Source: Prorocentrum cordatum (lineage: Eukaryota > Sar > Dinophyceae > Prorocentrales > Prorocentraceae). Taken from it: DNA of 64,000 bases. A program made the position numbers and the translations under genes. The stretch's first letter is position 1; every line of letters begins with the position of its first letter. The stretch lies in contig CAUYUJ010015743.1 of the NCBI GenBank assembly GCA_963575745.1, positions 118,045 to 182,044 on the forward strand, in the 5' to 3' direction. This document shows positions 1 to 64,000 of this stretch, in pieces. The notes below the pieces were generated by a model that did no database searches, was not told the origin of the DNA, and saw only the letters and a list, made by a program, of their open reading frames with translations.

Positions 1-65
1 TTTTCATGCGGATGTGCGCGACGCTGGAGGGAAGGCCACGTTTTGAAGACGACCCCCCTCCATCA
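1..65 (+). repeat. Partial copy of the ~81-bp repeat found at 55465-55960
   Basis: The first 65 bases align well with the last unit of the array near 55.9 kb: both share TGTGCGCG, a GCGCT-like core, a CCAC block and GAAGACGAC or GAAAACGAC followed by CCCTCCAT. It is a lone diverged unit cut by the window edge. Confidence 0.7.
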
Positions 66-1074
66 GCTTAGCTGCTGGAAACTGCAAACTTCTGAGCCAA
101 CAGCGGGAAGGAAGTCTTTTGCGAAGTGCCTGGACCCTACTGAGACGTCTGGTGGTGGTCAGACGGGGAGGGTTCATCTAGATGGATGGAGGTAGAGGAG
201 GACGGAGGAGTGAGGGAGGGAGGGAGGGATGATGACCTGAGGCATTTCTGATTGGGCCTTCTGGGGTCTCTGAGAGCAAGTCTCCGCTGGATCTGGTTGG
301 CCCCAAAAATCAGGTCGTGTTGGAAAATGGGTCCAGGAGTTGTTTCGCCCTCTGGGGCTCCTGGGCTGGGACCTTCCACGGACCAGAGGGCCGTCAAAAA
401 ACCGTTCGGGATGGAGACATGATCCCCAGGAAAGCCCCGACACCGAAGGCCTGTTTCCTCCAGGACCTGTTTTCCACTTGTTTCCCTCATGGCAACAGCT
501 GCCGTCGTGTATAGTAGGGATGGCACGCCGTAGCCTGCTACATCAATTGCGGTTGTCGGTGCTCCCTCCCTTTGCGGGACGCGGCTCAGACATCTAGGGC
601 AGTTTCCGCCAGACGATTCCACACACTTTCGCTCAGGAGCGATGGCACGTCCGTGGTATGCGGTACGAGTGATTCTGGTCAGTGCGCCCTCCAGACGTTC
701 GTCGCGGACCTGACCCATACACGGATCGCTTGCCCCCCAGCGTTGTTCTTGCAGACATCTTTAGGTGGAATTCGATGCTCTGGCTTCACGAGCTTCGGCG
801 GGGCAGAGCGCGGAATCATCGGTGTGGCCCCCCCCACACCGCTCGCCCCGCAGAGATCCTCCCCCCGCTCTGCGCATCCCCCCCTGTTTCTCTTCCTCCT
901 CCCTCGGAGACACGACCCTTGACTCTTCTGGGGTGCGTTCTGGCCAGGATGTCGAGGAGACTCCAGGCGTGTCGAGGAGAAGCCCCCCCCCTTCCAGGGA
1001 GGCTCCACGAAGGCGAAAACGGCACGAAAGCCTCGAACCTCGATCCTCGACCTCGTCGGGCTGGAGGCAGAGGA
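66..1074. other. No recognisable gene
   Basis: The sequence is GC-rich with short overlapping reading frames on both strands and no domain I recognise. 180-235 is purine-rich (GGAGG/GGGA). Nothing supports a gene here. Confidence 0.5.
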
Positions 1075-1222
1075 TGGGGAGGAGGAGGAGGAGGAGGAGG
1101 AGGAGGAGGAGGAGGAGGAGGAGGAGGAGGAGGAGGAGGAGGAGGAGGAGGAGGAGGAGGAGGAGGAGGAGGAGGAGGAGGAGGAGGAGGAGGAGGAGGA
1201 GGAGGAGGAGGGAGGAGGAGGA
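1075..1222 (+). repeat. (GGA)n microsatellite
   Basis: About 145 bases of nearly pure GGA. It creates long poly-Gly, poly-Arg and poly-Leu reading frames that are artefacts of the repeat. Confidence 0.97.
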
Positions 1223-2200
1223 GTAGGACTTGAGATAATATGGCTTTGTGGCGCCGTTGCCTCGTTTGTGGGGCCAGTTTCCTGGTGTCACCACCCCGGA
1301 GGGCAGGGTGGCCCGACGGAACAAAACCCTCTGGTGTGCGGCGCGCCCTGGACTAATACATCCTCTGGTCCTCTGGTGTGTGCCGCGCTCTGGGTTACTA
1401 AATCCTCTGGTGGGCTTGCTCTGCGGTGCATCGTGGCACGACTGTAGATAGTGTTACCACGAATCATCACCAGATGTTACACATTCGAGGTGGCGAGCGC
1501 ACAGACGACGTCCCTCGGAACCCTCAGGGTCTTGTGGGGGGGCAGGATTAGTCCATTCCAGTTGTGCCTCGTGTGGTCCTCACTATAACCCTCAGGGAGC
1601 CGATAAGAAGGGATCGGGCAGGCCGAAATTCAACTGCACGATGTCCGTCAAGCATCGTGAGGCCCCGCAGTGTCGGGGCAATATTTGTCACGGGTTGCTG
1701 TTCAGTTTTTCATTTTCTTGGTGTCCAATTGTGTATCTCAGCTCAGAAACTCATCGCACCACATAATGAAATGGGCTGACAGCATTGATCTTTGACTTGG
1801 CAAGGGGAGGGGGGACAGAGAAGGACGAGCGAGGGGCCCAACAGCAGGCAGGGGCAGGGGGAGAGGGGGTTGTCACGCTTCCGCCGGCTCCGTGCCAGAG
1901 TTGGGCGTGCGTTCCAGCGGAGGTGGTCTCCGTCTGCTCCCTCGAGGTACACAGATCCGATCTCTCGTGTCGTAATAGGTGCGCGGGCCCTGGTGATTTG
2001 CCCCGACCGCTTAGTAGGCGTGCGTGGGGGCGGAATTTGGATTCCCTCGCTGCTCACCTTGGAGCTGGTCGGACGCTCCGCACGAGAAGGGGGGGAACGG
2101 CGAAGGGGCGGGGCGGTGCGCGCGGCACGTGGCGACTGAGATGGTAGAGGCGAGGGGCAATGCAGAGGGGGGCCGACAGAAGGGAGCGACAGATCCCTTT

Positions 2201-2202
<2 letters not shown>
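1223..2202. other. No recognisable gene; short tandem duplication at 1329-1413
   Basis: Two ~42-bp units beginning CTCTGGTGTG lie in tandem at about 1329-1370 and 1371-1413. The rest has no domain or RNA signature that I can support. Confidence 0.5.
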
Positions 2203-2267
<65 letters not shown>

Positions 2268-2303
2268 TAATAGAAACAGCGAGAGAGAGAGAGAGAGAGA
2301 GAT
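2203..2303 (+). repeat. (GA)n microsatellite
   Basis: GA dinucleotide repeat with a few GGGA and AAGA interruptions and a short break at about 2268-2279 (ATAATAGAAACA). Confidence 0.97.
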
Positions 2304-4589
2304 AGACCAAAGACTCAGAGCAAGGCGGAGACGGGGAGATACTTTGCCAGGCATATCGCAGGGCCGACCTTTGAGTTCTGGTGTTGCCTGCGACTGAATC
2401 ATTCCCAGGGGTGCTGCTCTCCATTCAACGGGAACGATTTCAGGCAATCTTTGCCGAGCCTCCTTAGCGCCCCTGTTTCCTGATAAGCTCCACATCTGCT
2501 GCATATGGAAATTACTCCTACAGTGTGACTGGAGACGTGCAGCGTATGGTTCTGGGAGCTCACAGCCAGATTAACGAAGGGAGTGTTGTACTCCCTGCAA
2601 GGAGACGCCGTTGGCGAAGGCTCACGCGTGCCTTTGGCAAACCGAAGGCAGCGCTGACACGCCCGACGGGTGCGCTTCCATGCCCACACATGGCTCCCCA
2701 CAGGGGCTGCGGCGTCATCTGCCGCCTCAGCTGCCGGCGGCGGCGGCGGGGGGAACAGTGGGGGGCAGGGCAGGAGCTGCCTTACGGCGCCGATGCGGGT
2801 GGTGAAGTTTGGCTGGCGGAGGGCACCTCTGAAAATGGACCGCAAAAACTTCGCAGGCGCCAGCTTGGGGAACCGCAGAGGTGCTTGGATGGCATACTTG
2901 GTATGCCGTCGCAATGCTTCCGACTCTCCATCCAAGAGTGGATTTCTGCCCGCGACGGTTGTGCCAGGTGAGGGACGCCTTTTGGCGCAACGGTCTGCCA
3001 GAACTGTGCTGACCGCTTGCCACCATGTCGAGGTCAAGGGGTCGAGGGTAGAAGGTCGGCTGGGTTTACATGCGCCTTTAGCTTCGCGATCTGGGATTCG
3101 CGGCTCCTCGAGGGGGAGCCTCGAATTTGTAGATGTAGTCCAACATAGACGTCTTGTCTAGCCGTGATTTGGGACCAAGGCGCCTCCACCATCTTCACGA
3201 GGCCGAACAAATCTTTTTTTTTGTCACGCGTGGGCAATGCTGCATAAATGCCAAAACGTCGACATGCTCAGCAGCAGGGGAAGTTTGGAGGTAGTCTGTG
3301 CCTACCGCCACCCACATCGCAGCGAATGGCTCCCATGACGGGGTGATCTTTACAATAGACCAGCTGGCCGTGAACACCTCCCCTGTGAAGGCCTCTTCGA
3401 TGGAACGCCCCCCTTGCGAATACCAATGCTCCCGCCCAGAGGGGGGTAACTCGTTACGTGGCCCTCTCTGCCGAACCTCAACATAGCTACGAGGATGGGC
3501 TGGCATCACCCAGAATTACATCACCTGCAAGCCCCCGACCCGCGCTCCTGCTCGCCGATCGCCCCTCCGACTCCGACTCCGACTCCTGTTCGCAACACGT
3601 GAGGGCCCCTGCCCCTCCGCGCTGCCCTCGTAGGGCCGGTCCCGCCGGACCGACATCGCGCGCTCGCCTCGCCTCGCCCCCTTGCGAATACCAATGCTGG
3701 AAAGGGTTCGTTCCCGATCCTGCTGGCGGCGTTGCCGCGGGCTCAGGCCGCTCTTGAAAGCCACACAAGAAAGACGATTCCTATGTGGATCGGTGATTCG
3801 CACCTTGTCTGATTCAGTGAGTGGCTTGTCTCGGAGTTTGCGGGTGCACGGGCAGTGATGCAGCCTGCGCAGGAGGAGAAGGTGTCAGGCAGCGCGAAGG
3901 TGAGCCACCGCTGAGGCGTTTGCCATCTCCTGGAGGAGGAGGGCCCCTCAGGACCCACCCAACCCTTTCAGGACGCTTCTAAGTTCTCCAGCATCGTCCA
4001 ACACACATTCCTCGATCCTCGAGTCTCGAGCCTGGATCCTCAGGATGAGCTTGCGACCTGCTGTCCGAGGGGGGAGGCGAGCTACTCAGGGACGACCCGC
4101 CGCGGTCCTCGGGAGGCCGAGGGTGCCGCGCGCCCAGGTGCATCAAGGAGCAGCAGATGGCTGAGGCGGAGCTGTTGCAAGGCCCCTGCTGCAGCTCCCC
4201 CCGCCGAAGCTCCCTCCCCGTCGGGAGAATACGGGCGAGGTTGGCAATCCGTGGCCAGGCCCAGGATAAGCTCGGCCAGGATCGGGGAACATGTACTTTC
4301 ATTAAGCCCTTCTTTTTTCTGCCCCATTCCCTTTCATTCCCCTCTCCTGCCCTTTCCCTCCCCCTCTCCGCTCTCTCCTGCTCCCCATCCCCCTTTCCTC
4401 TCCCCTCCCCTCCCCCTTCTGTAAATCCACGGCCTTGGCGCCTGTCCCACTTTGGGACCAGTGGCCACCGGGGCCGTGCGCGTGAGAGCAAGTCCAGGGC
4501 TGGCCGAAACAGCGCAACAGATGCGCGCGCGCAGGCCAGCTGGTGCGACCTGTGCTGCTTCTTCTCGCCTCCCCTCCCTTTAACACTTG
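2304..4589. other. No recognisable gene
   Basis: GC-rich sequence with many short overlapping frames. A ~20-bp string (CCCCTTGCGAATACCAATGC) occurs twice, near 3408 and 3679. 4320-4420 is a CT-rich tract. No coding region can be supported. Confidence 0.45.
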
Positions 4590-5675
4590 CTCAATATGAA
4601 TACTACTCCCCTCTCTCCCCAGATTCTGCGAGCGGGGTTCCCTTTCTCCCGCGTCTTCTATTTTGTACACCGGACTTAAGAAAGGTTGAACTTTCTCCTA
4701 ATGGGTTCTTACCTGTTTGTGAGAGAAGCCGGTGAATGCGGGGCCCTACTCCGCCAGCGTTGCTTGGGGGCATTGTCTGGCATTGCTAAGCAACGCCAAA
4801 CAATGCCAAGCAATGCGAAGACATGCCAAATAGTGGCACGCAATACCAAGCAAAGCTAAGCAGCGATATCAACCAATGCCAAACAATGCCAAGCAGTGCC
4901 CAGCAATTCTAAATGAGCAATGCTAATCAATGCCCAGACATGCTAAGCAATGCCCAGCACTCCCAAACACTGCCACGCAATGCCAAGAACCGCTAAGCAA
5001 TGCCACGCACTGCCAAGCAACGCCAAGCAATGATTCCATGCATTGCGAAGCACCGCCGAGGAATGCCATATCATGCTAAGCGATGCTAAGCAATGCCTAG
5101 CAATACCAAGTAACGCCAGGCAGCGATTTCAAATAATGCCAACAAATGCTTTGCATAGCATATCTTCGCGTTGCTCAGAACTGCTTTGGCTTGCTTCGGA
5201 AGAAATGCAACATTTAGTTGTGGTCGCGCTGGGCCACTGTTGAATCAAGCGTGAACGCTGCTTTTTTTGCTCCAGTGATGCTCACGCTGCATTGCTGGCC
5301 CCGATCCACGCTTTGCTCCCGTCGATAAGATTTGTGCTCTCGTTCCAGCGCGGGACACATTTTTGGATCCCAGTCCTTCGTCACCGGTGTCGCCCCTTCC
5401 CCATTCTCTGCCTTGCCCTGGTCCTCGTCCCCCTCCCGCTTCTTCTACTGCTCCTGCTTCTGCTGTTCCTTCTTCATCCTTGTCTTACTCCTGCCCATCC
5501 ACCTGCTCATCCGCCACCTCCTCTCATGCACAGATCTCCTTTCTGCTTGTGCATGGAGTATTTGTTGGGTTCCAGGTCCGCTGTGATACTCATCGGCGGA
5601 TAGAGAAAGGTCAGCTTAACGGGAAGGGATGGGTTGGAGGGGTAGGATGTCAGATACGGCGCGGGCGCGCCTAGC
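4590..5675 (-). repeat. R1 family copy, inverted, with an expanded internal array
   Basis: 5594-5675 is the reverse complement of the R1 head (blocks GGATAGAGAAA, GGGGTAGGATGTCAGATA and GCGCGCCTAG) and is closest to the unit that starts at 50074. 4596-4626 is the reverse complement of the R1 tail (block CAATATGAATACTACTC). The order tail-then-head fits one inverted unit. Its middle is taken up by the AATGCCAAGC array and unrelated sequence, so the span is an inference. Confidence 0.6.
4755..5170 (+). repeat. Degenerate ~10-bp tandem repeat, AATGCCAAGC type
   Basis: Dozens of variants of AATGCCAAGC, AATGCTAAGC and AATGCCACGC lie in tandem. A similar but distinct array (AATGCGAAGC, AATGCAAAGC) lies at 12895-13275. 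R1 units carry short TGGCATGGC/GCATTGC tracts that could be the seed of such arrays. Confidence 0.9.
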
Positions 5676-6189
5676 GCTTCTTCCCTCCCCCTCCTCTCCA
5701 CATTCTCCCCGCTTAAGCTCGCCCGTCGCCTTGCTCGCGCTCCCCTCCCCATCCCTTGCCTCCCCCGCACCAAGCCTGCTTGACTTTTTGGGATACTTGA
5801 TACAGACAGCCACCTACGATCTGTTCCACAAGGTTATGCTGACCCGATTGTCTTTCAATGCCGATCGAGCGGACCGTCTCTACGCACGGCGAGGCATCAC
5901 ATTTGAACGCCACTTCCCCCTCCCTCCAGCTGCCCACCCCTTTCTCCTCCCCACCCCTCCCCGGCTGCTTCCCTCCTGCTCCCTCCCCGCCCGCCCCTGC
6001 CGCTCTCATCCGTCCCTCCCTCCTCTCTCCTCCGTCCTGCCTCCGCAGAGGAGGTAATATACTTAGTATCGAAGGCGCCTCTGCCGAGCCATCGCCATCC
6101 CTTCTGGAAACACGCTCGTGTCTTGAGATGTGGCGCGAAAGAGTGGCCGCGCTAGTGGAATGCTTGTTCCCGCACACGTTGGGGGAATC

Positions 6190-8640
6190 ACTGGCGGAAG
6201 ACTGGGTAGGGGCTCCTGGGCCGTCTTGGGGGTACCTTGGGGCTATTTTTTCTGGCCTTTTGGGCCTTCTTGGGGGCCTCCTGGGGGGCCATCTTGGGCC
6301 ACCTTGGGGCTTTGTGGGGCCGTCTGGGAGCTCTCTTGGCCTGTCTGGCACCCTCGGAGGCCATCTTGGAGGCTTCTCCGGGTCGTCGTGGAAGGAGGCC
6401 TCTCTAGGCCGTCTTGGGATTCCTGTTGGGCCGTCTTGGGGCTGTCATGGGGACCTGTTGGGTCGTCGGGTATCTTTTCGGCCGTCTCGGGGTGGCAACA
6501 AGGAGCCGTTTTGAGCACTCTCTTCTTGGATCCATCCTGGACTGGAAAGCCGACATGATGTACTTTTTATGAGCGCTTCCGCGGGGCCGGCGGGCTGGGC
6601 CGAGGGCCATTGGGGATCTTCAACAAGGGGGGCCGAAAAGAGCAATAGAACCTGGCACGCCAACACTCTAGGCCTCCCAGATAGGATCGGAGTAGATCGG
6701 GTCGGAGAATTGTGTCTCACCGCCGATGCATCGGCGATGCGGCTGGATGCGGAGCCAGATTTTCTCCACGCCGACGTGGCTGATGCGTCGCTGGTGCCGC
6801 CGACGCATCGCTGACGCATCGGTGATGTATCGACGATACAGCGCAATCCTCCGACCCCATCTATTCCGACCCTGGAGGCCTCTGGACACCCTTCAGGCAG
6901 GCTATGGGAGCGATTGAAACCATGGCACCAGGGCACCATGGCCAGGAACAATGCCTCTGGCAGGGTAAGGGGCTACGGAGGAGGCTGATCGAAGACGCCT
7001 ATTGCGAATCACACCACCGCCACTTCCTTCTGGAAACGCCTGTGTGGTGAAATGAGTGGGCTGCTTGCTGCCCCAGCGCTTGGGAAGACTACTGGGGGAA
7101 AGATGGAGAGCGGCCCTCTGGGCTCTGGGGTCTTCTTGGGACTCCCTTGGGATTCTGTTCAGACCGTTTCGGCCTTCTTGGGAGCCTCTTGGGGTTGGTT
7201 CTCTTGGGCCATCTTTGAGCTCGCTTGAGCCGCCTTAGGCTGCTCTCGGGCCGCTTGACGCCTTCGGAGACCGTCTGCGGGGCTTGTCTGGACTTTTGGG
7301 ACGGTTAGGCTGGGCCCTCATGGGCCGTCTTGGGGTTGCCTTGTGGCCATTTTGGTCCATCCTGGGGCCCTCTTAGGAGCCTCTTGCGCCGCCTAGGGGC
7401 GATCTTGGGAGCCTCTTGTGCCGTCTTGGGCTTTCGGCAGCCCGAACAGCGAGAACGCGAAAACATGTACACCATAATGGAAAGCCGAGAGTTTTGGCAT
7501 CCTTGGGAGGTTTCTGGGGTTTCTTGGGGGCGTCATGCGTCCCTGCTGGTGGTATCGGCGAGCATGGACCATGAGGGGCCGGAGGGCTCGACATGTCAGT
7601 TGGAGTTTCTTTCTCGGGCCCCTCTTGGGACCGTAATGGGGACCTCGTGGGCCGTCGTGAGGCCCTCTTGGGGGCTCCTTGAGCCTCTTGGGGCCATCTT
7701 GGGGGAGTTCTGGAGCGTCGGAAGCCCGACCAGGCGAGATCGCGAAAAGAAATGAACAACCATGGGCCCCTCTTCGGGGCCTCTTGGAGCCCCATTGGGG
7801 CGTCTTCGGGACCTCTTGGCCGTCTTGAGGCCTGGTTGGGTGTCTTGGAGAGCTCTTGCTGAGGCCGTCTCGGGGCCCTCTTGGACAGTCTTGGTAGCCT
7901 CTTGGGCTCTCTTGGCCTGTTTCGGATCCCTTCTGCACCTGGAAAAATCATGCGCCAACGCGCGAGAACCCCCAGGGGCGCCTGGAACTCGGGGCTGTGG
8001 CCCCTTCAGAGCATTACGCCACTCAGTGCACAGGGCTCGAGTGGACCTGAGGACACTCCACGTCGTGCCTCTGGGCACGGTGGCGGGAATTGCCCCATTG
8101 TTGACCCCTCTTGGGAGTTTCTTGGGGCCGTCGTGGACCATTTGGTTTGAGCTTCAGTCCATAGTGGAGCTCGTGTGGCCGTATTGTGTTGAAGGCCTCG
8201 CGACCGGATTCTCCGACTCTGCGAGGTGAACAGCTTGGGCGCAAGATGCGGAAGGAGGACGAGGGCAAGGAGCAGTGGCGGCTGTAATTCGAGAGTTGAA
8301 GTCCATGGCCCACTGGCCCATCCCGCTACTGCGCCAGGGTTGCGTCCCAGATGTGGTGGGGACATTTTGGGGCGTCTTGGGGGGCTCCCGGGGGCCTGTG
8401 TTGCCTATTTGGGTGCGTCGTAGGGCCTCATGTAGGCCTCTTTTGTGCATCTTGGGGGTCGTGCGATCATGTTCGGGGTTTGTTCCCAGCGGTGCGACAG
8501 TAGAGTGTGTTTTGGGCTTCTCTTAGGGCCATCTTGGGGGCCTCTTGGGCCCCTCTTGGGGGCCTCTTGGGCTGTATTGGGCTGGTCTTGCATGGTTTTG
8601 GGTCGTCTTGGACGCTCTTGCGACCGATGCGGCTGGCCCA
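6190..8640 (+). repeat. Degenerate TCTTGG repeat sector, plus orientation
   Basis: Irregular 10-13-bp units of the type GGCCGTCTTGGGG, CCTCTTGGGG and GCCATCTTGGG fill 6190-6530, 7060-7440, 7500-7960, 8100-8150 and 8345-8640. Because units are short and lack stops, long frames appear in several phases on both strands; I do not regard them as genes. Two ~60-bp non-repetitive cores (about 7433-7500 and 7705-7760) are reverse-complement relatives of the cores in the 18-22 kb sector. Confidence 0.85.
6669..6895. repeat. Inverted-repeat (MITE-like) unit
   Basis: The left arm (about 6669-6720) and right arm (about 6840-6895) are imperfect inverted repeats of ~47 bases sharing AGGCCTCC, GTCGGA and GATTG blocks. 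The centre is rich in GCATCG/CGATGC palindromes. I see no clear target-site duplication. Confidence 0.5.
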
Positions 8641-8839
8641 ACGATACGCCCGAGTCACTCCACGGAAGGGGGTCCGGGGAGGTGCACCCTCCCCGAGACC
8701 CTCCTTGGACCCCCATGCGGAACCCACCCCTGGACCCCTTCCCGAGACTCCCCAGCTCAAGTCCGGGACAAGCGTGGGACCCTCTGCAGAGGGGAAGGGA
8801 TCAAAGGAAAGTGGTTTGAAACCAATTCCCTTGGATCAA

Positions 8840-8870
8840 ATCGAGGGGAAACCAATGGTTTCCCCTCGAT
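8840..8870. repeat. 31-bp near-perfect palindrome
   Basis: Arms ATCGAGGGGAAACCA (8840-8854) and TGGTTTCCCCTCGAT (8856-8870) are perfect inverted complements around a single A. It could extrude as a cruciform or be the core of a small mobile element; no function is evident. Confidence 0.9.
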
Positions 8871-8957
8871 CTGCTCACGACCGGGGTCGATGCACGTCGG
8901 GCGGGTGCGCTTAAAGAGAGCCCCAGGTCGCCGCCAGGAAGAGAGGCGGGAGGGGCA

Positions 8958-9315
8958 TCTCGAATTGATTAGCCGAGGACCACTCCTGGATGATCACACA
9001 GGCCTCCCCCTTACACATGCAGACAGGCAGATCTATCCACTACGAGGGGAATCTCGAATTGATTACTCCAGATTTCGTAATAAAAGGGAGGGGGTCTCAT
9101 TTCGGGGGGGGTCTCTTCCAGGCTATCTTGGAGGGCCTGGGGGGGGTCTGGGGACGATGTTTAGGAGGGTTCTCCCACGGGGGGGGTCTGAAATGGCTTG
9201 TCCTGGAGGGTCCAGACCCCCTCCCTTTTATTACGAAATCTGGAGTAGCCGAGGACCACTCCTGGATGATCACGCAGGCCTCCCCCTTACACATGCAGAC
9301 AGGCAGGTCTATCCA
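8958..9315 (+). repeat. ~93-bp tandem duplication, second copy interrupted by a MITE
   Basis: Unit A starts at 8958 (ATCTCGAATTGATTAGCCGAGG...) and unit B at 9051 with the same opening. In B the sequence breaks at GATTA, resumes at 9248 with GCCGAGGACC and continues to 9315. The 68-bp parts 8972-9039 and 9248-9315 differ at only two positions. Confidence 0.9.
9064..9247. mobile_element. Two-ended MITE with TA target duplication, copy 1
   Basis: 184 bp including both TA dinucleotides. The inverted ends begin CTCCAGATTTCGTAATAAAA and match for about 32 bases. The interior is G-rich and non-coding, with GGGGGGGTCT repeats. TA duplication and short inverted ends point to a Tc1/mariner-type non-autonomous element (inference; no transposase is present). 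A second, very similar copy is at 22284-22467. Confidence 0.9.
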
Positions 9316-10380
9316 GCGCCGTCTGTACGTGGGGAATCTCTTCCTTCTCCTCCTACGTTTCTAGCCTCCTCCTCTCATCCTCGTATGCCGGCAGCCGAGT
9401 GTCGCCGTCTGCTTTGAATTTGCAGAGTGGATAGCCCCAATCGGCTTCTTTGACGTGCAAGCGACGTCCCAATGGCACGCCGAAGAGTGGCCTTTGAAGT
9501 CCTCGCCGTGGCACTGTCTTAGCAATTTGTAGTGTTTCGCGGTAAAGTTCTAGTGAAGATCCCATGTTGCTGCACAGAATCGCTCCCTGGAAGGTTACAT
9601 GCTCCTGGACCGCTTCCGCGTGCCCGATGGAGCATGGTACGTCGCAGGTTCTGACGCGGATACGTCCCAGACCATTCTAAGTGCATTTCATGCGTGCCTG
9701 CTCGAGGATGGTGCGTTCTACGAGTGCGTCCCAGGTCCATGCAATGGTGCGCCCCAGGTCTCGGAAGTGTGGCGGGGGCATGGGGTCGTCACCATTCCAG
9801 GTCTCCCAGGTCGCCGCTGTCGCCGCCACCGCCGTCGACTCCGACTGGACTCCGACGTCGTCATCGTCGTCGCCGCCGCTAGCGGCGATGGCGCCGGCGG
9901 CCGCGGCAGCGGCAGCATCCGGGCGGCGGCGGTGCCTTGACGGCGGCAGCGCCGCCGTCGCCGCCGCCGTGTTCGTCGCCTGGCGACGGACGGCGACGAA
10001 GACGAGGTCGACATCGACGATGACGTCAGTTGCCGACGCCAGAGGCGCCGCCGCCGGCGGCGGGGGCCGCCTCGTCGGCGGTGGCGTCGTCTCCGCCCTG
10101 CGTCGAAGCCCCCGCCGAGGGCAGCTGACCTCCTGCGCCGAGTCCTGCCGCAGGCTGGAGCACGAGAACCGGGCGCTGCGCTCTGGCCTCGAGGTGCCCG
10201 GCCGCGCCGCGTGCTGCCGCCGCAGGGGCCGCCCTGGGCCTGGCGGCGGCGGCGGCGGCGACGACAGTTTCAGCCCTCCTCCCTGGTCCTCGTCCTCCCA
10301 GCCCTCTTCGTCGCTCTCCTGCTCCCTCGCCGCGTGCGCGGGAGAGGGCTGGAGGCAGGAGGAGGGAGGAACGAAAAGGG
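9316..10380. other. No recognisable gene; GCC/GTC-rich low complexity
   Basis: 9820-10070 and 10240-10260 are rich in GCC, GTC and GGC triplets and yield Arg-, Ala- or Ser-rich frames on both strands. No domain is recognised. Confidence 0.5.
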
Positions 10381-10385
10381 GCAGG

Positions 10386-10487
10386 GAAGAGGAGGAGGAG
10401 GCGGAGGAGGAGGAAGGAGGAGGAGGAGGAGGAGGAGGAGGAGGAGGAGAGGAGGAGGAGGAGGAGGAGGAGAAAGAGGAGGAGGAG
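10386..10487 (+). repeat. (GAG)n microsatellite
   Basis: GAG triplets with GAAGGA, GAGAGG and GAAAGA interruptions. Confidence 0.95.
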
Positions 10488-10548
10488 GAATGCCGCAGCC
10501 AGTCGAGGGGGCCATCACGTTAAACATGTAACATATCAAAAGTAACTC

Positions 10549-10686
10549 GTGCGAGGAAGGAGGAGGAGGAGGAGGAGAGGAGGAGGAGGAGAGGAGGAGG
10601 AGGAGGAGGAGGAGGAGGAGGAGGAGGAGGAGGAGGAGGAGGAGGAGGGAGGAGGGAGGAGGAGGAGGAAGCGGAGGGAGGAGGGA
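10549..10686 (+). repeat. (GAG)n microsatellite
   Basis: GAG triplets interrupted by GGAGAGGAG steps; separated from the previous tract by about 60 bases of ordinary sequence. Confidence 0.95.
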
Positions 10687-10959
10687 AGGAGGGAGCGAGG
10701 TAGGAGGGAGAAGGAACCCCATACATCTTCCGTTCTCCTATTTTCCCCCAAAAACGTCGCTTGCACTCAGGCGTGTTTTTTTTTTCTTGCTGGTTTTCGT
10801 TTATCTCCTGAGGAACCGGGCGCCGCTTCCGGAATGTCGGCTCGTTGTCGCCCGTTGCTGCCCCATTGCCGCCCCGAGCTGCCCCCGAGTCTGAGATTGT
10901 CGGCTCGTGGGTTCTGCACTGCCTTGCGCTGCGCCTCGTTGCGCTCCTCTGCACTGCTT

Positions 10960-12240
10960 GCTGCGTATTGCTTTGCATCGCTGTGCATTGCTTTGCTGTG
11001 CGTTGCTTTGCGCAGTCATTTTTGCGGGTCCACTATGGGATGAATCCGGGGCATGTGACATGGTCCCTTGCAGCTGTCGGGGCCGTTTTTCCATGATAGC
11101 GTCTCGCTGTAGGGTTCGAATGACGTAACAACGGATCAATGATCTCTCTCCCAGGGTGTCCCAGCGGCTGTTGTCGTAGTGCCGTACAGGCTTCCACTTT
11201 TGTATCGAGTGCGATGCTTCTTGTGCGGCGGCCCTGCCAACATCAGTCAAATTCATTCCATAGTTTTTGATTTCAAGGATGCAGTATAAAAGCGACAATG
11301 CGGTTTCAATCGGAGGTTGGGGGAAGATGCCGAATTGAAACGGAGTCGTCCTTCCGTGAAATCGATTTTGGTTTCGGTTCGTGTTATGCGTGAAGTGTGT
11401 GCGGGTGAGGTGAAGTTGCGCCAGGGCGAGAGAGATCCAGGCCAATTTAGGGCAGGTCAGCACCAAATCGTTCTTTCCCCCCTGTCGGTGGGCCAGGGCC
11501 ACCGCGGATGCCCCGCGGTTGTTCGTGGTTGTCCTGTGATTGTCCCGTGGTCCTGTGATCTCCCTGTCGTGGTCCTGTGGTTCCCGCTGCTGTCCTGCCA
11601 TTGTCTGGTGATTGTATAGTGGTTGTCCCGTGGTTGTCCCAACGTTGTTTCGTGGTTGTCCCTTAGTTGTCCTGCGGTAGGTGCGTGGTTGTCTTGCGGT
11701 TGTCACGTGTGCTGTGGTTGCTTCGCTGCCTTTTTCGCTGGTTGTTTCGATTGTTGTTTCGATTATTGTTCCAGTACTTGCCCTGTGGTTGTTTGCTGTT
11801 GTCATGTGGTAGATCCGCGGTCGTTCCGCTGGTTGTCAAGATCCGCCCCGTACGGCCCCGTACAGCCCCGTGCAGTCCCGCACCGTACTGCCCAGGACTG
11901 CCCCGTACTGCCCCTAGCAGTCACGTGCAGTTCCGGACCGTGCTCGCCCGTACAGCCCCGTGCAGTCCCGGACCGTATTGCCCCTGTGCTGCCCCGCACT
12001 GCCCGGTAACCCCGTGCAGTCCGTACCGTGCTGCCCCGCATTGCCCTGTACAGGCTCGTTCAGCCCCGCATCGTGCCTCCCTCCGATGTTTGTTTCGATG
12101 GTTGCGGCGAGGTTGTTCAGTGGTTGTCTTGTGGCCGCCTGTCGTTGCTTCGCTGGTGGTTTCGATGGCGGTTCGATTTTTGTTCCGATGGTTGCCCCGC
12201 GGTTTCTCTTTCTAAGTGGTGCGATGGCTGCTCCGTGGTT
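10960..12240 (+). repeat. Series of degenerate short tandem repeats
   Basis: Three domains can be seen. 10960-11020 has TGCTTTGC units. 11500-11800 has ~11-bp GTGGTTGTCC units. 11840-12070 has CCCCGTACNGCC/CCCCGTGCAGTCC units. 12090-12240 keeps GATGGTTGC and TGGTTGTC words. 11030-11500 is unique sequence without a recognised gene. Confidence 0.75.
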
Positions 12241-12894
12241 GGCACGTGCCGTTATCGCGATAATCAAAATTGGCTCATTGACTCTCTGACGGCAATCCAT
12301 GGTATGAGCTCTCTTTGTCCTCTCGCCGCTGAATTGCGCCAAGCTCTGCTAGCGAGCCTCAGCCGCGTCCTTGGACCGGCAGCGCGACCCGTTGGGCGAG
12401 GGGTTGAACAACGAAAAGGAATGAGGCCAGGGAGTAATACATAGGCCAGGGGACATAGCTAGGTCATGGTAGTGCCAGACAGGACTTGGTTTTGTTAGCT
12501 CAGGGTGTTGCGTTCTACCACGCGCCAGGATTGTTTCGGATCAGTTGTGTTCCGTTTGCGTAGGAGAACGGCGGAGAGAGAGTAGGAAGAGGTACCAGCA
12601 GGTACCAGCAAGACCAGTAGAGTATTGGAACGTCCTGCGATCCATACATGCATTCATGCCGAGGTCGATGGACAGAGAGTGAGACCGATGAGTGTCTATG
12701 TCGCAAAAGTGTAATTATGCAAGGAACCAGGTCGATACAACTTGCTGTAACGTGTCCGATGGATATGCAATATTTGCGTAAGTATTCAATTACATTGAGA
12801 TTGCTAAAGCAATCTGTTAGTCAGCGTGGGCCCCGAACAGTGATTTCCTGCAAGATATGCGGCGCGATCTATGTGGTGCAATCACTGTGATGCA

Positions 12895-13275
12895 ATCTAG
12901 GTGCTGCAACTCATGCGGTGGAATTTATGCGGTGCACAGCAATGTAAAGCAATGCAACACAAGGCAACTCTAGGCAAATCAACGCCATGCAATGCGAAGC
13001 AAGGGAAATCAGTGCAAATCAATTCACGGCATTCCATGCTATTGCAAAACAATGCACAGCGGTGCGAAGTAATGCGAAGCAATGCAGCGCAATGCAAAGC
13101 AAGGTGAGGCAATGCGACGCAATGCGAAGCAATTCAAATAAACGGAAAGCAATTCGAAGCAGTGGAAGTCAAAGAGAAGCACGCAACGCAATGTAAACCA
13201 GTGAAATTCATTGTAACACACTGCAAAGCGACGCATTCATAGCAATGCAATTCAATGTACTGCATTTCAAAGCGA
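12895..13275 (+). repeat. Degenerate ~10-bp tandem repeat, AATGCGAAGC type
   Basis: Units such as AATGCGAAGC, AATGCAAAGC and AATTCGAAGC lie in tandem. 12241-12894 holds no recognised feature. Confidence 0.85.
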
Positions 13276-13489
13276 TGCAACACACAGGCTCAGACGGCGA
13301 CGGGGTGGCGACGGCGACCACACAGCCGCCATACCGACGGGCAGACTCAGGTCTTTCGAAATTACGTAGGAGCCCCTACGTGTAATCACTGTTTGGGGAG
13401 TCTCGCGAATCCGATCAAACGCCAGTCGCAAACTGAAAGCTGCCCCCCCTTCCCCCCAGCCCTTCTATCACCCGAAGGGTGGTTCTATC

Positions 13490-13830
13490 GTAAGACACCG
13501 GCCAACCCTTTCAGGGCTCTCCCAGTAGCTCTCAGGGCCCTCCCAGTAGCCTTTGGAGATGGCCGTTGGTGAGCCTCTCAAGAGCCTATCATGAGCGTTT
13601 CGAGAACCTGCAAGGACGCTTTCATTCATGCATGTTCCATGACATTATCACTATCCGTTCCAGATCGATGAATGTCCCAGGAGCCTCTCATGAGTTTGCC
13701 AGGAGCCTCTCTGGATCCTCTCAGGAACCTTTCAGAACCCACAAGCCCTCTCGATGGCTTCTCGGGGCATTTCAGGAGTCTCTCAGGAGCCTCTCAGGAG
13801 CCCCTTCAGACCCTTCCCAATATTTTCCTA
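13490..13830 (+). repeat. Degenerate CTCTCAGGAGCC repeat, left block
   Basis: Irregular ~13-bp units (CTCTCAGGAGCC, CTCTCATGAGTT and relatives). The same motif returns at 15740-15960, so the two blocks bracket the ~77-bp minisatellite. Confidence 0.7.
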
Positions 13831-13974
13831 CCATCCTGTGGTGTTGGGTCCTCGTTTTGAAGAGACGGTCCCCGCGTTCCTTCCCTCCCTCCTTCCCTCC
13901 TTCCGTCCTCCTCCCCCTCCTCCCTCCTCCCATTGCCTCTGCCCTGCGCATGTCTTCAGCGTTTCGTGGCCACA

Positions 13975-15690
13975 TAGGGAGCACCACCTAAGGTCCCAGT
14001 GGCGTTGTCCACATGCGTCTCCTCCACCTAGTGCTGCGTTTCGTGGCCCCATAGGGAGCTCCACCGAAGCCCCAGTGGCGGTGTCCACATGCGTCTCCCC
14101 CGCCCGGTGCAGCGTTTCGTGGCCACATCAGGAGCTCCACCTACGGTCCCAGCGGCGGTGTCCACATGCGTCTCCCCCACCCAGCACAGCGTTTAGTGGC
14201 ACCATAGGGAGCTCCACCTAAGGTCCCAGCGGCGGTGTCCACATGCGCCTCCCCCACCCAGCACAGCGCTTCGTGGCCGCATCGGGAGCTCCACCTAGGT
14301 CCCAATGGCGGTGTCCACATGCGTCTCCCCCACCCAGTACGGCGTTTCGTGGGCCCATAAGGTGATGCACCTTCGTTCCTAGTGGCGGTGTCCACATGCG
14401 TCTCCCCCACCCAGCACAGCGCTTCGTGGCTCCATAGGGAGCTCCACCCAAGGCCCCAGTGGAGGTGTCCACATGCGTCTCCCCCACCCAGCACAGCGCC
14501 TCGTGGCTCCATAGGGAGCTCCACCTGAGGTCCCAGTGGCGGTGTCCACATGCGTCTCCCCCACCCAACGCAGCGTTTCGTGGCCACATCAGGAGCTCCA
14601 CCTACGGTCCCAGCGGCGGTGTCCACATGCGTCTCCCCCACCCAGCACAGCGTTTCGTGGCTCCTCCATAGGGAGCTCCACCTAAGGTCCTAGTGGCGGT
14701 GTCAACATGCGTCTCCCACACCCAGTACAGCGTTTCGTGGGCCCATAAGGTGATGCACCTTCGTTCCCAGTGGCGGTGTCCACATGCGTCTCCCCCACCC
14801 AGCACAGCGCTTCGTGGCCCCTTAGGGAGCTCCACCTAAGGTCGCAGTGGCGGTGTCCACATGCGCCTCCCCCATCCAGCACAGCGCCTCGTGGCTCCAT
14901 AGGGAGCTCCACCTGAACCCCAGTGGCGGTGTCCACATGCGTCTCCCCCATCCAGCACAGCGCTTCGTGGCTCCATAGGGAGCTCCACCTAAAGCATTAG
15001 TTGCGGTGTCCACACGGGTCTCACCCACCCAGCACAGCGCCTCGTGGCCCCATAGGGTGCTCCACCTAAGGCCCCAGTGGCGGTGTCCACATGCGTCTCC
15101 CCCACCCAGCACAGCGCTTCGTGGCTCCATAGGGAGCTCCACCTGAGCACCAGTGGCGGTGTCCACATGCGTCTCCCTCACCCAGCACAGCGCTTCGTGG
15201 CTCCCTAGGGAGCTCCACCTAAGACCCCAGTGGCGGCGTCCACATGCGTTTCCCCCACCCAGCACAGCGCCGCGTTGCCACATAGGAAGCTCCACCTAAG
15301 GCCCCAGAGGCGGTGTCCACATGCGTCTCCCCCACCCAGCACAGCGCTTCGTGGCTCCATAGGAAGCTCCACCTGAGCACCAGTTGCGGTGTCCACACGG
15401 GTCTCACCCACCCAGTACAGCGTTTCGTGGCCCCATAGGGTGCTCCACCTAAGGCCCAAGTGGCGGTGTCGACATGCGTCGCCCCCACCCAGCACAGCGC
15501 TTCGTGGCTCCAAAGGGAGCTCCACCTGAGGCCCAGTGGCGGTGTCCACATGCGTCTCCCCCATCCAGCACAGCGTCTCGTGGCCCCACATGGAGCTCCA
15601 CCTAAGGTCGCAGTGGCGGTGTCCACACGGGTCTCCCCCGCCTAGTACAGCGCTTCGTGGCCCATAGGGAGCTCCACCGAAGGCGATACC
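13975..15690 (+). repeat. ~77-bp minisatellite, about 22 units
   Basis: The anchor GTCCACATGCG recurs at spacings of 76-77 bases (for example 14007, 14083, 14160, 14237, 14313, 14390). A unit reads roughly GGCGGTGTCCACATGCGTCT, then CCCCCACCCAGCACAGCG, CTTCGTGGC and CATAGGGAGCTCCACC. Some units are a distinct variant with GTGATGCACCTTCGTTCC (near 14350 and 14740, about five units apart), suggesting higher-order structure. The long minus-strand frames with repeated His-Val-Asp-Thr-Ala are by-products of the repeat. Confidence 0.95.
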
Positions 15691-15739
15691 CACATTTGCG
15701 GTACTCACAACTGCACATGGTTGGGTCCTTCGCCAGGCC

Positions 15740-15960
15740 AATTTTTTGAGCCCTCTCAAGGGCCTCTCAATAGCTTTTCAACAGCCTCTCGCGAGTCTCG
15801 TAGGACCCTCTCATGACCGTCCCAGGACCCTCTGGGGATCCTCTCAGGAGTCTCCGTGGGCCTCTCATGAGCCTTCTCGGGAGCCTTTGAGGAGCTTGTC
15901 CGGAACCTGACAGACGCCTCTCAGGAACCTCCGAATTGTTCCTGAAGAGCCGCTCGCAAG
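15740..15960 (+). repeat. Degenerate CTCTCAGGAGCC repeat, right block
   Basis: Same motif class as 13490-13830, here with CTCTCATGAGCC and CTCTCAAGGGCC words. Confidence 0.65.
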
Positions 15961-17125
15961 TCCTCTGAGTTCCGTAGTCAATTGTCCATCACATCGCTAC
16001 GCGTGGCTTCCAGTGCAGGGTTCCTTTGATAGGAAACTAGCGGATTCAGTATCGTTTCGTCATCTCACGGTCCATCATTTCGCTTTTAGGGTGCTTTGCT
16101 GGGAGCATTTCGTCCCATATCGTTGCTTCACGGACCTGGGGCTCAGAAATCGTTTCCAGAGGCCGACGGGCGAAACAGCTTTTTCTTTGCTGTAACGTCG
16201 GAGGAATATAATGGGTCTCTGACCTCCAGCTCGACCTCCAACCTTGTCCTGGGTTGCGTTCCGACCAGAAAATTCGAGGCGGATCTAGCCGTGGCGACGA
16301 GGCAGAGGAAATGCAAGCAAATCTAGAAACCCAGATCTTTTTTCCTGGGATCTCCATCATCGACCCTCGTGAGGGGCCGGAGTAACCTTTCCGCTGGAGT
16401 CATTTTTCCGCCCCTCGATGCTGGCGCTCGTGCAGCAGCTGGCCACGTTTTTGCCCTTCTCGAGCGCTCTGCTCTTTCGGAAAGCAGTGATCGCGCAAGG
16501 GCGAGGGATGCCCGCGGCGTCGGAAACCAAAGCCGACATCATCGCGACGCGAACCTGCCGTGGTCGTTCCGCCCCCGACCCGAAGCCGCTCGAAACCGTT
16601 CCCTGGACCCCTCCCCCGGCCGCGCCCGGCCGCGGTGGCGAGAGACTGCAGGAACGCCTCCAGGTCCCCGCATCGGCGGCGACGACGTCGTCGAGGCGGG
16701 TCCCCGGATCCTCCACGCCCTCGTCGCTGTTCTCCTGGAGTCGTCGCTCCGCCGCCCCCGGGGCGCCAGGCGCTCGTGAAGCAGTTGTCCACCTTCTGGC
16801 CAGCCCCGCCGTCGCCGTGCGGCGCCGCGTCGCCCCCCGGGAAGGCCGCGCCGCGCCTCGGAGTCGAGACTCGGGAATCGAGTTTCGAGGATCGGGTCTT
16901 CTTCTCTGGTGAGTTCTCTTCGAAGCCTCCATTGTGAGATGGGTCCTGGTTTTGAGTGGGCGGCCCCAGCACGCCCAGACATGTCGGGGGATTGCTTTTG
17001 AGATCAGGCGCGTCGTTTTGTTCCCTCCTCCCTCCGCCCTCCTTCCTCGCCCCTCCTCACTCTTTCTTCCTGCCCCCTTCCCTCCCTCCTCCCTCCTTCT
17101 CTTCTCTCTTCTCTCTCCTCTCTCC
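15961..17125. other. No recognisable gene
   Basis: 16400-16930 is very GC-rich with several overlapping open frames on both strands and a Pro/Arg-rich composition typical of chance. No domain, tRNA or rRNA feature is seen. Confidence 0.45.
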
Positions 17126-17266
17126 TCTCGCCTCCTCCTCCTCCTCCTCCTCCTCCTCCTCCCCCTCCTCCTCCTCCTCTTACTCCTTGTCCTCCTCCTC
17201 CTCCTCCTCCTTCTCCTCCTCCTCCTCCTCCTCCCTCTCCTTCTCCTCCCTCTCCTCTTCTTATGA
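17126..17266 (+). repeat. (CTC)n microsatellite
   Basis: CTC triplets with CCCC, TTC and TTACTC interruptions. Confidence 0.95.
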
Positions 17267-17379
17267 CCTGTGAGCTTTCGGCAGGTCTGTCATTCCGTCT
17301 CTTCCGACTGTCAACACATCTCCAGGTGTGAACGAGCCATGCATACAATTTTATTTAATCGCTTCGCTCATTCCGCCGG

Positions 17380-17505
17380 CCCTGGAGCCCTCTTTAGGGC
17401 CTCTTGGGGGCCTCTTGGGGACTTCTTGGGAGTCTCTTGGGGCTCCTTGGCGGCGTCTTGGGGGCCCCCAGGGCATCTTGGGGGGCTTTTGGGGGCCTCT
17501 CGGGG
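17380..17505 (+). repeat. TCTTGG repeat, short plus-oriented block
   Basis: Units such as GGGCCTCTTGGGGG and GGCGTCTTGGGG. The complementary orientation begins at about 18000, on the other side of the TA microsatellite. Confidence 0.8.
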
Positions 17506-17778
17506 CGTGAGGGGGGGTAGTCGATTGCGGCTCCCCCCTCGGAGGCCACGATCCTCGTGAGGGGTGTCGAAAAATGGCCCTCCCCTGGGGTGCTCTGGTG
17601 GCTTCTCTCGGGACCTTGCCGGGGTACTTTTCGTCCGGGGGCCCCCAGGGGCCGCTCCGCGAGCGCGAATTAGAAGTATTGTTAACCAGTTGCCGGAGAT
17701 CTTAGCACGCCTCTGGCCCGTTGGGCCGGCGAATTGTATGTTTTGTTCAACTTGGTATTCAGAATGCATGTCTGTGTG

Positions 17779-17782
<4 letters not shown>

Positions 17783-17822
<40 letters not shown>
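17783..17822. repeat. (TA)n microsatellite
   Basis: About 20 TA repeats in GC-rich surroundings, lying between oppositely oriented sectors of the TCTTGG/CCAAGA repeat. Confidence 0.97.
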
Positions 17823-17825
<3 letters not shown>

Positions 17826-19694
17826 GGGGGAGCAGGCCCGGGGCCCGAAAACAGCTGCCTCGACCCTCCATGGGGGTACCGGGGCTCATTTTCCCTGTGT
17901 GTTTTTGCAGGGTTTCCGCGTCCTGGGCCTCGGAGGCCGCCGCCTCCGACCCCCCATGGGAGGACGGGGCGGCCAGGGAGGTCCAAAATAGTCCAGGAGG
18001 GCCTCCAGAGGCTCCCAAGACGGCCCAAACGGGCCCCGAGTCGCCGAAAGACCGCTCCAGGACGCCCAAGATAGGCCCAAGACGGCCCGAGAGGCCCCCC
18101 AATGCACTCCACGACGCTTCAAGACGCCTCTCCAGAGCGCTTCAAGAGGCCGAAATCGTTAATTTTACGAAGGTTTTCGAACGATTTTGGCCTTCCAGCC
18201 TTTTCGGCTGTCCGACGTTCCAAGACGGCTCAATAGGCCCCCAAGAGCGCCCCAAGACGGCCCAAGAGGGCCCCAAGACGGCCCCAGAGTCGCCCAAGAC
18301 AGCCCAACAGAGCCCCAAGACGGCCCCAAGATGCGCCCGAGAGGGGGACCACGACTCCAAAATTCGACCTTCCCGCTTGAAGAGTGCCCCAGGAGGCCCC
18401 AAGGAGCCCACAAGAGGCCCCAGGAGGCCCCCAAGAGGCACCAAACGAGGCCCAAACGAGGCCTCAAGAGGCCACAAAACAGCCCCGAGGAGGCCCCACA
18501 ACTGTCCCAAAACGGCTACCGAGAAGCTGCGAAACTGCCTTCACGACGTCCCCGACAGGCTCCAATGGGTTTTTCCCGCTCCAGACGGCTGCAAGACGGC
18601 CGAAGACGGCCTCCAAGACGGCTAAGACGGCCCCAAGATACTTCCAAGACGGCCTAAGATGTCAAGATGGCCCAAGACGCCACAAGGGGCCCCCAAGAGG
18701 CCTCCAAGTCAGCCCAAGAGGCCTCCAAGAGGTCCTCCAGAAAGGGCCGAAGAGGCCCAAACCATTGATTTTCCGTAGGTTTTTGAAGGATTTTGGCACT
18801 TGCTTTTCGGCCTTCCGACAGCTCAAGACGGCCCTAAGATCGCCCGCAAGGCCTCCAAGATGGCCCCATGACGGCCCAAGAGGCTCCCAAGACGGCCCAA
18901 GAGGGCCCAAGGGGCCTCCAAAGACGGCCGAAATGGCCTCCAAGACGGCTAAGATGGCCCCAAGATGCCTCCAAGACGGCCCAAGACGCACCTAAGACGG
19001 CCTAAGGTGGCCTCAATATGGCTCAAGACGGCCCAAGAGGTCCCCAAGAGGTCTCCAAGACGGCCCAAAAGGCGTCCAGGAGGTCTTCCAGGAGGGCACG
19101 ACGAGGCCAAAATCATTGATTATCTTACGGTTTTTGAAAGATTTTGGCATTTGCTTCTTCTCGGGATTCCGACGGCTCACGGTGGCGCAAGAGGCCCCCA
19201 AGATCGCCCAAGAGGCCTCCAAGATGGCCCCATGACGGCCCAAAAGGCTCCCAAGACGGCCCCAAGAGGGCCCCAAAACGGCCCAAGAGGCCTCCAAGAC
19301 GCCCAAGATGGCCTCTAAGAACCCCTGATATGCCCGAAGAGGGCCCCAATACGACCCAGACGGGCCCCCAAGACGGCTTCCGACGGCGTCCGACAAGCCA
19401 GGAACGCCCTAAGACTGCCAAAGAGGCTCCCAAGAAGCCCCCAAAGGCCCCCCCAAACCCTCTAAGAGGCCCCCAGGAAGCTCCCTGGAGGCCGCAATAG
19501 TGCCCCAAGAGGCGCCCAAGAGGCCTCCTCCTCCCCCTCCTCCTCTTCTTGCTCCCCCATGCGTTCCCCGAAGTCTTTCCAAACCGACTCGGGGAACAAC
19601 TGGCCCGATAGCTTGGCCAAGCTCTGGCTCAACTGTCGGCCACAGAGGCGCTTCCAAAGGGGCAGGGGGCGGCGGTGATCGCCGGAAGCGCCTT

Positions 19695-20282
19695 CGATAC
19701 CCGCATGCATACACGTACACATGCATGCATGCGCTTACGTTCGGGCACGCTTTCATGCATACGTGTACACATGCATTCGCACAAATGCAAATGCGTACAT
19801 AAACCCATCATGTATAGATCACGTACGCAGCATATATACACAGGCGACGAGAGCCCCGAGAGCCCCGAGGACCCAACTTCGATGACTTTCTTGTTTTTTC
19901 CAATGTTGTTGGCTTTCTCGCCTTTTCAGCGTCGCGACGTTCCACGACGGCCCGAGAGGCCCCCAAGAGAGCCCCAAGACGACCCAACAGGGCTTCAGGT
20001 CGGCCCAAGAGCCGCACAAGACGGCTCACAATGGCCCCAAGGAGACCCAAGGCAGGGAGCACGAACCGAAGAATTCAGTTCTTCGGCCCCAAAGGCCCCC
20101 AGGAGGCCCCGAGAGGCCCCACAGAGGCCCCCGAGAGGCCCCCAAGAGGCTTCCCGCAGACGGCTCCGAGCCGGCCCAAGACGCGCTGAAGACGGTTCCA
20201 ACACCGCCCGACGCCCTGAAGAGAGTTTCAAGACGGCCCACGAGCACGAGAAAGTGCTTCGAAGGTTCTCCAGGGGCCGTTT
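19695..20282 (+). repeat. Segmental duplication, copy A
   Basis: Begins with GCATGCATACACGTACACATG, continues through a CAGGCGACGAGAGCCCCGAG block, a TTGTTTTTTCCAATGTTG core and the repeat sector, and ends at GGTTCTCCAGGGGC. It matches 21291-21947 nearly throughout. Confidence 0.85.
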
Positions 20283-21290
20283 CCACTGTCCGCTGTCCGA
20301 CGCTCCAAGATGGGAACAACGGCCTTTCAGACCGCCCCAAACTGGCGCCAGAGGCTCCCAATAGAACCTCACGACGGACCCTGAGTGCCTCAAGATGGCC
20401 GCAAAGGGGCCCGAGAAAGCCCAAGGACACCCCAAGCTGGCCGAAGATGGCCCCCAGACGGCCCCAGAGGCACCCAAGACAGTCAAAGGCCTTCCGCGGA
20501 GTATTCTCCGAGGGCCTCGAGCGGACATAATCACTGATTTTCCGTAGGTTTTGATGTGTTTCTGGCCTTCTCGCCTGTAAAGTTTTCCGATGCTTCCAGA
20601 CGGCTTCAGAGGCCTGCAAGACCGGCCCCCCGACGGCCCAAGAGCTTCCAAGTAGAGCCCTGAGACGCCCTCCGACGCCCTCATACGGCCCCAGAGGAAC
20701 CCAAGACGGCCCAAGAGCATTCCAAGACGGGCGAAGCTCGCTTCAAGATAGCCCAACAGACTGCCAAGACAAGCCAAGCGGCTTCCGAGAGGCGTCCTGC
20801 GAGACCCCAATCGGCAAAATCATTTTCGTGTTTTTTTGCCTCCTCCCTGTCTCGGCTTTCGAACGCTAAAAGACCGCCCAAGAGGCTCCCAAGACAGCTC
20901 GAAGACGGCCCAAGAGGCCCCCAAGAGGGCCCAAAGACGGCCCAGGAGAGCCCCAAGACGGCCCCAGAGCCGCCCAAGACGGCCCAAGAGGGCCCCATGA
21001 AGGCCCCAAGAGGGGCCCAAGAGAGGGAACACGAACCGAAAAATCGAGCTCTCCGCCCCAAGATGCCCCCATGAAGCCCCAAGAGACCCCCAGGAAGCCC
21101 TCAAGAAACCTCAAGAGGCCCCCAAGAGGCCAAAAGAGGCCCCTAAGAGGCCCCAAAACCGCTCCCAAGAGGCTTCAAAACTGCTTCCAAGAGGTCCCCG
21201 AAAGGCCTGCCACGAGATCCCAACAAATTCTCAAGAGGCCTCTGACCCACCGCCCAGGCACGGTGGTGGGAGGGGCTGAAGGTCAGTGTA

Positions 21291-21947
21291 TATACGCATG
21301 CATACACGTACACATGCATGCATGCGCTTGCACTCGTGCACGCTTTCATGCATACGTGTACACATGCATTCGCACAAACGCAAATGCGTACAGAAATGCA
21401 ACATGTATAGAACACGTACGCAGCACACATACACAGGCGACGAGAGCCCCGAGAGCCCAACTTCGATAACTTTCTTGTTTTTTCCAATGTTGTTGGCTTT
21501 CTCGCCTTTTCAGCTTCGCGACGTTCCACGACGGCCCAAGAGGCCCCCAAGAGAGCCCCAAGACGACCCAACAGGGCTGCAGGACGGCCCAAGAGCCGCA
21601 CAAGACGGCTCACAATGGCCCCAAGAGGCCCAAGGAAGGGAGCACGAACCGAAGAATCCAGCTCTCCGGCCCCAAAGGCCCCCAGGAGGCCCCAAGAGGC
21701 CCCACAGAGGCCCCCGAGAGGCCCCCAAGAGGCCTCCAAGAGGTCCCAGGAGGACCCCAAAAGGCCCCAAGAGGCGACTACACTCGCCCGAACAGGGCCC
21801 AAAGAGGCTTCCCGCACGACGGCGCCGAGACGGCCCAAGACGCGCTGAAGACGGTTGCAATACCGCCCGACGCCCTGAAGAGGGTTCCAAGACGGTTCAC
21901 GAGCACGAGAAAGCGTTCAGAAGGTTCTCCAGGGGGCGTCCCAATCA
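21291..21947 (+). repeat. Segmental duplication, copy B
   Basis: The same order of blocks as copy A, with small substitutions and about 70 extra bases of CCAAGAGG-type repeat near 21730-21800. The head-to-tail distance is about 1.6 kb. Confidence 0.85.
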
Positions 21948-22283
21948 TGTTACCGGAAGGCGGTCTGGGAACATGCCGTGCAGCACCCCCCAACTTGCCC
22001 TGGAGCCTTGCCGGGTGAGCCCAGGGGAGCCAGGGACGGCTCCTCAAGCCCTCCAAATTCCTCCAAACCTCAGGCTCGGGGGGTCGTGCGCCTTTCGGCG
22101 TCCCCGAATCCTCCTTTTCCTCCTCCTCTTCTCATCCCCTTTCCTTTTTCACCACTCGAGCCCGCCCCATCCCTGCCGGCCCTCCTCCACTTGCGCTTCC
22201 TCTGCCAGAGGTGCCCCGACTCGCCGAACGAATGTTAGAAGACGCCCAAGATGGGCTCCAGACGGCCCGTGCGGCTTCCAAGA

Positions 22284-22467
22284 TACTCCAGATTTCGTAA
22301 TAAAGGCAGGGGGGTCTCATTTCGGGGGGGGTCTCTTCCAGGCTATCTTGGAGGGCCTGGGGGGGTCTGGGGACGGTGTTTTGGAGGGTTCTCCCACGGG
22401 GGGGGGTCTGAAATGGCTTGTCTTGGAGGGTCCAGACCCCCTCCCTTTTATTACGAAATCTGGAGTA
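22284..22467. mobile_element. Two-ended MITE with TA target duplication, copy 2
   Basis: Same 184-bp length, inverted ends and G-rich interior as the copy at 9064-9247. The left end carries a few substitutions (AAAGGCAGGG for AAAAGGGAGG) while the right end is intact. It sits between CCAAGATA and CCCCTCGAGG. Confidence 0.9.
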
Positions 22468-23794
22468 CCCCTCGAGGCCTCCGAGAACACTCCCAAGAGG
22501 GCGTCAAAAGCCCAACGTTATCAGCTCTTTTTTGGACAACGTCCATGCTTTTAGTGTGCCTCTCGGACCGTCTTCAAGCCATCTTGGACGTCTTCGAGCG
22601 CTCTTGCACCGTCTCGGAGGCCTCCTGAACCGTCTGGGGAGCGCTTTCCAGCCTTCCGAAATCCCCCCGAAGGCCCGCAATGAGTCCTGGCCTCAGGGGC
22701 ACAGTGAGCACCGCGGGTGGCAGGAAGTTTGGGAAAAGTGGGAGTCGTCGTCGTCATCATCATCGTCCCCCCCTCTTTTTTCACCACTCAAGCCCTTCCA
22801 TCCCCGCCGTGAGCGCGACTGGGGCTTCCTTTGGGCCATCATGGGAGGGGCCTCCCTGGGGCGTTTGCGGGCCTTGAGGCCTTCATGGGGAGCCGCGGCT
22901 GACGCGGTAGCGGCGGAGAATGCCATCAAGGCCTCCTTCTTTGTCCTCGTCCTCCTCCTCACCCTTTGTCCGTTTTTTCTGCCATGACCTCTTTGTGGTA
23001 CTTTCGGGCTGCCCATGGACCCTGGCGAGGCCAGATATGGAACCCATCAAAACCCCATTCCACCCCGCGCCATGGCGGGCCGACAAGGCCCATAGCCACA
23101 GAAAGTTTACCTTTAACCCTACAAGTGCCCTCAGAGAACGCCCAGGAAGAGCGCGAGACGTCGAGGATGTGCAGATTTTCTCTACTTCAGGCGCGCTCGC
23201 CGGGATGGGTTCAGAATTAGAGGCCGGGTGTCAGAGTGCAGATATGTTTCGGCGAGGGCGTTCGGGTCAGACGTTCGGGTCAGGGCGTCAGGGGTTCGGG
23301 CAAGGGTGTTCGGGTCCGGGCGTTAGGCTTCGGATGCGAGGGTGGGGCCGCGTCGCCGCTGGCCTAGCCGTACTTCATGTACGGCAGGCCCGCGTTCGCG
23401 ATCGTGCGGGCGCGGCGCGTGGATGAGGGGGAGGACACTCGCTCCTCGTCCTTCTGCTGTCCTGCTGCTCCTGTTGCCCTTCCCATTTCCTCTTCGTCCT
23501 CCTCCTCGCTGCACACATCGGCTTTTTGGAACACCGACCGAGCTCACCATAGAGGATATCGATGATAATCTCGAATGTTGGCACAAGGCTGAACTTTGGG
23601 ATCGTCTTTTCGACCAGCATTGCAACTTAGCAAAGTCTCGGATTTTCAGAAGTGACCCGTCGTTGGCGATATTTTCTGTTGTGCCTGTTTTCTGGTGTCT
23701 GCTGCGCGGTGGAGCCAGAATCAGTCTTTCGCATACCCTGGACGAGCACTGAGCTTCCAGTGATGCCATCGCTGTTCAGGAAAGACCCCATCGT
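22468..23794 (+). other. Mostly unannotated; one weak open frame at 23342-23752
   Basis: A ~35-bp stretch around TTTTTTCACCACTCAAGCCC occurs at 22146 and again at 22777. The plus-strand frame 23342-23752 (136 codons) has a low-complexity first half. Its last ~75 residues have an ordinary mixed composition (rich in Asp, Glu, Leu and Trp), which hints at a coding fragment. I recognise no domain. Confidence 0.35.
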
Positions 23795-23849
23795 ATGTCC
23801 AAGCGAGGCGGAGGAACTCTAACGCATGGCGAGGAGAGGAGGGGAGGGG

Positions 23850-23944
23850 AGGAGGGGGGGGAGAAGAATTGTGATCGGAGGAGGAGGATGAGGAGGAGGA
23901 GGTGGAGGAGGAGGGGGATGAGGAGGAGGAGGGGGAGGGTAAAT
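23850..23944 (+). repeat. (GAG)/(GGA) microsatellite
   Basis: GGA and GAG triplets with GGGG interruptions, running directly into the GAT tract. Confidence 0.9.
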
Positions 23945-23945
23945 G

Positions 23946-23991
<46 letters not shown>

Positions 23992-24273
23992 GATGACGAT
24001 GCTGATGGCGATGATGATGGTGATGATGATGGTGATGATGATGATCATTATGCGGATGACGACGATGATGTTGCTGATGATGATGCTGATGATGCTGCTG
24101 CTGATGGTGATGGTGATGGTGATGGTGATGGTGATGGTGATCATGATGATGCTGATGATGATGATGCTGATGGTGATGGTGATGGTGATGGTGATGGCAA
24201 TGATGATGTTGATGCTGATGATGATACTGGTTGGGATTATGATGCTGATGATGATGCTGATGCTGATGCTGAT

Positions 24274-24345
<72 letters not shown>

Positions 24346-24451
24346 ACTGATGATATTGCTGATGATGCTGCTGCTGATGATACTGCTGCTGCTGATGATG
24401 CTGCTGCTGATGATGATACTGATGATACTGATGCTGACGTTTGCTGCTGAC

Positions 24452-24539
<88 letters not shown>

Positions 24540-24545
24540 ATGATG

Positions 24546-24578
<33 letters not shown>

Positions 24579-24647
24579 ATGATGATGATGATGATGATGA
24601 TGACGACGACGATGCTGCTGCTGATGATGATGATGATGATGATGATG

Positions 24648-24680
<33 letters not shown>

Positions 24681-24719
24681 ATGATGATGATGATGATGAT
24701 GATGACGACGAGCGATGCT
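23945..24719 (+). repeat. (GAT)n microsatellite
   Basis: About 775 bases of GATGAT with GGT, GCT and GAC variants. A ~111-bp block (about 24489-24599) is repeated at about 24608-24718. It gives poly-Asp, poly-Met and poly-His frames that are not genes. It runs into the N gap. Confidence 0.97.
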
Positions 24720-24819
24720 NNNNNNNNNNNNNNNNNNNNNNNNNNNNNNNNNNNNNNNNNNNNNNNNNNNNNNNNNNNNNNNNNNNNNNNNNNNNNNNNN
24801 NNNNNNNNNNNNNNNNNNN
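24720..24819. other. Assembly gap of 100 N
   Basis: Exactly 100 N. The round size suggests a placeholder of unknown true length. GATGCT lies to the left and GCTGCTGCT followed by CTCCTC to the right, so a GAT-to-GCT-to-CTC transition is hidden here. Confidence 0.99.
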
Positions 24820-24880
24820 GCTGCTGCTGCTGCTCCTCCTCCTCCTCCTCCTCCTCCTCCTCCTCCTCCTCCTCCCTCTC
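24820..24880 (+). repeat. (GCT)n then (CTC)n microsatellite
   Basis: Five GCT triplets, then about 15 CTC triplets. Confidence 0.95.
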
Positions 24881-25330
24881 CTCCCCTCCCTCCCATCTCC
24901 CTCCCTCCTGCCTCCTCCCTCGTCCTCCATCTTCCCTCTCCTCCTACTCTCTCTCGTCCCCCTGCCTCCTCGCCTCCTTGCCTCCCTGCCTCCTCCCACC
25001 TGCTCCTGCTCCTGCCGCTCCCGCGGCTCCCGCTCCTGCTCCTCTCCCCTCCCTGCCCTCGCGCCTGGGTCCGAGGGATCGGAGGGCCGCCGCCCAGGTC
25101 GGAGGGAGTGTGCTTGGGGAGTCCAAGGGAGGGAGGGAGGGAGTCCCGGGAGGGAGGGAGGGAGGGAGGGAGGGAGGTGGGAGGGAGGTAGGGGGGAGGA
25201 GGGATGGAGTCCAGGGTAGGGAGGGAGAGGGAGGGAAGTGGCTCCGGGTATGTCTATGTGTTTGTCGGAGGGAGTGTGCTTGGGAGGGAGGGAGGGTTCA
25301 TATCCCCAGCCCCAGACTTCCGGCGGAGAT
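24881..25330 (+). repeat. CT-rich tract followed by (GGGA)n
   Basis: 24881-25060 is CTCC-rich; 25080-25300 is GGGAGGGA-rich. No gene. Confidence 0.75.
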
Positions 25331-25479
25331 TTCGTCGCGTCATCCGCGGCGTAACTCATACATCTCGGTGTCCAGGGCCCGTCTCCGGGGCCCCAGGACC
25401 ATCCTCGAACATTGATCCAGGACGAGAATTCCCCCCCCCCCCTGGGGAAGGGGCCGAGACTTCTGGGGCCCGCAGACTG

Positions 25480-26000
25480 ACAAATGGTCCCCACGGCGTC
25501 TCCGCGCCCGTTTCGGCACACCCTCACGCGGATCGTGCCCCACAGGGAGCTCCACCTCTCCACCTACGGCCCCTGTGGGTCTGGCGCGCATGCCGCCCCA
25601 GGTCCCTTTCAGCACTACGCTCGCGCGCATCGTGCCCCACGGGGAACTCCCTCTCACACGGTCCGTGCCCCGTAGTGAGATCAGCGCCCTTCTGCGTGCT
25701 TGCTCCAGACGCCCCTGTCCGCACTGCCCGAACTCCATGCCTCCCGTGGAGCGCAGTATATCAGGAGAGGGCCAGGCCCTGCACCGCACTCAACGGCACA
25801 GGCCCACTGTGGCACGCCCCTCACGCGTTCCGATCCCCTGAGGAAGTTTTGCCTCCAGCCTCAGAAGCAGGCTCAGATGCAGGACTCGCATGCCGCCGCC
25901 CCGCCCATTTCGGCACACCGCTCCCGCGTTTCATGGAGTCATGGCCCACATGCCGCCCCTCGACCATGTCGGCACACCGCTTACACGAACCGTACACCAG
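25480..26000 (+). repeat. Degenerate dispersed ~60-90-bp repeat
   Basis: Blocks of the form TTTCGGCACACC / CTCACGCG / ATCGTGCCCCAC / GGGAGCTCC recur near 25512, 25605 and 25900-25990 with strong divergence. Confidence 0.55.
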
Positions 26001-26029
26001 CTGACTGTGCAAAGTTTCCACCACCCACA

Positions 26030-26330
26030 GCAACAAAAACACACAGTAACATGTAGCAGCACCGACAACACTAGCACAACTCACCGACCATCCACCACCA
26101 TCAATAGTAGCAGCAAAATACCGACAACACCGACTCAGCCCTCACCAACGCCGACCACCACTGACCAACAACATCACCAACACCAACGAGCAGCACTGAC
26201 CACCAGCGGCCAACAGCATCGACCACCGCAGACCACCACCGACCACCAAAAAGCACCGACAATCAACATTGACCACAGCACACGCACCGACTACCAGCAC
26301 TGACCATCAGCAGGCAACACCGACCACAAA
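26030..26330 (+). repeat. Degenerate CACCGACCA repeat
   Basis: Words ACCACCGACCA, CACCGACAACA and CACTGACCA in irregular tandem. Low complexity, no gene. Confidence 0.7.
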
Positions 26331-26589
26331 CTGAATCCTAAACCTCGTCTTCATCATGTTCTATTTACCTCAGTTCGTGTACCAGTTCACCCGCACTTTC
26401 TGTTTGTGCCGGTCCGTGCACTGTTCCGCCCACTTTTCCTCTCTCTACGGGCACGGGCCTATTTTGTGTATCATTCCCGCCCAACACCTCCTGCAACCCT
26501 TGGGCGCGGAACTTCTGAGGCTGCGGAATCCCGCCCCACACTAAACGGCACGGACACTGCAGTGCCAGGTACTGCGCCGCTCCGCCTCC

Positions 26590-27004
26590 GTTCGTTCGCT
26601 CCGCTCCCCCCCCTCCTTCCCCCTCCATTTCCATCCTCCTCTCCTCCTCCCCCTCCCCTCCTCCCCTCCCTTGTCCCATTCCCTCCTCTCCCCCGTCCCC
26701 TCTCCTTTCCCTCGCCCCCTCTCCTCCCCCTCCCCCTCCTCCTCCCCTCCTCGCCTTTCCGTCCTCCTCCCCCTCCCCCTCCCCCTTTTTCTCCCCCTCC
26801 CCTCCCCCTCCCCTCCTCTTTCCCTCCTCCCCCCCTCGTCCCTCCAGGGGGCTCGCGGGGCCACGCTGCGCCGCACGTCGTCGGGGCCGGCGTCCGCGTG
26901 CGCGCAGGCCCGCGGTGGGGCGGGGCGACGCGGCGCGACGTTGAAGAGGAGGAGGAGGAGGAGGAGGAGGAGGAGGAGGAGGAGGAGGAGGAGGAGGAGG
27001 AGGA
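26590..27004 (+). repeat. CT-rich tract, GC-rich spacer and (GAG)n
   Basis: 26590-26850 is CCCCTCC-rich, 26860-26940 is a GC-rich spacer and 26945-27004 is pure GAG. The GAG tract ends 11 bases before the spliced-leader relic. Confidence 0.9.
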
Positions 27005-27014
27005 GGGGAGCAGG

Positions 27015-27036
27015 TCCGTAACCATTTTGGCTCAAG
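27015..27036 (+). other. Genomic relic of the dinoflagellate spliced leader (DinoSL)
   Basis: Twenty-one of 22 positions match the known DinoSL: the 3' 15 bases CCATTTTGGCTCAAG are exact, and the only mismatch is one A for G after CCGTA. The leader is normally joined to mRNA by trans-splicing, so a genomic copy upstream of an open frame means a trans-spliced mRNA was reverse transcribed and reinserted. The next 20 bases (CAGTAG...GCTCAG) loosely resemble an older, decayed second leader. Confidence 0.9.
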
Positions 27037-27162
27037 TCAGTAGTGTTTCGCTCAGGACGAGAGTTTTGGCACAGGGGGGACAGCGGCCCCTACCAGCTTT
27101 CAGTTTGGTACAGTACTGGGGCATCAGCCCCCGCTCTTTGCTGTACAATTTCTCACAGACAA

Positions 27163-27274
27163 TGCCAGGTTGGGGCTGTCGCTCCTGCAACCTGTGGAAC
27201 ACTGGCAACCGCGCAAAATGTCACGGATGTGGAGCTTACAACCGACGGCAAGCAGCCCAGTGGTCAGGCCTCTT
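27163..27274 (+). pseudogene. Retroposed gene, 5' part: RanBP2-type zinc finger (split by the copia element)
   Basis: An ATG at 27163 lies 127 bases after the SL relic. Residues 4-23 fit the RanBP2-type finger exactly: W4-x-C6-x2-C9-x3-N13-x6-C20-x2-C23. Such fingers bind single-stranded RNA or ubiquitin. The frame is cut at 27274 by the LTR. If the element and one CTCTT are removed, the frame continues without a stop into 44999-45524, a region with a predicted coiled coil. I do not recognise the gene. One possibility is the ORF1 protein of a LINE-type element, another a host RNA-binding protein. The SL relic shows that this copy came from an mRNA; the insertion shows that it is now broken. 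Confidence 0.75.
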
Positions 27275-27516
27275 ACTTTAAGGGTAGGTCTTTGGGAGAT
27301 GTTATAGTATCGGGAGCATAGCTCGCGCGCGCCGATGCCTTTGGCCCAAGGCACGCGCGCCCTATTTGCCCGGACACCGCGAGTGTTCGCTATGTGCTGG
27401 AAACATCATTACATCGATCTTATCCTATCTTATCCGTCCACCCCTCATACTGTACCTTCACAGCAGAGCGATGGGCGCTATTTGCCATATTTGAGCTACC
27501 AGGCTCACTTTCGACT
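27275..27516 (+). repeat. 5' LTR (242 bp)
   Basis: Compared with the 3' LTR it has five substitutions and lacks a 4-bp TAGG duplication. It begins ACTTTAAGGG and ends TTTCGACT, not the canonical TG...CA. It contains two in-frame ATGs (27335 and 27392) that open the Gag frame. Confidence 0.9.
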
Positions 27517-28816
27517 TGGTAGCGGAGCTGGCCGCACTCTCGTGTGGTCAGCTCTTGCTCTTCTTAGCCTCATTTTCTTCGGCACGATCTTCGTGACCAC
27601 CTACCACCCTGCGCCACCACTCCCAGTACGTTTACGAGGATCTATCCAAGAACAAGAAGCAACACGAGAGGTACGACGTCTAGACGACCAGACTGGTACC
27701 ATATACGCTTCATCATTGCGTTACCACCAACCGCTCGGCAACGAGCTAACAGCGCAATACTTGAAGCAGGGGCGGGGGGACCCGCCAGACAGAGCGCCTC
27801 GAAGACTCGACAAGGCGCTACCCCAGCGCGACAACGCGCATCATAACCGTCCTTCTCTACACATTCTCGGGCTAGTCGTTTTCGCTATTATATGGTTCGC
27901 GCTGGGGGCAGCAATCGGACACATGCGTCGAGGAGAAAACAGCACCGATGGGCAAACACATGGCCCATATTGGGACCCTCAAGGTAATGTACCTTTTCGT
28001 GAGTACATCTACGAGGTCAACGCATGGCTCAACGTTACTAGCGGACGTATGACGCCACAGGCCCAAGCGGCCGCAATACAACGCGGCCTAGGTGGCCTAG
28101 CGAGGACATTCGCCATGAGGGTACCGCCTGACATTATAAACTATGGTGCTGACATCGATGGGGTCCACACAGACCCAGTGACCTACAACATGTTCCTCCT
28201 AAGCATGAAGTTCGAACGCCTGGAAGATGAGCGACAGCTCACTTCCGGCACACAACTCATCGACTTCCACGTGCCTCACGGGGAACGAATCGATGTCATT
28301 ATAAACTATGGTGCTGACATCGATGGGGTCCACACAGACCCAGTGACCTACATCATGTTCCTCCTAAGCATGAAGTTCGAACGCCTGGAAGATGAGCGAC
28401 AACTCACTTCCGGCACACAACTCATCGACTTCCACGTGCCTCACGGGGAACGAATCGATGTCACCCTTACCCGATTCGAAATGGCCCGACTTGAGGCACA
28501 GTCGGTGGGATTTGACCTTCCCAACTTCCAACTGCTAACCACTATCCTATTCCGCGCCTTAGGCGTCGGCAACCAGCGAGCCATGCAACTCTTACAGCCA
28601 CTCAATCACCAAATGCCCCGAACACAACAACAGTATGATGAGTTGCTGGAGAGGATGCGTTCGATAGGCCACCTATCTGAACGGTCTCCTGGTAACATAG
28701 GATCTGTGTTTGGAAGAGGAAGGGGATCTGGTAGTGGAAATTTCTACACTACCTTGACTACTGAAGCCCAGCCTGGAAACGAGCCCTCAAGCATATGGGC
28801 CGATGACCCAGGATAA
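27335..28816 (+). CDS. Gag-like protein with two N-terminal hydrophobic segments
   Basis: 493 codons; the first ATG lies in the LTR and another in-frame ATG at 27923 (residue 197) is a plausible start. Residues ~205-470 match the general pattern of copia Gag in dinoflagellates: an FREYIYEVNAWL-type helix, a long helical middle and an IGHLSERSPGNIGS-like end. Residues ~68-90 and ~175-197 are hydrophobic and could span a membrane if translation starts upstream; this is unusual for copia Gag. Residues 267-321 are repeated at 322-376. The frame ends at TAA 28814-28816, yet the same frame stays open for another 900 bases into the CCHC region. The stop is thus a mutation or a readthrough site. Confidence 0.8.
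   Translation: MPLAQGTRALFARTPRVFAMCWKHHYIDLILSYPSTPHTVPSQQSDGRYLPYLSYQAHFRLGSGAGRTLVWSALALLSLIFFGTIFVTTYHPAPPLPVRLRGSIQEQEATREVRRLDDQTGTIYASSLRYHQPLGNELTAQYLKQGRGDPPDRAPRRLDKALPQRDNAHHNRPSLHILGLVVFAIIWFALGAAIGHMRRGENSTDGQTHGPYWDPQGNVPFREYIYEVNAWLNVTSGRMTPQAQAAAIQRGLGGLARTFAMRVPPDIINYGADIDGVHTDPVTYNMFLLSMKFERLEDERQLTSGTQLIDFHVPHGERIDVIINYGADIDGVHTDPVTYIMFLLSMKFERLEDERQLTSGTQLIDFHVPHGERIDVTLTRFEMARLEAQSVGFDLPNFQLLTTILFRALGVGNQRAMQLLQPLNHQMPRTQQQYDELLERMRSIGHLSERSPGNIGSVFGRGRGSGSGNFYTTLTTEAQPGNEPSSIWADDPG
27517..27531 (+). promoter_or_regulatory. Primer-binding site, initiator tRNA-Met-like
   Basis: TGGTAGCGGAGCTGG directly follows the LTR. Its start is complementary to a tRNA 3' end reading CUCCGCUACCA, which fits the initiator Met tRNA acceptor of many eukaryotes (ends GCUACCA). 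Copia-type elements commonly prime from tRNAiMet. The host tRNA is not in the window, so identity is inferred. Confidence 0.75.
28133..28462 (+). repeat. 165-bp in-frame tandem duplication within Gag
   Basis: 28133-28297 and 28298-28462 are near-identical (AACATG versus ATCATG, CAGCTC versus CAACTC). The unit is 55 codons, so the frame is kept. Confidence 0.97.
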
Positions 28817-29740
28817 TCCACTGCTTTATTAGCAGGGGATCGATCGCAACCAAGCGGGGCAACCAGCCCTCCTTCTAGAGAACCACAACCACACCGCTCC
28901 TTATGGGGGGAATCAAACCCCCTAACCGACGGTGTATCCACCTACTTGGGAGACGAGGATTTCGACTCCGGCACCGATACAGACACTATATCATCAGATG
29001 GTGTTGAAGTTCTAGATTGGTCAGATATCATGAATATGGATAACGACAATCGGCGTGCTGAACATTTGTTCTGGTTACTACAACAAGCTAAACCAAGGTG
29101 GAGGAGGTTCACGCGAAAACCAGTGCGTCGTGTTAGAAGGAGGATACGGAGAAGTTTTAAGGGAAAAGGTAAAGGTAAGCGAGGTCGTCGGAGGTTGAAC
29201 GGACGAGGCATCGCGGCATTTCTCCAGAGGCTCTCAGATGAACAACATGATGAGATATTCTTTGGGGGAAAAGGCCGTGGTAAAGGCCGTAGAGGGACCT
29301 CAGGAAAAGGCAAAGGCAGGCGGGGAAACCCGCGAGGTAGCGACGGCCAGGTTCTTAAATGCCATGAATGTGGTAGTTCCGATCATCTTGTACGAGATTG
29401 TCCAGTGAGGGGAAATGGAAAGGGCAGGTCGACCGAAGTCCATTTTGGCTCAAGTGAACCATCCATTGAGTATCTGAGCCTCCAGGACTTTGAGGCTATG
29501 GAGCAGATATTTTTCACTTGGGTTGTTGGCATGGACAACGTCGACGAGCTCGAGGCGTATGGTCATGGATTGTACGCGTACTACCTCGAGTACGTCCGCC
29601 GGTTCGTTATGGGCAATAACGAGCTCACTCCCGTGGACACGGTACGCTGGGAAACCAGCCTCTTTCTTTCTTCGACTGGATGTTCGGGAACCCAGGCAAC
29701 ATCATGGCCTACGAGAGTAGCGACGAGGACACCACTATAG
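28817..29740 (+). CDS. Gag continuation: basic region and CCHC zinc knuckle
   Basis: The frame continues from the TAA at 28814 without another stop to 29740; no good ATG is needed if the stop is read through (an in-frame ATG lies at 29030). A Lys/Arg/Gly-rich stretch (about 29095-29330) precedes a retroviral-type knuckle, C-x2-C-x4-H-x4-C, encoded at 29360-29401, that would package RNA. A spliced-leader relic lies just after it and is translated in frame. Near 29650 the frame gives way to the next (-1) frame at a GNRA hairpin (29646-29659). Confidence 0.8.
   Translation, partial: STALLAGDRSQPSGATSPPSREPQPHRSLWGESNPLTDGVSTYLGDEDFDSGTDTDTISSDGVEVLDWSDIMNMDNDNRRAEHLFWLLQQAKPRWRRFTRKPVRRVRRRIRRSFKGKGKGKRGRRRLNGRGIAAFLQRLSDEQHDEIFFGGKGRGKGRRGTSGKGKGRRGNPRGSDGQVLKCHECGSSDHLVRDCPVRGNGKGRSTEVHFGSSEPSIEYLSLQDFEAMEQIFFTWVVGMDNVDELEAYGHGLYAYYLEYVRRFVMGNNELTPVDTVRWETSLFLSSTGCSGTQATSWPTRVATRTPL
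29432..29454 (+). other. Spliced-leader relic embedded in the gag coding region
   Basis: The last 15 bases, CCATTTTGGCTCAAG, are an exact match to DinoSL. The preceding CCGAAGT matches CCGTAG with one substitution and one extra base. Chance is very unlikely for a 15-base identity. The site is inside the open frame after the zinc knuckle. It implies that an internally trans-spliced element RNA was once copied back into the element lineage (inference). Confidence 0.85.
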
Positions 29741-31877
29741 AGGCTTCGCCTTCCGAGGTTCAACGACACCTCGAACCTCCGCCCGAAATCCCGCCTGGAA
29801 ACAGGCCGTCTTTGATGGGAGAATATCCCCAGACCACTGAAGACTTAATTGAAATGGAGTCTCAGGCATTTGTTCAGGCCTTCATTGCAGGCGAACCAGA
29901 TACTCCGTTTATACCTCCTGGTTCGCTTGCTCCAGGCGAATATGGACCACGCACCCTTTTGCAGACCCTCATGAGGATGCATGAGATACTTATTACTGGT
30001 TATCCTGAGAGTCAAGAACATATCGAAGCTGACATTATGATAGAACAGGATACTGATGCTTGTGGTAGCTCAGAGCTGTTGTTGGCAGCTCTGACTCTCA
30101 TTGACAGCGTGCATCCTCAGGACGTGCAGAGACACTTGATATACTCCCGTGGTAGATGGCGTAATGCTCTAGAAATGGCTATTGCTATGCGCGGTCATGA
30201 TCTTCCTCCGCCAGGATGGGGTCTCCAGGCGGTGGGAATGTGGCCAAACCATACGGCCATGCGCAATATTGCCGGGCAGCCTGTGCTCGGCAACGAGCCT
30301 GAGCCGACAACAGCGCCTCCTACCCCGGGACAGCCGAGCGACGCACAGACGCCGGCTATGCAGGGAAACCTGCCTGTACCAGATACGCCAATGGCCATCA
30401 TCATAGGTAGTTCGACATCAGAAGAAGTTGAAGGCGATGGTTGCGGGTTAGATGAGGATGACGTCACCATCCTCATGATGGACGTGAATGGTGAGGAAGA
30501 GGTTGACTTCGATCCTGATGAGTCTGAATCATCATCACCATCGGCACAAGCGCCATTTGCGCCGAGCTCCATCCAGCAGGGAGACCTGCCTCCATCGGAC
30601 GATCCATCTGGGATCGCACAGGAGCCTCCTCAGGCACCTCCACCGGGTGCCGCTCCTGCTGCTTCGGCAGCTTCTTCTGATGAGAACACCAGAAGGTCTC
30701 GTTCCCATACGCGCGTCAGAGAAGAGCCACATCCACAGGCTCGACTTCCTCGTGAGTGGAGGCAGGCTGGCCCAAAAGAACACGCTCTTAGGAGAGGTGG
30801 CCAGCTACTTCCGTACAACGACCCAAGACGCCGAAAAGGGGAACACTCGGCCTTCGGCAAGGGCAACCCTGCCTATAGGGGCAGTGATGGCAAGGCCATC
30901 CGCGGAGGCTATCAGATTGCAACAAGTATCCGCCGCCCTGAAATTCAAGAAGCGCGGACTCAGCTGCGAGACATTATCGCGGCGCGCAAGCAGTATAGGC
31001 CTCACGCAGCATGCGGACCTTGTTCCGAGCCGTTCCAGAACCACAGGCCAGGATGCCCCGTTGGCAACAACGAAGGCCTGAGCCCCAACAGGGGCAAAAC
31101 CCCTCATAAAGAGGGCCATCCGCAACTTATCCCGATGACACAGGACGAGATCGCAGAAGTGAATCGTCGTCTCGGGATCTTGAGCCACCTGGATCCGAAA
31201 GAAGAAGAGAAGCCTACTCCTGTTCCAAGGGGACTGGTAGCCACGACCCAGGAAGAAAAAGACGCGCTCTTTAGTCTTCCTAGTATGCGAGGAAACTCGC
31301 CTGGCGTCTCTAGCGAGTCCCAACAACCAGAACCGACAATCAAGGGCGAGAAAAAGGCTCAACGTGTGGCGGAGGACGAGGAGCGTATGCGGACAGCAGA
31401 AGAACGCACTCGCGAGGCAACTCGCAAGATGTTGGAGGATTCTAGTAAGATCTACATGAAGGGGGCTACGAAGCCCCCACTCCCACTAACTTCGAAGGCT
31501 AAGAGTGAACCCCCGACACCTAAGCCGTCCTCGGTGCCGAAACCGAAGACGAGCCCTCAGGACCCTGGGCCAGACGTGCAGATGGGAGAGAGCGTGATCC
31601 ACCGCCGCTTTACTGTGGAAAATTGCCAACCTTTTCCTCCGGAACCCGGGGGTCGCCCCCCCCCCCCCTCCGAAATCCCACCCCCCCCCCTGGTGGAACC
31701 TCCCCCCCCCCCCCCCCCCCCCCGGAACCCAACCCTCCCCCCCCCCCCCCCCCCCCTCCTCCCGGCAAACCCCCCCTCCCACCCCTCCCCCCCCCCCCCC
31801 CCCCCCCGGATCCGGAAAAACCGGGGGGGTCACTACCGGTTAGAACCCCCCCCCCCCCCCCCCCTCCCCCCCCCGCG

Positions 31878-31918
<41 letters not shown>

Positions 31919-32199
31919 TACTCACCGCCAGCAAACGACTCCGGGTCCCCACCACCGTCCGCATCACATCCCCCACTGGTGTTCCCAGCACCACTGTCCT
32001 CACCACCGCTGTCCCCACTGGTTCCACCACCGCCCCTACTGTCCCCACCAGTGGCCCCACCACTGTCGCACTGTCCCCGCTGTCCCCAGAACTGTTCCCA
32101 CCACGGTTCCACTCTCCCCACTGTCTCCACGGCCCCAACCACTGCCCGACTATCCCCACTGTCCCCACTGTCCCACTGACTCCTCCGCTGTCCCACTGA
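29680..32199 (+). CDS. Element linker protein: acidic and proline-rich, no known domain
   Basis: Reads in the -1 frame relative to Gag; the first ATG is 29680, but the frame is already open upstream with the hairpin at 29646 in its usual Gly-Asn phase. Residues ~40-190 are helical and well composed, possibly a capsid-associated part. Then come acidic and Ser/Pro-rich stretches and a charged coiled-coil-like segment (about 31340-31460). Element-derived coding ends near 31640. From there to 32199 the frame runs through the nested poly-C/CACTGTCCC insertion and is not native. The native frame resumes in the same phase after about 32790. Confidence 0.65.
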
Positions 32200-32790
32200 G
32201 CTGTCCCACTGTTCCCACCACTGTCCCCACTGTCCCCACCACTGTCCCCACTGTACCTCTGTCCCATTGTCCCACCGCCGTCCTCGCCACCGCCTTCACC
32301 ACTGTCCCCACCACCATTGTACCCTCCACTGTCCCACTGTTTCCACCTCATTCCCATTGTCCCCACACCACTGTCCCCACCACCACCGTCACCACCACTG
32401 TCCACTGTCCCCCCCTGTTCCCACCATTGTCCCCACCACTGTCCCCACCACTACCGTCCCCACCACTGTCCCACTGTCCCACTGTCCCCACCACTGTCCC
32501 GCTATCCCCTCACCACTGTCCCCACCAACACCGTCCCCACCACTGTCCGCACCCCCACTCGGTTTTCGAGGGGGGGGGGGTTCGAACCGGTAGTGACCCC
32601 CCCCGGTTTTCCGGATCCGGAGGGTGGGGGGGGGGGGAGGGTTCGAACCGGTAGTGACCCCCCCCCTTTTCATGATGAGCTGGGGGGGGGGGGGAGGGGT
32701 TCGAACCGGTAGTGACCCCCCCCCGGTTTTCCGGGAGGGGGGGGGGGGGAGGGGTTCGAACCGGTAGTGACCCCCCCCGGTTTTCCGCCA
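31650..32790. repeat. Nested low-complexity insertion bounded by inverted repeats
   Basis: C-runs (31655-31920), a CCACTGTCCC-type satellite (31920-32560) and G-runs (32570-32755). An inverted block, GGATCCGGAAAAACC...GGTCACTACCGG, at about 31808-31846 is mirrored at 32580-32622 (GAACCGGTAGTGACC...GGTTTTCCGGATCC). Further direct copies of the right-hand block lie near 32644, 32700 and 32756. The insertion separates two parts of one reading frame that keep the same phase. TTTTCC lies at both edges and could be a target duplication or part of the repeat. The homopolymer length is suspect as sequence. Confidence 0.75.
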
Positions 32791-34359
32791 GCAGCGGTAG
32801 AACACGCTCTTTCGCAGATGGAGGTGCCTCGAACTGAAACTCCGAGGCCGCCGATTGGCGCAACTCCTACACAAGCGTCTGAGCCCAAGCAGCAACCTCA
32901 GGACCCTATGGAGGAACGAAGACGCCCGCCTAGTCGCAGCAGCTCCATTGCGAAAAAGGCGGCAGCTTTCGAGCGTAGTGGGTATGCACCTGCGCCAGCT
33001 TCGCCTGTGGCGGCCCGTTCCAGGAGGTCCGATGAAGGTGCTATGTCGAGGGGTACCTGGGTGCCGAAGATCAGGGGCAGCGCCAGTCGCGCATCTCCGC
33101 GGGGAAACCCGCCAGGCGCTGCCGCCGCAGCTTCCTCCTCTTCAGGAGCTGCAGCCTCTTCAGCAACAGAGGTTCCGATGCGGGGAAACCCGCCAGTGGT
33201 TCAGCTGCACCACCCAGGTGACACGTCCTTCACTAGTGGGACTCCGAAGGTGATCAGGGATAGACTTGCGCTTCGGAAGATCCCACCGATACGCTCGGTG
33301 GATGAGACATTCATGAAGGAATGCAGGAAAGCTGGAATCCTTCCCACATCAAATGACATTCTCAAACAGCTGAGTAAAGCTCTCAGCAGGATATGCAGAC
33401 ATGCGCCAGACAGACCACACAATCCTGTGTGGGGCCTGGAATCCTTCGATGATCATGATGGTTGGGTTAACCTAGTGGAACTCGTTGACCATTATCCGTG
33501 GAACACAGGTCAATCAAGACACGCTGGGTATAATCCAAAGTATGACGAGGCCAAGGTCATCAACGAGCAGCTATATGGGCGCTCGGTTGACCAACTAGCA
33601 GCCATCATGATGGAAGTTGTTCATGTCCGTGAACCAGACGGAGAAGAAAAACAACGCCTACAGTTCAAGGTGTTGATGCGGGACTCTGGAGAGCCCGCTA
33701 TCTTCATCCGCGCCTCTCAGGGGCATTCATGGGCATTGAAAGCCCCATGGTCGCTGTACAGCTACATTGTGCTGTGCGACCAACCTGCCGGGAGACCGGC
33801 CCCATGCCCCGAAGTTGCTATGCATGGCACTCGATGGCACGCCTTCGAAGGGATTATGTATCACGGCCTGTCCTGTAGACCTGAGCATAACACGAAGAAG
33901 AGATGGACAGGCCGGTCGCACATTCATTTCGTGCCGACAGTTCGCCGTCGTGCCGTGAACAGTGGGTGGGACCCAGACTCAGACATCATCATCTTCGTAG
34001 ATTGGCGTAAGGCCATACAAGATGGTATGAAGTCCTGTTGGTCCGATAACGGAGTCCTTTCGTCCGAGGGAAATAACGGTATCATCGAACCGTATTACAT
34101 CTCTCATGTAGAGGACCTGTCCACGGGAAGGCACTGGCGTAATCCAGAGTATCTGGGGAGCCGCCATGCTCGAGTCTCTGTCGCAATGATGTCTGCTCCT
34201 GACAGGTGGGCTGACGTTGGCACTGCCAGCGTCAAATATCAGTGGTCCCGAGACCAAGAGGGCGTCGACCCCCCCATGGTCTACCTCCACAGGGAAGTTG
34301 GGGACACTATAGCCCCACCAAGCTGGGAAACCAGCCTGAGATCCATCGGATCTTCATGA
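32767..34359 (+). CDS. Element-encoded Tpt1/KptA-type RNA 2'-phosphotransferase domain
   Basis: 530 codons in the same phase as the linker ORF, so it is probably its continuation; the ATG at 32767 is inside the nested repeat. The catalytic domain is residues ~187-460. It has the family pattern in order: L-S-K-A-L-S-x-I-C-R211-H212; G-W-V-x-L-x-E-L-V; I-R315-A-S-Q-G-H-S; H353-G-T; R383-S-H-I-H-F; and a D-x-x-K-A-x-x-D-G end followed by a NGV and P-x-Y-I. The R-H-R-R residues correspond to the catalytic tetrad known for Tpt1. This enzyme moves the internal 2'-phosphate at an RNA splice junction to NAD+, after tRNA-type ligation. To my knowledge it is not a standard retrotransposon domain. Gly-Asn hairpins sit at 33099 and 33180. 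The frame ends at TGA 34357, just after the hairpin at 34322-34335. Confidence 0.85.
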   Translation: MTPPGFPPAAVEHALSQMEVPRTETPRPPIGATPTQASEPKQQPQDPMEERRRPPSRSSSIAKKAAAFERSGYAPAPASPVAARSRRSDEGAMSRGTWVPKIRGSASRASPRGNPPGAAAAASSSSGAAASSATEVPMRGNPPVVQLHHPGDTSFTSGTPKVIRDRLALRKIPPIRSVDETFMKECRKAGILPTSNDILKQLSKALSRICRHAPDRPHNPVWGLESFDDHDGWVNLVELVDHYPWNTGQSRHAGYNPKYDEAKVINEQLYGRSVDQLAAIMMEVVHVREPDGEEKQRLQFKVLMRDSGEPAIFIRASQGHSWALKAPWSLYSYIVLCDQPAGRPAPCPEVAMHGTRWHAFEGIMYHGLSCRPEHNTKKRWTGRSHIHFVPTVRRRAVNSGWDPDSDIIIFVDWRKAIQDGMKSCWSDNGVLSSEGNNGIIEPYYISHVEDLSTGRHWRNPEYLGSRHARVSVAMMSAPDRWADVGTASVKYQWSRDQEGVDPPMVYLHREVGDTIAPPSWETSLRSIGSS

Positions 34360-34580
34360 TCACCGAGAGTGAGGCCGGGAGCGCGGCTCCAAGCCGTGCC
34401 CCAAGCCAAGGGCCTAGTGCCGTGTCTTGGCAGGCCATCAGTACCTCGGACCTGGATCAGATCGCAGCCGCGCTGAACCCTGACCAGGTAGAACAGCTGG
34501 CGGACAGGTTATACCAGCAGGACCCCTGGGCCGCAGGCCAGGGGCAATGTCCGCTATGGCTACGAGAAATCGTCAGGCCA
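34322..34580 (+). CDS. Short bridging frame between the Tpt1 and RING ORFs
   Basis: After the hairpin at 34322 the coherent protein continues one frame back (phase 0). It gives a Ser/Ala-rich stretch and then a helix-like segment rich in Asp, Gln, Leu and Ala (about 34455-34520). Near 34540-34580 the sense passes to phase 2, used by the RING ORF. Both changes are -1. Function unknown; it is most likely part of one polyprotein broken or recoded at these points. Confidence 0.5.
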
Positions 34581-37500
34581 TGCAGGGAAACCTGCCTACA
34601 AGCGGACCTGCTCGGTTTGAGCCAATGCATGGAAGCCCTACTCAGAGCATGCACACTCCAAGGGGCATGACTCCATTGGGCACACCACCTGCACAATCCC
34701 CGTTCGGGACACCTGTCCGCCCTGCCACAAACGGCACTCTCATGGAGAGGATAGCTGCGGCTAGGGCTGAGCACAGCACAGCCCTCCTCAACATGATGCC
34801 GCCCGGCACGCCAACGAGTCAGCAGGGAAACCTGCCTGGCACACCAAGCCACCATAGGGCTAGTGTACCTGACGACTATCGTTCAAGAGTGGCGGCCGCG
34901 GTGCAGCAGGTGCAGAGCCATAATCTGCCTCACCCAAGTGGGCAGAGGTGGAGGCCAGCCTGGTCCTGGGAACCTGAGGGTCCCAACCCACGGGACCCTG
35001 CTCGGCAACGAGCCTTCATCCCGGCGTTTAATGCCCATCCGAGCATGTCTCAGGGCCAGAGGCCACCACCAGCGCAGATGAACCCGCCATTATACCCTGA
35101 TGGGTCAAGGGTTCCGAACAAATTTGTTCGTGAATTGGCGGATCAGATGCATAACCTCACTAATGTGCGCTGCAGTGACCATTCCATGTACCCGCACATG
35201 GCCTTCATGCCTTCACCGACATCACCAGAGGTGGTTGTCCAGCCCACTGCCCATTCAATATCGTCTGGCAGTAGGGGCGTGCCTGACTACATCAGGCAGA
35301 CGCACCACACTCAGCAGGCATGCTTCAGGAGAAGGCAGGCGGTGCAAAGTGTACGGGATCAGTCACGTGCAGCTGCACTTGATGTGGTGAGAAACAGGGG
35401 CTCACCTTTGCGAGGAAACTCGCCCGCCGTGACTCCTACCACTTCCATGCCAAATGTCGAAGTGCAGGAGGTGCTGAATCCAGCGGGGACACCCCCATCA
35501 GCCTTCATGCCCTCCGAGACGGTTCTGGAGAGGCAGCGGCGGGTATATCCCAGGGCAGCAGACGTAGAGGTCTTTACTGGGATGGAAGATACCTGTCCGG
35601 TATGCCTCGAAGAATTTCAGCCCAGGGACAGTGTCTACCGCCTGAGGTGCAACCACTTGTTCCACGAGGGATGCTGGAATTCAAATGTGGTGGGCCACGT
35701 TGCAAACCAGCGTGAGGGAGATCCCCAGCAGCCACCATGTGCTATCTGCCGAGCACCTGGCATCATAGCATCATCCTTCCCATGGGCCGGCTTCTTTAGT
35801 CAGACTCCTGAGCAATCAGCGAGAGAGCTGCGGGAGCTGAGGAGCATGGTGGAGGAGATGACGTCTAGGATGCTAGCTATGCAGACAGCTCCGTCACAAC
35901 AGCAGGGATACCTGCCTGAAGAGGTAAGGCCGCCTATGGAAACGGGATATTTTGATCAGCTTATCCCGATGACGGCGCCTCAGCAGGGAAACCTGCATGA
36001 TACTCCTCAGATGTCTCCCCAGAGTGGAGGCGAGGCTGAGATGTCACTGGACCCTGATCAGCTGCGTGAATTGCGTGTACGACATTTCCAGAATCAGATG
36101 GATAATACGCACACAACATTTATGCTGGATGCCAACAATCCTGAAACTGATAGTCCGTCGCTAGACTTATCAGAATCCTCAGTGGCGTCAGCAGCAACAG
36201 CAGCCAGGGCCGTCAACATCGCAGCGACGAACGAGGAGTTCGAGGAGTGGCTGCAGTACCGGGATCACATCACGAACGAGGGGCTGCAAGACATCGCCCT
36301 TCAGCCGCCTATGGAAACGGGATACTTTGATCAGCTTATCCCGATGACGGCGCCTCAGCAGGGAAACCTGCATGATACTCCTCAGATGTCTCCCCAGAGT
36401 GGAGGCGAGGCTGAGATGTCACTGGACCCTGATCAGCTGCGTGAATTGCGTGTACGACATTTCCAGAATCAGATGGATAATACGCACACAACATTCATGC
36501 TGGATGCCAACAATCCTGAAACTGATAGTCCGTCGCTAGACTTATCAGAATCCTCAGTGGCGTCAGCAGCAACAGCAGCCAGGGCCGTCAACATCACAGC
36601 GACGAACGAGGAGTTCGAGGAGTGGCTGCAGTACCGGGATCACATCACGAACGAGGGGCTGCAAGACATCGCCCTTCACTCGTACCTGACGTTGACAAGG
36701 CGCACGACCCGCGAGCAGTATAAGAGCATACGTGATGAGTATGCCAACTGGCGGGAGGAGCGTGGCGATCACGCCCAGCACGTGTCGTACTTCCAGTGCA
36801 TCGACCTGGCACGCATGGCCGAGAGCGAGTCGCATGCCAGTGTCATGCGGGGTAACCCGCCAGGGAGTACGACTGTGCCGCGGGGAAACCCGCCTACCGA
36901 CACAGCCGACACTTCAGAAACTGTGCACATCAAGCAGCCGAGTAAGACGTTCTTGGATGATGGTGGAAATTCCATACTCATCGACGTCGGTTCGAAGATC
37001 AACATCATGGGCGAGAACACGAGCCGTAAGTTCGTCCAGGCTGCCGAGGCACATGGCCGTACTTGTACGTTCGAGCCCCGCTCTCGTTTGAATATCAACG
37101 GAGTGGGAGAAGGGTCGGCCCCAGCGGATACCGTAGGCACATTCAGTATTGCCTGCGAGTACCAGGGGTCGGCCCAACTCGATTCATACAAGACGAACAT
37201 TGTGTCAGGCTGTGGCAAGGACCTGCCAGCCATCCTAGGCCTCGATAGTATGCAGGACAAACGCACGATCATCGTGCTTGAACGAGGCCAGGAGAAGCTG
37301 ATATTCCCTGGTAAGGGGCAGGTCAAAATGGAGCTCCCAGAAGGCTCCAAAATCATGCCGACGACAAAGTTGCCGTCAGGGCATCTGTCGATCAGGTGTG
37401 ATTGTTTTGGAGCTGCGGGGCAACCCGCCTCGAGCTCAAGCAGCACGTCCTTCCAGACAGTGCTGACAGGCGAGCCGACCCCGGCGCAGGAGCGCAAGCA

Positions 37501-37876
37501 ATTGCAGGGAAACCTGCCCCAGGGGTTGATGGAGACGCTCGCCAAGGCCACCATGCGAGGCGACAACATCGACGATCTTGAGACGTTCGATTGTTTTGTT
37601 GCCAGGACACTGGCCCAGCATGGTGGAAGTGTACCCATGGACGCTGTGCAGTCCCGCCGTAAGATAGTGATGGGATACACCAATCGTGAATTGCATACGG
37701 TCAGCGACGCTAGGTCCAAAGGCGTGCTGAAACAGCTGATGGATAATCCATCGATGCTGACAGCATTTGCGGAGCAATCCGCCTCTGAGGCCACGGCGCG
37801 CTGCAGTGCTGAGCTCCAGCATCTAAGGGAAGCCCAGATGCTGGCAGATATTGCAGGCACATCTTCTTCATCTTGA
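34547..37876 (+). CDS. Element polyprotein part: RING-H2 finger and aspartic protease
   Basis: 1109 codons. A RING-H2 finger occupies residues 350-401: C350-x2-C353-x14-C368-x-H370-x2-H373-x2-C376-x21-C398-x2-C401, the fold of E3 ubiquitin ligases. Residues 462-586 are repeated at 587-711. A retropepsin-like domain lies at ~800-930, with I-L-I-D813-V-G-S at the active site (most families have D-T/S-G) and an I-L-G-L-D motif near 895 matching the second conserved block. It would cleave the polyprotein. At least nine GNRA hairpins lie in this ORF. It ends at TGA 37874-37876, and the same phase remains open to 38962, so the stop is a lesion or a recoding site. Confidence 0.85.
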   Translation: MSAMATRNRQAMQGNLPTSGPARFEPMHGSPTQSMHTPRGMTPLGTPPAQSPFGTPVRPATNGTLMERIAAARAEHSTALLNMMPPGTPTSQQGNLPGTPSHHRASVPDDYRSRVAAAVQQVQSHNLPHPSGQRWRPAWSWEPEGPNPRDPARQRAFIPAFNAHPSMSQGQRPPPAQMNPPLYPDGSRVPNKFVRELADQMHNLTNVRCSDHSMYPHMAFMPSPTSPEVVVQPTAHSISSGSRGVPDYIRQTHHTQQACFRRRQAVQSVRDQSRAAALDVVRNRGSPLRGNSPAVTPTTSMPNVEVQEVLNPAGTPPSAFMPSETVLERQRRVYPRAADVEVFTGMEDTCPVCLEEFQPRDSVYRLRCNHLFHEGCWNSNVVGHVANQREGDPQQPPCAICRAPGIIASSFPWAGFFSQTPEQSARELRELRSMVEEMTSRMLAMQTAPSQQQGYLPEEVRPPMETGYFDQLIPMTAPQQGNLHDTPQMSPQSGGEAEMSLDPDQLRELRVRHFQNQMDNTHTTFMLDANNPETDSPSLDLSESSVASAATAARAVNIAATNEEFEEWLQYRDHITNEGLQDIALQPPMETGYFDQLIPMTAPQQGNLHDTPQMSPQSGGEAEMSLDPDQLRELRVRHFQNQMDNTHTTFMLDANNPETDSPSLDLSESSVASAATAARAVNITATNEEFEEWLQYRDHITNEGLQDIALHSYLTLTRRTTREQYKSIRDEYANWREERGDHAQHVSYFQCIDLARMAESESHASVMRGNPPGSTTVPRGNPPTDTADTSETVHIKQPSKTFLDDGGNSILIDVGSKINIMGENTSRKFVQAAEAHGRTCTFEPRSRLNINGVGEGSAPADTVGTFSIACEYQGSAQLDSYKTNIVSGCGKDLPAILGLDSMQDKRTIIVLERGQEKLIFPGKGQVKMELPEGSKIMPTTKLPSGHLSIRCDCFGAAGQPASSSSSTSFQTVLTGEPTPAQERKQLQGNLPQGLMETLAKATMRGDNIDDLETFDCFVARTLAQHGGSVPMDAVQSRRKIVMGYTNRELHTVSDARSKGVLKQLMDNPSMLTAFAEQSASEATARCSAELQHLREAQMLADIAGTSSSS
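35930..36679 (+). repeat. 375-bp in-frame tandem duplication
   Basis: 35930-36304 and 36305-36679 differ at only a few bases. Each carries one copy of the hairpin (35983 and 36358), showing that the hairpin was already in place when the segment duplicated. Confidence 0.97.
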
Positions 37877-38059
37877 AGATGGCAGGGCGACGTCGCCCCC
37901 TCGTCGTCTTGCCTATTAACTAAAAAGCCGGGGGGTAACAAGGACAGCGGGGTAACCTGCCTTAGTAAGAGGGCTTTTGTCATTGAAGATACGAGGGAGG
38001 CCTGTGCCGACCTTCGCACACGAGGTTATATTTGTGACCGTATTTCCCACAACGAACTT

Positions 38060-38962
38060 ATGACAAGCGTGGGCACAAGCTACCTAGGTGCGGTGATCAG
38101 TGGAGATTACACTCTCATATGGATCAGTACTCCGAGTGACTGGTACGTAAGAACTCCAGGAAAGAGAGTGGCCCCACATTGGTCACGTATCCAGAACCTG
38201 TTGATAAAAGCCAAGAAACTCCGCATGAAGATCATAATATTTGGTCCCCCAGGATATGTTTGGAAGTTATCTCCAGTACGTGACGCCCTGGAAGATCTAA
38301 AGTTGTCAGTAATACGGATGCGTTTGTGTCATTTCGGTATTCGGTTCAATATGCAAGACAGTACACCAAGCGGTACGTATATGCAGGTAGCATCTTCAAT
38401 ACCGATTAGCTCGAAGCTGTGGGCATGTACCTGTAAGCAGGCAATACCACAACATGTGTTGGATTGGTACGGCCATACAGTACGGCATGCTGAATGGCGA
38501 GCTCAGACACGTACTACACTCATCCGTCATTTGAACGACAACATCCTGGGGAGCACCACCACGCACGGAAACGTGCCTGTATACTTAAATACGTATACAC
38601 GTACAGACCATAACACCCGTCACTACGTGACGACTAATAAGGGAGGACCAAAATGGTCTGAAGTCATCCGACGTGTAACAATCAACCTGGATACCAATGC
38701 GGTTATTCAGGATATCTCAGTTACCGATCAACCAACAGGATATGATTGGCATGCACCATTACCTGCAGGGGTTGCCAACATCAGTACTCGGTTGTATTGG
38801 CAACCCGAGGAACCGGTCTTGCTCGGAAACGAGCCGACTCAATCACCACAGAAACATCGACGCGTCATCATAGATGACTGTTCTCTCCCCCTCCCGACTC
38901 TGGCGATTGACGCATGTACCCATTCAACCACGACAATGAGTACACAGACCGACGAACAATAA
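38060..38962 (+). CDS. Unknown element protein, possibly a decayed methyltransferase-like domain
   Basis: 300 codons; the phase is open from the TGA at 37876. The layout recalls the methyltransferase-like segments of dinoflagellate copia proteins: a hydrophobic strand ending I-S-T-P-S-D-W where a catalytic P-C would stand, a second strand I-I-I-F-G-P-P-G, then R-L-C-H-F-G-I, then a Cys/His-poor tail. If that reading is right the catalytic Cys is lost. This rests on pattern memory, not a search. Hairpins lie at 38563 and 38821. The C-terminus (TDEQ) leads into the next ORF by a +1 shift beside an imperfect 10-bp duplication (ACGAACAATA/ACGAGCAAGC). Confidence 0.45.
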   Translation: MTSVGTSYLGAVISGDYTLIWISTPSDWYVRTPGKRVAPHWSRIQNLLIKAKKLRMKIIIFGPPGYVWKLSPVRDALEDLKLSVIRMRLCHFGIRFNMQDSTPSGTYMQVASSIPISSKLWACTCKQAIPQHVLDWYGHTVRHAEWRAQTRTTLIRHLNDNILGSTTTHGNVPVYLNTYTRTDHNTRHYVTTNKGGPKWSEVIRRVTINLDTNAVIQDISVTDQPTGYDWHAPLPAGVANISTRLYWQPEEPVLLGNEPTQSPQKHRRVIIDDCSLPLPTLAIDACTHSTTTMSTQTDEQ

Positions 38963-41900
38963 CGAGCAAGCTTTACCCACTGAATCGCGTATAAAGCAGA
39001 AGGAGAGGTTCAAAGCCGAAAAGGAAGCAGGCATCAAGCCTCGCCGCATTAAAAAGCACGTTGAAGACGGAAGCGATGATTGCGGCGACGACTTGTCAGG
39101 ACTCGGACAGGATCTTATGGCAACCTGGAGTACTGACGTCCCTGTTGAGCTGATAAGCTCCGACGAGGACGATGACCTGTTCCTTACCCTCCCCACATCT
39201 ATGCCCGACACACGCGCTAACATATACAGCATAGTTGCTACACTATGCTATGGTCATAACAACTGCGTGGATATGTTGGAGCTTTGTGGCGGTGAGGGTG
39301 GCATCTCAGAGCTGGCCTTCTCAAGGGGACTTTCCTCGGGCGGCAACCTGGACAAGACTGCATATGTCGACCTGGGAGACCCCTCGGTGCAGCAGGTTAT
39401 AGATCATTACTTTGCTATATGCTACGTACGAGTTGCCATACTGCAACCCAGCTGCCGCACCACGGGACCACCATCCTACTACAACTACAAAGTCAACTAC
39501 AACACTTGGGAACAGCACCATAAAGAAGACTTACCACACATAACTTATTGTGGTAAAATTGCTGTAACCCAAGATGACGCTCGGAGGTGGTTTATACGCG
39601 AACAACCTACGGGAACATGGGTAGATTATATTTCTCCATGGAAGAAGTTTGCCAACCGACCGCGCATTACAACCGTGCGCATTGACCAATGCGCTACGGG
39701 ACTTAAAGACACGACTGGTGACTATATTAAGAAGCCGACAAATATCACCAGCAATGACGAGACAATTCTTAAACCCTTTGAGCGACTCAAGTGTAACGGT
39801 CAGCATGTGCACGCACAACCGTGCAATACCGAGCTTTCACTGGCACAAAAATACACCCGACGACTGCAGTCTGCCTTCGTGGAAGCTGTATATCTGGCGA
39901 AAGCCATTGACACCACGCGCGGAAACGCGCCTATAAGTACCGCACATGCTTATCCTACAGACCTTCCCGATCAAGCTGAACCAGGCGAAGGTATGAGACG
40001 CATCGGTGATCGTATCATCCCAAAGGTGGCTACTTGCCCGGCATGCATCGACAACGTCCGAAAGGACAGTCCTAGCCATAACAGAGACCCTACGCAGTGT
40101 AAATATCATGATTCCATCTCTGTATATTGGCCATGTCCAGCATGTCAGAGGGATCTTACGAGAAGCAAGGGTGTTAAGAACCACCTCGATACCGAACCTG
40201 GTAAATGTCGTTTTGCTGAACCATTTAAACTGCCAGACGACCACGACCCCGAAGGCAAAACCGTGCCAGCTTGGTGGAAACCCTTACCTAAACCTGGTGA
40301 GGGCCAAGCTTCAGCTTCAGGTGGCCGTCAAGGCGCACGCGCCAGGCCACCACGACCACGATCCTTCGGCAACGTCGATCCGACATCTGGTGCCAGCAGC
40401 TACGACATGCTACGAGACGCCCCCGAGCGTGGAAACACGCCTTCTGCGTCTTCTAGCGAAGTGCCACAGGTAGCGGCCCGCCGCGGCCGTCTACAAGGCG
40501 TACCACCACCTCCAGACGCAGTTAACACAGGGGACCAACTACGGAGAGCTACAAGGAACCCTCTTGCCTCCACCGGCTCTGGGGCTCCACGACTACCCGA
40601 CTGGACGAGATTCGACATCCAACACAGTCTACAGAGTCTCCGTAGTCACGAACCTCATGTCGTGAAAAAGGAACTCCGAAAACTGCATCTGCGATGGCAT
40701 CATGCGAAGGAGCCAAAGATGAGGCTAATCCTCGAAAAGGTGGGGCTTGATAACGTTCGACTGAACATGATCAAGGAAGTTTGCGATACCTGTCGGGAAT
40801 GCAGAGCATGGGAACGTCCAGGAAACTCAACACTACCATCGGTGAGCCTTCCTGGTAACTGGCTCGATGAAGGGGAAATGGACCTCATGTTTTACAAGAA
40901 ACGGACCATATTTCATATTATGGATCGTTGTATTCGCCTGGCAGCAGGCCTAGAAATTTCCGACAGAGAACGTGACGCTATCATCGACGCCTACCACTAC
41001 TGCTGGATTGCCTATCACGGACCCTTCAAAGTTTTATACTCAGACGGAGAAGGCGCCCTGAATAACGATGCCGCTAAAACCATGATGGCCAATAAGGGCA
41101 CGGAACTTCGTATCCGAGCACCTGGCCAACACGCGACTTCAATTGAGTCACGAAACGGCATTCTCAGAGGCGTCCTCCACATGATTGAGGAAGAATTGAA
41201 TAGACACAACATCCCTGTTGTATTCACTAGAGTATTGGCGGAAGGCATCTTCGTTACTAATGCGTTTACGTTTTATAACGGAGTATCGCCATATCAGGCA
41301 CACACAGGACGTCAGCCCTCTTTCCTCCCTGATCTCGATACCCTTGACTTTCCCAAGGGACCCGAGACTTCAGGACACGAACGAGAACGTCGTGTAAGGG
41401 AAGTCAGCCTAGAAGCTATAACTCAGGCTACTGCTGTGGCCAAGACAAATCGGGCTCTTAGGGCTAAGACGACTCCTGATGGTGCTCGCCTCTACTCATC
41501 AGGGGATTTGGTCGATTACCACCGACCTACTGCCACCAAGGACGACCATGGAGGCTGGAATGGCCCATTCCCGGTGATCCGAAATGTGCCTGAAAGAGGA
41601 CATATTGTTGTCAAGGCAGGATCTCGTGAGGTAATTGTGATGTATCCTGATGCTCGTCACACACTATACATCGAATGTCTCCTCACACGGGAACTTGGCA
41701 TGGATAATATGGCCATGCAAACCGTCCTTGCTTATGTGGCACACCTCAGCGCAGGGAAACCTGCCAAAGTTTTCGGTTATATCCCCGATTACAAGGGAAA
41801 CCTTAATCTGTCAGACGACAGCAAGTTCCACCCGCGCGTACACTTAGCACTACAGTATCTCGTACGAAATTACTTCCGAGTAGAACATGTAGTAGCAGTT

Positions 41901-44381
41901 CGACTGGCTAAGAGTGTGTCAAGCTTACCTGCAGTAAAGTACGCCACCGGATCTACGCTGATCCACTATGACAACGACATCAGCCCGGCGTTCCACTACT
42001 ACGAATGTGTGGGCACCGGCTTAAACATTTCTCAGATCATTGGTAGCAGTCACTCCAGACTTATTCAATGCTTGACTTCACGTGTCCCTTCCTTAGGATT
42101 TCACGACGATTTGGTTAAATATCAGCATTCAAGCAACACGTCTGGGGAACACGAGTCGCCTGGAAACAGGCCTTCTCCAGACACACCAGATGCTTCATCG
42201 CCGAGTGAAGGCCGTCTGTCGACAATCTATGAGGAAAATGAGGAACACAATATCGAAGCTATGATGCTGGAAGAGTGGTACGACGAGCTACGTATGGACC
42301 TTCATCCTACGACGATTACTGATGATTATCTTTATTGCGTCCCAACAACTATGCTGCCCGACCAATGTGTTTTGATTTCAGCATTTGTGGACGAAGATGA
42401 TATTATATCATCTGATATGCTCGGAGACGAGCCGAAATCACGTGAATCCTGTCTAGTCTCTCTTTGTTCAACCACAACCGACGAGAGCTACTCTCTTGAC
42501 AGTGATGAATATGGTCCTTACGTTGAATTATGTTTTACATCGGAAATGTCAAAAATAGTGTTGGATCAGGCTCAACTTGCACAGCTCGATACTGATATGG
42601 TCGCAACGATGAGAGTATATGTATCCTCTGCTGCTAAATGTGCTGTGGTTGTCAAAGAAGATGATCTACTGACCAAAGCCGACATAGCAGCACATCCAAA
42701 GGAGGTTAGTGAAGCTTTGTATACTGAGTTCAAAATCTGGATTGATACTCGATGCTTTGAGATGTATGATTTATCCAAAGCTTCCAACATCATGACATCC
42801 AGATATGTATACAAGTGGAAGTTTGTAAAGATGGGTACCGAGAACGTTAAAACCATTCGTCTCAGACTGGTCCTTCGTGGATTTATGGATACTGAGGCTT
42901 TTGATGTGGAAACATTCTCGGGGACCGCCCGAAGGCAGTCCCAACGACTCCTGGCAAGTGAAGCGGCATGCCATCCAGAGTGGATCTTAGCATCCATGGA
43001 TATCGATAAGGCGTTCCTCAAGGGTTTGACCTATGAGGAACTTGCCCATGCCACCGGCGAGGAAACTCGCATGGTTTGCTTTACTCTTCCACCAGGAAGT
43101 GCTCAGGTACTTCGTACATTGCCCGGCTTCTCATCCTACGACGAAAGTCGACACTGTCTTAGATGCCTCAAACCAGGAACGGGTACAAAGGACGCTCCAA
43201 GAGCGTTCTCTCTCAAACTTCGTACGACCACACGAGCTATAGGACTTACACCGACCAGCTACGATCCTGAATTTGAATTCAGCCAAGACCTTCTGACGGC
43301 AAAACATGTCGATGATATTAACATGACAGGTCTAGAGAAAAATATAGACGACTATGTACAACGTGTCGAACAGGTGTTTGGCAAATGCAAGCTCAACAAG
43401 CACACATATACGAACTGCGCCGTTCGCTACACTAAGAATGATCAAGGAGTTGTGATCATGGACCAGGACGCGTATATCAAACAACTACGTCCTATCACAC
43501 ACCCAGAACTTACAGGAGCGGCGGCCGATGCCAAAGCCACGAAACTCATTACCGACATGTTCGTCAGCCTGCGAGGAGCCCTCGCCTATGCCCTTCTTAC
43601 CCAAATCTGGCTCATGGTATACGTGGTCTCTCTTCAGAAATTTCAAGAGCCCACCAATCTGCAAGTCAGACGTCTGAATGCTGTGGCGCGAAAGCTGATC
43701 AGCAGCCCGAAACGTATCACCTTCCCTCGGATGAAGCCGACGAATGAAGTTGACATCCATAGCGATTCGGGGTATCGGAAGCTTACCGGGGAGGAGGATG
43801 ACGAGACCAAGGGCTACGGCATACGCGGGGCCAATGTACTACGGCGAGGAAACTCGCCTCAAGGCAAGTCCGTCGTTCACCTCTGTGACGGACTATGCAA
43901 ATCACACCGATTACAGGTGAGGTCCAGTTATGCTGCGGAGGCACTTGCAGCTGCACATAACCTTGATGAGTGTTACCCTACGCTCATTACTCTCCACGAG
44001 CTTGAGGCAGGAGCTTTGACTCCACGACAACTACGAGACATGCGTGAAGTTGGAGGCCTAGCTATCAAAGTCTCTCTTACCATAGACGCCGAGTCCGTCT
44101 ACAAATCTTTATCAAGCAGGGATCTCAAGATACCTACAGAACGGACTCTGCTTGGACATATCAGCTGGATACGTGAGCTCATGGATATAGGTATAGTACA
44201 TAATGTGCAATGGTGTGATACTAGGGATATGACCGCAGATGGGCATACAAAGGGAAGCATCGATCGGGAGCTGCTTCTGGAAGTGATGTCAGGCACTCAG
44301 TCATTTAAGTATGACGTGAAGCAATTTGTTCCCTTTCGGGGTCCCGAGGACAGAGACAAACCTAAGTCTAATCAATTTTAG
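38940..44381 (+). CDS. Element Pol: methyltransferase-like segment, integrase, reverse transcriptase, RNase H
   Basis: The open phase begins at 38940. Residue numbers below count from the TTG at 39093. Residues ~58-245 resemble a C5-methyltransferase fold: L-E-L-C-G-G-E-G-G, D-L at 93-94, Q-P-S-C (118-121, for P-P-C), E-Q-P (170-172, for E-N) and D-Q-C. A Cys/His cluster is at ~312-370. Integrase: an HHCC zinc part (~525-570) and a DDE triad D597, D651, E685. Reverse transcriptase: M-D1303-I-D-K-A-F-L and H-V-D1407-D1408 in place of Y-V-D-D. RNase H: D at 1554 and ~1558, E in S-S-Y-A-A-E-A, D in T-I-D-A-E-S, and a W-C-D-T-R-D-M-T-A-D-G-H-T-K end. All catalytic residues of IN, RT and RH appear present over ~5.4 kb without a stop, so this part could still be functional. 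Confidence 0.93.
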   Translation, partial: VHRPTNNNEQALPTESRIKQKERFKAEKEAGIKPRRIKKHVEDGSDDCGDDLSGLGQDLMATWSTDVPVELISSDEDDDLFLTLPTSMPDTRANIYSIVATLCYGHNNCVDMLELCGGEGGISELAFSRGLSSGGNLDKTAYVDLGDPSVQQVIDHYFAICYVRVAILQPSCRTTGPPSYYNYKVNYNTWEQHHKEDLPHITYCGKIAVTQDDARRWFIREQPTGTWVDYISPWKKFANRPRITTVRIDQCATGLKDTTGDYIKKPTNITSNDETILKPFERLKCNGQHVHAQPCNTELSLAQKYTRRLQSAFVEAVYLAKAIDTTRGNAPISTAHAYPTDLPDQAEPGEGMRRIGDRIIPKVATCPACIDNVRKDSPSHNRDPTQCKYHDSISVYWPCPACQRDLTRSKGVKNHLDTEPGKCRFAEPFKLPDDHDPEGKTVPAWWKPLPKPGEGQASASGGRQGARARPPRPRSFGNVDPTSGASSYDMLRDAPERGNTPSASSSEVPQVAARRGRLQGVPPPPDAVNTGDQLRRATRNPLASTGSGAPRLPDWTRFDIQHSLQSLRSHEPHVVKKELRKLHLRWHHAKEPKMRLILEKVGLDNVRLNMIKEVCDTCRECRAWERPGNSTLPSVSLPGNWLDEGEMDLMFYKKRTIFHIMDRCIRLAAGLEISDRERDAIIDAYHYCWIAYHGPFKVLYSDGEGALNNDAAKTMMANKGTELRIRAPGQHATSIESRNGILRGVLHMIEEELNRHNIPVVFTRVLAEGIFVTNAFTFYNGVSPYQAHTGRQPSFLPDLDTLDFPKGPETSGHERERRVREVSLEAITQATAVAKTNRALRAKTTPDGARLYSSGDLVDYHRPTATKDDHGGWNGPFPVIRNVPERGHIVVKAGSREVIVMYPDARHTLYIECLLTRELGMDNMAMQTVLAYVAHLSAGKPAKVFGYIPDYKGNLNLSDDSKFHPRVHLALQYLVRNYFRVEHVVAVRLAKSVSSLPAVKYATGSTLIHYDNDISPAFHYYECVGTGLNISQIIGSSHSRLIQCLTSRVPSLGFHDDLVKYQHSSNTSGEHESPGNRPSPDTPDASSPSEGRLSTIYEENEEHNIEAMMLEEWYDELRMDLHPTTITDDYLYCVPTTMLPDQCVLISAFVDEDDIISSDMLGDEPKSRESCLVSLCSTTTDESYSLDSDEYGPYVELCFTSEMSKIVLDQAQLAQLDTDMVATMRVYVSSAAKCAVVVKEDDLLTKADIAAHPKEVSEALYTEFKIWIDTRCFEMYDLSKASNIMTSRYVYKWKFVKMGTENVKTIRLRLVLRGFMDTEAFDVETFSGTARRQSQRLLASEAACHPEWILASMDIDKAFLKGLTYEELAHATGEETRMVCFTLPPGSAQVLRTLPGFSSYDESRHCLRCLKPGTGTKDAPRAFSLKLRTTTRAIGLTPTSYDPEFEFSQDLLTAKHVDDINMTGLEKNIDDYVQRVEQVFGKCKLNKHTYTNCAVRYTKNDQGVVIMDQDAYIKQLRPITHPELTGAAADAKATKLITDMFVSLRGALAYALLTQIWLMVYVVSLQKFQEPTNLQVRRLNAVARKLISSPKRITFPRMKPTNEVDIHSDSGYRKLTGEEDDETKGYGIRGANVLRRGNSPQGKSVVHLCDGLCKSHRLQVRSSYAAEALAAAHNLDECYPTLITLHELEAGALTPRQLRDMREVGGLAIKVSLTIDAESVYKSLSSRDLKIPTERTLLGHISWIRELMDIGIVHNVQWCDTRDMTADGHTKGSIDRELLLEVMSGTQSFKYDVKQFVPFRGPEDRDKPKSNQF

Positions 44382-44747
44382 TCTGTCCTTGTTGCCCTCG
44401 CGGTCCAATTTGCCAGCACGGGCGCCTACTATAAAGGCGCCCCTCTAGTTGCTCGGAAACGAGCCTTATATTTCACGCCTGGCAGCGAGCCGGCTTCGTA
44501 CAACTCAGGCTCTTTGCCTTAATACAGATTTGCTTGGTGAGGTATGGCCTGTTTGGCTTACCTCTAACTGAGCCGATAGCCCTTCATTGTTTGAAGGGGC
44601 TGTCTTGTATTTGCGTGAAATGCTTTGCGAGGGAACTCGCCTTGCAGTCTGGTGTTAGGCCAGACTGTACGCACTGTTTTCCTTTTTGCAAGCAGTCGTG
44701 CGCGCGACCGTTGCGTGCGACTATGCTCTCCGTCTCCTCCCCTCCCG
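44382..44747 (+). other. Element 3' untranslated region
   Basis: Follows the RNase H stop. It carries hairpins at 44451 and 44627 and ends in a polypyrimidine stretch (44726-44747, CTCTCCGTCTCCTCCCC type) just before the 3' LTR. A retroelement would be expected to have a purine-rich tract on this strand; none is obvious. Confidence 0.7.
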
Positions 44748-44993
44748 ACTTCAAGGGTAGGTAGGTCTTTGGGAGATGTTACAGCATCGGGAGCATAGCT
44801 CGCGCGCGCCGTTGCCTTTGGCCCAAGGCACGCGCGCCCTATTTGCCCGGACACCGCGAGTGTTCGCTATGTGCTGGAAAGATCATTACATCGATCTTAT
44901 CCTATCTTATCCGTCCACCCCTCATACTGTACCTTCACAGCAGAGCGATGGGCGCTATTTGCCATATTTGAGCTACCAGGCTCACTTTCGACT
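44748..44993 (+). repeat. 3' LTR (246 bp)
   Basis: About 98% identical to the 5' LTR; begins ACTTCAAGGG with an extra TAGG and ends TTTCGACT at 44993. Confidence 0.9.
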
Positions 44994-44998
44994 CTCTT
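44994..44998 (+). repeat. Target-site duplication CTCTT
   Basis: CTCTT directly follows the 3' LTR and also directly precedes the 5' LTR at 27270-27274. Five bases is the usual duplication for copia integrases. Confidence 0.85.
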
Positions 44999-45524
44999 CT
45001 CCCGCGCGTGGGGACTGGGAGTTTGTTCCGCTTCCAACTGGAGGCGTTCCGTGCACCTAACAATCGCCCCCGCGCAAGTTCTTTCGGGCCTTTTCGTCCA
45101 GCAGGGGTGGCCCATGCAAGGCTGGCATCAGCAAGGTCGGCAAGCCCAGCAGGGGTGGCATGATCCGCAGCCCCATTCGGATGAAGAGAAAGCGCAGTGG
45201 ATTTCCATGGGCGAGGGCGCGTTCTTACTCCTGTCAGGGCGTCTCTCCCGAAGCCAGCGGGACAAGCTCATCCATGCGAGGGGGCTCAAGGCTGCTGGTC
45301 AAGGAATCCCAGACGGAGTCGAGGTGCCGAGAACGGTTCAGAATCTAGAGCACAATCTTGTCGAACTGCAGCGTAAGGAAGAGCGTCGGGTTGAAGCTGC
45401 CAGGAAGGCCTTCCAGGCGGTCGGCGAGACCCAGGCGCAAGTGGAAGAGACCAAGGCGCAGCTCGAGAAAGCCAAGGCTGACGCAGCCAAGGCCTTGGTT
45501 GGCAGCCCATCGTCGCAAGTCTAG
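44999..45524 (+). pseudogene. Retroposed gene, 3' part: coiled-coil segment
   Basis: Continues the frame of 27163-27274 once the element is removed. It encodes a Gln/Gly/Trp-rich stretch (about 45100-45165), a mixed region and a charged heptad-like segment rich in Glu, Lys, Ala and Gln (about 45320-45500), probably a coiled coil. It ends at TAG 45522-45524. A zinc finger of RNA-binding type plus a coiled coil fits an RNA-binding, self-associating protein such as a LINE ORF1, but I cannot name it. Confidence 0.65.
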
Positions 45525-45971
45525 GCCGCTCTCCAGGGCATGGGCGGCAAGATCCAGGAGCTGCTCGCGGCCTTTGCCGAAGGGCTGGCTAGCTCTGAGG
45601 GCGTCGAGGACAGGAAGAAGACGCTCGCGGAGGGCGCTGGGCACTTCAAGGCGACCCTCGGAGAGGCCTTTGCCTCCCTTGGGCCACCAGCGCCAGGGCG
45701 GGCGCTGGCGCCGCCGCCCCTCCAGCGCAAGCTCCAGCAGGGGCTGGCCAGCCCAGCGCGGGCGGGGGTGGCGCTGCGGCCCCCGATTCCCGACCGCCAA
45801 CAGCAGATGCAGCCATGGATGGTGGTGCTGATGCGGCTGACGCTGCCGGTGCTCGTGATGGCGACTCCCAGCGGCGCGAGCGTCTCATCCAGTCAGGCAT
45901 GGACCGGCTCGAGCGTGAAGGCCAGCGCGGCCCGCTCTCCACCAGGAGGCAAACCTCGCCTTTTGCTCTGA
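45525..45971 (+). pseudogene. Continuation of the retroposed gene past a TAG, with a later frameshift
   Basis: The same phase is open past the TAG, with an Ala/Glu/Leu-rich helical segment (45540-45660). Near 45770 a neighbouring phase becomes the more protein-like one (Asp, Ala and Arg-rich, charged), so a frameshift is likely there. The two lesions support decay. Confidence 0.5.
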
Positions 45972-46189
45972 GGTGAACCAGGGCTTGGAGGCCGCGAGGT
46001 GCCTGTCATCTTCCCCTTCGACAGCATGGGTTTCTGCGTCTGCGGGGGCATGCGCCTCTGGGCGCTCACTCGCCGAGCTTGAAAAGGTGACGACCCCGTG
46101 GGCGGCACCAGCCGCAGGTTGGTCGCTACGCCAAGACCTCGGCTCGGGATCCCGCGGCGCGAGTCTCGCTGGAGGCACGGCGCCTCGCC

Positions 46190-46515
46190 TGAGACATCCT
46201 CAGAATCTGCTCCGAAAGCGGGGGATGTTGAGGACCAAACAGGCAAACCGCCTGAGACATCCCCGCCATTTGGGCGCGAACGGAGGCCGTGCAATACCCC
46301 TTTCGGTCCCCCTTAGGAGTGCGAAAAACAGCAAACCGCTCGAGACATCCTCAGAATCTGCTCCGAAAGCGGAGGATGTTGAGGACCCAAACAGACGCAC
46401 CGCTGGAGACATTCCCACCATTTGGGCGCGATCGGAGGCCGTGCAATACCCCTGGCGCCCCCCCCATTTAGGAGTGCTAGAACCAGCAGGCCGTTCGAGA
46501 CATCCTCATCATCTG
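46190..46515 (+). repeat. ~152-bp tandem repeat, two and a bit copies
   Basis: GAGACATCCTCAGAATCTGC starts copies near 46191 and 46341. A third start near 46494 has become GAGACATCCTCATCATCTGC and runs straight into an ATC microsatellite. Confidence 0.9.
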
Positions 46516-46610
46516 CTCATCATCATCACCATCATCATCACCACCATAACCATCATCATCATCATCATACTCATCCATCATTCACCATCACCATCATATT
46601 CACATCATAG
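46516..46610 (+). repeat. (ATC)n microsatellite
   Basis: CATCATCAT with ACC variants, apparently grown from the third copy of the 152-bp repeat. Confidence 0.9.
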
Positions 46611-46751
46611 TTTTTCCCTACCATGGTCATCATCATGAAAACCATGATCATTTTCTAGTGCAGAGAGGGAGGAGGGGATGGTGTACTCTTGGTCCAGCGC
46701 GTTCGGATAATAGCACGAACCCCATCATTTGGATATGGGGTAAATAAATAA

Positions 46752-47171
46752 TAATGATTACATTATTATTGACCATACTAAGTCTACTACTACTATTACT
46801 ACTACTACTACTACTACTACAAATCATATTCATATTATTAATATTACTACTAATTCTAATAATACCACTAATAATCACATTCGTAATAGTAGTAACACTA
46901 CTTATAATAATCATAATAGTAATATTAATATTAATACTATTACTAATACTAATACTAATAGCAATATTAATACTAATACTAATACTAATACTAATACTAA
47001 TACTAATACTAATACTAATACTAATACTAATACTACTACCAATACTAATACTAATATTAATACTAATACTAATACTAATACTAATACTAATACTAATACT
47101 AATACTAATACTAATACTAACATTAATACTAATACTAATACTAATACTAATACTAATACTAATACTACTAA

Positions 47172-47212
<41 letters not shown>

Positions 47213-47440
47213 TTACTAATACGACTAATAATACGAATACTACTGCTAATACTAATACTCATACTGCTAATAACACTCATGCTACTGTTAATTCTGATAA
47301 CACTACGAAATAATATGATTATTTTTTTATTATTATTTATTATTGTTATCATTATTATTATCATTATTGCTGTTATTGTTTTTATTATTAGTATTATCAT
47401 TCTTCTTCTTCTTCTTATTATTATTTTTTATTATTCACCG
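46752..47440 (+). repeat. AT-rich island, (ACTAAT)n and related
   Basis: A hexamer ACTAAT/ACTACT array (about 46780-47270), then TATT-rich sequence to about 47440. The base composition is sharply unlike the GC-rich surroundings. Poly-Ile/Leu frames here are artefacts. Confidence 0.95.
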
Positions 47441-47589
47441 CGTAAAGCTCCCCATATGTGCATTTATTCGCATGAACCTGTCCGCCGTGAGTGTCTAGGC
47501 GCAAAAGTTTCTGAAAGTAAACGGGCTTGAGTTGTGACGGTTTGGTCATGAATCTAATTGCGAGTGAATTGGGGTGTGAATGAGCCTCA

Positions 47590-47715
47590 GGAGTACGAGC
47601 GCGTCTCTGCGCATGAGCCTGGGGCCTCCTGGGGCCTCCTGAAACCTACTGGGGCTTCCTGGGGCCTCCAGGAGCCTCTTGGGGCCTCCTGGGGCCTCCT
47701 GGGACCTCCTAGGGA
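47590..47715 (+). repeat. GGGGCCTCCTG degenerate repeat
   Basis: About ten units of TGGGGCCTCC in tandem; the same class returns at 48000-48180 as GAGGCCTCCTG and CTTCCTGTGGCC. Confidence 0.8.
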
Positions 47716-47718
47716 GAT

Positions 47719-47990
47719 TCGTACCCCAGGGGAGGCCCAAACTATAGCAACAGACGTACATAAAGCATTGCGGATTGGAGCCGCAGGAGAAGGGCAATCT
47801 ATAGGAACACGCGTAAACCACCAAGGACTCGTGCCCCAGGAGAGGCCCACGATATTGGAACATACGTAAGTCATTTACGATTGTGTACACAGGGGAAGGA
47901 CAATCTATAGACAAATACATATAACATCAAGGATTCGTGCTCCAGGTGAGGCCCAATCTACAGGAGCATACGTACAACACATGGGATTGC
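47719..47990 (+). repeat. ~53-bp tandem repeat, five copies
   Basis: Units begin GGATTCGTGCCCCAGG-like, continue GAGGCCCAATCTATAG and end ACATACGTA. Starts fall near 47719, 47773, 47826, 47880 and 47932. Confidence 0.8.
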
Positions 47991-47999
47991 AGCCACTCC

Positions 48000-48425
48000 T
48001 GTTGCCTTCTGAGGCCTCCTGCTAATGAGGTCTCTCGAGGCCTCCTGTTGCCTTCCGAGGCCTCCTGGCGCTTCCTGTGGCCTCCTGTTGCCTTCCGAAG
48101 CTTCCTTGCGCTTCCTGTGGCCTCCTGGGGCCTCCTGTGGCTTCCTGAGGCCTCCTGGAGCTTCCTGGGCCCTCCTGGAGAAGGAAAAGGAAAAGGAAAA
48201 GGAAAAGAGGAGGAGGAGGAAGAGGAGGAGGATGAGGAGGAGGAGGAGGGCGAGGAGGATGAGGAGGACGAGGGAGGAGGGAGGAGGGAGGAGGTAGGAG
48301 AGTGGAGGGTGGAGGGAGGAGGGAGAAGGGAGGATGGAGGTGGGAGGAGGGAGGGGAGGAGGGAGAGGGAGGGGAGGTAAGGGAGGGAAGGGAGGGAGGG
48401 GAGGGAGGGGAGGGAGGGGAGGGAG
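48000..48425 (+). repeat. CCTCCTG repeat followed by purine tract
   Basis: 48000-48180 has the CCTCCTG repeat; 48180-48260 has AAGGAAAAGG then GAGGAG; 48260-48425 has GGGAGG. Confidence 0.8.
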
Positions 48426-49332
48426 GCAAGCTAGGTGCGCTCGCGTTATATCTGACATCCTACCCCTCCCTCCCATCCCTTACCATGGCGCAGATCCCCT
48501 CTCTAGTCGCGCAGTTGGATGTCGAGCAGGGCAATGATCCCGAAAGGGTACGCGATGCAATGTAGAGCACGGCATGGCATGGCGTAGAAGAGCACCGCAA
48601 AGCGTAGTATCAACCTAGCATTGCATTGCATGCCGTGGCATGGCACGGGAAATGACGCCAGCGCTGCAGCGGGAGCACGAATCGAAACGAGCGGAAGCGC
48701 GGAAATGAGGCCAGCGCTGCAGCGGGAACACGACTTGGAACGAGCGGAAGCACGGAAATGAGGCCAGCGCTGCAGCGGGAGCACGATTCGGAACGAGCGG
48801 GGCCCGAAAATGAGGCGGGCGCCTCAGCGAGAGCAGCATTTGGGAAACAAATGCAGGCGAAAACCTAACTCTGGGGAGACCTGTGTGTAAAAAAACAGTG
48901 CGCGGGCGGGGGTCGGACATTTTCAGGCCGTCATCAGGGGAAGAGGGAAAATAATATTCATTGAGTAATTATGGAGGGAGGGGAGGGAAAGGGAGGGAGG
49001 GGAAGGAGGCAAGCTAGGTGCGCTCGCGTCATATCTGACATCCAACCCCTCCCTCCCATCCCTTACCATGGCGCAGATTCCCTTTCTACTCGCACAGTCG
49101 GATGTCGAGCAGGGTAATGATCCCGAAAGGGTACGCGATGCATTGTAGAGCACGGCGTGGCATGGCGTAGAAGAAAAGCGCGAAGCGTAGTATCAACCTA
49201 GCATTGCATTGCATGCCGTGGCATGGCACGGGAAATGACGCCAGCGCTGCAGCGGGAGCACGAGTCGAAACGAGCGGAAGCGCGGAAATGAGGCCAGCGC
49301 TGCAGCGGGAACGCGATTTGGAACGAGCGGAA

Positions 49333-49740
49333 GCACGCCGGAATTGGCCCGGGAGGCTTCCCAGGCGCCAGAAGCAAACATTAAGCATTTTCAACATAAA
49401 AATGTATTAGAATGGTTTTTTTTCGGCGCCGCCTCGGAACTCGATTTTCCGGCGCCGGCCGGAACCGGCTCCGGACCCGGCCCGAACGCCGGCCCAGGCG
49501 CTGGCTCGGGCATCTGGCCGGGGCGCCGGCTCGGGCGCCGGCCCGGGCGTCGGAATCGGCCCGGGAGGCCTCCCGGGCGCCGGAAGCAGGAATTCAGCAT
49601 TTTCAAAAAAAATGTGTATTAGGATGCCTTTTTTTTGGCGCCGCCTCGGAACTCGATTTTCCAGCGCCGGCCGGATCCGGCTCCGGACCCGGCCGGAGCG
49701 CCGGCCCGGGAGCCGTCTCGGGCGTGCAGCCCAGGCGCCG
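49333..49740 (+). repeat. ~217-bp GC-rich duplication inside an R1 unit
   Basis: Two units starting GGAATTGGCCCGGGAGG (49333) and GGAATCGGCCCGGGAGG (49550), each with a TTTTCAA...TGTATTAG A/T-rich part and a GCCGGC-rich part. Confidence 0.85.
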
Positions 49741-50244
49741 GCGGAAATGATGCCAGCGCTGCAGCGGGAGCACGATTCGGAACGAGCGGGGCCCGAAAAT
49801 GAGGCCGGCGCCTCAGCGAGAGCAGCATTTTGGAACAAAAATGCCAGCGAAAACCCAAGTCCGGGGAATGTGTGTAAAAAACAGTACGCGGGGGGGTCGA
49901 ATATGATCAGAGCACTTTCAAACCGTCATCAGGGGAAGAGGGAGACTAGTATTCATATTGAAAAGGGAGGGAGGGGAGGGGAGAGGAGGGAGGGTAGGGG
50001 GTAGGGAGGGGAGGGATGGGAGGGGAGGGGAAGGGAGGGGGGGGGAGGAAGAGGGAGGGAGGGAGGAGGGGAGGCAAGCTAGGTGCGCTCGCGTCAACAT
50101 CTGACATCCTACCCCTCCCTCCCATCCCTTACCATGGCGCTGATTTTCTCTATCCGCGGACGCGTGTCGTAGCGGACCTGTGGCTCCGCGCGCGCGTGCG
50201 TAGTGTGTGGTGGTGCGCGTGCGTGCGTGCGTGCGTGCGTCTGT

Positions 50245-50402
50245 GCGTGGTTGTGGTGGTGGTGGTGGTGGTGGTGGTGATGGTGGTGCTGGTGGTGGTG
50301 GTGGTGGTGCTGGTGGTGGTTGTGTTGTTGTTGTTGGTGGTGGTGGTGGTGGTGGTAGTGGTGGTGGTGGTGGTGGTGGTAGTGGTGGTGGTGGTGCGGC
50401 GC
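50245..50402 (+). repeat. (GGT/GTG)n microsatellite inside an R1 unit
   Basis: GTG triplets with GCT, GTT and GTA variants, replacing the usual middle of the unit that starts at 50074. Confidence 0.95.
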
Positions 50403-52165
50403 GGTGGTGGTGGGCGGATGGGCGCGCGAGAAAGAGGCCCGCGCTGGGGCGAGAACGCCATCCTGAACGACAGAGGTCAAACACCGATCCGAAAATGAGG
50501 CCCACGCTGCAGCGGGAGCACGCTTCGGAACGATTCTGGAGCAGAAATGAGGCTGGCGCCTCAGCGAGAGCAGCATTTTGAAAAAAAAACGCAGGCAAAA
50601 ACCCAACTCCCGGGAATCTTGTGTGTAAAAGAACAGTACGCGGGGGGGGGTCGACTACTTTCAGGCCGCCATCGGGGGAAGAGGGAGAGTAGTATTCATA
50701 TGGCGTAATTGTAGAAAGGGGAGGGAAGGGACGGAGGGAGGGGAGGGAGGGGAGGGAGGGGAGGGGAGAGGAGGGAGGGTAGGGAGGGGAGGGATGGGAG
50801 GGGAGGGGAAGGGAGGGGAGGGGGGGAGGCAAGCTAGGTGCGCTCGCGTCATATCTGACATCTTACCCCTCCCTCCCATCTAACGTGGCGCAGATCCCTT
50901 CTCTACTCGCACAGTCGGATGTCGAGCAGGGTGATGATCCCGAAAGGGTACGCTATGCGTTGTAGAGCACGGCGTGTCATGGCGTAGAAGAGTACCGCAC
51001 ATCGCAGTATCAACCTAGCATTGCATTGCATGCCGTAGCATGGCACGGGAAATGACGCCAGCGCTGCAGCGGGAACACGAATCGAAACGAGCGGAAGCGC
51101 GGAAATGAGGCCAGCGCTGCAGCGGGAACGCGCTTTGGAACGAGCGGAAGCACGGAAATGAGGCCAGCGCTGCAGCGGGAACACGATTCGGAACGAGCGG
51201 GGCCCGAAAATGAGGCCGGCGCCTCAGCGAGAGCAGCATTTTGGAACACGAATGCAAGCGAAAACCTAATTCCGGGGAAACCTGTGTGTTAAAAAACAAT
51301 ACGCGGGGGGGGGGTCGGACACTCCCAGGCCGTCAACTGGGGAAGAGGGAGAGTAGTATTGATATTGAGTAATTGTAGAGGGAGGGAGGGAGGGAGGGGA
51401 GGGCAAACTAGGTGCGGCCGCGTCATATCTGACATCCTACCCCTCCCTCCCATCCCTTACCATGGCGTAGATCCCTTGTCTATTCGCACAGTCGGATGTT
51501 GAGCAGGGCAATGATCCCGAAAGGGTACGCGATGCATTGTAGAGCACGGCGTGGCATGGCGTAGAAAAACACCGCAAAGCGTAGTATGTCACAACATGGC
51601 GTGGCGTGGCGTAGTGAAAAATTGCATTGCAAAGCTTTGCAACGCAAAGCATGGCATCGCACAGCGGCCCCGAACATAACATTGCATAACGTGGCGTTGA
51701 AGATCAAAACGTAGCATGGCATAGCATGACGTGGCACTTACGCACTGGATATGACAGCTGCAGCTGAAGGCGTGGCATCGCGCAGCGGAACGCAACCTAG
51801 CATTGCATTGCATGCCGTGGCATGGCACGGGAAATGACGCCAGCGCTGCAGCGGGAGCACGAGTCGAAACGAGCGGAAGCGCGGAAATGAGGCCAGCGCT
51901 GCAGCGGGAACACGATTCGGAACGAGCGGAAACACGGAAATGAGGCCAGTGCCGCAGCGGGAGCACGATTCGGAACGACGAGCGGGAACCCGAAAATGAA
52001 GCCCGCGCCTCAGCGAGAGCATCATTTTGAAAAAACAGCCCAAGCGAAAACCCAGCTCCGGGAAATCCTGTGTGTAGAAAACAGTACGCGGAGGGGTGCC
52101 CGCTATCTTCCGCACGCCATCAGGGGATGGAGGAGAGTAGTATTCATATTGTGTAATTGTAGAGA

Positions 52166-53374
52166 GGGAGGGAGGGGGGGAGAGGGAGGGAGGGAGGGAG
52201 GGAGGGAGGGGGACGGAGGGAGGGGAGGGAGGGAAAATGGTGAGAAGGAGAAAAAAGGGGGGGAGGGAGAGAGAAGGGGGGAGGGAGGGAAGGACCTCTG
52301 CCACCGCCGTTGCCGCGCCGCCACAGCCAGCGGTGACCGCCGAGCTGGGCTCTGCGGGCAGCAGCGCAGCCACGGCGGCAGCGACGACGACCGACGACGA
52401 CCACCAACGACGACAACCGGCAACGGTTACCGATGACGCCCCCGACTGCGCCGTCCCTTTCCGTCCCTGCTCTCTCCCCTTCCTCTGGTGCCTGGCCGCC
52501 CCCCGCCTGCCAGTCGCGTCTGCGAGTGGCGGTTTTCTCCTCCTCCTCCTCCTTCTCCTCCTCCTCCTCTTCCTCCTCCTCCTCCTCCTCCTCCTCCTCC
52601 TCCTCCTCCTCCTCCTCCTCCTCCTCCCTTATCCGTCCTGCTTTCCCCTCCTCTCTGGCGCCGTCAGGCGGCTCGCGGGACAACGGCCCTGCGGGCGGAC
52701 AATGCCCTTCCGGCTGCCCTGGGGGTCCCCTGCGGGGGTGCCGGTCCCTCCTGGACGGGGCCCCCCACAGGCCGTGGGCGGGAGGGAGGGAAGGGAGGGA
52801 GGGAGGGGGAGGGGAGGGGGGGAGGGAGGGGAGGGAGAGGGAGAGGGGGAGGGAGGGGGGAGGGGAGGGAGGGGTGGAGGGAGGGAGGGAGGGAGAGGGA
52901 GGGCGAGAGGGAGAGGGAGAGGGAGAGGGGGAGGGAGAGGTAGAGGGAGACGGAGACGGAGAAGAAGAAGGATACGAGAAAGATGATGATAATGAGAACC
53001 AGACGGAGAAGGATAATGATAAGGATAAAGATAAGGAAACGGATAAGGAGAAGGATAAGGAACAGGAGAAGGAATCGGATAATGAGAAGGAGACGGATAA
53101 GTATACTGAGAAGGAGTAGGAGAAGGAAAAGGAGAAGGAGGAGGATGATGATGATGAGGAGGAGGAGGAGCAGGAACAGGAACATGAGGAGGAGGAGGAG
53201 CGGAGGCGGGGGCGGGGGCGGGGGCGGAGGCGGAGGCGGAGGCGGAGGTGGAGACGGCGGCGGAGACGAACGGAGGCGGAGGCGGAAGCGGAGGAGAAGG
53301 GGGACGAGGAGGAGGATGAGGAGGAGGATGAGGATTCGGAGTTGGAGGAGGAGGAGGAGGAGGAGGATTACTAC
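52166..53374 (+). repeat. Purine-rich and (CTC)n low-complexity tract
   Basis: 52166-52270 is GGGA; 52536-52628 is CTC; 52770-52945 is GGGA; 52950-53130 is GGATAAGGA-like; 53130-53370 is GAG and GGCGGAGGC. 52290-52530 and 52630-52770 are short GC-rich spacers with nothing recognised. Confidence 0.85.
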
Positions 53375-53995
53375 TAGCAAGAAGAATAGTCATACGACTA
53401 ATCGTACTACTAACAATACTACTAATACTAATACTACAAATAAAATCACCAATGATAAGGACCCTAGGACAACTTTTTTGTTTAAGACATATCATATTCG
53501 TACTAATCATAATAATGCCGACGTTGCTCATCGTAGTATTACTAATGTCACTCATAGTAGTAGTAATGCTACTACGAATGCGATTCAAGTTTTTGGGTAT
53601 ATATGTATAAATAAAGGAATCGTAATACGCAGAATAAGCATACGACGAACACGAACAATACGAATAATAATAACAATATCAATACGAATCACACGAATAG
53701 TAATCACAATGCAAGGAATACGAACACGAATGCGAAATATAAGAGTAATGCGAATACTGATACTACGAATAATAGGAATATTAATACTGTTCACAAGAAT
53801 AAGAAGACGACTGATACTCATACTAAGAATACTATTAATAACATACTAGTACTAGTACTGCAAATAACAACAAGCATACTACTACTAATAACACGAACAC
53901 TAATGATAATACTAATGAGACCATTCATAAGAATAGGAATCGTGATACGGATAATAGGACACATAAGCATGATAACATTACTAATATTAATACCC
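53375..53995 (+). repeat. Second AT-rich island, degenerate AATACGAAT type
   Basis: Words ACTAATACT, AATACGAAT and ACGAATAATA are spread irregularly over ~600 bases. It looks like an aged version of the 46.8-kb array. Confidence 0.85.
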
Positions 53996-53999
53996 GAAA

Positions 54000-54765
54000 G
54001 AAGAAGAGGAGGTAGAGGAGGACGAAGAGGGGAGGAGGAGGAGGAGAAGGATGAGGAGGAGGATTCTGAAAGTGATGAAATGAGGAGGTGGAGGCGGAGG
54101 AGGAGGACCAGGACGAGGTGGAGGCAGAGGAGGAGGAGGAATAGGTGTAGGAGGAGGAGGAGGATGATGAGGAGAAGGAGGAGGAGGAACAGGAGGAAAG
54201 GAGGAGGAGGAGGAGGAAGAGGAGGAGAGGAGGAGGAGGAGGAGGAGGAGGAGGAGGAGGAGGAGAGGAGGAGGAGGAGGAGGAAGAGGATGAGGAAGAG
54301 GAGAGGTCTCCAGAGGTGCCCGGAGATCTCCAGAGGTCTCCAGAGGTTTCGTGAGGCTTCGGAGGCCTACAGAGGCCTGCAGAGGCCTCCAGGACCCCCA
54401 ATGAGGGTCCGAACCGTTCGGAATCCCTTGTTTCCAATATTCGATCCTGAAGGGTGGAGCGAGGAAAAGAAGGAGGACGAGGAGGCGGAAGGAAGGGAGT
54501 GAGGGAGGGAGGGAGGGAGGAGGGACAGGAGGGAGAGGAAGGATGGGCAGTGGCCGCAGGAGGAGGAGGAGGAAGAGGAGGAGGAGGAGGAGGAGCAGGA
54601 GGAGGAGGAGGAGGAGGAGGAGGAGGAGGAGATAGGATCCAGGAGATATGAGGAGGAGGAGGAGGAGGAGGAGGAGGAGGAAGAGAAGGAGGAGGAGGAG
54701 GAGGAGGAGGAATGAGGAGGCGGAAAAGGAGGAGGAGGAGGAGGAGGAGGAGGAGGAGGTGCCAC
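54000..54765 (+). repeat. (GAG)n tracts with a short CCAGAGG repeat
   Basis: GAG at 54000-54305, CCAGAGGTCTCC/GAGGCCT words at 54300-54400, and GAG at 54555-54765. Confidence 0.9.
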
Positions 54766-55204
54766 TCCTAGCCCACTGCGCCGTCGCCGGCCCACAGGAT
54801 GCCGACTCCCCGACCTCAGTCGCGGAACCCATGAAGGTCCCAGCGCCCGGGCTCGAGGCTGGCTCAGCAAGGGGGAGAAAAGGGCAGGTGGGGAAGAAGG
54901 ACGCGGGGGATCGAGGGAAGAGGAAGGGTTGGGCCTTCTTATGCAGGCCAACGTAGACACTTCCAGTGTTTCGTAAGGGAACCGCTTGAGACACAATGGA
55001 ATCCATAGCGAATATATAACAACGCGAGCGGAGGCCAAACAACACAACTACCCGAACACGCTGGCAACACTAAAACGAAGGGCGAGTGAGTTAGTGAGTG
55101 AGTCAGTGGGCAAGTGCCGAGAAGGAGGGGTGGGGGCGGAGGAGGCGGACAAGTGTCAACCCAAGAGTCCTCAACGCGGTTGGCATAAACCCTCCCTCCA
55201 AGCT
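54766..55204. other. No recognisable gene
   Basis: Mixed-composition sequence with short frames and a small GTGAGTGAGT tract at 55085-55105. Nothing supported. Confidence 0.4.
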
Positions 55205-55430
55205 CCCTCTTCATAGGCCCCTGCAAAGGTTTGAAGACCCTGAAGCATGCCAAAACATCGTTCTCGGGATTCCATCGCCACGGATCAACCTAATTGTCGC
55301 GTCTTGACGATCCTGAATCGTGCCAGAACGCCATTCCTGGTGCTTCAATGCCGCGAAGCAACGTAACTGTTGCACCCCCCCCTCACAGTTCTGAATCCTT
55401 ACAAACCACCATTGCCGGTATGCTGATCGT
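55205..55430 (+). repeat. ~80-bp diverged tandem repeat, about three copies
   Basis: Copies with CCTGAA...TGCCAAAAC, ...TCGCCACGGATCAACCTAATTGTCGC and related blocks start near 55227, 55307 and 55388. Confidence 0.65.
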
Positions 55431-55464
55431 GGGAATTCGTGAAACATTTGGAAAGTTTTTGAAA

Positions 55465-55960
55465 CACGACTGTGCGCGGTGCTAAGGCGAGAGCCGTTTT
55501 TTTGAAAAGGTACCGCCCTCAATCCGTGAAGCCCTTGCATTTTTTTGAGGCGAATGTGCGCGGCGCTAAGGCGAGAGCTACATTTTGAACACCAGTCGCG
55601 CTCAATCCGTGAACCTCTTGCGAAGTTTGAGAATGAATGTGCGCGGCGCTAAGGCGAGAGCCACATTATGAAAACCAGTCTCCCTCAGTCCGTGAAGTTC
55701 TTGTAAATTTTTAAAGCAAAGGTGCGCGGCGCTGAGGCGAGAGCCACATTTTCAAAAACCAGTCACCCTCAATCCATGAAGCTCTTGCAAACTTTTTGAA
55801 ATAATGTGTGCGGTGCTAAGGCGAAAGCTACAGTTTGAAAACCAGTCGCTCTAAATCCGTGAAACGCTGGCAAATTTTCAAACGAATGTGCGCGGCGCTA
55901 GGACGAGAACCACATTATGAAAACGACCCGCCCTCCATTTGTGAAACTGTTGCTAATGTG
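55465..55960 (+). repeat. ~81-bp tandem repeat, six copies
   Basis: Each unit has TGTGCGCGGCGCTAAGGCGA, GAGCCACATTTTGAAAACC, and CTCAATCCGTGAAGCTCTTG. Starts fall near 55470, 55552, 55635, 55718, 55805 and 55886. Confidence 0.92.
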
Positions 55961-56064
55961 TAAGCTTCAGGGTCATAACGGTGAGAGAGTCTCTGGCGAA
56001 ACGCCCGGCCCGCCGTAAAAAGTAGCGTCGGGGTGCGACAGGGAGAAGCTATTTATGAGGAACG

Positions 56065-56352
56065 GAATGGAGGAGGAGGAGGAGGAGAAGGAGGAGGAGG
56101 AGGAGGAGGAGAACCTTCAGCACGCCCATCTTGCGTACAGCTTATGATTTGAAAGCCTTTTTCCCCTCCTTCCCTTCCTCACTGTCTCGCCTTAGCATTG
56201 TTGGACGCGTGGACTCATTCCGTTGCTTCCGATCATGGTGAGGATGGGAGGATGAGGAGGATGAGGAGGAGGAGGAGGAGGAGACGGAGGAGGAGGAGGA
56301 GGAGGAGGAGGAGGAGGAGGAGGAGGAGGAGGAGGAGGAGGAGGAGGAGGCG
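56065..56352 (+). repeat. Two (GAG)n microsatellites
   Basis: 56065-56113 and 56245-56350 are GAG triplets; the stretch between them is unique but carries no recognised gene. Confidence 0.93.
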
Positions 56353-56399
56353 CAGAGGGCAATATCACACGCGTGGACCAAGTGCGCGCAGCTCATTTG

Positions 56400-57350
56400 G
56401 ACAAATAGGCTTGGGCTGCACCACCTCGCCTGCGACCGCCGCCGCGTGTTCGAATTTTAGACGCCACGCGTATTCCCACCACTACCGACCTCTCGCTGCA
56501 GGGCGCGCTCAACACTGGCAGCTGGCGGCACTGGCTGTGTTTCCTGCCCACGGCTCACTTTGGCCCCGTTCTCGGACATATGCCCGTTTTGCCCGCCAGG
56601 GCCCGCACTTTGGATGGCTGGGGTCGCCGGCCCAAGGCCCACCCCACGCCTCCACTCGACGCATCTCCGACGGCTGGTCCCCTTGCCCAGTGGCAGTTCC
56701 CCCCCACTTGGCAGGCGCCCTCGGCTACACCACGCTCAGGGTGCGAGAGTCCAGCCCCGAGCATTCAGGTGCTCCGTGAGTGAGAGTTTCCCGGTTGGCT
56801 TTTGCCCGCCATGCCCCTCGTCTCCCGGTCTGTCGGGTGCTGGCGCCACTGTGCGACGCCCCGCTGTCACTGGGTGCCGTTTTTGTCCCGCTCCATGAGG
56901 TTCACTTTGTTCCTCGCATGTGCTTTCCGGCGTTGACTTTGGCCCGCTGGCAATTATCTTGCTTGCTCGTGGTCGCTCGCGCCTTCCGGCGTCGGCTTTT
57001 GGCCCGCTGGCATTTCTCCCGCTTGCTCCGAGGGGTGGTGCTGGCGTCGTTTCGGCGACCCCTCGCACTCTTCCCGCGCCCGTCCCCCCCCGGTCGTCGC
57101 CAAAGTGCGTCTTCTCGAATTTGCTCGGCATGCTTGCATGTGCGGTCGGCTGTCCACAGTGACGGCTGGGTTCGCAAATTATCTGGCTCTGTGCCCCAGT
57201 CAGCCCGACTGACCCGCCCTCTGGAGCCTTCCTTGGGGCCGCAGATCAAAAAGTATTCCCACCAGCCCATCCACAATCGATGCGTAGGGGAGCTGACGGA
57301 AGAAGGGAAGCAGAGACGCTCATAGTGAAACCGAGCGGGCAAGAACAACG
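56400..57350. other. No recognisable gene; local ~65-bp duplication
   Basis: GC-rich. 56920-57050 holds two units with TTCCGGCGT...TTTGGCCCGCTGGCA...CTTGCTC. Several long frames overlap on both strands and none carries a domain I know. Confidence 0.45.
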
Positions 57351-57354
57351 CGTC

Positions 57355-57440
57355 GTCGACGACGACGACGGCGGCGGCGGCGACGATGGCGGCGGCAGCG
57401 GCGGCGACGATGGCGGCGGCGGCGACAACGGCGGCGAGGA
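57355..57440 (+). repeat. (GAC/GGC)n microsatellite
   Basis: GACGACGAC then GGCGGCGACGATGGC triplets. Confidence 0.9.
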
Positions 57441-57469
57441 GGAGGAGGAGGGCGAGCAAAAATGCCAGA

Positions 57470-58110
57470 GGTCTCTTGAACGCCTCTCGGAGCCTCTTGG
57501 GATATCTCTTGGGCGCTTCTTGGATGCATCTTGGGACGTCTGGAGGGTCTCTTGGCGGTCCTGGGGGGCTCTTGGGCGTCTTGAGTGCGTCGGGGGGGGA
57601 GCCTCTTGGAGGCATCTTGGAGGCCTCTTGGGGCCATCTTGGCGCCTCTTAGGGCCTCCTGGGCGCCTCATGGGGCCATCTTGGAGGCGATCGATCAAAA
57701 AAGGGGGGTCCTTAGTTTGCACCGCCCCTCGGGGGCCCCCCAAATAGCCTCCTGGACCCCTCTTGGGGCGCTCTTGGAGCGCTCCTGGGCGCTCTTGGGG
57801 CCGTTTTGGGGCCCTCTTGGGCCCCTCTTGGGGCTATCTTGGGCCCTCTTGGAACCATCTTGTGCCTCGGAAAGCCATCGGAAGCGAAAAGGCGAGAAGG
57901 CAAACATCATTGGTTTTCCTACGATTTTTGAAGAATTTTAGCCTCTTGGAGGACTCCTTGGGGAGCTATCTGGCCTCTTGGAGCCGTCTTGGGGCGGTCT
58001 GGGGGCCTCCTTGGAGCATCTCCAGAGCCATCTTGATGCATCTTGGCCCATCTTGAGCCATCTTGGAGGTCATCTTGGGCTTTCCGAGGCTCTCTTGGAG
58101 CCGTCTTGGG
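57470..58110 (+). repeat. TCTTGG repeat sector, plus orientation
   Basis: Units CCTCTTGGGGC, GCCATCTTGG and GCGCTCTTGGG. A core at about 57865-57950 is the reverse complement of the ~70-bp cores in the 18-22 kb sector (TCGGAAGC, AAAAGGCGAGAAGGC and ATCATTGG blocks). Confidence 0.85.
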
Positions 58111-58172
58111 TCATCTTGGACGCTCCAACGCGTCGCCGCGCACCCCGTCCAGGTCGAGGGGAGGGGGTAGGG

Positions 58173-58530
58173 CAAGCTAGGTGCGCTCGCGTCATATCTG
58201 ACATCCTACCCCTCCCTCCCATCCCTTACCATGGCGTAGATCCTCTCTCTACTCGCACAGTCGGATGTCGAGCAGGGCAATGATCCCGAAAGGGTACGCG
58301 ATGCATTGTAGAACACGGCGTGGCATGGCGTAGAAGAGCACCGCGCAGCGTCGTATCAACCTAGCATTGCATTGCATGCCGTGGCATGGCACGGGAAATG
58401 ACGCCAGCGCTGCAGCGGGAACACGAGGCGAATCGAGCGGAAACGCGGAAATGAGGCCAGCGCTGCAGCGGGAACACGATTCGGAACGAGCGGAAGCACG
58501 GAAATGAGGCCAGCGCTGCAGCGAGAAAGG
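58173..58530 (+). repeat. R1 family copy, 3'-truncated
   Basis: Head and middle match the array at 48427-52165; it stops in the CCAGCGCTGCAGCG sub-repeat at about 58525, without the tail. Confidence 0.9.
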
Positions 58531-58900
58531 TTCAGATCCCAACCGGACGCGTGAGATCCCAACCGGACGGTTCAGATCCCAACCGCCAAGGACACGTGGG
58601 ACGCGTGAAATCCCAACTATTTTGGAGCCTCTGCAAAGCTCCAAGCCTCTGCAAGGTTTTGAGAGCCACTGCGAGCCTCTGAGAGATTCTGAGAGATTCT
58701 GAGAGGTTCTGGGAGATTCTAAGAGATTATGAGAGATTCGGAAAGATTCTCAGAGGTTCTGAGAGATTCTGAGAGGTTCTGAGAGATTCTGAGAGATACT
58801 CAGAGGTTCTGAGAGATTCTGAGAGATTCTGAGAGATACTAAGAGATTCTGAGAGATTCTGAGAGATTCAGAGATTCTGAGAGATTCTGAGAGCATGAAA
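58530..58900 (+). repeat. 20-bp then 8-10-bp tandem repeats
   Basis: 58533-58590 has GATCCCAACCGGACGCGTGA units. 58650-58900 has GAGAGATTCT/GAGAGGTTCT units. Confidence 0.9.
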
Positions 58901-58914
58901 ACGAGGGGGGGGGC

Positions 58915-59049
58915 AGGAGGAGGAGGATAAGTGGGAGGTGGAGGAAGGGCGGAGGATGTGGATGAGGGAGGAGGAGGGGGGAGAAGGATGTGGAGGAGAA
59001 ACAAGAGGAGGAGAAGGAGGCAGAGGAAAGCAGGAGGAGGGGGAGCAGA

Positions 59050-59081
<32 letters not shown>

Positions 59082-59375
59082 GAGGAGGAGGAGGAGGAGG
59101 AGGAGGAGGAGGCCAGAGGCCAGAGGGCTCCTCTAGGCACTCTTGGAGGCCTCCTGGGACCAGAGGCTTTCTTGGGACAGCCTGGGGCTCTCTTGGGGCC
59201 GTCTTGGGCCGTCCAGGGCTCCTCTTGCGCCGTCTCGAGGCACTCTTGGAGGCCTCCTGGGCAATTTGGGGCTCTCCTGGGCTGTGTTGGGGCAGTTTGG
59301 GGGCCCCTTGGGAGCCTCTTGGGGCTTCTTGGGGCTTCTTCGGGGCCTCTTGGGGGCCTCTTGGGACTCAGAGCA
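58915..59375 (+). repeat. (GAG)n and TCTTGG repeat
   Basis: 58915-59112 is GAG/GGA-rich (pure at 59058-59112). 59113-59375 has CCTCTTGGGG and GGGGCTTCTTGG units. Confidence 0.85.
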
Positions 59376-59648
59376 CGAACTGTCCGTTCGGGTCCCCCGT
59401 CTGAGAGGGACCTCCCCGTGTGAAGTTTGATAGGAGCCCCTCTGTATTTGCTGCACCCCGCTGGTGCCGCACGCGCGGCCTTCGCCGGCGGCGGCTGTGC
59501 ACGCCCGATCTTCGGCGGCGGCTTTCCTGCCACCACACCTCCGGAGCGCCAGGGTTGAGGCCAGCGGCGGCATGCCCGCCTGGCCTTGGCCGGCTGCATA
59601 AAAGCACCTCCTCCCAGCCCGCCCGGCCTTGCCATGTCCAGCGGTTGC

Positions 59649-59963
59649 TCAGTCGTCGTGGGGCTTCAGCGCTACCTCCCTCCTCACCTCGTCGCCCCGC
59701 CTGAGCCCTTTCATGATGTGCACGTACCGCACGCCATTGAAGGTTGCTGGCCCCTTCGCCCCTGCATCGAGGAAAGTCCTCTGGGGCCGTCTAGTCTGGT
59801 GGCCGCCCTTCCCCTGGCTATCGCCCGTCAGCGGCTGCTCCTCCGCCGTGTCCTCGACTGGCCTCTTCCCATCCTGGCGCTTGCCCCAGCAGTGCCACGC
59901 GTCGCCCGCGGCCAGGATCAGCACGAGCACCAGCCCGGCCATATATCGGCGGCACCCCAACAC
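59649..59963 (-). CDS. Weak candidate small protein with a hydrophobic N-terminus
   Basis: 104 codons from an ATG at 59963. Residues ~8-18 form a short hydrophobic run after MLGCRRYM, which could be a signal peptide. The rest is charged and of ordinary composition. The strand is the same as the remnant at 60104-61265. No family is recognised, and it may be a chance frame. Confidence 0.3.
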   Translation of the reverse strand: MLGCRRYMAGLVLVLILAAGDAWHCWGKRQDGKRPVEDTAEEQPLTGDSQGKGGHQTRRPQRTFLDAGAKGPATFNGVRYVHIMKGLRRGDEVRREVALKPHDD

Positions 59964-60103
59964 ACTAAACTAATACTATGTGTGCGTCGCCCCCCCAGGG
60001 GCAACGCGCGCACCGAGAAATCTTAAATCTTATAGTGTATTCGTCGTTGCGGGCGTTTTCTGGCCGTACTGCTCGGGAAACGATATACTACAAGATGGTC
60101 ATA

Positions 60104-61265
60104 CTATATGCTCGGGTCGGATGCACGCCTCCGAGGAGGACAGATATTGATCGTAATGATGTCCTTGCGCCTCCCAATTAAGAGCACATCCCACGGCGAC
60201 ATCATGATGACGGTGTGCGCCCCCTCCGGGCCCTTGGTGCGCTCCACCTGGCCTGCGCTCTCCCCGCTTGCCGTGGCCACCGCAGTGCCCGCGACGCGGC
60301 CCAGCAGGGCGGCCGCGCCCACCGCCTTGGCCAGGTGTGGGGCGCCTCCCGCCGGGGCTGCCGCTCGATATTTGGCAGCCTCGTCCTTGTCGTTCTTGTC
60401 GTGGCTCGGCTTGGCGAGGAAGGACTCGTTTAGCGCCATCTTCTTGGCCCCTGTCCGAATCGGCTCGTGAGACTCCCACGAGCAGGCGTGGAAGCTTCGC
60501 GCCGCTGCCTGCACATGGGCGCGCGCGGTCTCAGTCGGCGTCGACCGAGCGGCGTCGCTGAGCGTCGTGTCCACCCCTTCGCCCTCGCTCTGCCGCGTCT
60601 CCCATGACTCGGGCGCGCCCCACCTTGGATGCCCCAGACTTGAAGCGGGGCGAGGCCTCGCGTGCCCGCCCTGGCAGCGGGCGACGCGCAGCAGCAGAGT
60701 GCCAGGCCCCCACGGCGCTTGCCCTGGCCAGCGTATCGCGCTGGCAGGGCCGTCCGCTGGGTGGATCAGGTGCCTGGTCCCTTCGATCGTGAGGTGGCCT
60801 TCGCCTCGGGGCGTCGCAGGATCGTGGTTCCCGACGCGCGGATCCCAGTTCACCGTGCCTGCCGAGTCTGCCTAGCTCTGTGCGCGGCCCGCCTCGCTCG
60901 GCTTCAGGAACTGCCGTGCTCCGTGGGCGCGGCGGCGGGCTGGCGGCGTCGTAGTGCCTGCCCCGCCATCGCCAGCCTTGCCCTTCCATCTGACGTGGAT
61001 GTTGCGGGTCCGCGAGGTCGCGTCGCCGCAGTGCGTGCTGACCACTTCGCCCAGCGCGGTGAGACCTTTGGCCAAGCGAGCTGGCTCCAGCTGGACCAGC
61101 ATGTCCACGATCGCGGCCCGCGGCTTGTTAGCGCCGACGTTGACCACCAGGTACTCGATCTCAAAGCCTTCGGAGTCCACGGGCAGACTGCCCAGCACCT
61201 AGTCGGCACGTCCCGACTCGGGCGCCAGGGGAGCATCCTTCCCAAACATGAAGTTGATGCCAAAC
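60104..61265 (-). pseudogene. Minus-strand coding remnant, unknown protein
   Basis: One phase on the minus strand is open from about 61270 to 60104 except for stops near 61199 and 60872. The part 61198-60960 is the most protein-like, with a hydrophobic strand (E-Y-L-V-V-N-V-G), a helix and a Cys/Arg-rich turn ending in V-R-W-K-G-K. A Gly/Ala-rich hydrophobic stretch lies near 60300. Its upstream end meets the copia remnant at about 61279, so it was probably truncated by that insertion. Function unknown. Confidence 0.45.
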
Positions 61266-61278
61266 CTTAGTCGCCCGG

Positions 61279-61915
61279 GCAAATTATCAAGCGCAGGACC
61301 GTCTGGGCATGCAGTTTTCAGTCGAGGAGCTTGCGCGCTCCATGTCCCAACCCGAGGGGCGTGGGAAATCTTCACCGCATCGTTAGGCAAGTACCTCACG
61401 AACCACGACAGGTTTGGGCATCCGCATTTTGTATCATATGCGATCTTTGGAGTTAGCTGTGTGGACAAGCAATGAGTATGCAGGGTGCCACAGATTATGC
61501 GCGTCGACAATGGGAGGAACAATTATGTGGGGATCGCACTTGATAATGTGTCGTTGCATTGGCTTCTGGAGACGCGAAAAACTACGGGATGGTGAAGGCT
61601 ACGTCTGTAACATCAGGACGGCAAGCAATCCTCAAAAACCCCGAGATTGATTGCGGCATCTCGTCTCAAAGCGATGCGAAAGCAGCCATTGCCATTGCGA
61701 GCAGGTGTGAATCAGGAAAGGTCAGACACATCGAAGTCCGCCAATTCGGTTGCAGGAGAAAGTGCGACGTGGGGACATCAAAGTGGTCAAAGTAGGCGCC
61801 CATGATAATCTTGCATATGCTGTAACTAAATATGTGAGCAGAGAGATCATGACCTTTCACATTCGAGGTACCAACCTACGCCATTTTAGCAGAAGGCACG
61901 AGCTGACTTCCGCCA
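61279..61915 (+). pseudogene. Remnant of a second copia element: RT end and RNase H
   Basis: Read across frameshifts, the order of motifs is that of copia: an A-N-Y-x-A-Q-D-R start (61279), a region before V-W-T-S-N-E-Y-A-G-C (61453), S-T-M-G-G-T-I-M-W-G-S-H, A-S-G-D-A-K-N-Y-G-M-V-K-A, S-D-A-K-A-A-I-A-I-A, V-R-H-I-E-V-R-Q, and G-D-I-K-V-V-K-V-G-A-H-D-N-L-A-Y-A-V-T-K. Frameshifts lie near 61385, 61550 and 61745. The first catalytic Asp position reads S-N-E. It lacks the rest of Pol and any LTR in the window, and it is not the same family as the 27-45 kb element. Confidence 0.85.
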
Positions 61916-62489
61916 CGGAGTGTTCGCTAAGTCCACATGTGGATTCTCATCGCGCCCTGCTTTGCTGGATATTTGAGCTGAGGACCAGGAGAGAAAGGCC
62001 ACGCGATTTAAGCATGTTGCATGATTCGGTGCCTTGCGATATTTCAAAGTCGCGTTTCGCGTGTTAGGAAGCCCTCGCTCGTTGGCGCCCAAATCGTAGT
62101 CGCTCCTTGCTTGCACCAGTGATTTCATTGTTTCATTATTCGTATGCTTCTGATCTCACCTTAGCTTGCCCTGCTGAATAGGCGACTCGGCCACTGACCG
62201 CTTAGAATCCCTCAGAGTCACCTCTTATCCAGCCTGCTTGTTGTTTTCCTCTCACCCGTCGCTTCATTCGGCCGAAGCTGGCCGATGGCGGGGGGGTGTT
62301 TGTACGTGGCAAAACGAGAGGGTGAGCAGGGTACACATGTTCAGCAGTTCGGCATCTTGTGGGCCCCGCCGGCGCTTGGCTCAAATGCTATCGTCTCCTT
62401 ATGGAGCAATTCCAGCCATATGTTGAAGAGGAGGAGGACGAGGATGAGGATGAGGACGACGATCATGATGAACACACAAGATTATCATT
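61916..62489. other. No recognisable gene
   Basis: Less GC-rich than average. It may include the 3' part of the copia remnant, but I see no LTR-like ends. Confidence 0.4.
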
Positions 62490-62503
62490 AGTATGTTGAT
62501 CGC

Positions 62504-62579
<76 letters not shown>

Positions 62580-62905
62580 CTGTTTATGATTATGATGCTG
62601 ATGATGTTGTTGTGGTTGTGGTTCACGCTGTTATCGTTGTTGTCGATGATGGCGTGGTTGATGGTGATGATGATGGTGATGATGATGGTGATGATGATGC
62701 TGATGGCGATGATGCTGATGCTGATGATGGTGATGATTAATTTACGACGATGATGATGAGGATAGCGAGGATGAAGCTGATGGTGGTGGTGGTGGTGGTG
62801 GTGATGGCGATGGTGGTGATGATGATGGTGATGATGATGGTGGTGGTGGTGGTGGTGACGGTGTTGTTGTTGCTGTTGTTGTTGTCGTCGTCGTCGTCGT
62901 CGTCG

Positions 62906-62969
<64 letters not shown>

Positions 62970-62971
62970 AG

Positions 62972-63015
<44 letters not shown>

Positions 63016-63017
63016 GA
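62490..63017 (+). repeat. (GAT)n, (GGT)n and (GTT)n microsatellites
   Basis: GAT at 62500-62580 and 62655-62760, GGT/GAT at 62780-62860, GTC at 62885-62905 and GTT to 63016. Poly-Gln, poly-Thr and poly-His frames here are artefacts. Confidence 0.95.
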
Positions 63018-63179
63018 ATTGTCGTTTCTGAAGAAACAGTATTGTTGACCCCCCTCACCGGTGCATGCTGTTTTTCTCAATCAAAGTGTGCCCCTCGACG
63101 CTCGCACCCTGTTTTTTGACAGGGAAATCTTGATGCTCAAACTGCGCCCCTGGCCCCAGGGTTACAACAACAACGGTTC

Positions 63180-63470
63180 CTTCTTGAGACTTCCTCACAA
63201 TTTAGCCAGGACCCCCGCTCCCGCCCGAGACTTCCTCGCATTTCATTCAGGAATCGCGCTCTCGCTGGTGACTTCCTTACAATTGATTCAAGAATCGCTC
63301 TGCCAGCGCGCTGGAGTCGCGCTCTCGCGGGAGACTTGCTTGCAATTTATTGACGAATAGCTCCCTTGCGTTGGAATTTCCTGCAATTTACTCAAGCGCC
63401 GCGTTCCTGACACCCAGGTACCCAGGAGTCGCGCTCACGCTTAGGACTCCCTCACAGATTACCTAGGAAT
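63180..63470 (+). repeat. Degenerate ~45-55-bp repeat
   Basis: Blocks GAGACTTCCTCACAATTTA, CAGGAATCGCGCTCTCGC and relatives recur five or six times with strong divergence. Confidence 0.6.
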
Positions 63471-63479
63471 CGGGATCTC

Positions 63480-64000
63480 GCTGCACTTCGTGGCCCCGTT
63501 GCAGCCCTTCGTGGCCCCCTCGCTTTGTTTCGTGGCCCCCTCGCAGCCCTTCGTGGCCCCCTCGCTTTGTTCCGTGGCCCCGTTGCAGCCCCTCGTGGCC
63601 TCCTCGCTGCCCTTCGTGGCCCCGTTGCAGCCCTTCGTGGCCCCCTCGCAGCCCTTCGTGGCCCCGTTGCAGCCATTCGTGGCCCCGTTGCATCCCCTTC
63701 GTGGCCTCCTCGCTCCCCTTCGTGGCCCCGTTGCAGCCTTTCGTGGCTCCCTCGCTGCCCTTCGTGGCTCCATGTATGTATGCCCTTCGTGGCCCCCCGC
63801 TCGTTCGCGCCCGTGGTGGTGCCATATGCATGCCCTTCGTGGCCCCGCTGTCGCTCTTCGTGGCCCCCTCGCTGCCCTTCGTGGTCCCGTTGCTGCCCTC
63901 AGTGGCCCCGTCCTTGCCCTCCGCGGCCCAACATACATATGCCCTTCGTGGCCCCCACTCGCTCGCGCCCGTTGTGGCCCCATGTGCATGCCCTTCGTGG
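63480..64000 (+). repeat. ~20-bp minisatellite running off the window
   Basis: Units CTTCGTGGCCCCGTTGCAGC and CTTCGTGGCCCCCTCGCAGC, with interspersed longer units holding ATGTATGTATGC or CATATGCATGC. CTTCGTGGCCCC also recalls part of the 77-bp minisatellite (CTTCGTGGCTCC). Confidence 0.93.

Follow-up and report, generated by a model that had tools for sequence, protein, structure and literature searches.

Why does one retrotransposon carry dozens of short hairpins with GNRA-like loops, and is it the RNA, the encoded peptide, or the repeat unit itself that accounts for them? The question arises from an earlier note on the present window (the whole 64,000-nt stretch of dinoflagellate DNA analyzed here), which described about 36 such hairpins dispersed through a single element.

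Structure of the Element

As shown in Table 1, the hairpins lie in a 17.7-kb copia-type LTR element (27283-44993, window coordinates). It conforms to Ty1/copia in having two near-identical LTRs and a PBS-like site, which we take to resemble the initiator tRNA-Met PBS, together with an RVT_2 domain and an upstream integrase-like region that was read by eye and is without a Pfam match. The Gag-like ORF gave no Pfam match and has two relatives, P0090 and P0091; the predicted fold of a Gag relative (pLDDT 35) was left unused. A homologue search from the Tpt1 ORF returned zero scored matches. The low-complexity block at ∼31585-32814 did not align in the genomic copies, and a local duplication of 375 nt covers the site of hairpin 20. 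Rfam models applied to the window at gathering thresholds gave 0 matches, a tRNA scan of the window was empty, and no relatives of the element were found in viral_contigs.

Table 1. Element features and hairpin units in window coordinates
Feature	Position	Strand	Remarks
5' LTR	27283..27516	+	234 nt; 98% identity with 44760-44993; 4/234 positions differ
3' LTR	44760..44993	+	234 nt; paired with 5' LTR
PBS-like stretch	27517..27528	+	directly after 5' LTR; basis is position
Gag-like ORF	27308..28816	+	two hydrophobic stretches, internal 165-nt tandem duplication; label from position and by eye
Nucleocapsid-like ORF	28817..29740	+	CCHC zinc knuckle PF00098 E 0.00033; Arg/Lys-rich basic region by eye
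ORF, no assigned function	29620..32199	+	ends in low-complexity block
Tpt1/KptA RNA 2'-phosphotransferase domain ORF	32716..34359	+	PF01885 E 6.2e-23; 7yw3 (tRNA 2'-phosphotransferase) E 1.3e-10
RING finger ORF with protease-like stretch	34484..37876	+	PF17123 E 5.8e-08; protease reading by eye
N-terminal pol ORF	37877..38962	+	fused to pol in P0001
Copia-type pol ORF	38940..44381	+	RT (RVT_2) PF07727 E 1.8e-08; integrase-like and RNase H-like parts by eye
Hairpin 1 GCTCG-GCAA-CGAGC	27733..27746	+	strict scan, copies aligned
Hairpin 2 GCGGG-GGGA-CCCGC	27772..27785	+	compensatory change in copy c56
Degenerate hairpin	27826..27839	+	GNRA in 6/10 copies
Degenerate hairpin (PGNEP)	28771..28784	+	no intact form among ten copies
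Degenerate hairpin	28854..28867	+	intact in 8/10 copies
Hairpin 3 GCGGG-GAAA-CCCGC	29320..29333	+	strict scan, copies aligned
Hairpin 4 GCTGG-GAAA-CCAGC	29646..29659	+	compensatory TG to TC in c2, c78, c130
Hairpin 5 GCCTG-GAAA-CAGGC	29793..29806	+	strict scan, copies aligned
Hairpin 6 GCTCG-GCAA-CGAGC	30285..30298	+	lost in c2, c78, c130; c200 loop GCAG
Hairpin 7 GCAGG-GAAA-CCTGC	30360..30373	+	strict scan, copies aligned
Hairpin 8 GCAGG-GAGA-CCTGC	30576..30589	+	strict scan, copies aligned
Hairpin 9 GCGAG-GAAA-CTCGC	31287..31300	+	compensatory GA/GG pair between copies
Hairpin 10 GCGAG-GCAA-CTCGC	31412..31425	+	codon phase 1
Hairpin 11 GCGGG-GAAA-CCCGC	33099..33112	+	strict scan, copies aligned
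Hairpin 12 GCGGG-GAAA-CCCGC	33180..33193	+	strict scan, copies aligned
Hairpin 13 GCCGG-GAGA-CCGGC	33787..33800	+	codon phase 0
Hairpin 14 GCTGG-GAAA-CCAGC	34322..34335	+	codon phase 1
Hairpin 15 GCAGG-GAAA-CCTGC	34582..34595	+	strict scan, copies aligned
Hairpin 16 GCAGG-GAAA-CCTGC	34822..34835	+	strict scan, copies aligned
Hairpin 17 GCTCG-GCAA-CGAGC	35000..35013	+	codon phase 0; deleted in c200
Hairpin 18 GCGAG-GAAA-CTCGC	35410..35423	+	strict scan, copies aligned
Hairpin with GATA loop	35902..35915	+	GNRA with AG or GG stems in 5/10 copies
Hairpin 19 GCAGG-GAAA-CCTGC	35983..35996	+	strict scan, copies aligned
Hairpin 20 GCAGG-GAAA-CCTGC	36358..36371	+	second copy of local 375-nt duplication
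Hairpin 21 GCGGG-GTAA-CCCGC	36847..36860	+	strict scan, copies aligned
Hairpin 22 GCGGG-GAAA-CCCGC	36880..36893	+	strict scan, copies aligned
Hairpin 23 GCGGG-GCAA-CCCGC	37415..37428	+	codon phase 0
Hairpin 24 GCAGG-GAAA-CCTGC	37504..37517	+	strict scan, copies aligned
Hairpin 25 GCGGA-GCAA-TCCGC	37769..37782	+	A-T closing pair; may be chance
Degenerate hairpin	37947..37960	+	intact in copy c70
Hairpin 26 GCACG-GAAA-CGTGC	38563..38576	+	strict scan, copies aligned
Hairpin 27 GCTCG-GAAA-CGAGC	38821..38834	+	strict scan, copies aligned
Hairpin 28 GCGCG-GAAA-CGCGC	39917..39930	+	strict scan, copies aligned
Hairpin 29 GCGTG-GAAA-CACGC	40427..40440	+	strict scan, copies aligned
Hairpin 30 GCAGG-GAAA-CCTGC	41751..41764	+	codon phase 0
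Hairpin 31 GCCTG-GAAA-CAGGC	42158..42171	+	strict scan, copies aligned
Hairpin 32 GCTCG-GAGA-CGAGC	42419..42432	+	relatives: palindrome-consistent peptides, other stems, at aligned place
Hairpin 33 GCGAG-GAAA-CTCGC	43057..43070	+	within RT domain; codon phase 1
Hairpin 34 GCGAG-GAAA-CTCGC	43844..43857	+	strict scan, copies aligned
Hairpin 35 GCTCG-GAAA-CGAGC	44451..44464	+	3' UTR
Hairpin 36 GCGAG-GGAA-CTCGC	44627..44640	+	3' UTR

Number, Strand, and Pairing of the Hairpins

A strict scan for the perfect form of GC-nnn-GNRA-nnn-GC recovered the reported number: 36 hairpins in the element, all on the sense strand, the first at 27733 and the last at 44627-44640, with 0 on the − strand. The earlier statement that none occur outside the element held for the + strand of the rest of the window (0 hairpins) and failed for the − strand, where one lies at 25014. 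Irrespective of pairing, the element has 43 occurrences of the motif, of which 36 are fully paired. The description of the stems as perfectly paired applies to these 36, with the correction that the unit at 37769 closes with A-T and that five degenerate units also exist, of which four are found as intact hairpins in other copies, 28771 being the exception. Ten different dinucleotides were found at stem positions 3-4, in line with the claim of at least ten different stems, and the base after the unit is C in 30/36 hairpins. The sense strand of the element thus carries ∼40 copies of one motif, a 5-bp stem with fixed GC ends, a GNRA loop, and nearly always a G-C closing pair.

Shuffled sequence did not equal this density: the 34 coding hairpins compared with a mean of 1.8 (maximum 6) in 1000 synonymous-codon shuffles of the ORFs, and the 36 hairpins with a mean of 0.06 (maximum 1) in 300 simulations of a first-order Markov element. 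Pairing likewise exceeded what chance gives. Among 41 units (the 36 perfect and 5 degenerate ones; 28 distinct), 98.6% of cells were paired versus 77.5% in shuffles, and the covariation score was 0.528 versus 0.102, and 0 of 500 shuffles reached either value; on two weaker measures, pairs changed on both sides and further pair types, 16 and 65 of 500 shuffles, respectively, were as high. The hairpins extend over the internal region, and the LTRs are without any. Their positions agree with a uniform distribution (KS p 0.52), the evenness being a little above random (P 0.08), so no ruler is claimed.

Conservation in Genomic Copies

Ten genomic copies, one of them (c107) partial, were chosen from a listing of one paired pattern (the AG stem). 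After the duplicated site at 36358 was dropped, 35 sites in ten copies gave 350 cells, of which 322 were ungapped. Hairpins mostly stay in place across the ten copies, and the stem was identical in 283 of the 322 cells. Among the 39 changed stems, 9 were fully paired double changes, which fell at four sites, and 20 were broken by a mismatch other than G-U; the loop was changed in 76 cells and was still GNRA in 54 and outside GNRA in 22. These broken stems and altered loops indicate that a copy can do without individual units, although old copies may simply be dead.

At the 26 coding sites without AG stems, third-codon positions within stems differed in 23 of 908 cases (2.5%), compared with 12039 of 45249 (26.6%) outside hairpins, and stem mismatch was 1.9% versus 15.8% (sd 1.4, minimum 11.5, 500 draws) in windows of the same ORF and phase. 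Sites with and without the AG stem gave the same result (52/64 cells intact at 7 sites and 223/258 at 28 sites, respectively). On the sense strand of the ten copies, 288 of 331 motifs were paired versus 48 expected with independent halves, and the antisense strand held 3 in all. These results demonstrate that selection keeps the paired fold and not the peptide alone. Aligning the copies, as the earlier note had suggested, revealed some losses and no clean gain of a hairpin among the DNA copies.

The DNA flanking the copies contained 2 hairpins in 43.6 kb, counting both strands. A host factor could read the hairpins and promote export, stability, translation, or silencing evasion of an over-long transcript, and the uniform spread, which includes the UTR, and the confinement to the sense strand would suit such a factor. 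However, the rarity of hairpins in the flanks and in the rest of the window (1 outside the element) gives no sign of wide host use, and we consider this explanation unlikely.

Codon Phase and Encoded Peptide

The reading of most units as xGNxP was borne out, since 26 of the 34 coding hairpins use that codon phase. This shared phase, and the location of many hairpins seemingly outside recognized domains (judged by eye), would be expected if the peptide (xGNxP, AGQPA) were selected, for example in linkers or protease sites. However, a peptide target cannot by itself account for two hairpins in the 3' UTR or for the use of three codon phases by the coding ones; the nearly frozen third positions and a distant family in which this RNA motif is translated as AGxPA also argue against it. 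The peptide as sole cause is thus largely refuted, and we give peptide selection a minimal chance. RNA is the likely target, and the proposal of selection at the RNA level found support in the site conservation among the ten copies, the compensatory changes, the UTR hairpins, the three codon phases, and the genome-wide counts of paired and mispaired forms.

Genome-wide Counts of One Stem

The paired AG stem has 5249 exact copies genome-wide (reversed control, 3), whereas a mixed-halves version that is mismatched, the one version counted, has 7 (control, 3). With UUCG as its loop, the AG stem occurs 18 times (control, 14). Because the UUCG version is at background, the GNRA loop and not mere stability appears to be favored for the AG stem, and generic stability is made unlikely by this count for the one stem tested.

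GNRA loops are classical docking elements, and this property, together with the background level of the UUCG version, would also suit an architectural role, with the caps compacting the RNA by binding receptors at other places along the molecule. For the 11-nt receptor, the element has 0 cases of the two halves, in either order, at a distance of 40 nt or less, and we judge an architectural role distinctly unlikely.

Distant Relatives and Dialects

A distant family in the same genome has the same hairpin design in a "dialect" of its own, and in a second distant relative (L029) the design is weakly present. L029, L030, and L031 were chosen as isolated matches of the paired AG-stem pattern, which makes one hairpin in each of them non-independent. 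The strict rule finds 2 hairpins on each strand of L029 and 3 in L030, all of them sense; under a relaxed rule, which was set after L030 had been inspected and on which the higher L030 numbers rest, L029 has 5 sense and 2 antisense. The sparseness of L029 indicates that dense arrays are not universal. Three hairpin copies in L030 lie 24 nt apart. Among 19 relaxed units of L030 and L032, 6 have the non-GNRA loops GACA or GGCA, and 8 have GCGGG/CCTGC stems (GCAA loop in 7, GAAA in 1), which include a G-U pair. Stems look nearly uniform within the families of L030 and P0016, and the back-translated P0016 dialect has 0 copies in this genome.

At the protein level, palindrome-consistent peptides numbered 58 versus 21 in the reversed control in 23 close proteins, a group in which the control itself is raised, and 19 versus 32 in 66 distant proteins. 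Palindrome-inconsistent xG[ND]x peptides are common (90 versus 58 consistent in close proteins and 149 versus 19 in distant ones), 6 of the 23 close proteins lack any palindrome-consistent peptide, and phase-0 peptides are few in the compared proteins (6, control 0; 8, control 7). Between the pol proteins P0016 and P0019, which share 76% identity, two blocks of 9 and 8 residues that hold the hairpin peptide show a presence/absence difference, seen at the peptide level only.

These two blocks, the family dialects, and the closely spaced L030 copies are what would be expected of a short palindromic unit that spreads by itself, for example when reverse transcription switches templates, and that brings the element hardly any benefit or none. 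Mobility alone, however, predicts decay, whereas the hairpins mostly keep their place, change far more slowly than neighboring synonymous sites, and show compensatory changes; moreover, the P0016/P0019 evidence consists of peptides, and the DNA copies yielded no clean gain. The mobile palindromic unit of the earlier note retains the presence/absence differences and the dialects in its favor but cannot by itself explain the conservation, and we regard self-spreading of this kind as unlikely.

GNNA loops also fold in single-stranded DNA, and the hairpin might act as DNA, for example in single-stranded cDNA. The strand bias argues against a cruciform in double-stranded DNA, and the G-U pair in the 8 relaxed units favors RNA, leaving a role as DNA very improbable. 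A double-stranded DNA palindrome is unlikely from the strand bias and the G-U pairs.

A Possible Recognition-site Array

We tentatively propose that, through the hairpins, the genomic RNA could offer a multivalent array of sites recognized by an RNA-binding factor, with the Gag nucleocapsid as a candidate, in selective packaging or condensation. One reader would sense the GNRA cap and the short helix, tolerate changes in the middle stem pairs, and bind many hairpins at once. The candidate reader, proposed by analogy, would be the Gag nucleocapsid region encoded by the element itself (Arg/Lys-rich, basic, and with a CCHC knuckle), whose binding would single out the RNA of roughly 17 kb and condense it, both for particles and for reverse transcription. 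Short insertions or copying inside the element, frequently in peptide linkers, may create new hairpins that are then kept or lost, and the family dialects would result.

The density of the hairpins, their strand and element specificity, their conservation in the ten copies, the genome-wide counts, the UTR hairpins and three codon phases, the C after most units, their uniform placement, and the zinc knuckle in ORF2 are consistent with such an array. Against it, host proteins could be the reader, some stems in the copies are broken and some loops leave GNRA, the near-uniform stems in L030 and P0016 are not needed by a purely shape-reading protein, and the 6/19 non-GNRA loops and the sparse L029 fit it poorly.

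A more speculative idea, which we hold to be doubtful, is a shape-based RNA address code, in which, in a lineage of giant dinoflagellate retrotransposons, a 15-nt GNRA hairpin would spread in an element, come under selection, and co-diverge into dialects with an element-encoded reader, each family marking and recognizing its own RNA. The RNA 2'-phosphotransferase domain of the element may act in the same RNA-handling system; a Tpt1 domain is present in both families whose corresponding region was read.

Comparison with Known Systems

The boxB RNA of lambdoid phages is a pentaloop that acts in antitermination at few sites per transcript, and its GNRA fold is reportedly read by the arginine-rich N peptide. 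The hairpin of the element resembles boxB in its short stem and GNRA-like cap, and a basic-peptide reader would fit, but the element has ∼40 sites, and its only counterpart of the arginine-rich peptide is the basic region beside the zinc knuckle. Rickettsia palindromic elements are longer units inserted in protein genes of bacterial genomes; they share with the present hairpins the location of palindromes within genes and their translation as peptide, whereas the hairpins are 15 nt long, belong to one retroelement group, and show compensatory evolution and a restricted loop.

The element has the RVT_2 polymerase and the dinoflagellate host of the Ty1/copia elements covered by a review (PMC11453091), and differs in also encoding Tpt1 and RING domains; the main text of the review has 0 occurrences of "hairpin" or "palindrom." We found no description of such an array in a retrotransposon in the open-access literature searched.

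Papers on human parechovirus 1 (PMC5431903) and hepatitis B virus (PMC7612645) describe scattered stem-loops with a common loop motif, degenerate stems, and reported contact with the particle protein; the parechovirus paper adds that packaging sites are not findable by a simple repeating-motif search. Like these packaging signals, the element has many scattered stem-loops with a shared loop and variable stems, which are spread along its length and conserved in related copies (in the ten copies; weakly in L029). Unlike them, its motif is explicit, almost fixed in architecture, GNRA-capped, located in an LTR retrotransposon, and known from sequence. Degenerate sites make dispersed packaging signals hard to study, whereas explicit sites, ∼40 per element, and thousands of natural copies in one genome make the idea of joint genome marking directly testable. 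The element would be a rare case of a retrotransposon in which strong selection on structure overlies most genes, and several sites offer compensatory experiments made by nature.

Number, strand and pairing of the hairpins

A strict scan of the window for the 14-nt unit (GC-nnn-GNRA-nnn-GC with a paired stem) returned exactly 36 perfect units. All of them lie on the sense strand of the copia-type LTR retrotransposon and none on its antisense strand, which bears out the earlier note's count of about 36 GNRA hairpins in one element. The accompanying statement that none lie outside the element was correct for the plus strand of the window (0 units) and incorrect for the minus strand (1 unit); the flanks of the fetched genomic copies held 2 units in 43.6 kb, both strands combined. 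After synonymous-codon shuffling within ORFs, the 34 observed coding hairpins compared with a mean of 1.8 and a maximum of 6 in 1000 shuffles. Equal density in sequence with the same codons, the outcome that the note had named as telling against its reading, was therefore not seen. A Markov model predicted 0.06 units for the whole element versus the 36 observed.

When pairing was ignored, 36 of 43 motif matches in the element were fully paired. Paired cells amounted to 98.6% versus 77.5% in shuffles (41 units, 28 distinct), and shifting the partner by one column lowered the value to 24 or 44% (41 units). Folding in a 194-nt context supported hairpin formation on the sense strand, with a mean predicted pairing probability of 0.83; the antisense strand reached 0.64, and a set of 26 other tetraloop stems 0.53. 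A small number of the units (e.g. 30285) were predicted not to form.

Exact counts over the 4.13-Gb assembly gave 5249 occurrences of the unit with the AG stem (GCAGG/CCTGC) and 3 of its reversed reading. Exchanging one half of this stem for that of another common stem left 7 matches (reversed control, 3), and the same stem with a UUCG loop gave 18 (control, 14).

Conservation among genomic copies

A genome search yielded ten further copies, one of them (c107) partial, with aligned pieces longer than 150 nt being 64–96% identical to the window copy. Their sense strands contained 331 motif matches, 288 of them paired versus 48 expected under independent halves; the antisense strands contained 3 matches in all. 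The hairpins lay mostly at the same places across the ten copies, the alignment that the note had proposed as a check. Among 350 site-by-copy cells, 28 were gapped or missing; in the 322 scored, the stem was letter-identical in 283 and the unit fully intact in 275 (223/258 plus 52/64). The 39 changed stems comprised 9 fully paired double changes (several sharing one event by descent), 9 with one G-U pair, 1 with G-U departures only and 20 broken stems. Compensatory double changes were found at 27772, 29646 and 31287, and at 35902 the stems switch between AG and GG by a double change. Other copies have intact versions of four units that appear broken in the window copy. Changed loops were still GNRA in 54 of 76 cases and not in 22; variation within the unit is greatest at the second and third loop letters, on which the GNRA pattern sets no constraint or only a partial one. 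The last 3' UTR hairpin (44627) has a longer form in three copies, c15, c70 and c337 (loci L011–L012, L017–L018 and L027–L028), resembling two hairpins in tandem.

For coding sites whose stem is not of the AG type (26 sites), mismatch at stem positions was 1.9%; windows drawn at random from the same ORF in the same phase gave 15.8%, and none of 500 draws fell below 11.5%. The proposal of selection at the RNA level is supported by near-frozen third-codon positions in these stems (23 of 908 comparisons differing, versus 12039 of 45249 outside hairpins), by the compensatory double changes, and by units in the 3' UTR and in other codon phases. The 3' UTR contains two perfect units, which most copies retain. 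As the note had stated, most units share one reading: 26 of the 34 coding units are in one codon phase, reading x-Gly-Asn/Asp-x, often followed by Pro, with the remaining 8 spread over the other two phases. Selection is not for the peptide alone. These data show that the sense strand carries an array of structures under purifying selection, with GNRA loops favoured.

Related proteins and distant families

Used as a protein query, the RT region retrieved 89 proteins, which were divided into a close group (23 proteins, 40,290 residues, RT identity of at least 58%) and a distant group (66 proteins, 121,184 residues, identity of at most 48% except one partial match at 53%). Palindrome-consistent xG[ND]x peptides numbered 58 in the close group (17 of the 23 proteins having one or more) and 19 in the distant group, with reversed controls of 21 and 32 and palindrome-inconsistent peptides of 90 and 149, respectively. 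Where hairpin 42419 falls in the alignment, a palindrome-consistent peptide is present in 13 of 24 sequences, the window's own among those aligned; its residue pairs are L-E, R-S/T, H-V or P-R. We infer from these peptides that the genes of related proteins may carry hairpins. Families seem to have their own hairpin-peptide flavour, PGNRI being repeated in one pol relative (P0016) and HGNV or HGDV in two others (P0020 and P0022). P0016 and its relative P0019 differ by 9- and 8-residue blocks containing the hairpin peptide, which suggests that a hairpin was gained or lost in one piece. That the hairpin is largely selfish appears distinctly unlikely.

Two loci, L030 and L032, represent a distant family in the same genome (34% amino-acid identity in the nucleocapsid region, 38–66% in pol regions). 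A relaxed rule set after seeing L030, itself picked through an AG-stem match, allowed G-U pairs and GNNA loops; it gave 14 sense units in L030 and 5 in L032, with 0 antisense in both, and 40 sense and 0 antisense in the window element. The strict rule gave 3 sense and 0 antisense in L030. Seven of the 19 units in this family are one identical sequence with a G-U pair, and six have GACA or GGCA loops. Twelve L030 units lie within an open frame reading Ala-Gly-x-Pro-Ala, that is, in another phase, with a second open frame at some; thus the RNA motif is similar and the peptide is not. Another relative, L029, gave a weak signal: the relaxed rule found 5 units on the sense strand and 2 on the antisense, and the strict rule 2 on each. 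This is evidence against universality of the array.

The element and its surroundings

Features of the element and its upstream flank
Feature	Position	Remarks
LTR retrotransposon	27283-44993	17.7 kb; 234-nt LTRs, 4 positions different between them
Spliced-leader-like sequence, dinoflagellate type	27016-27036	full; ~250 nt upstream of 5' LTR
Gag-like ORF	27308-28816	two hydrophobic, membrane-like stretches ahead of conserved region; similar in Gag-like relatives P0090 and P0091
Tandem duplication, window copy	28129-28458	165 nt; 98-99% identical (both duplications)
Spliced-leader-like sequence	29443-29454	partial; within nucleocapsid ORF
Low-complexity block	31585-32814	poly-C/G and CCACTGTCC-type; unaligned in copies
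Tpt1/KptA RNA 2'-phosphotransferase domain	32716-34359	retrotransposon-encoded; changes among copies third-position-biased
RING finger (PF17123) and protease-like stretch	34484-37876	one ORF; protease-like stretch by eye
Tandem duplication, window copy	35929-36603	375 nt; doubles one hairpin

A PBS-like stretch directly follows the 5' LTR on its 3' side. The ORFs encode a Gag-like protein, a basic protein with a zinc knuckle and putative RNA binding, a product without assigned function, the Tpt1/KptA phosphotransferase, a RING-finger protein and a copia-type pol. Tpt1-related sequence, interrupted by a stop, also occurs in L030 (26–27% identity); a full-text search of the open-licence literature found no paper that names Tpt1, 2-phosphotransferase and retrotransposon together. 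The element may lie within a retroposed gene. Pol relatives from the protein search include entries named Symbiodinium; on these and the spliced-leader-like sequence, the host appears to be of dinoflagellate type.

Possible use of the array

A long RNA carrying so many equivalent sites would suit a reader able to bind a large number of them. The element's own nucleocapsid is a candidate reader, and RNA packaging or condensation by it would be the simplest use of the array. A host factor as reader is unlikely, and RNA-RNA docking by the hairpins is more doubtful than either this or a selfish hairpin. In the open-licence literature, judged by titles, abstract openings and one review, no such hairpin array in a retrotransposon was described. 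The array falls within a known class, that of dispersed cis-acting hairpins, and within the scope of this literature it is new for retrotransposons. The dispersed packaging signals of parechovirus (PMC5431903) and of hepatitis B virus (PMC7612645) work similarly in principle.
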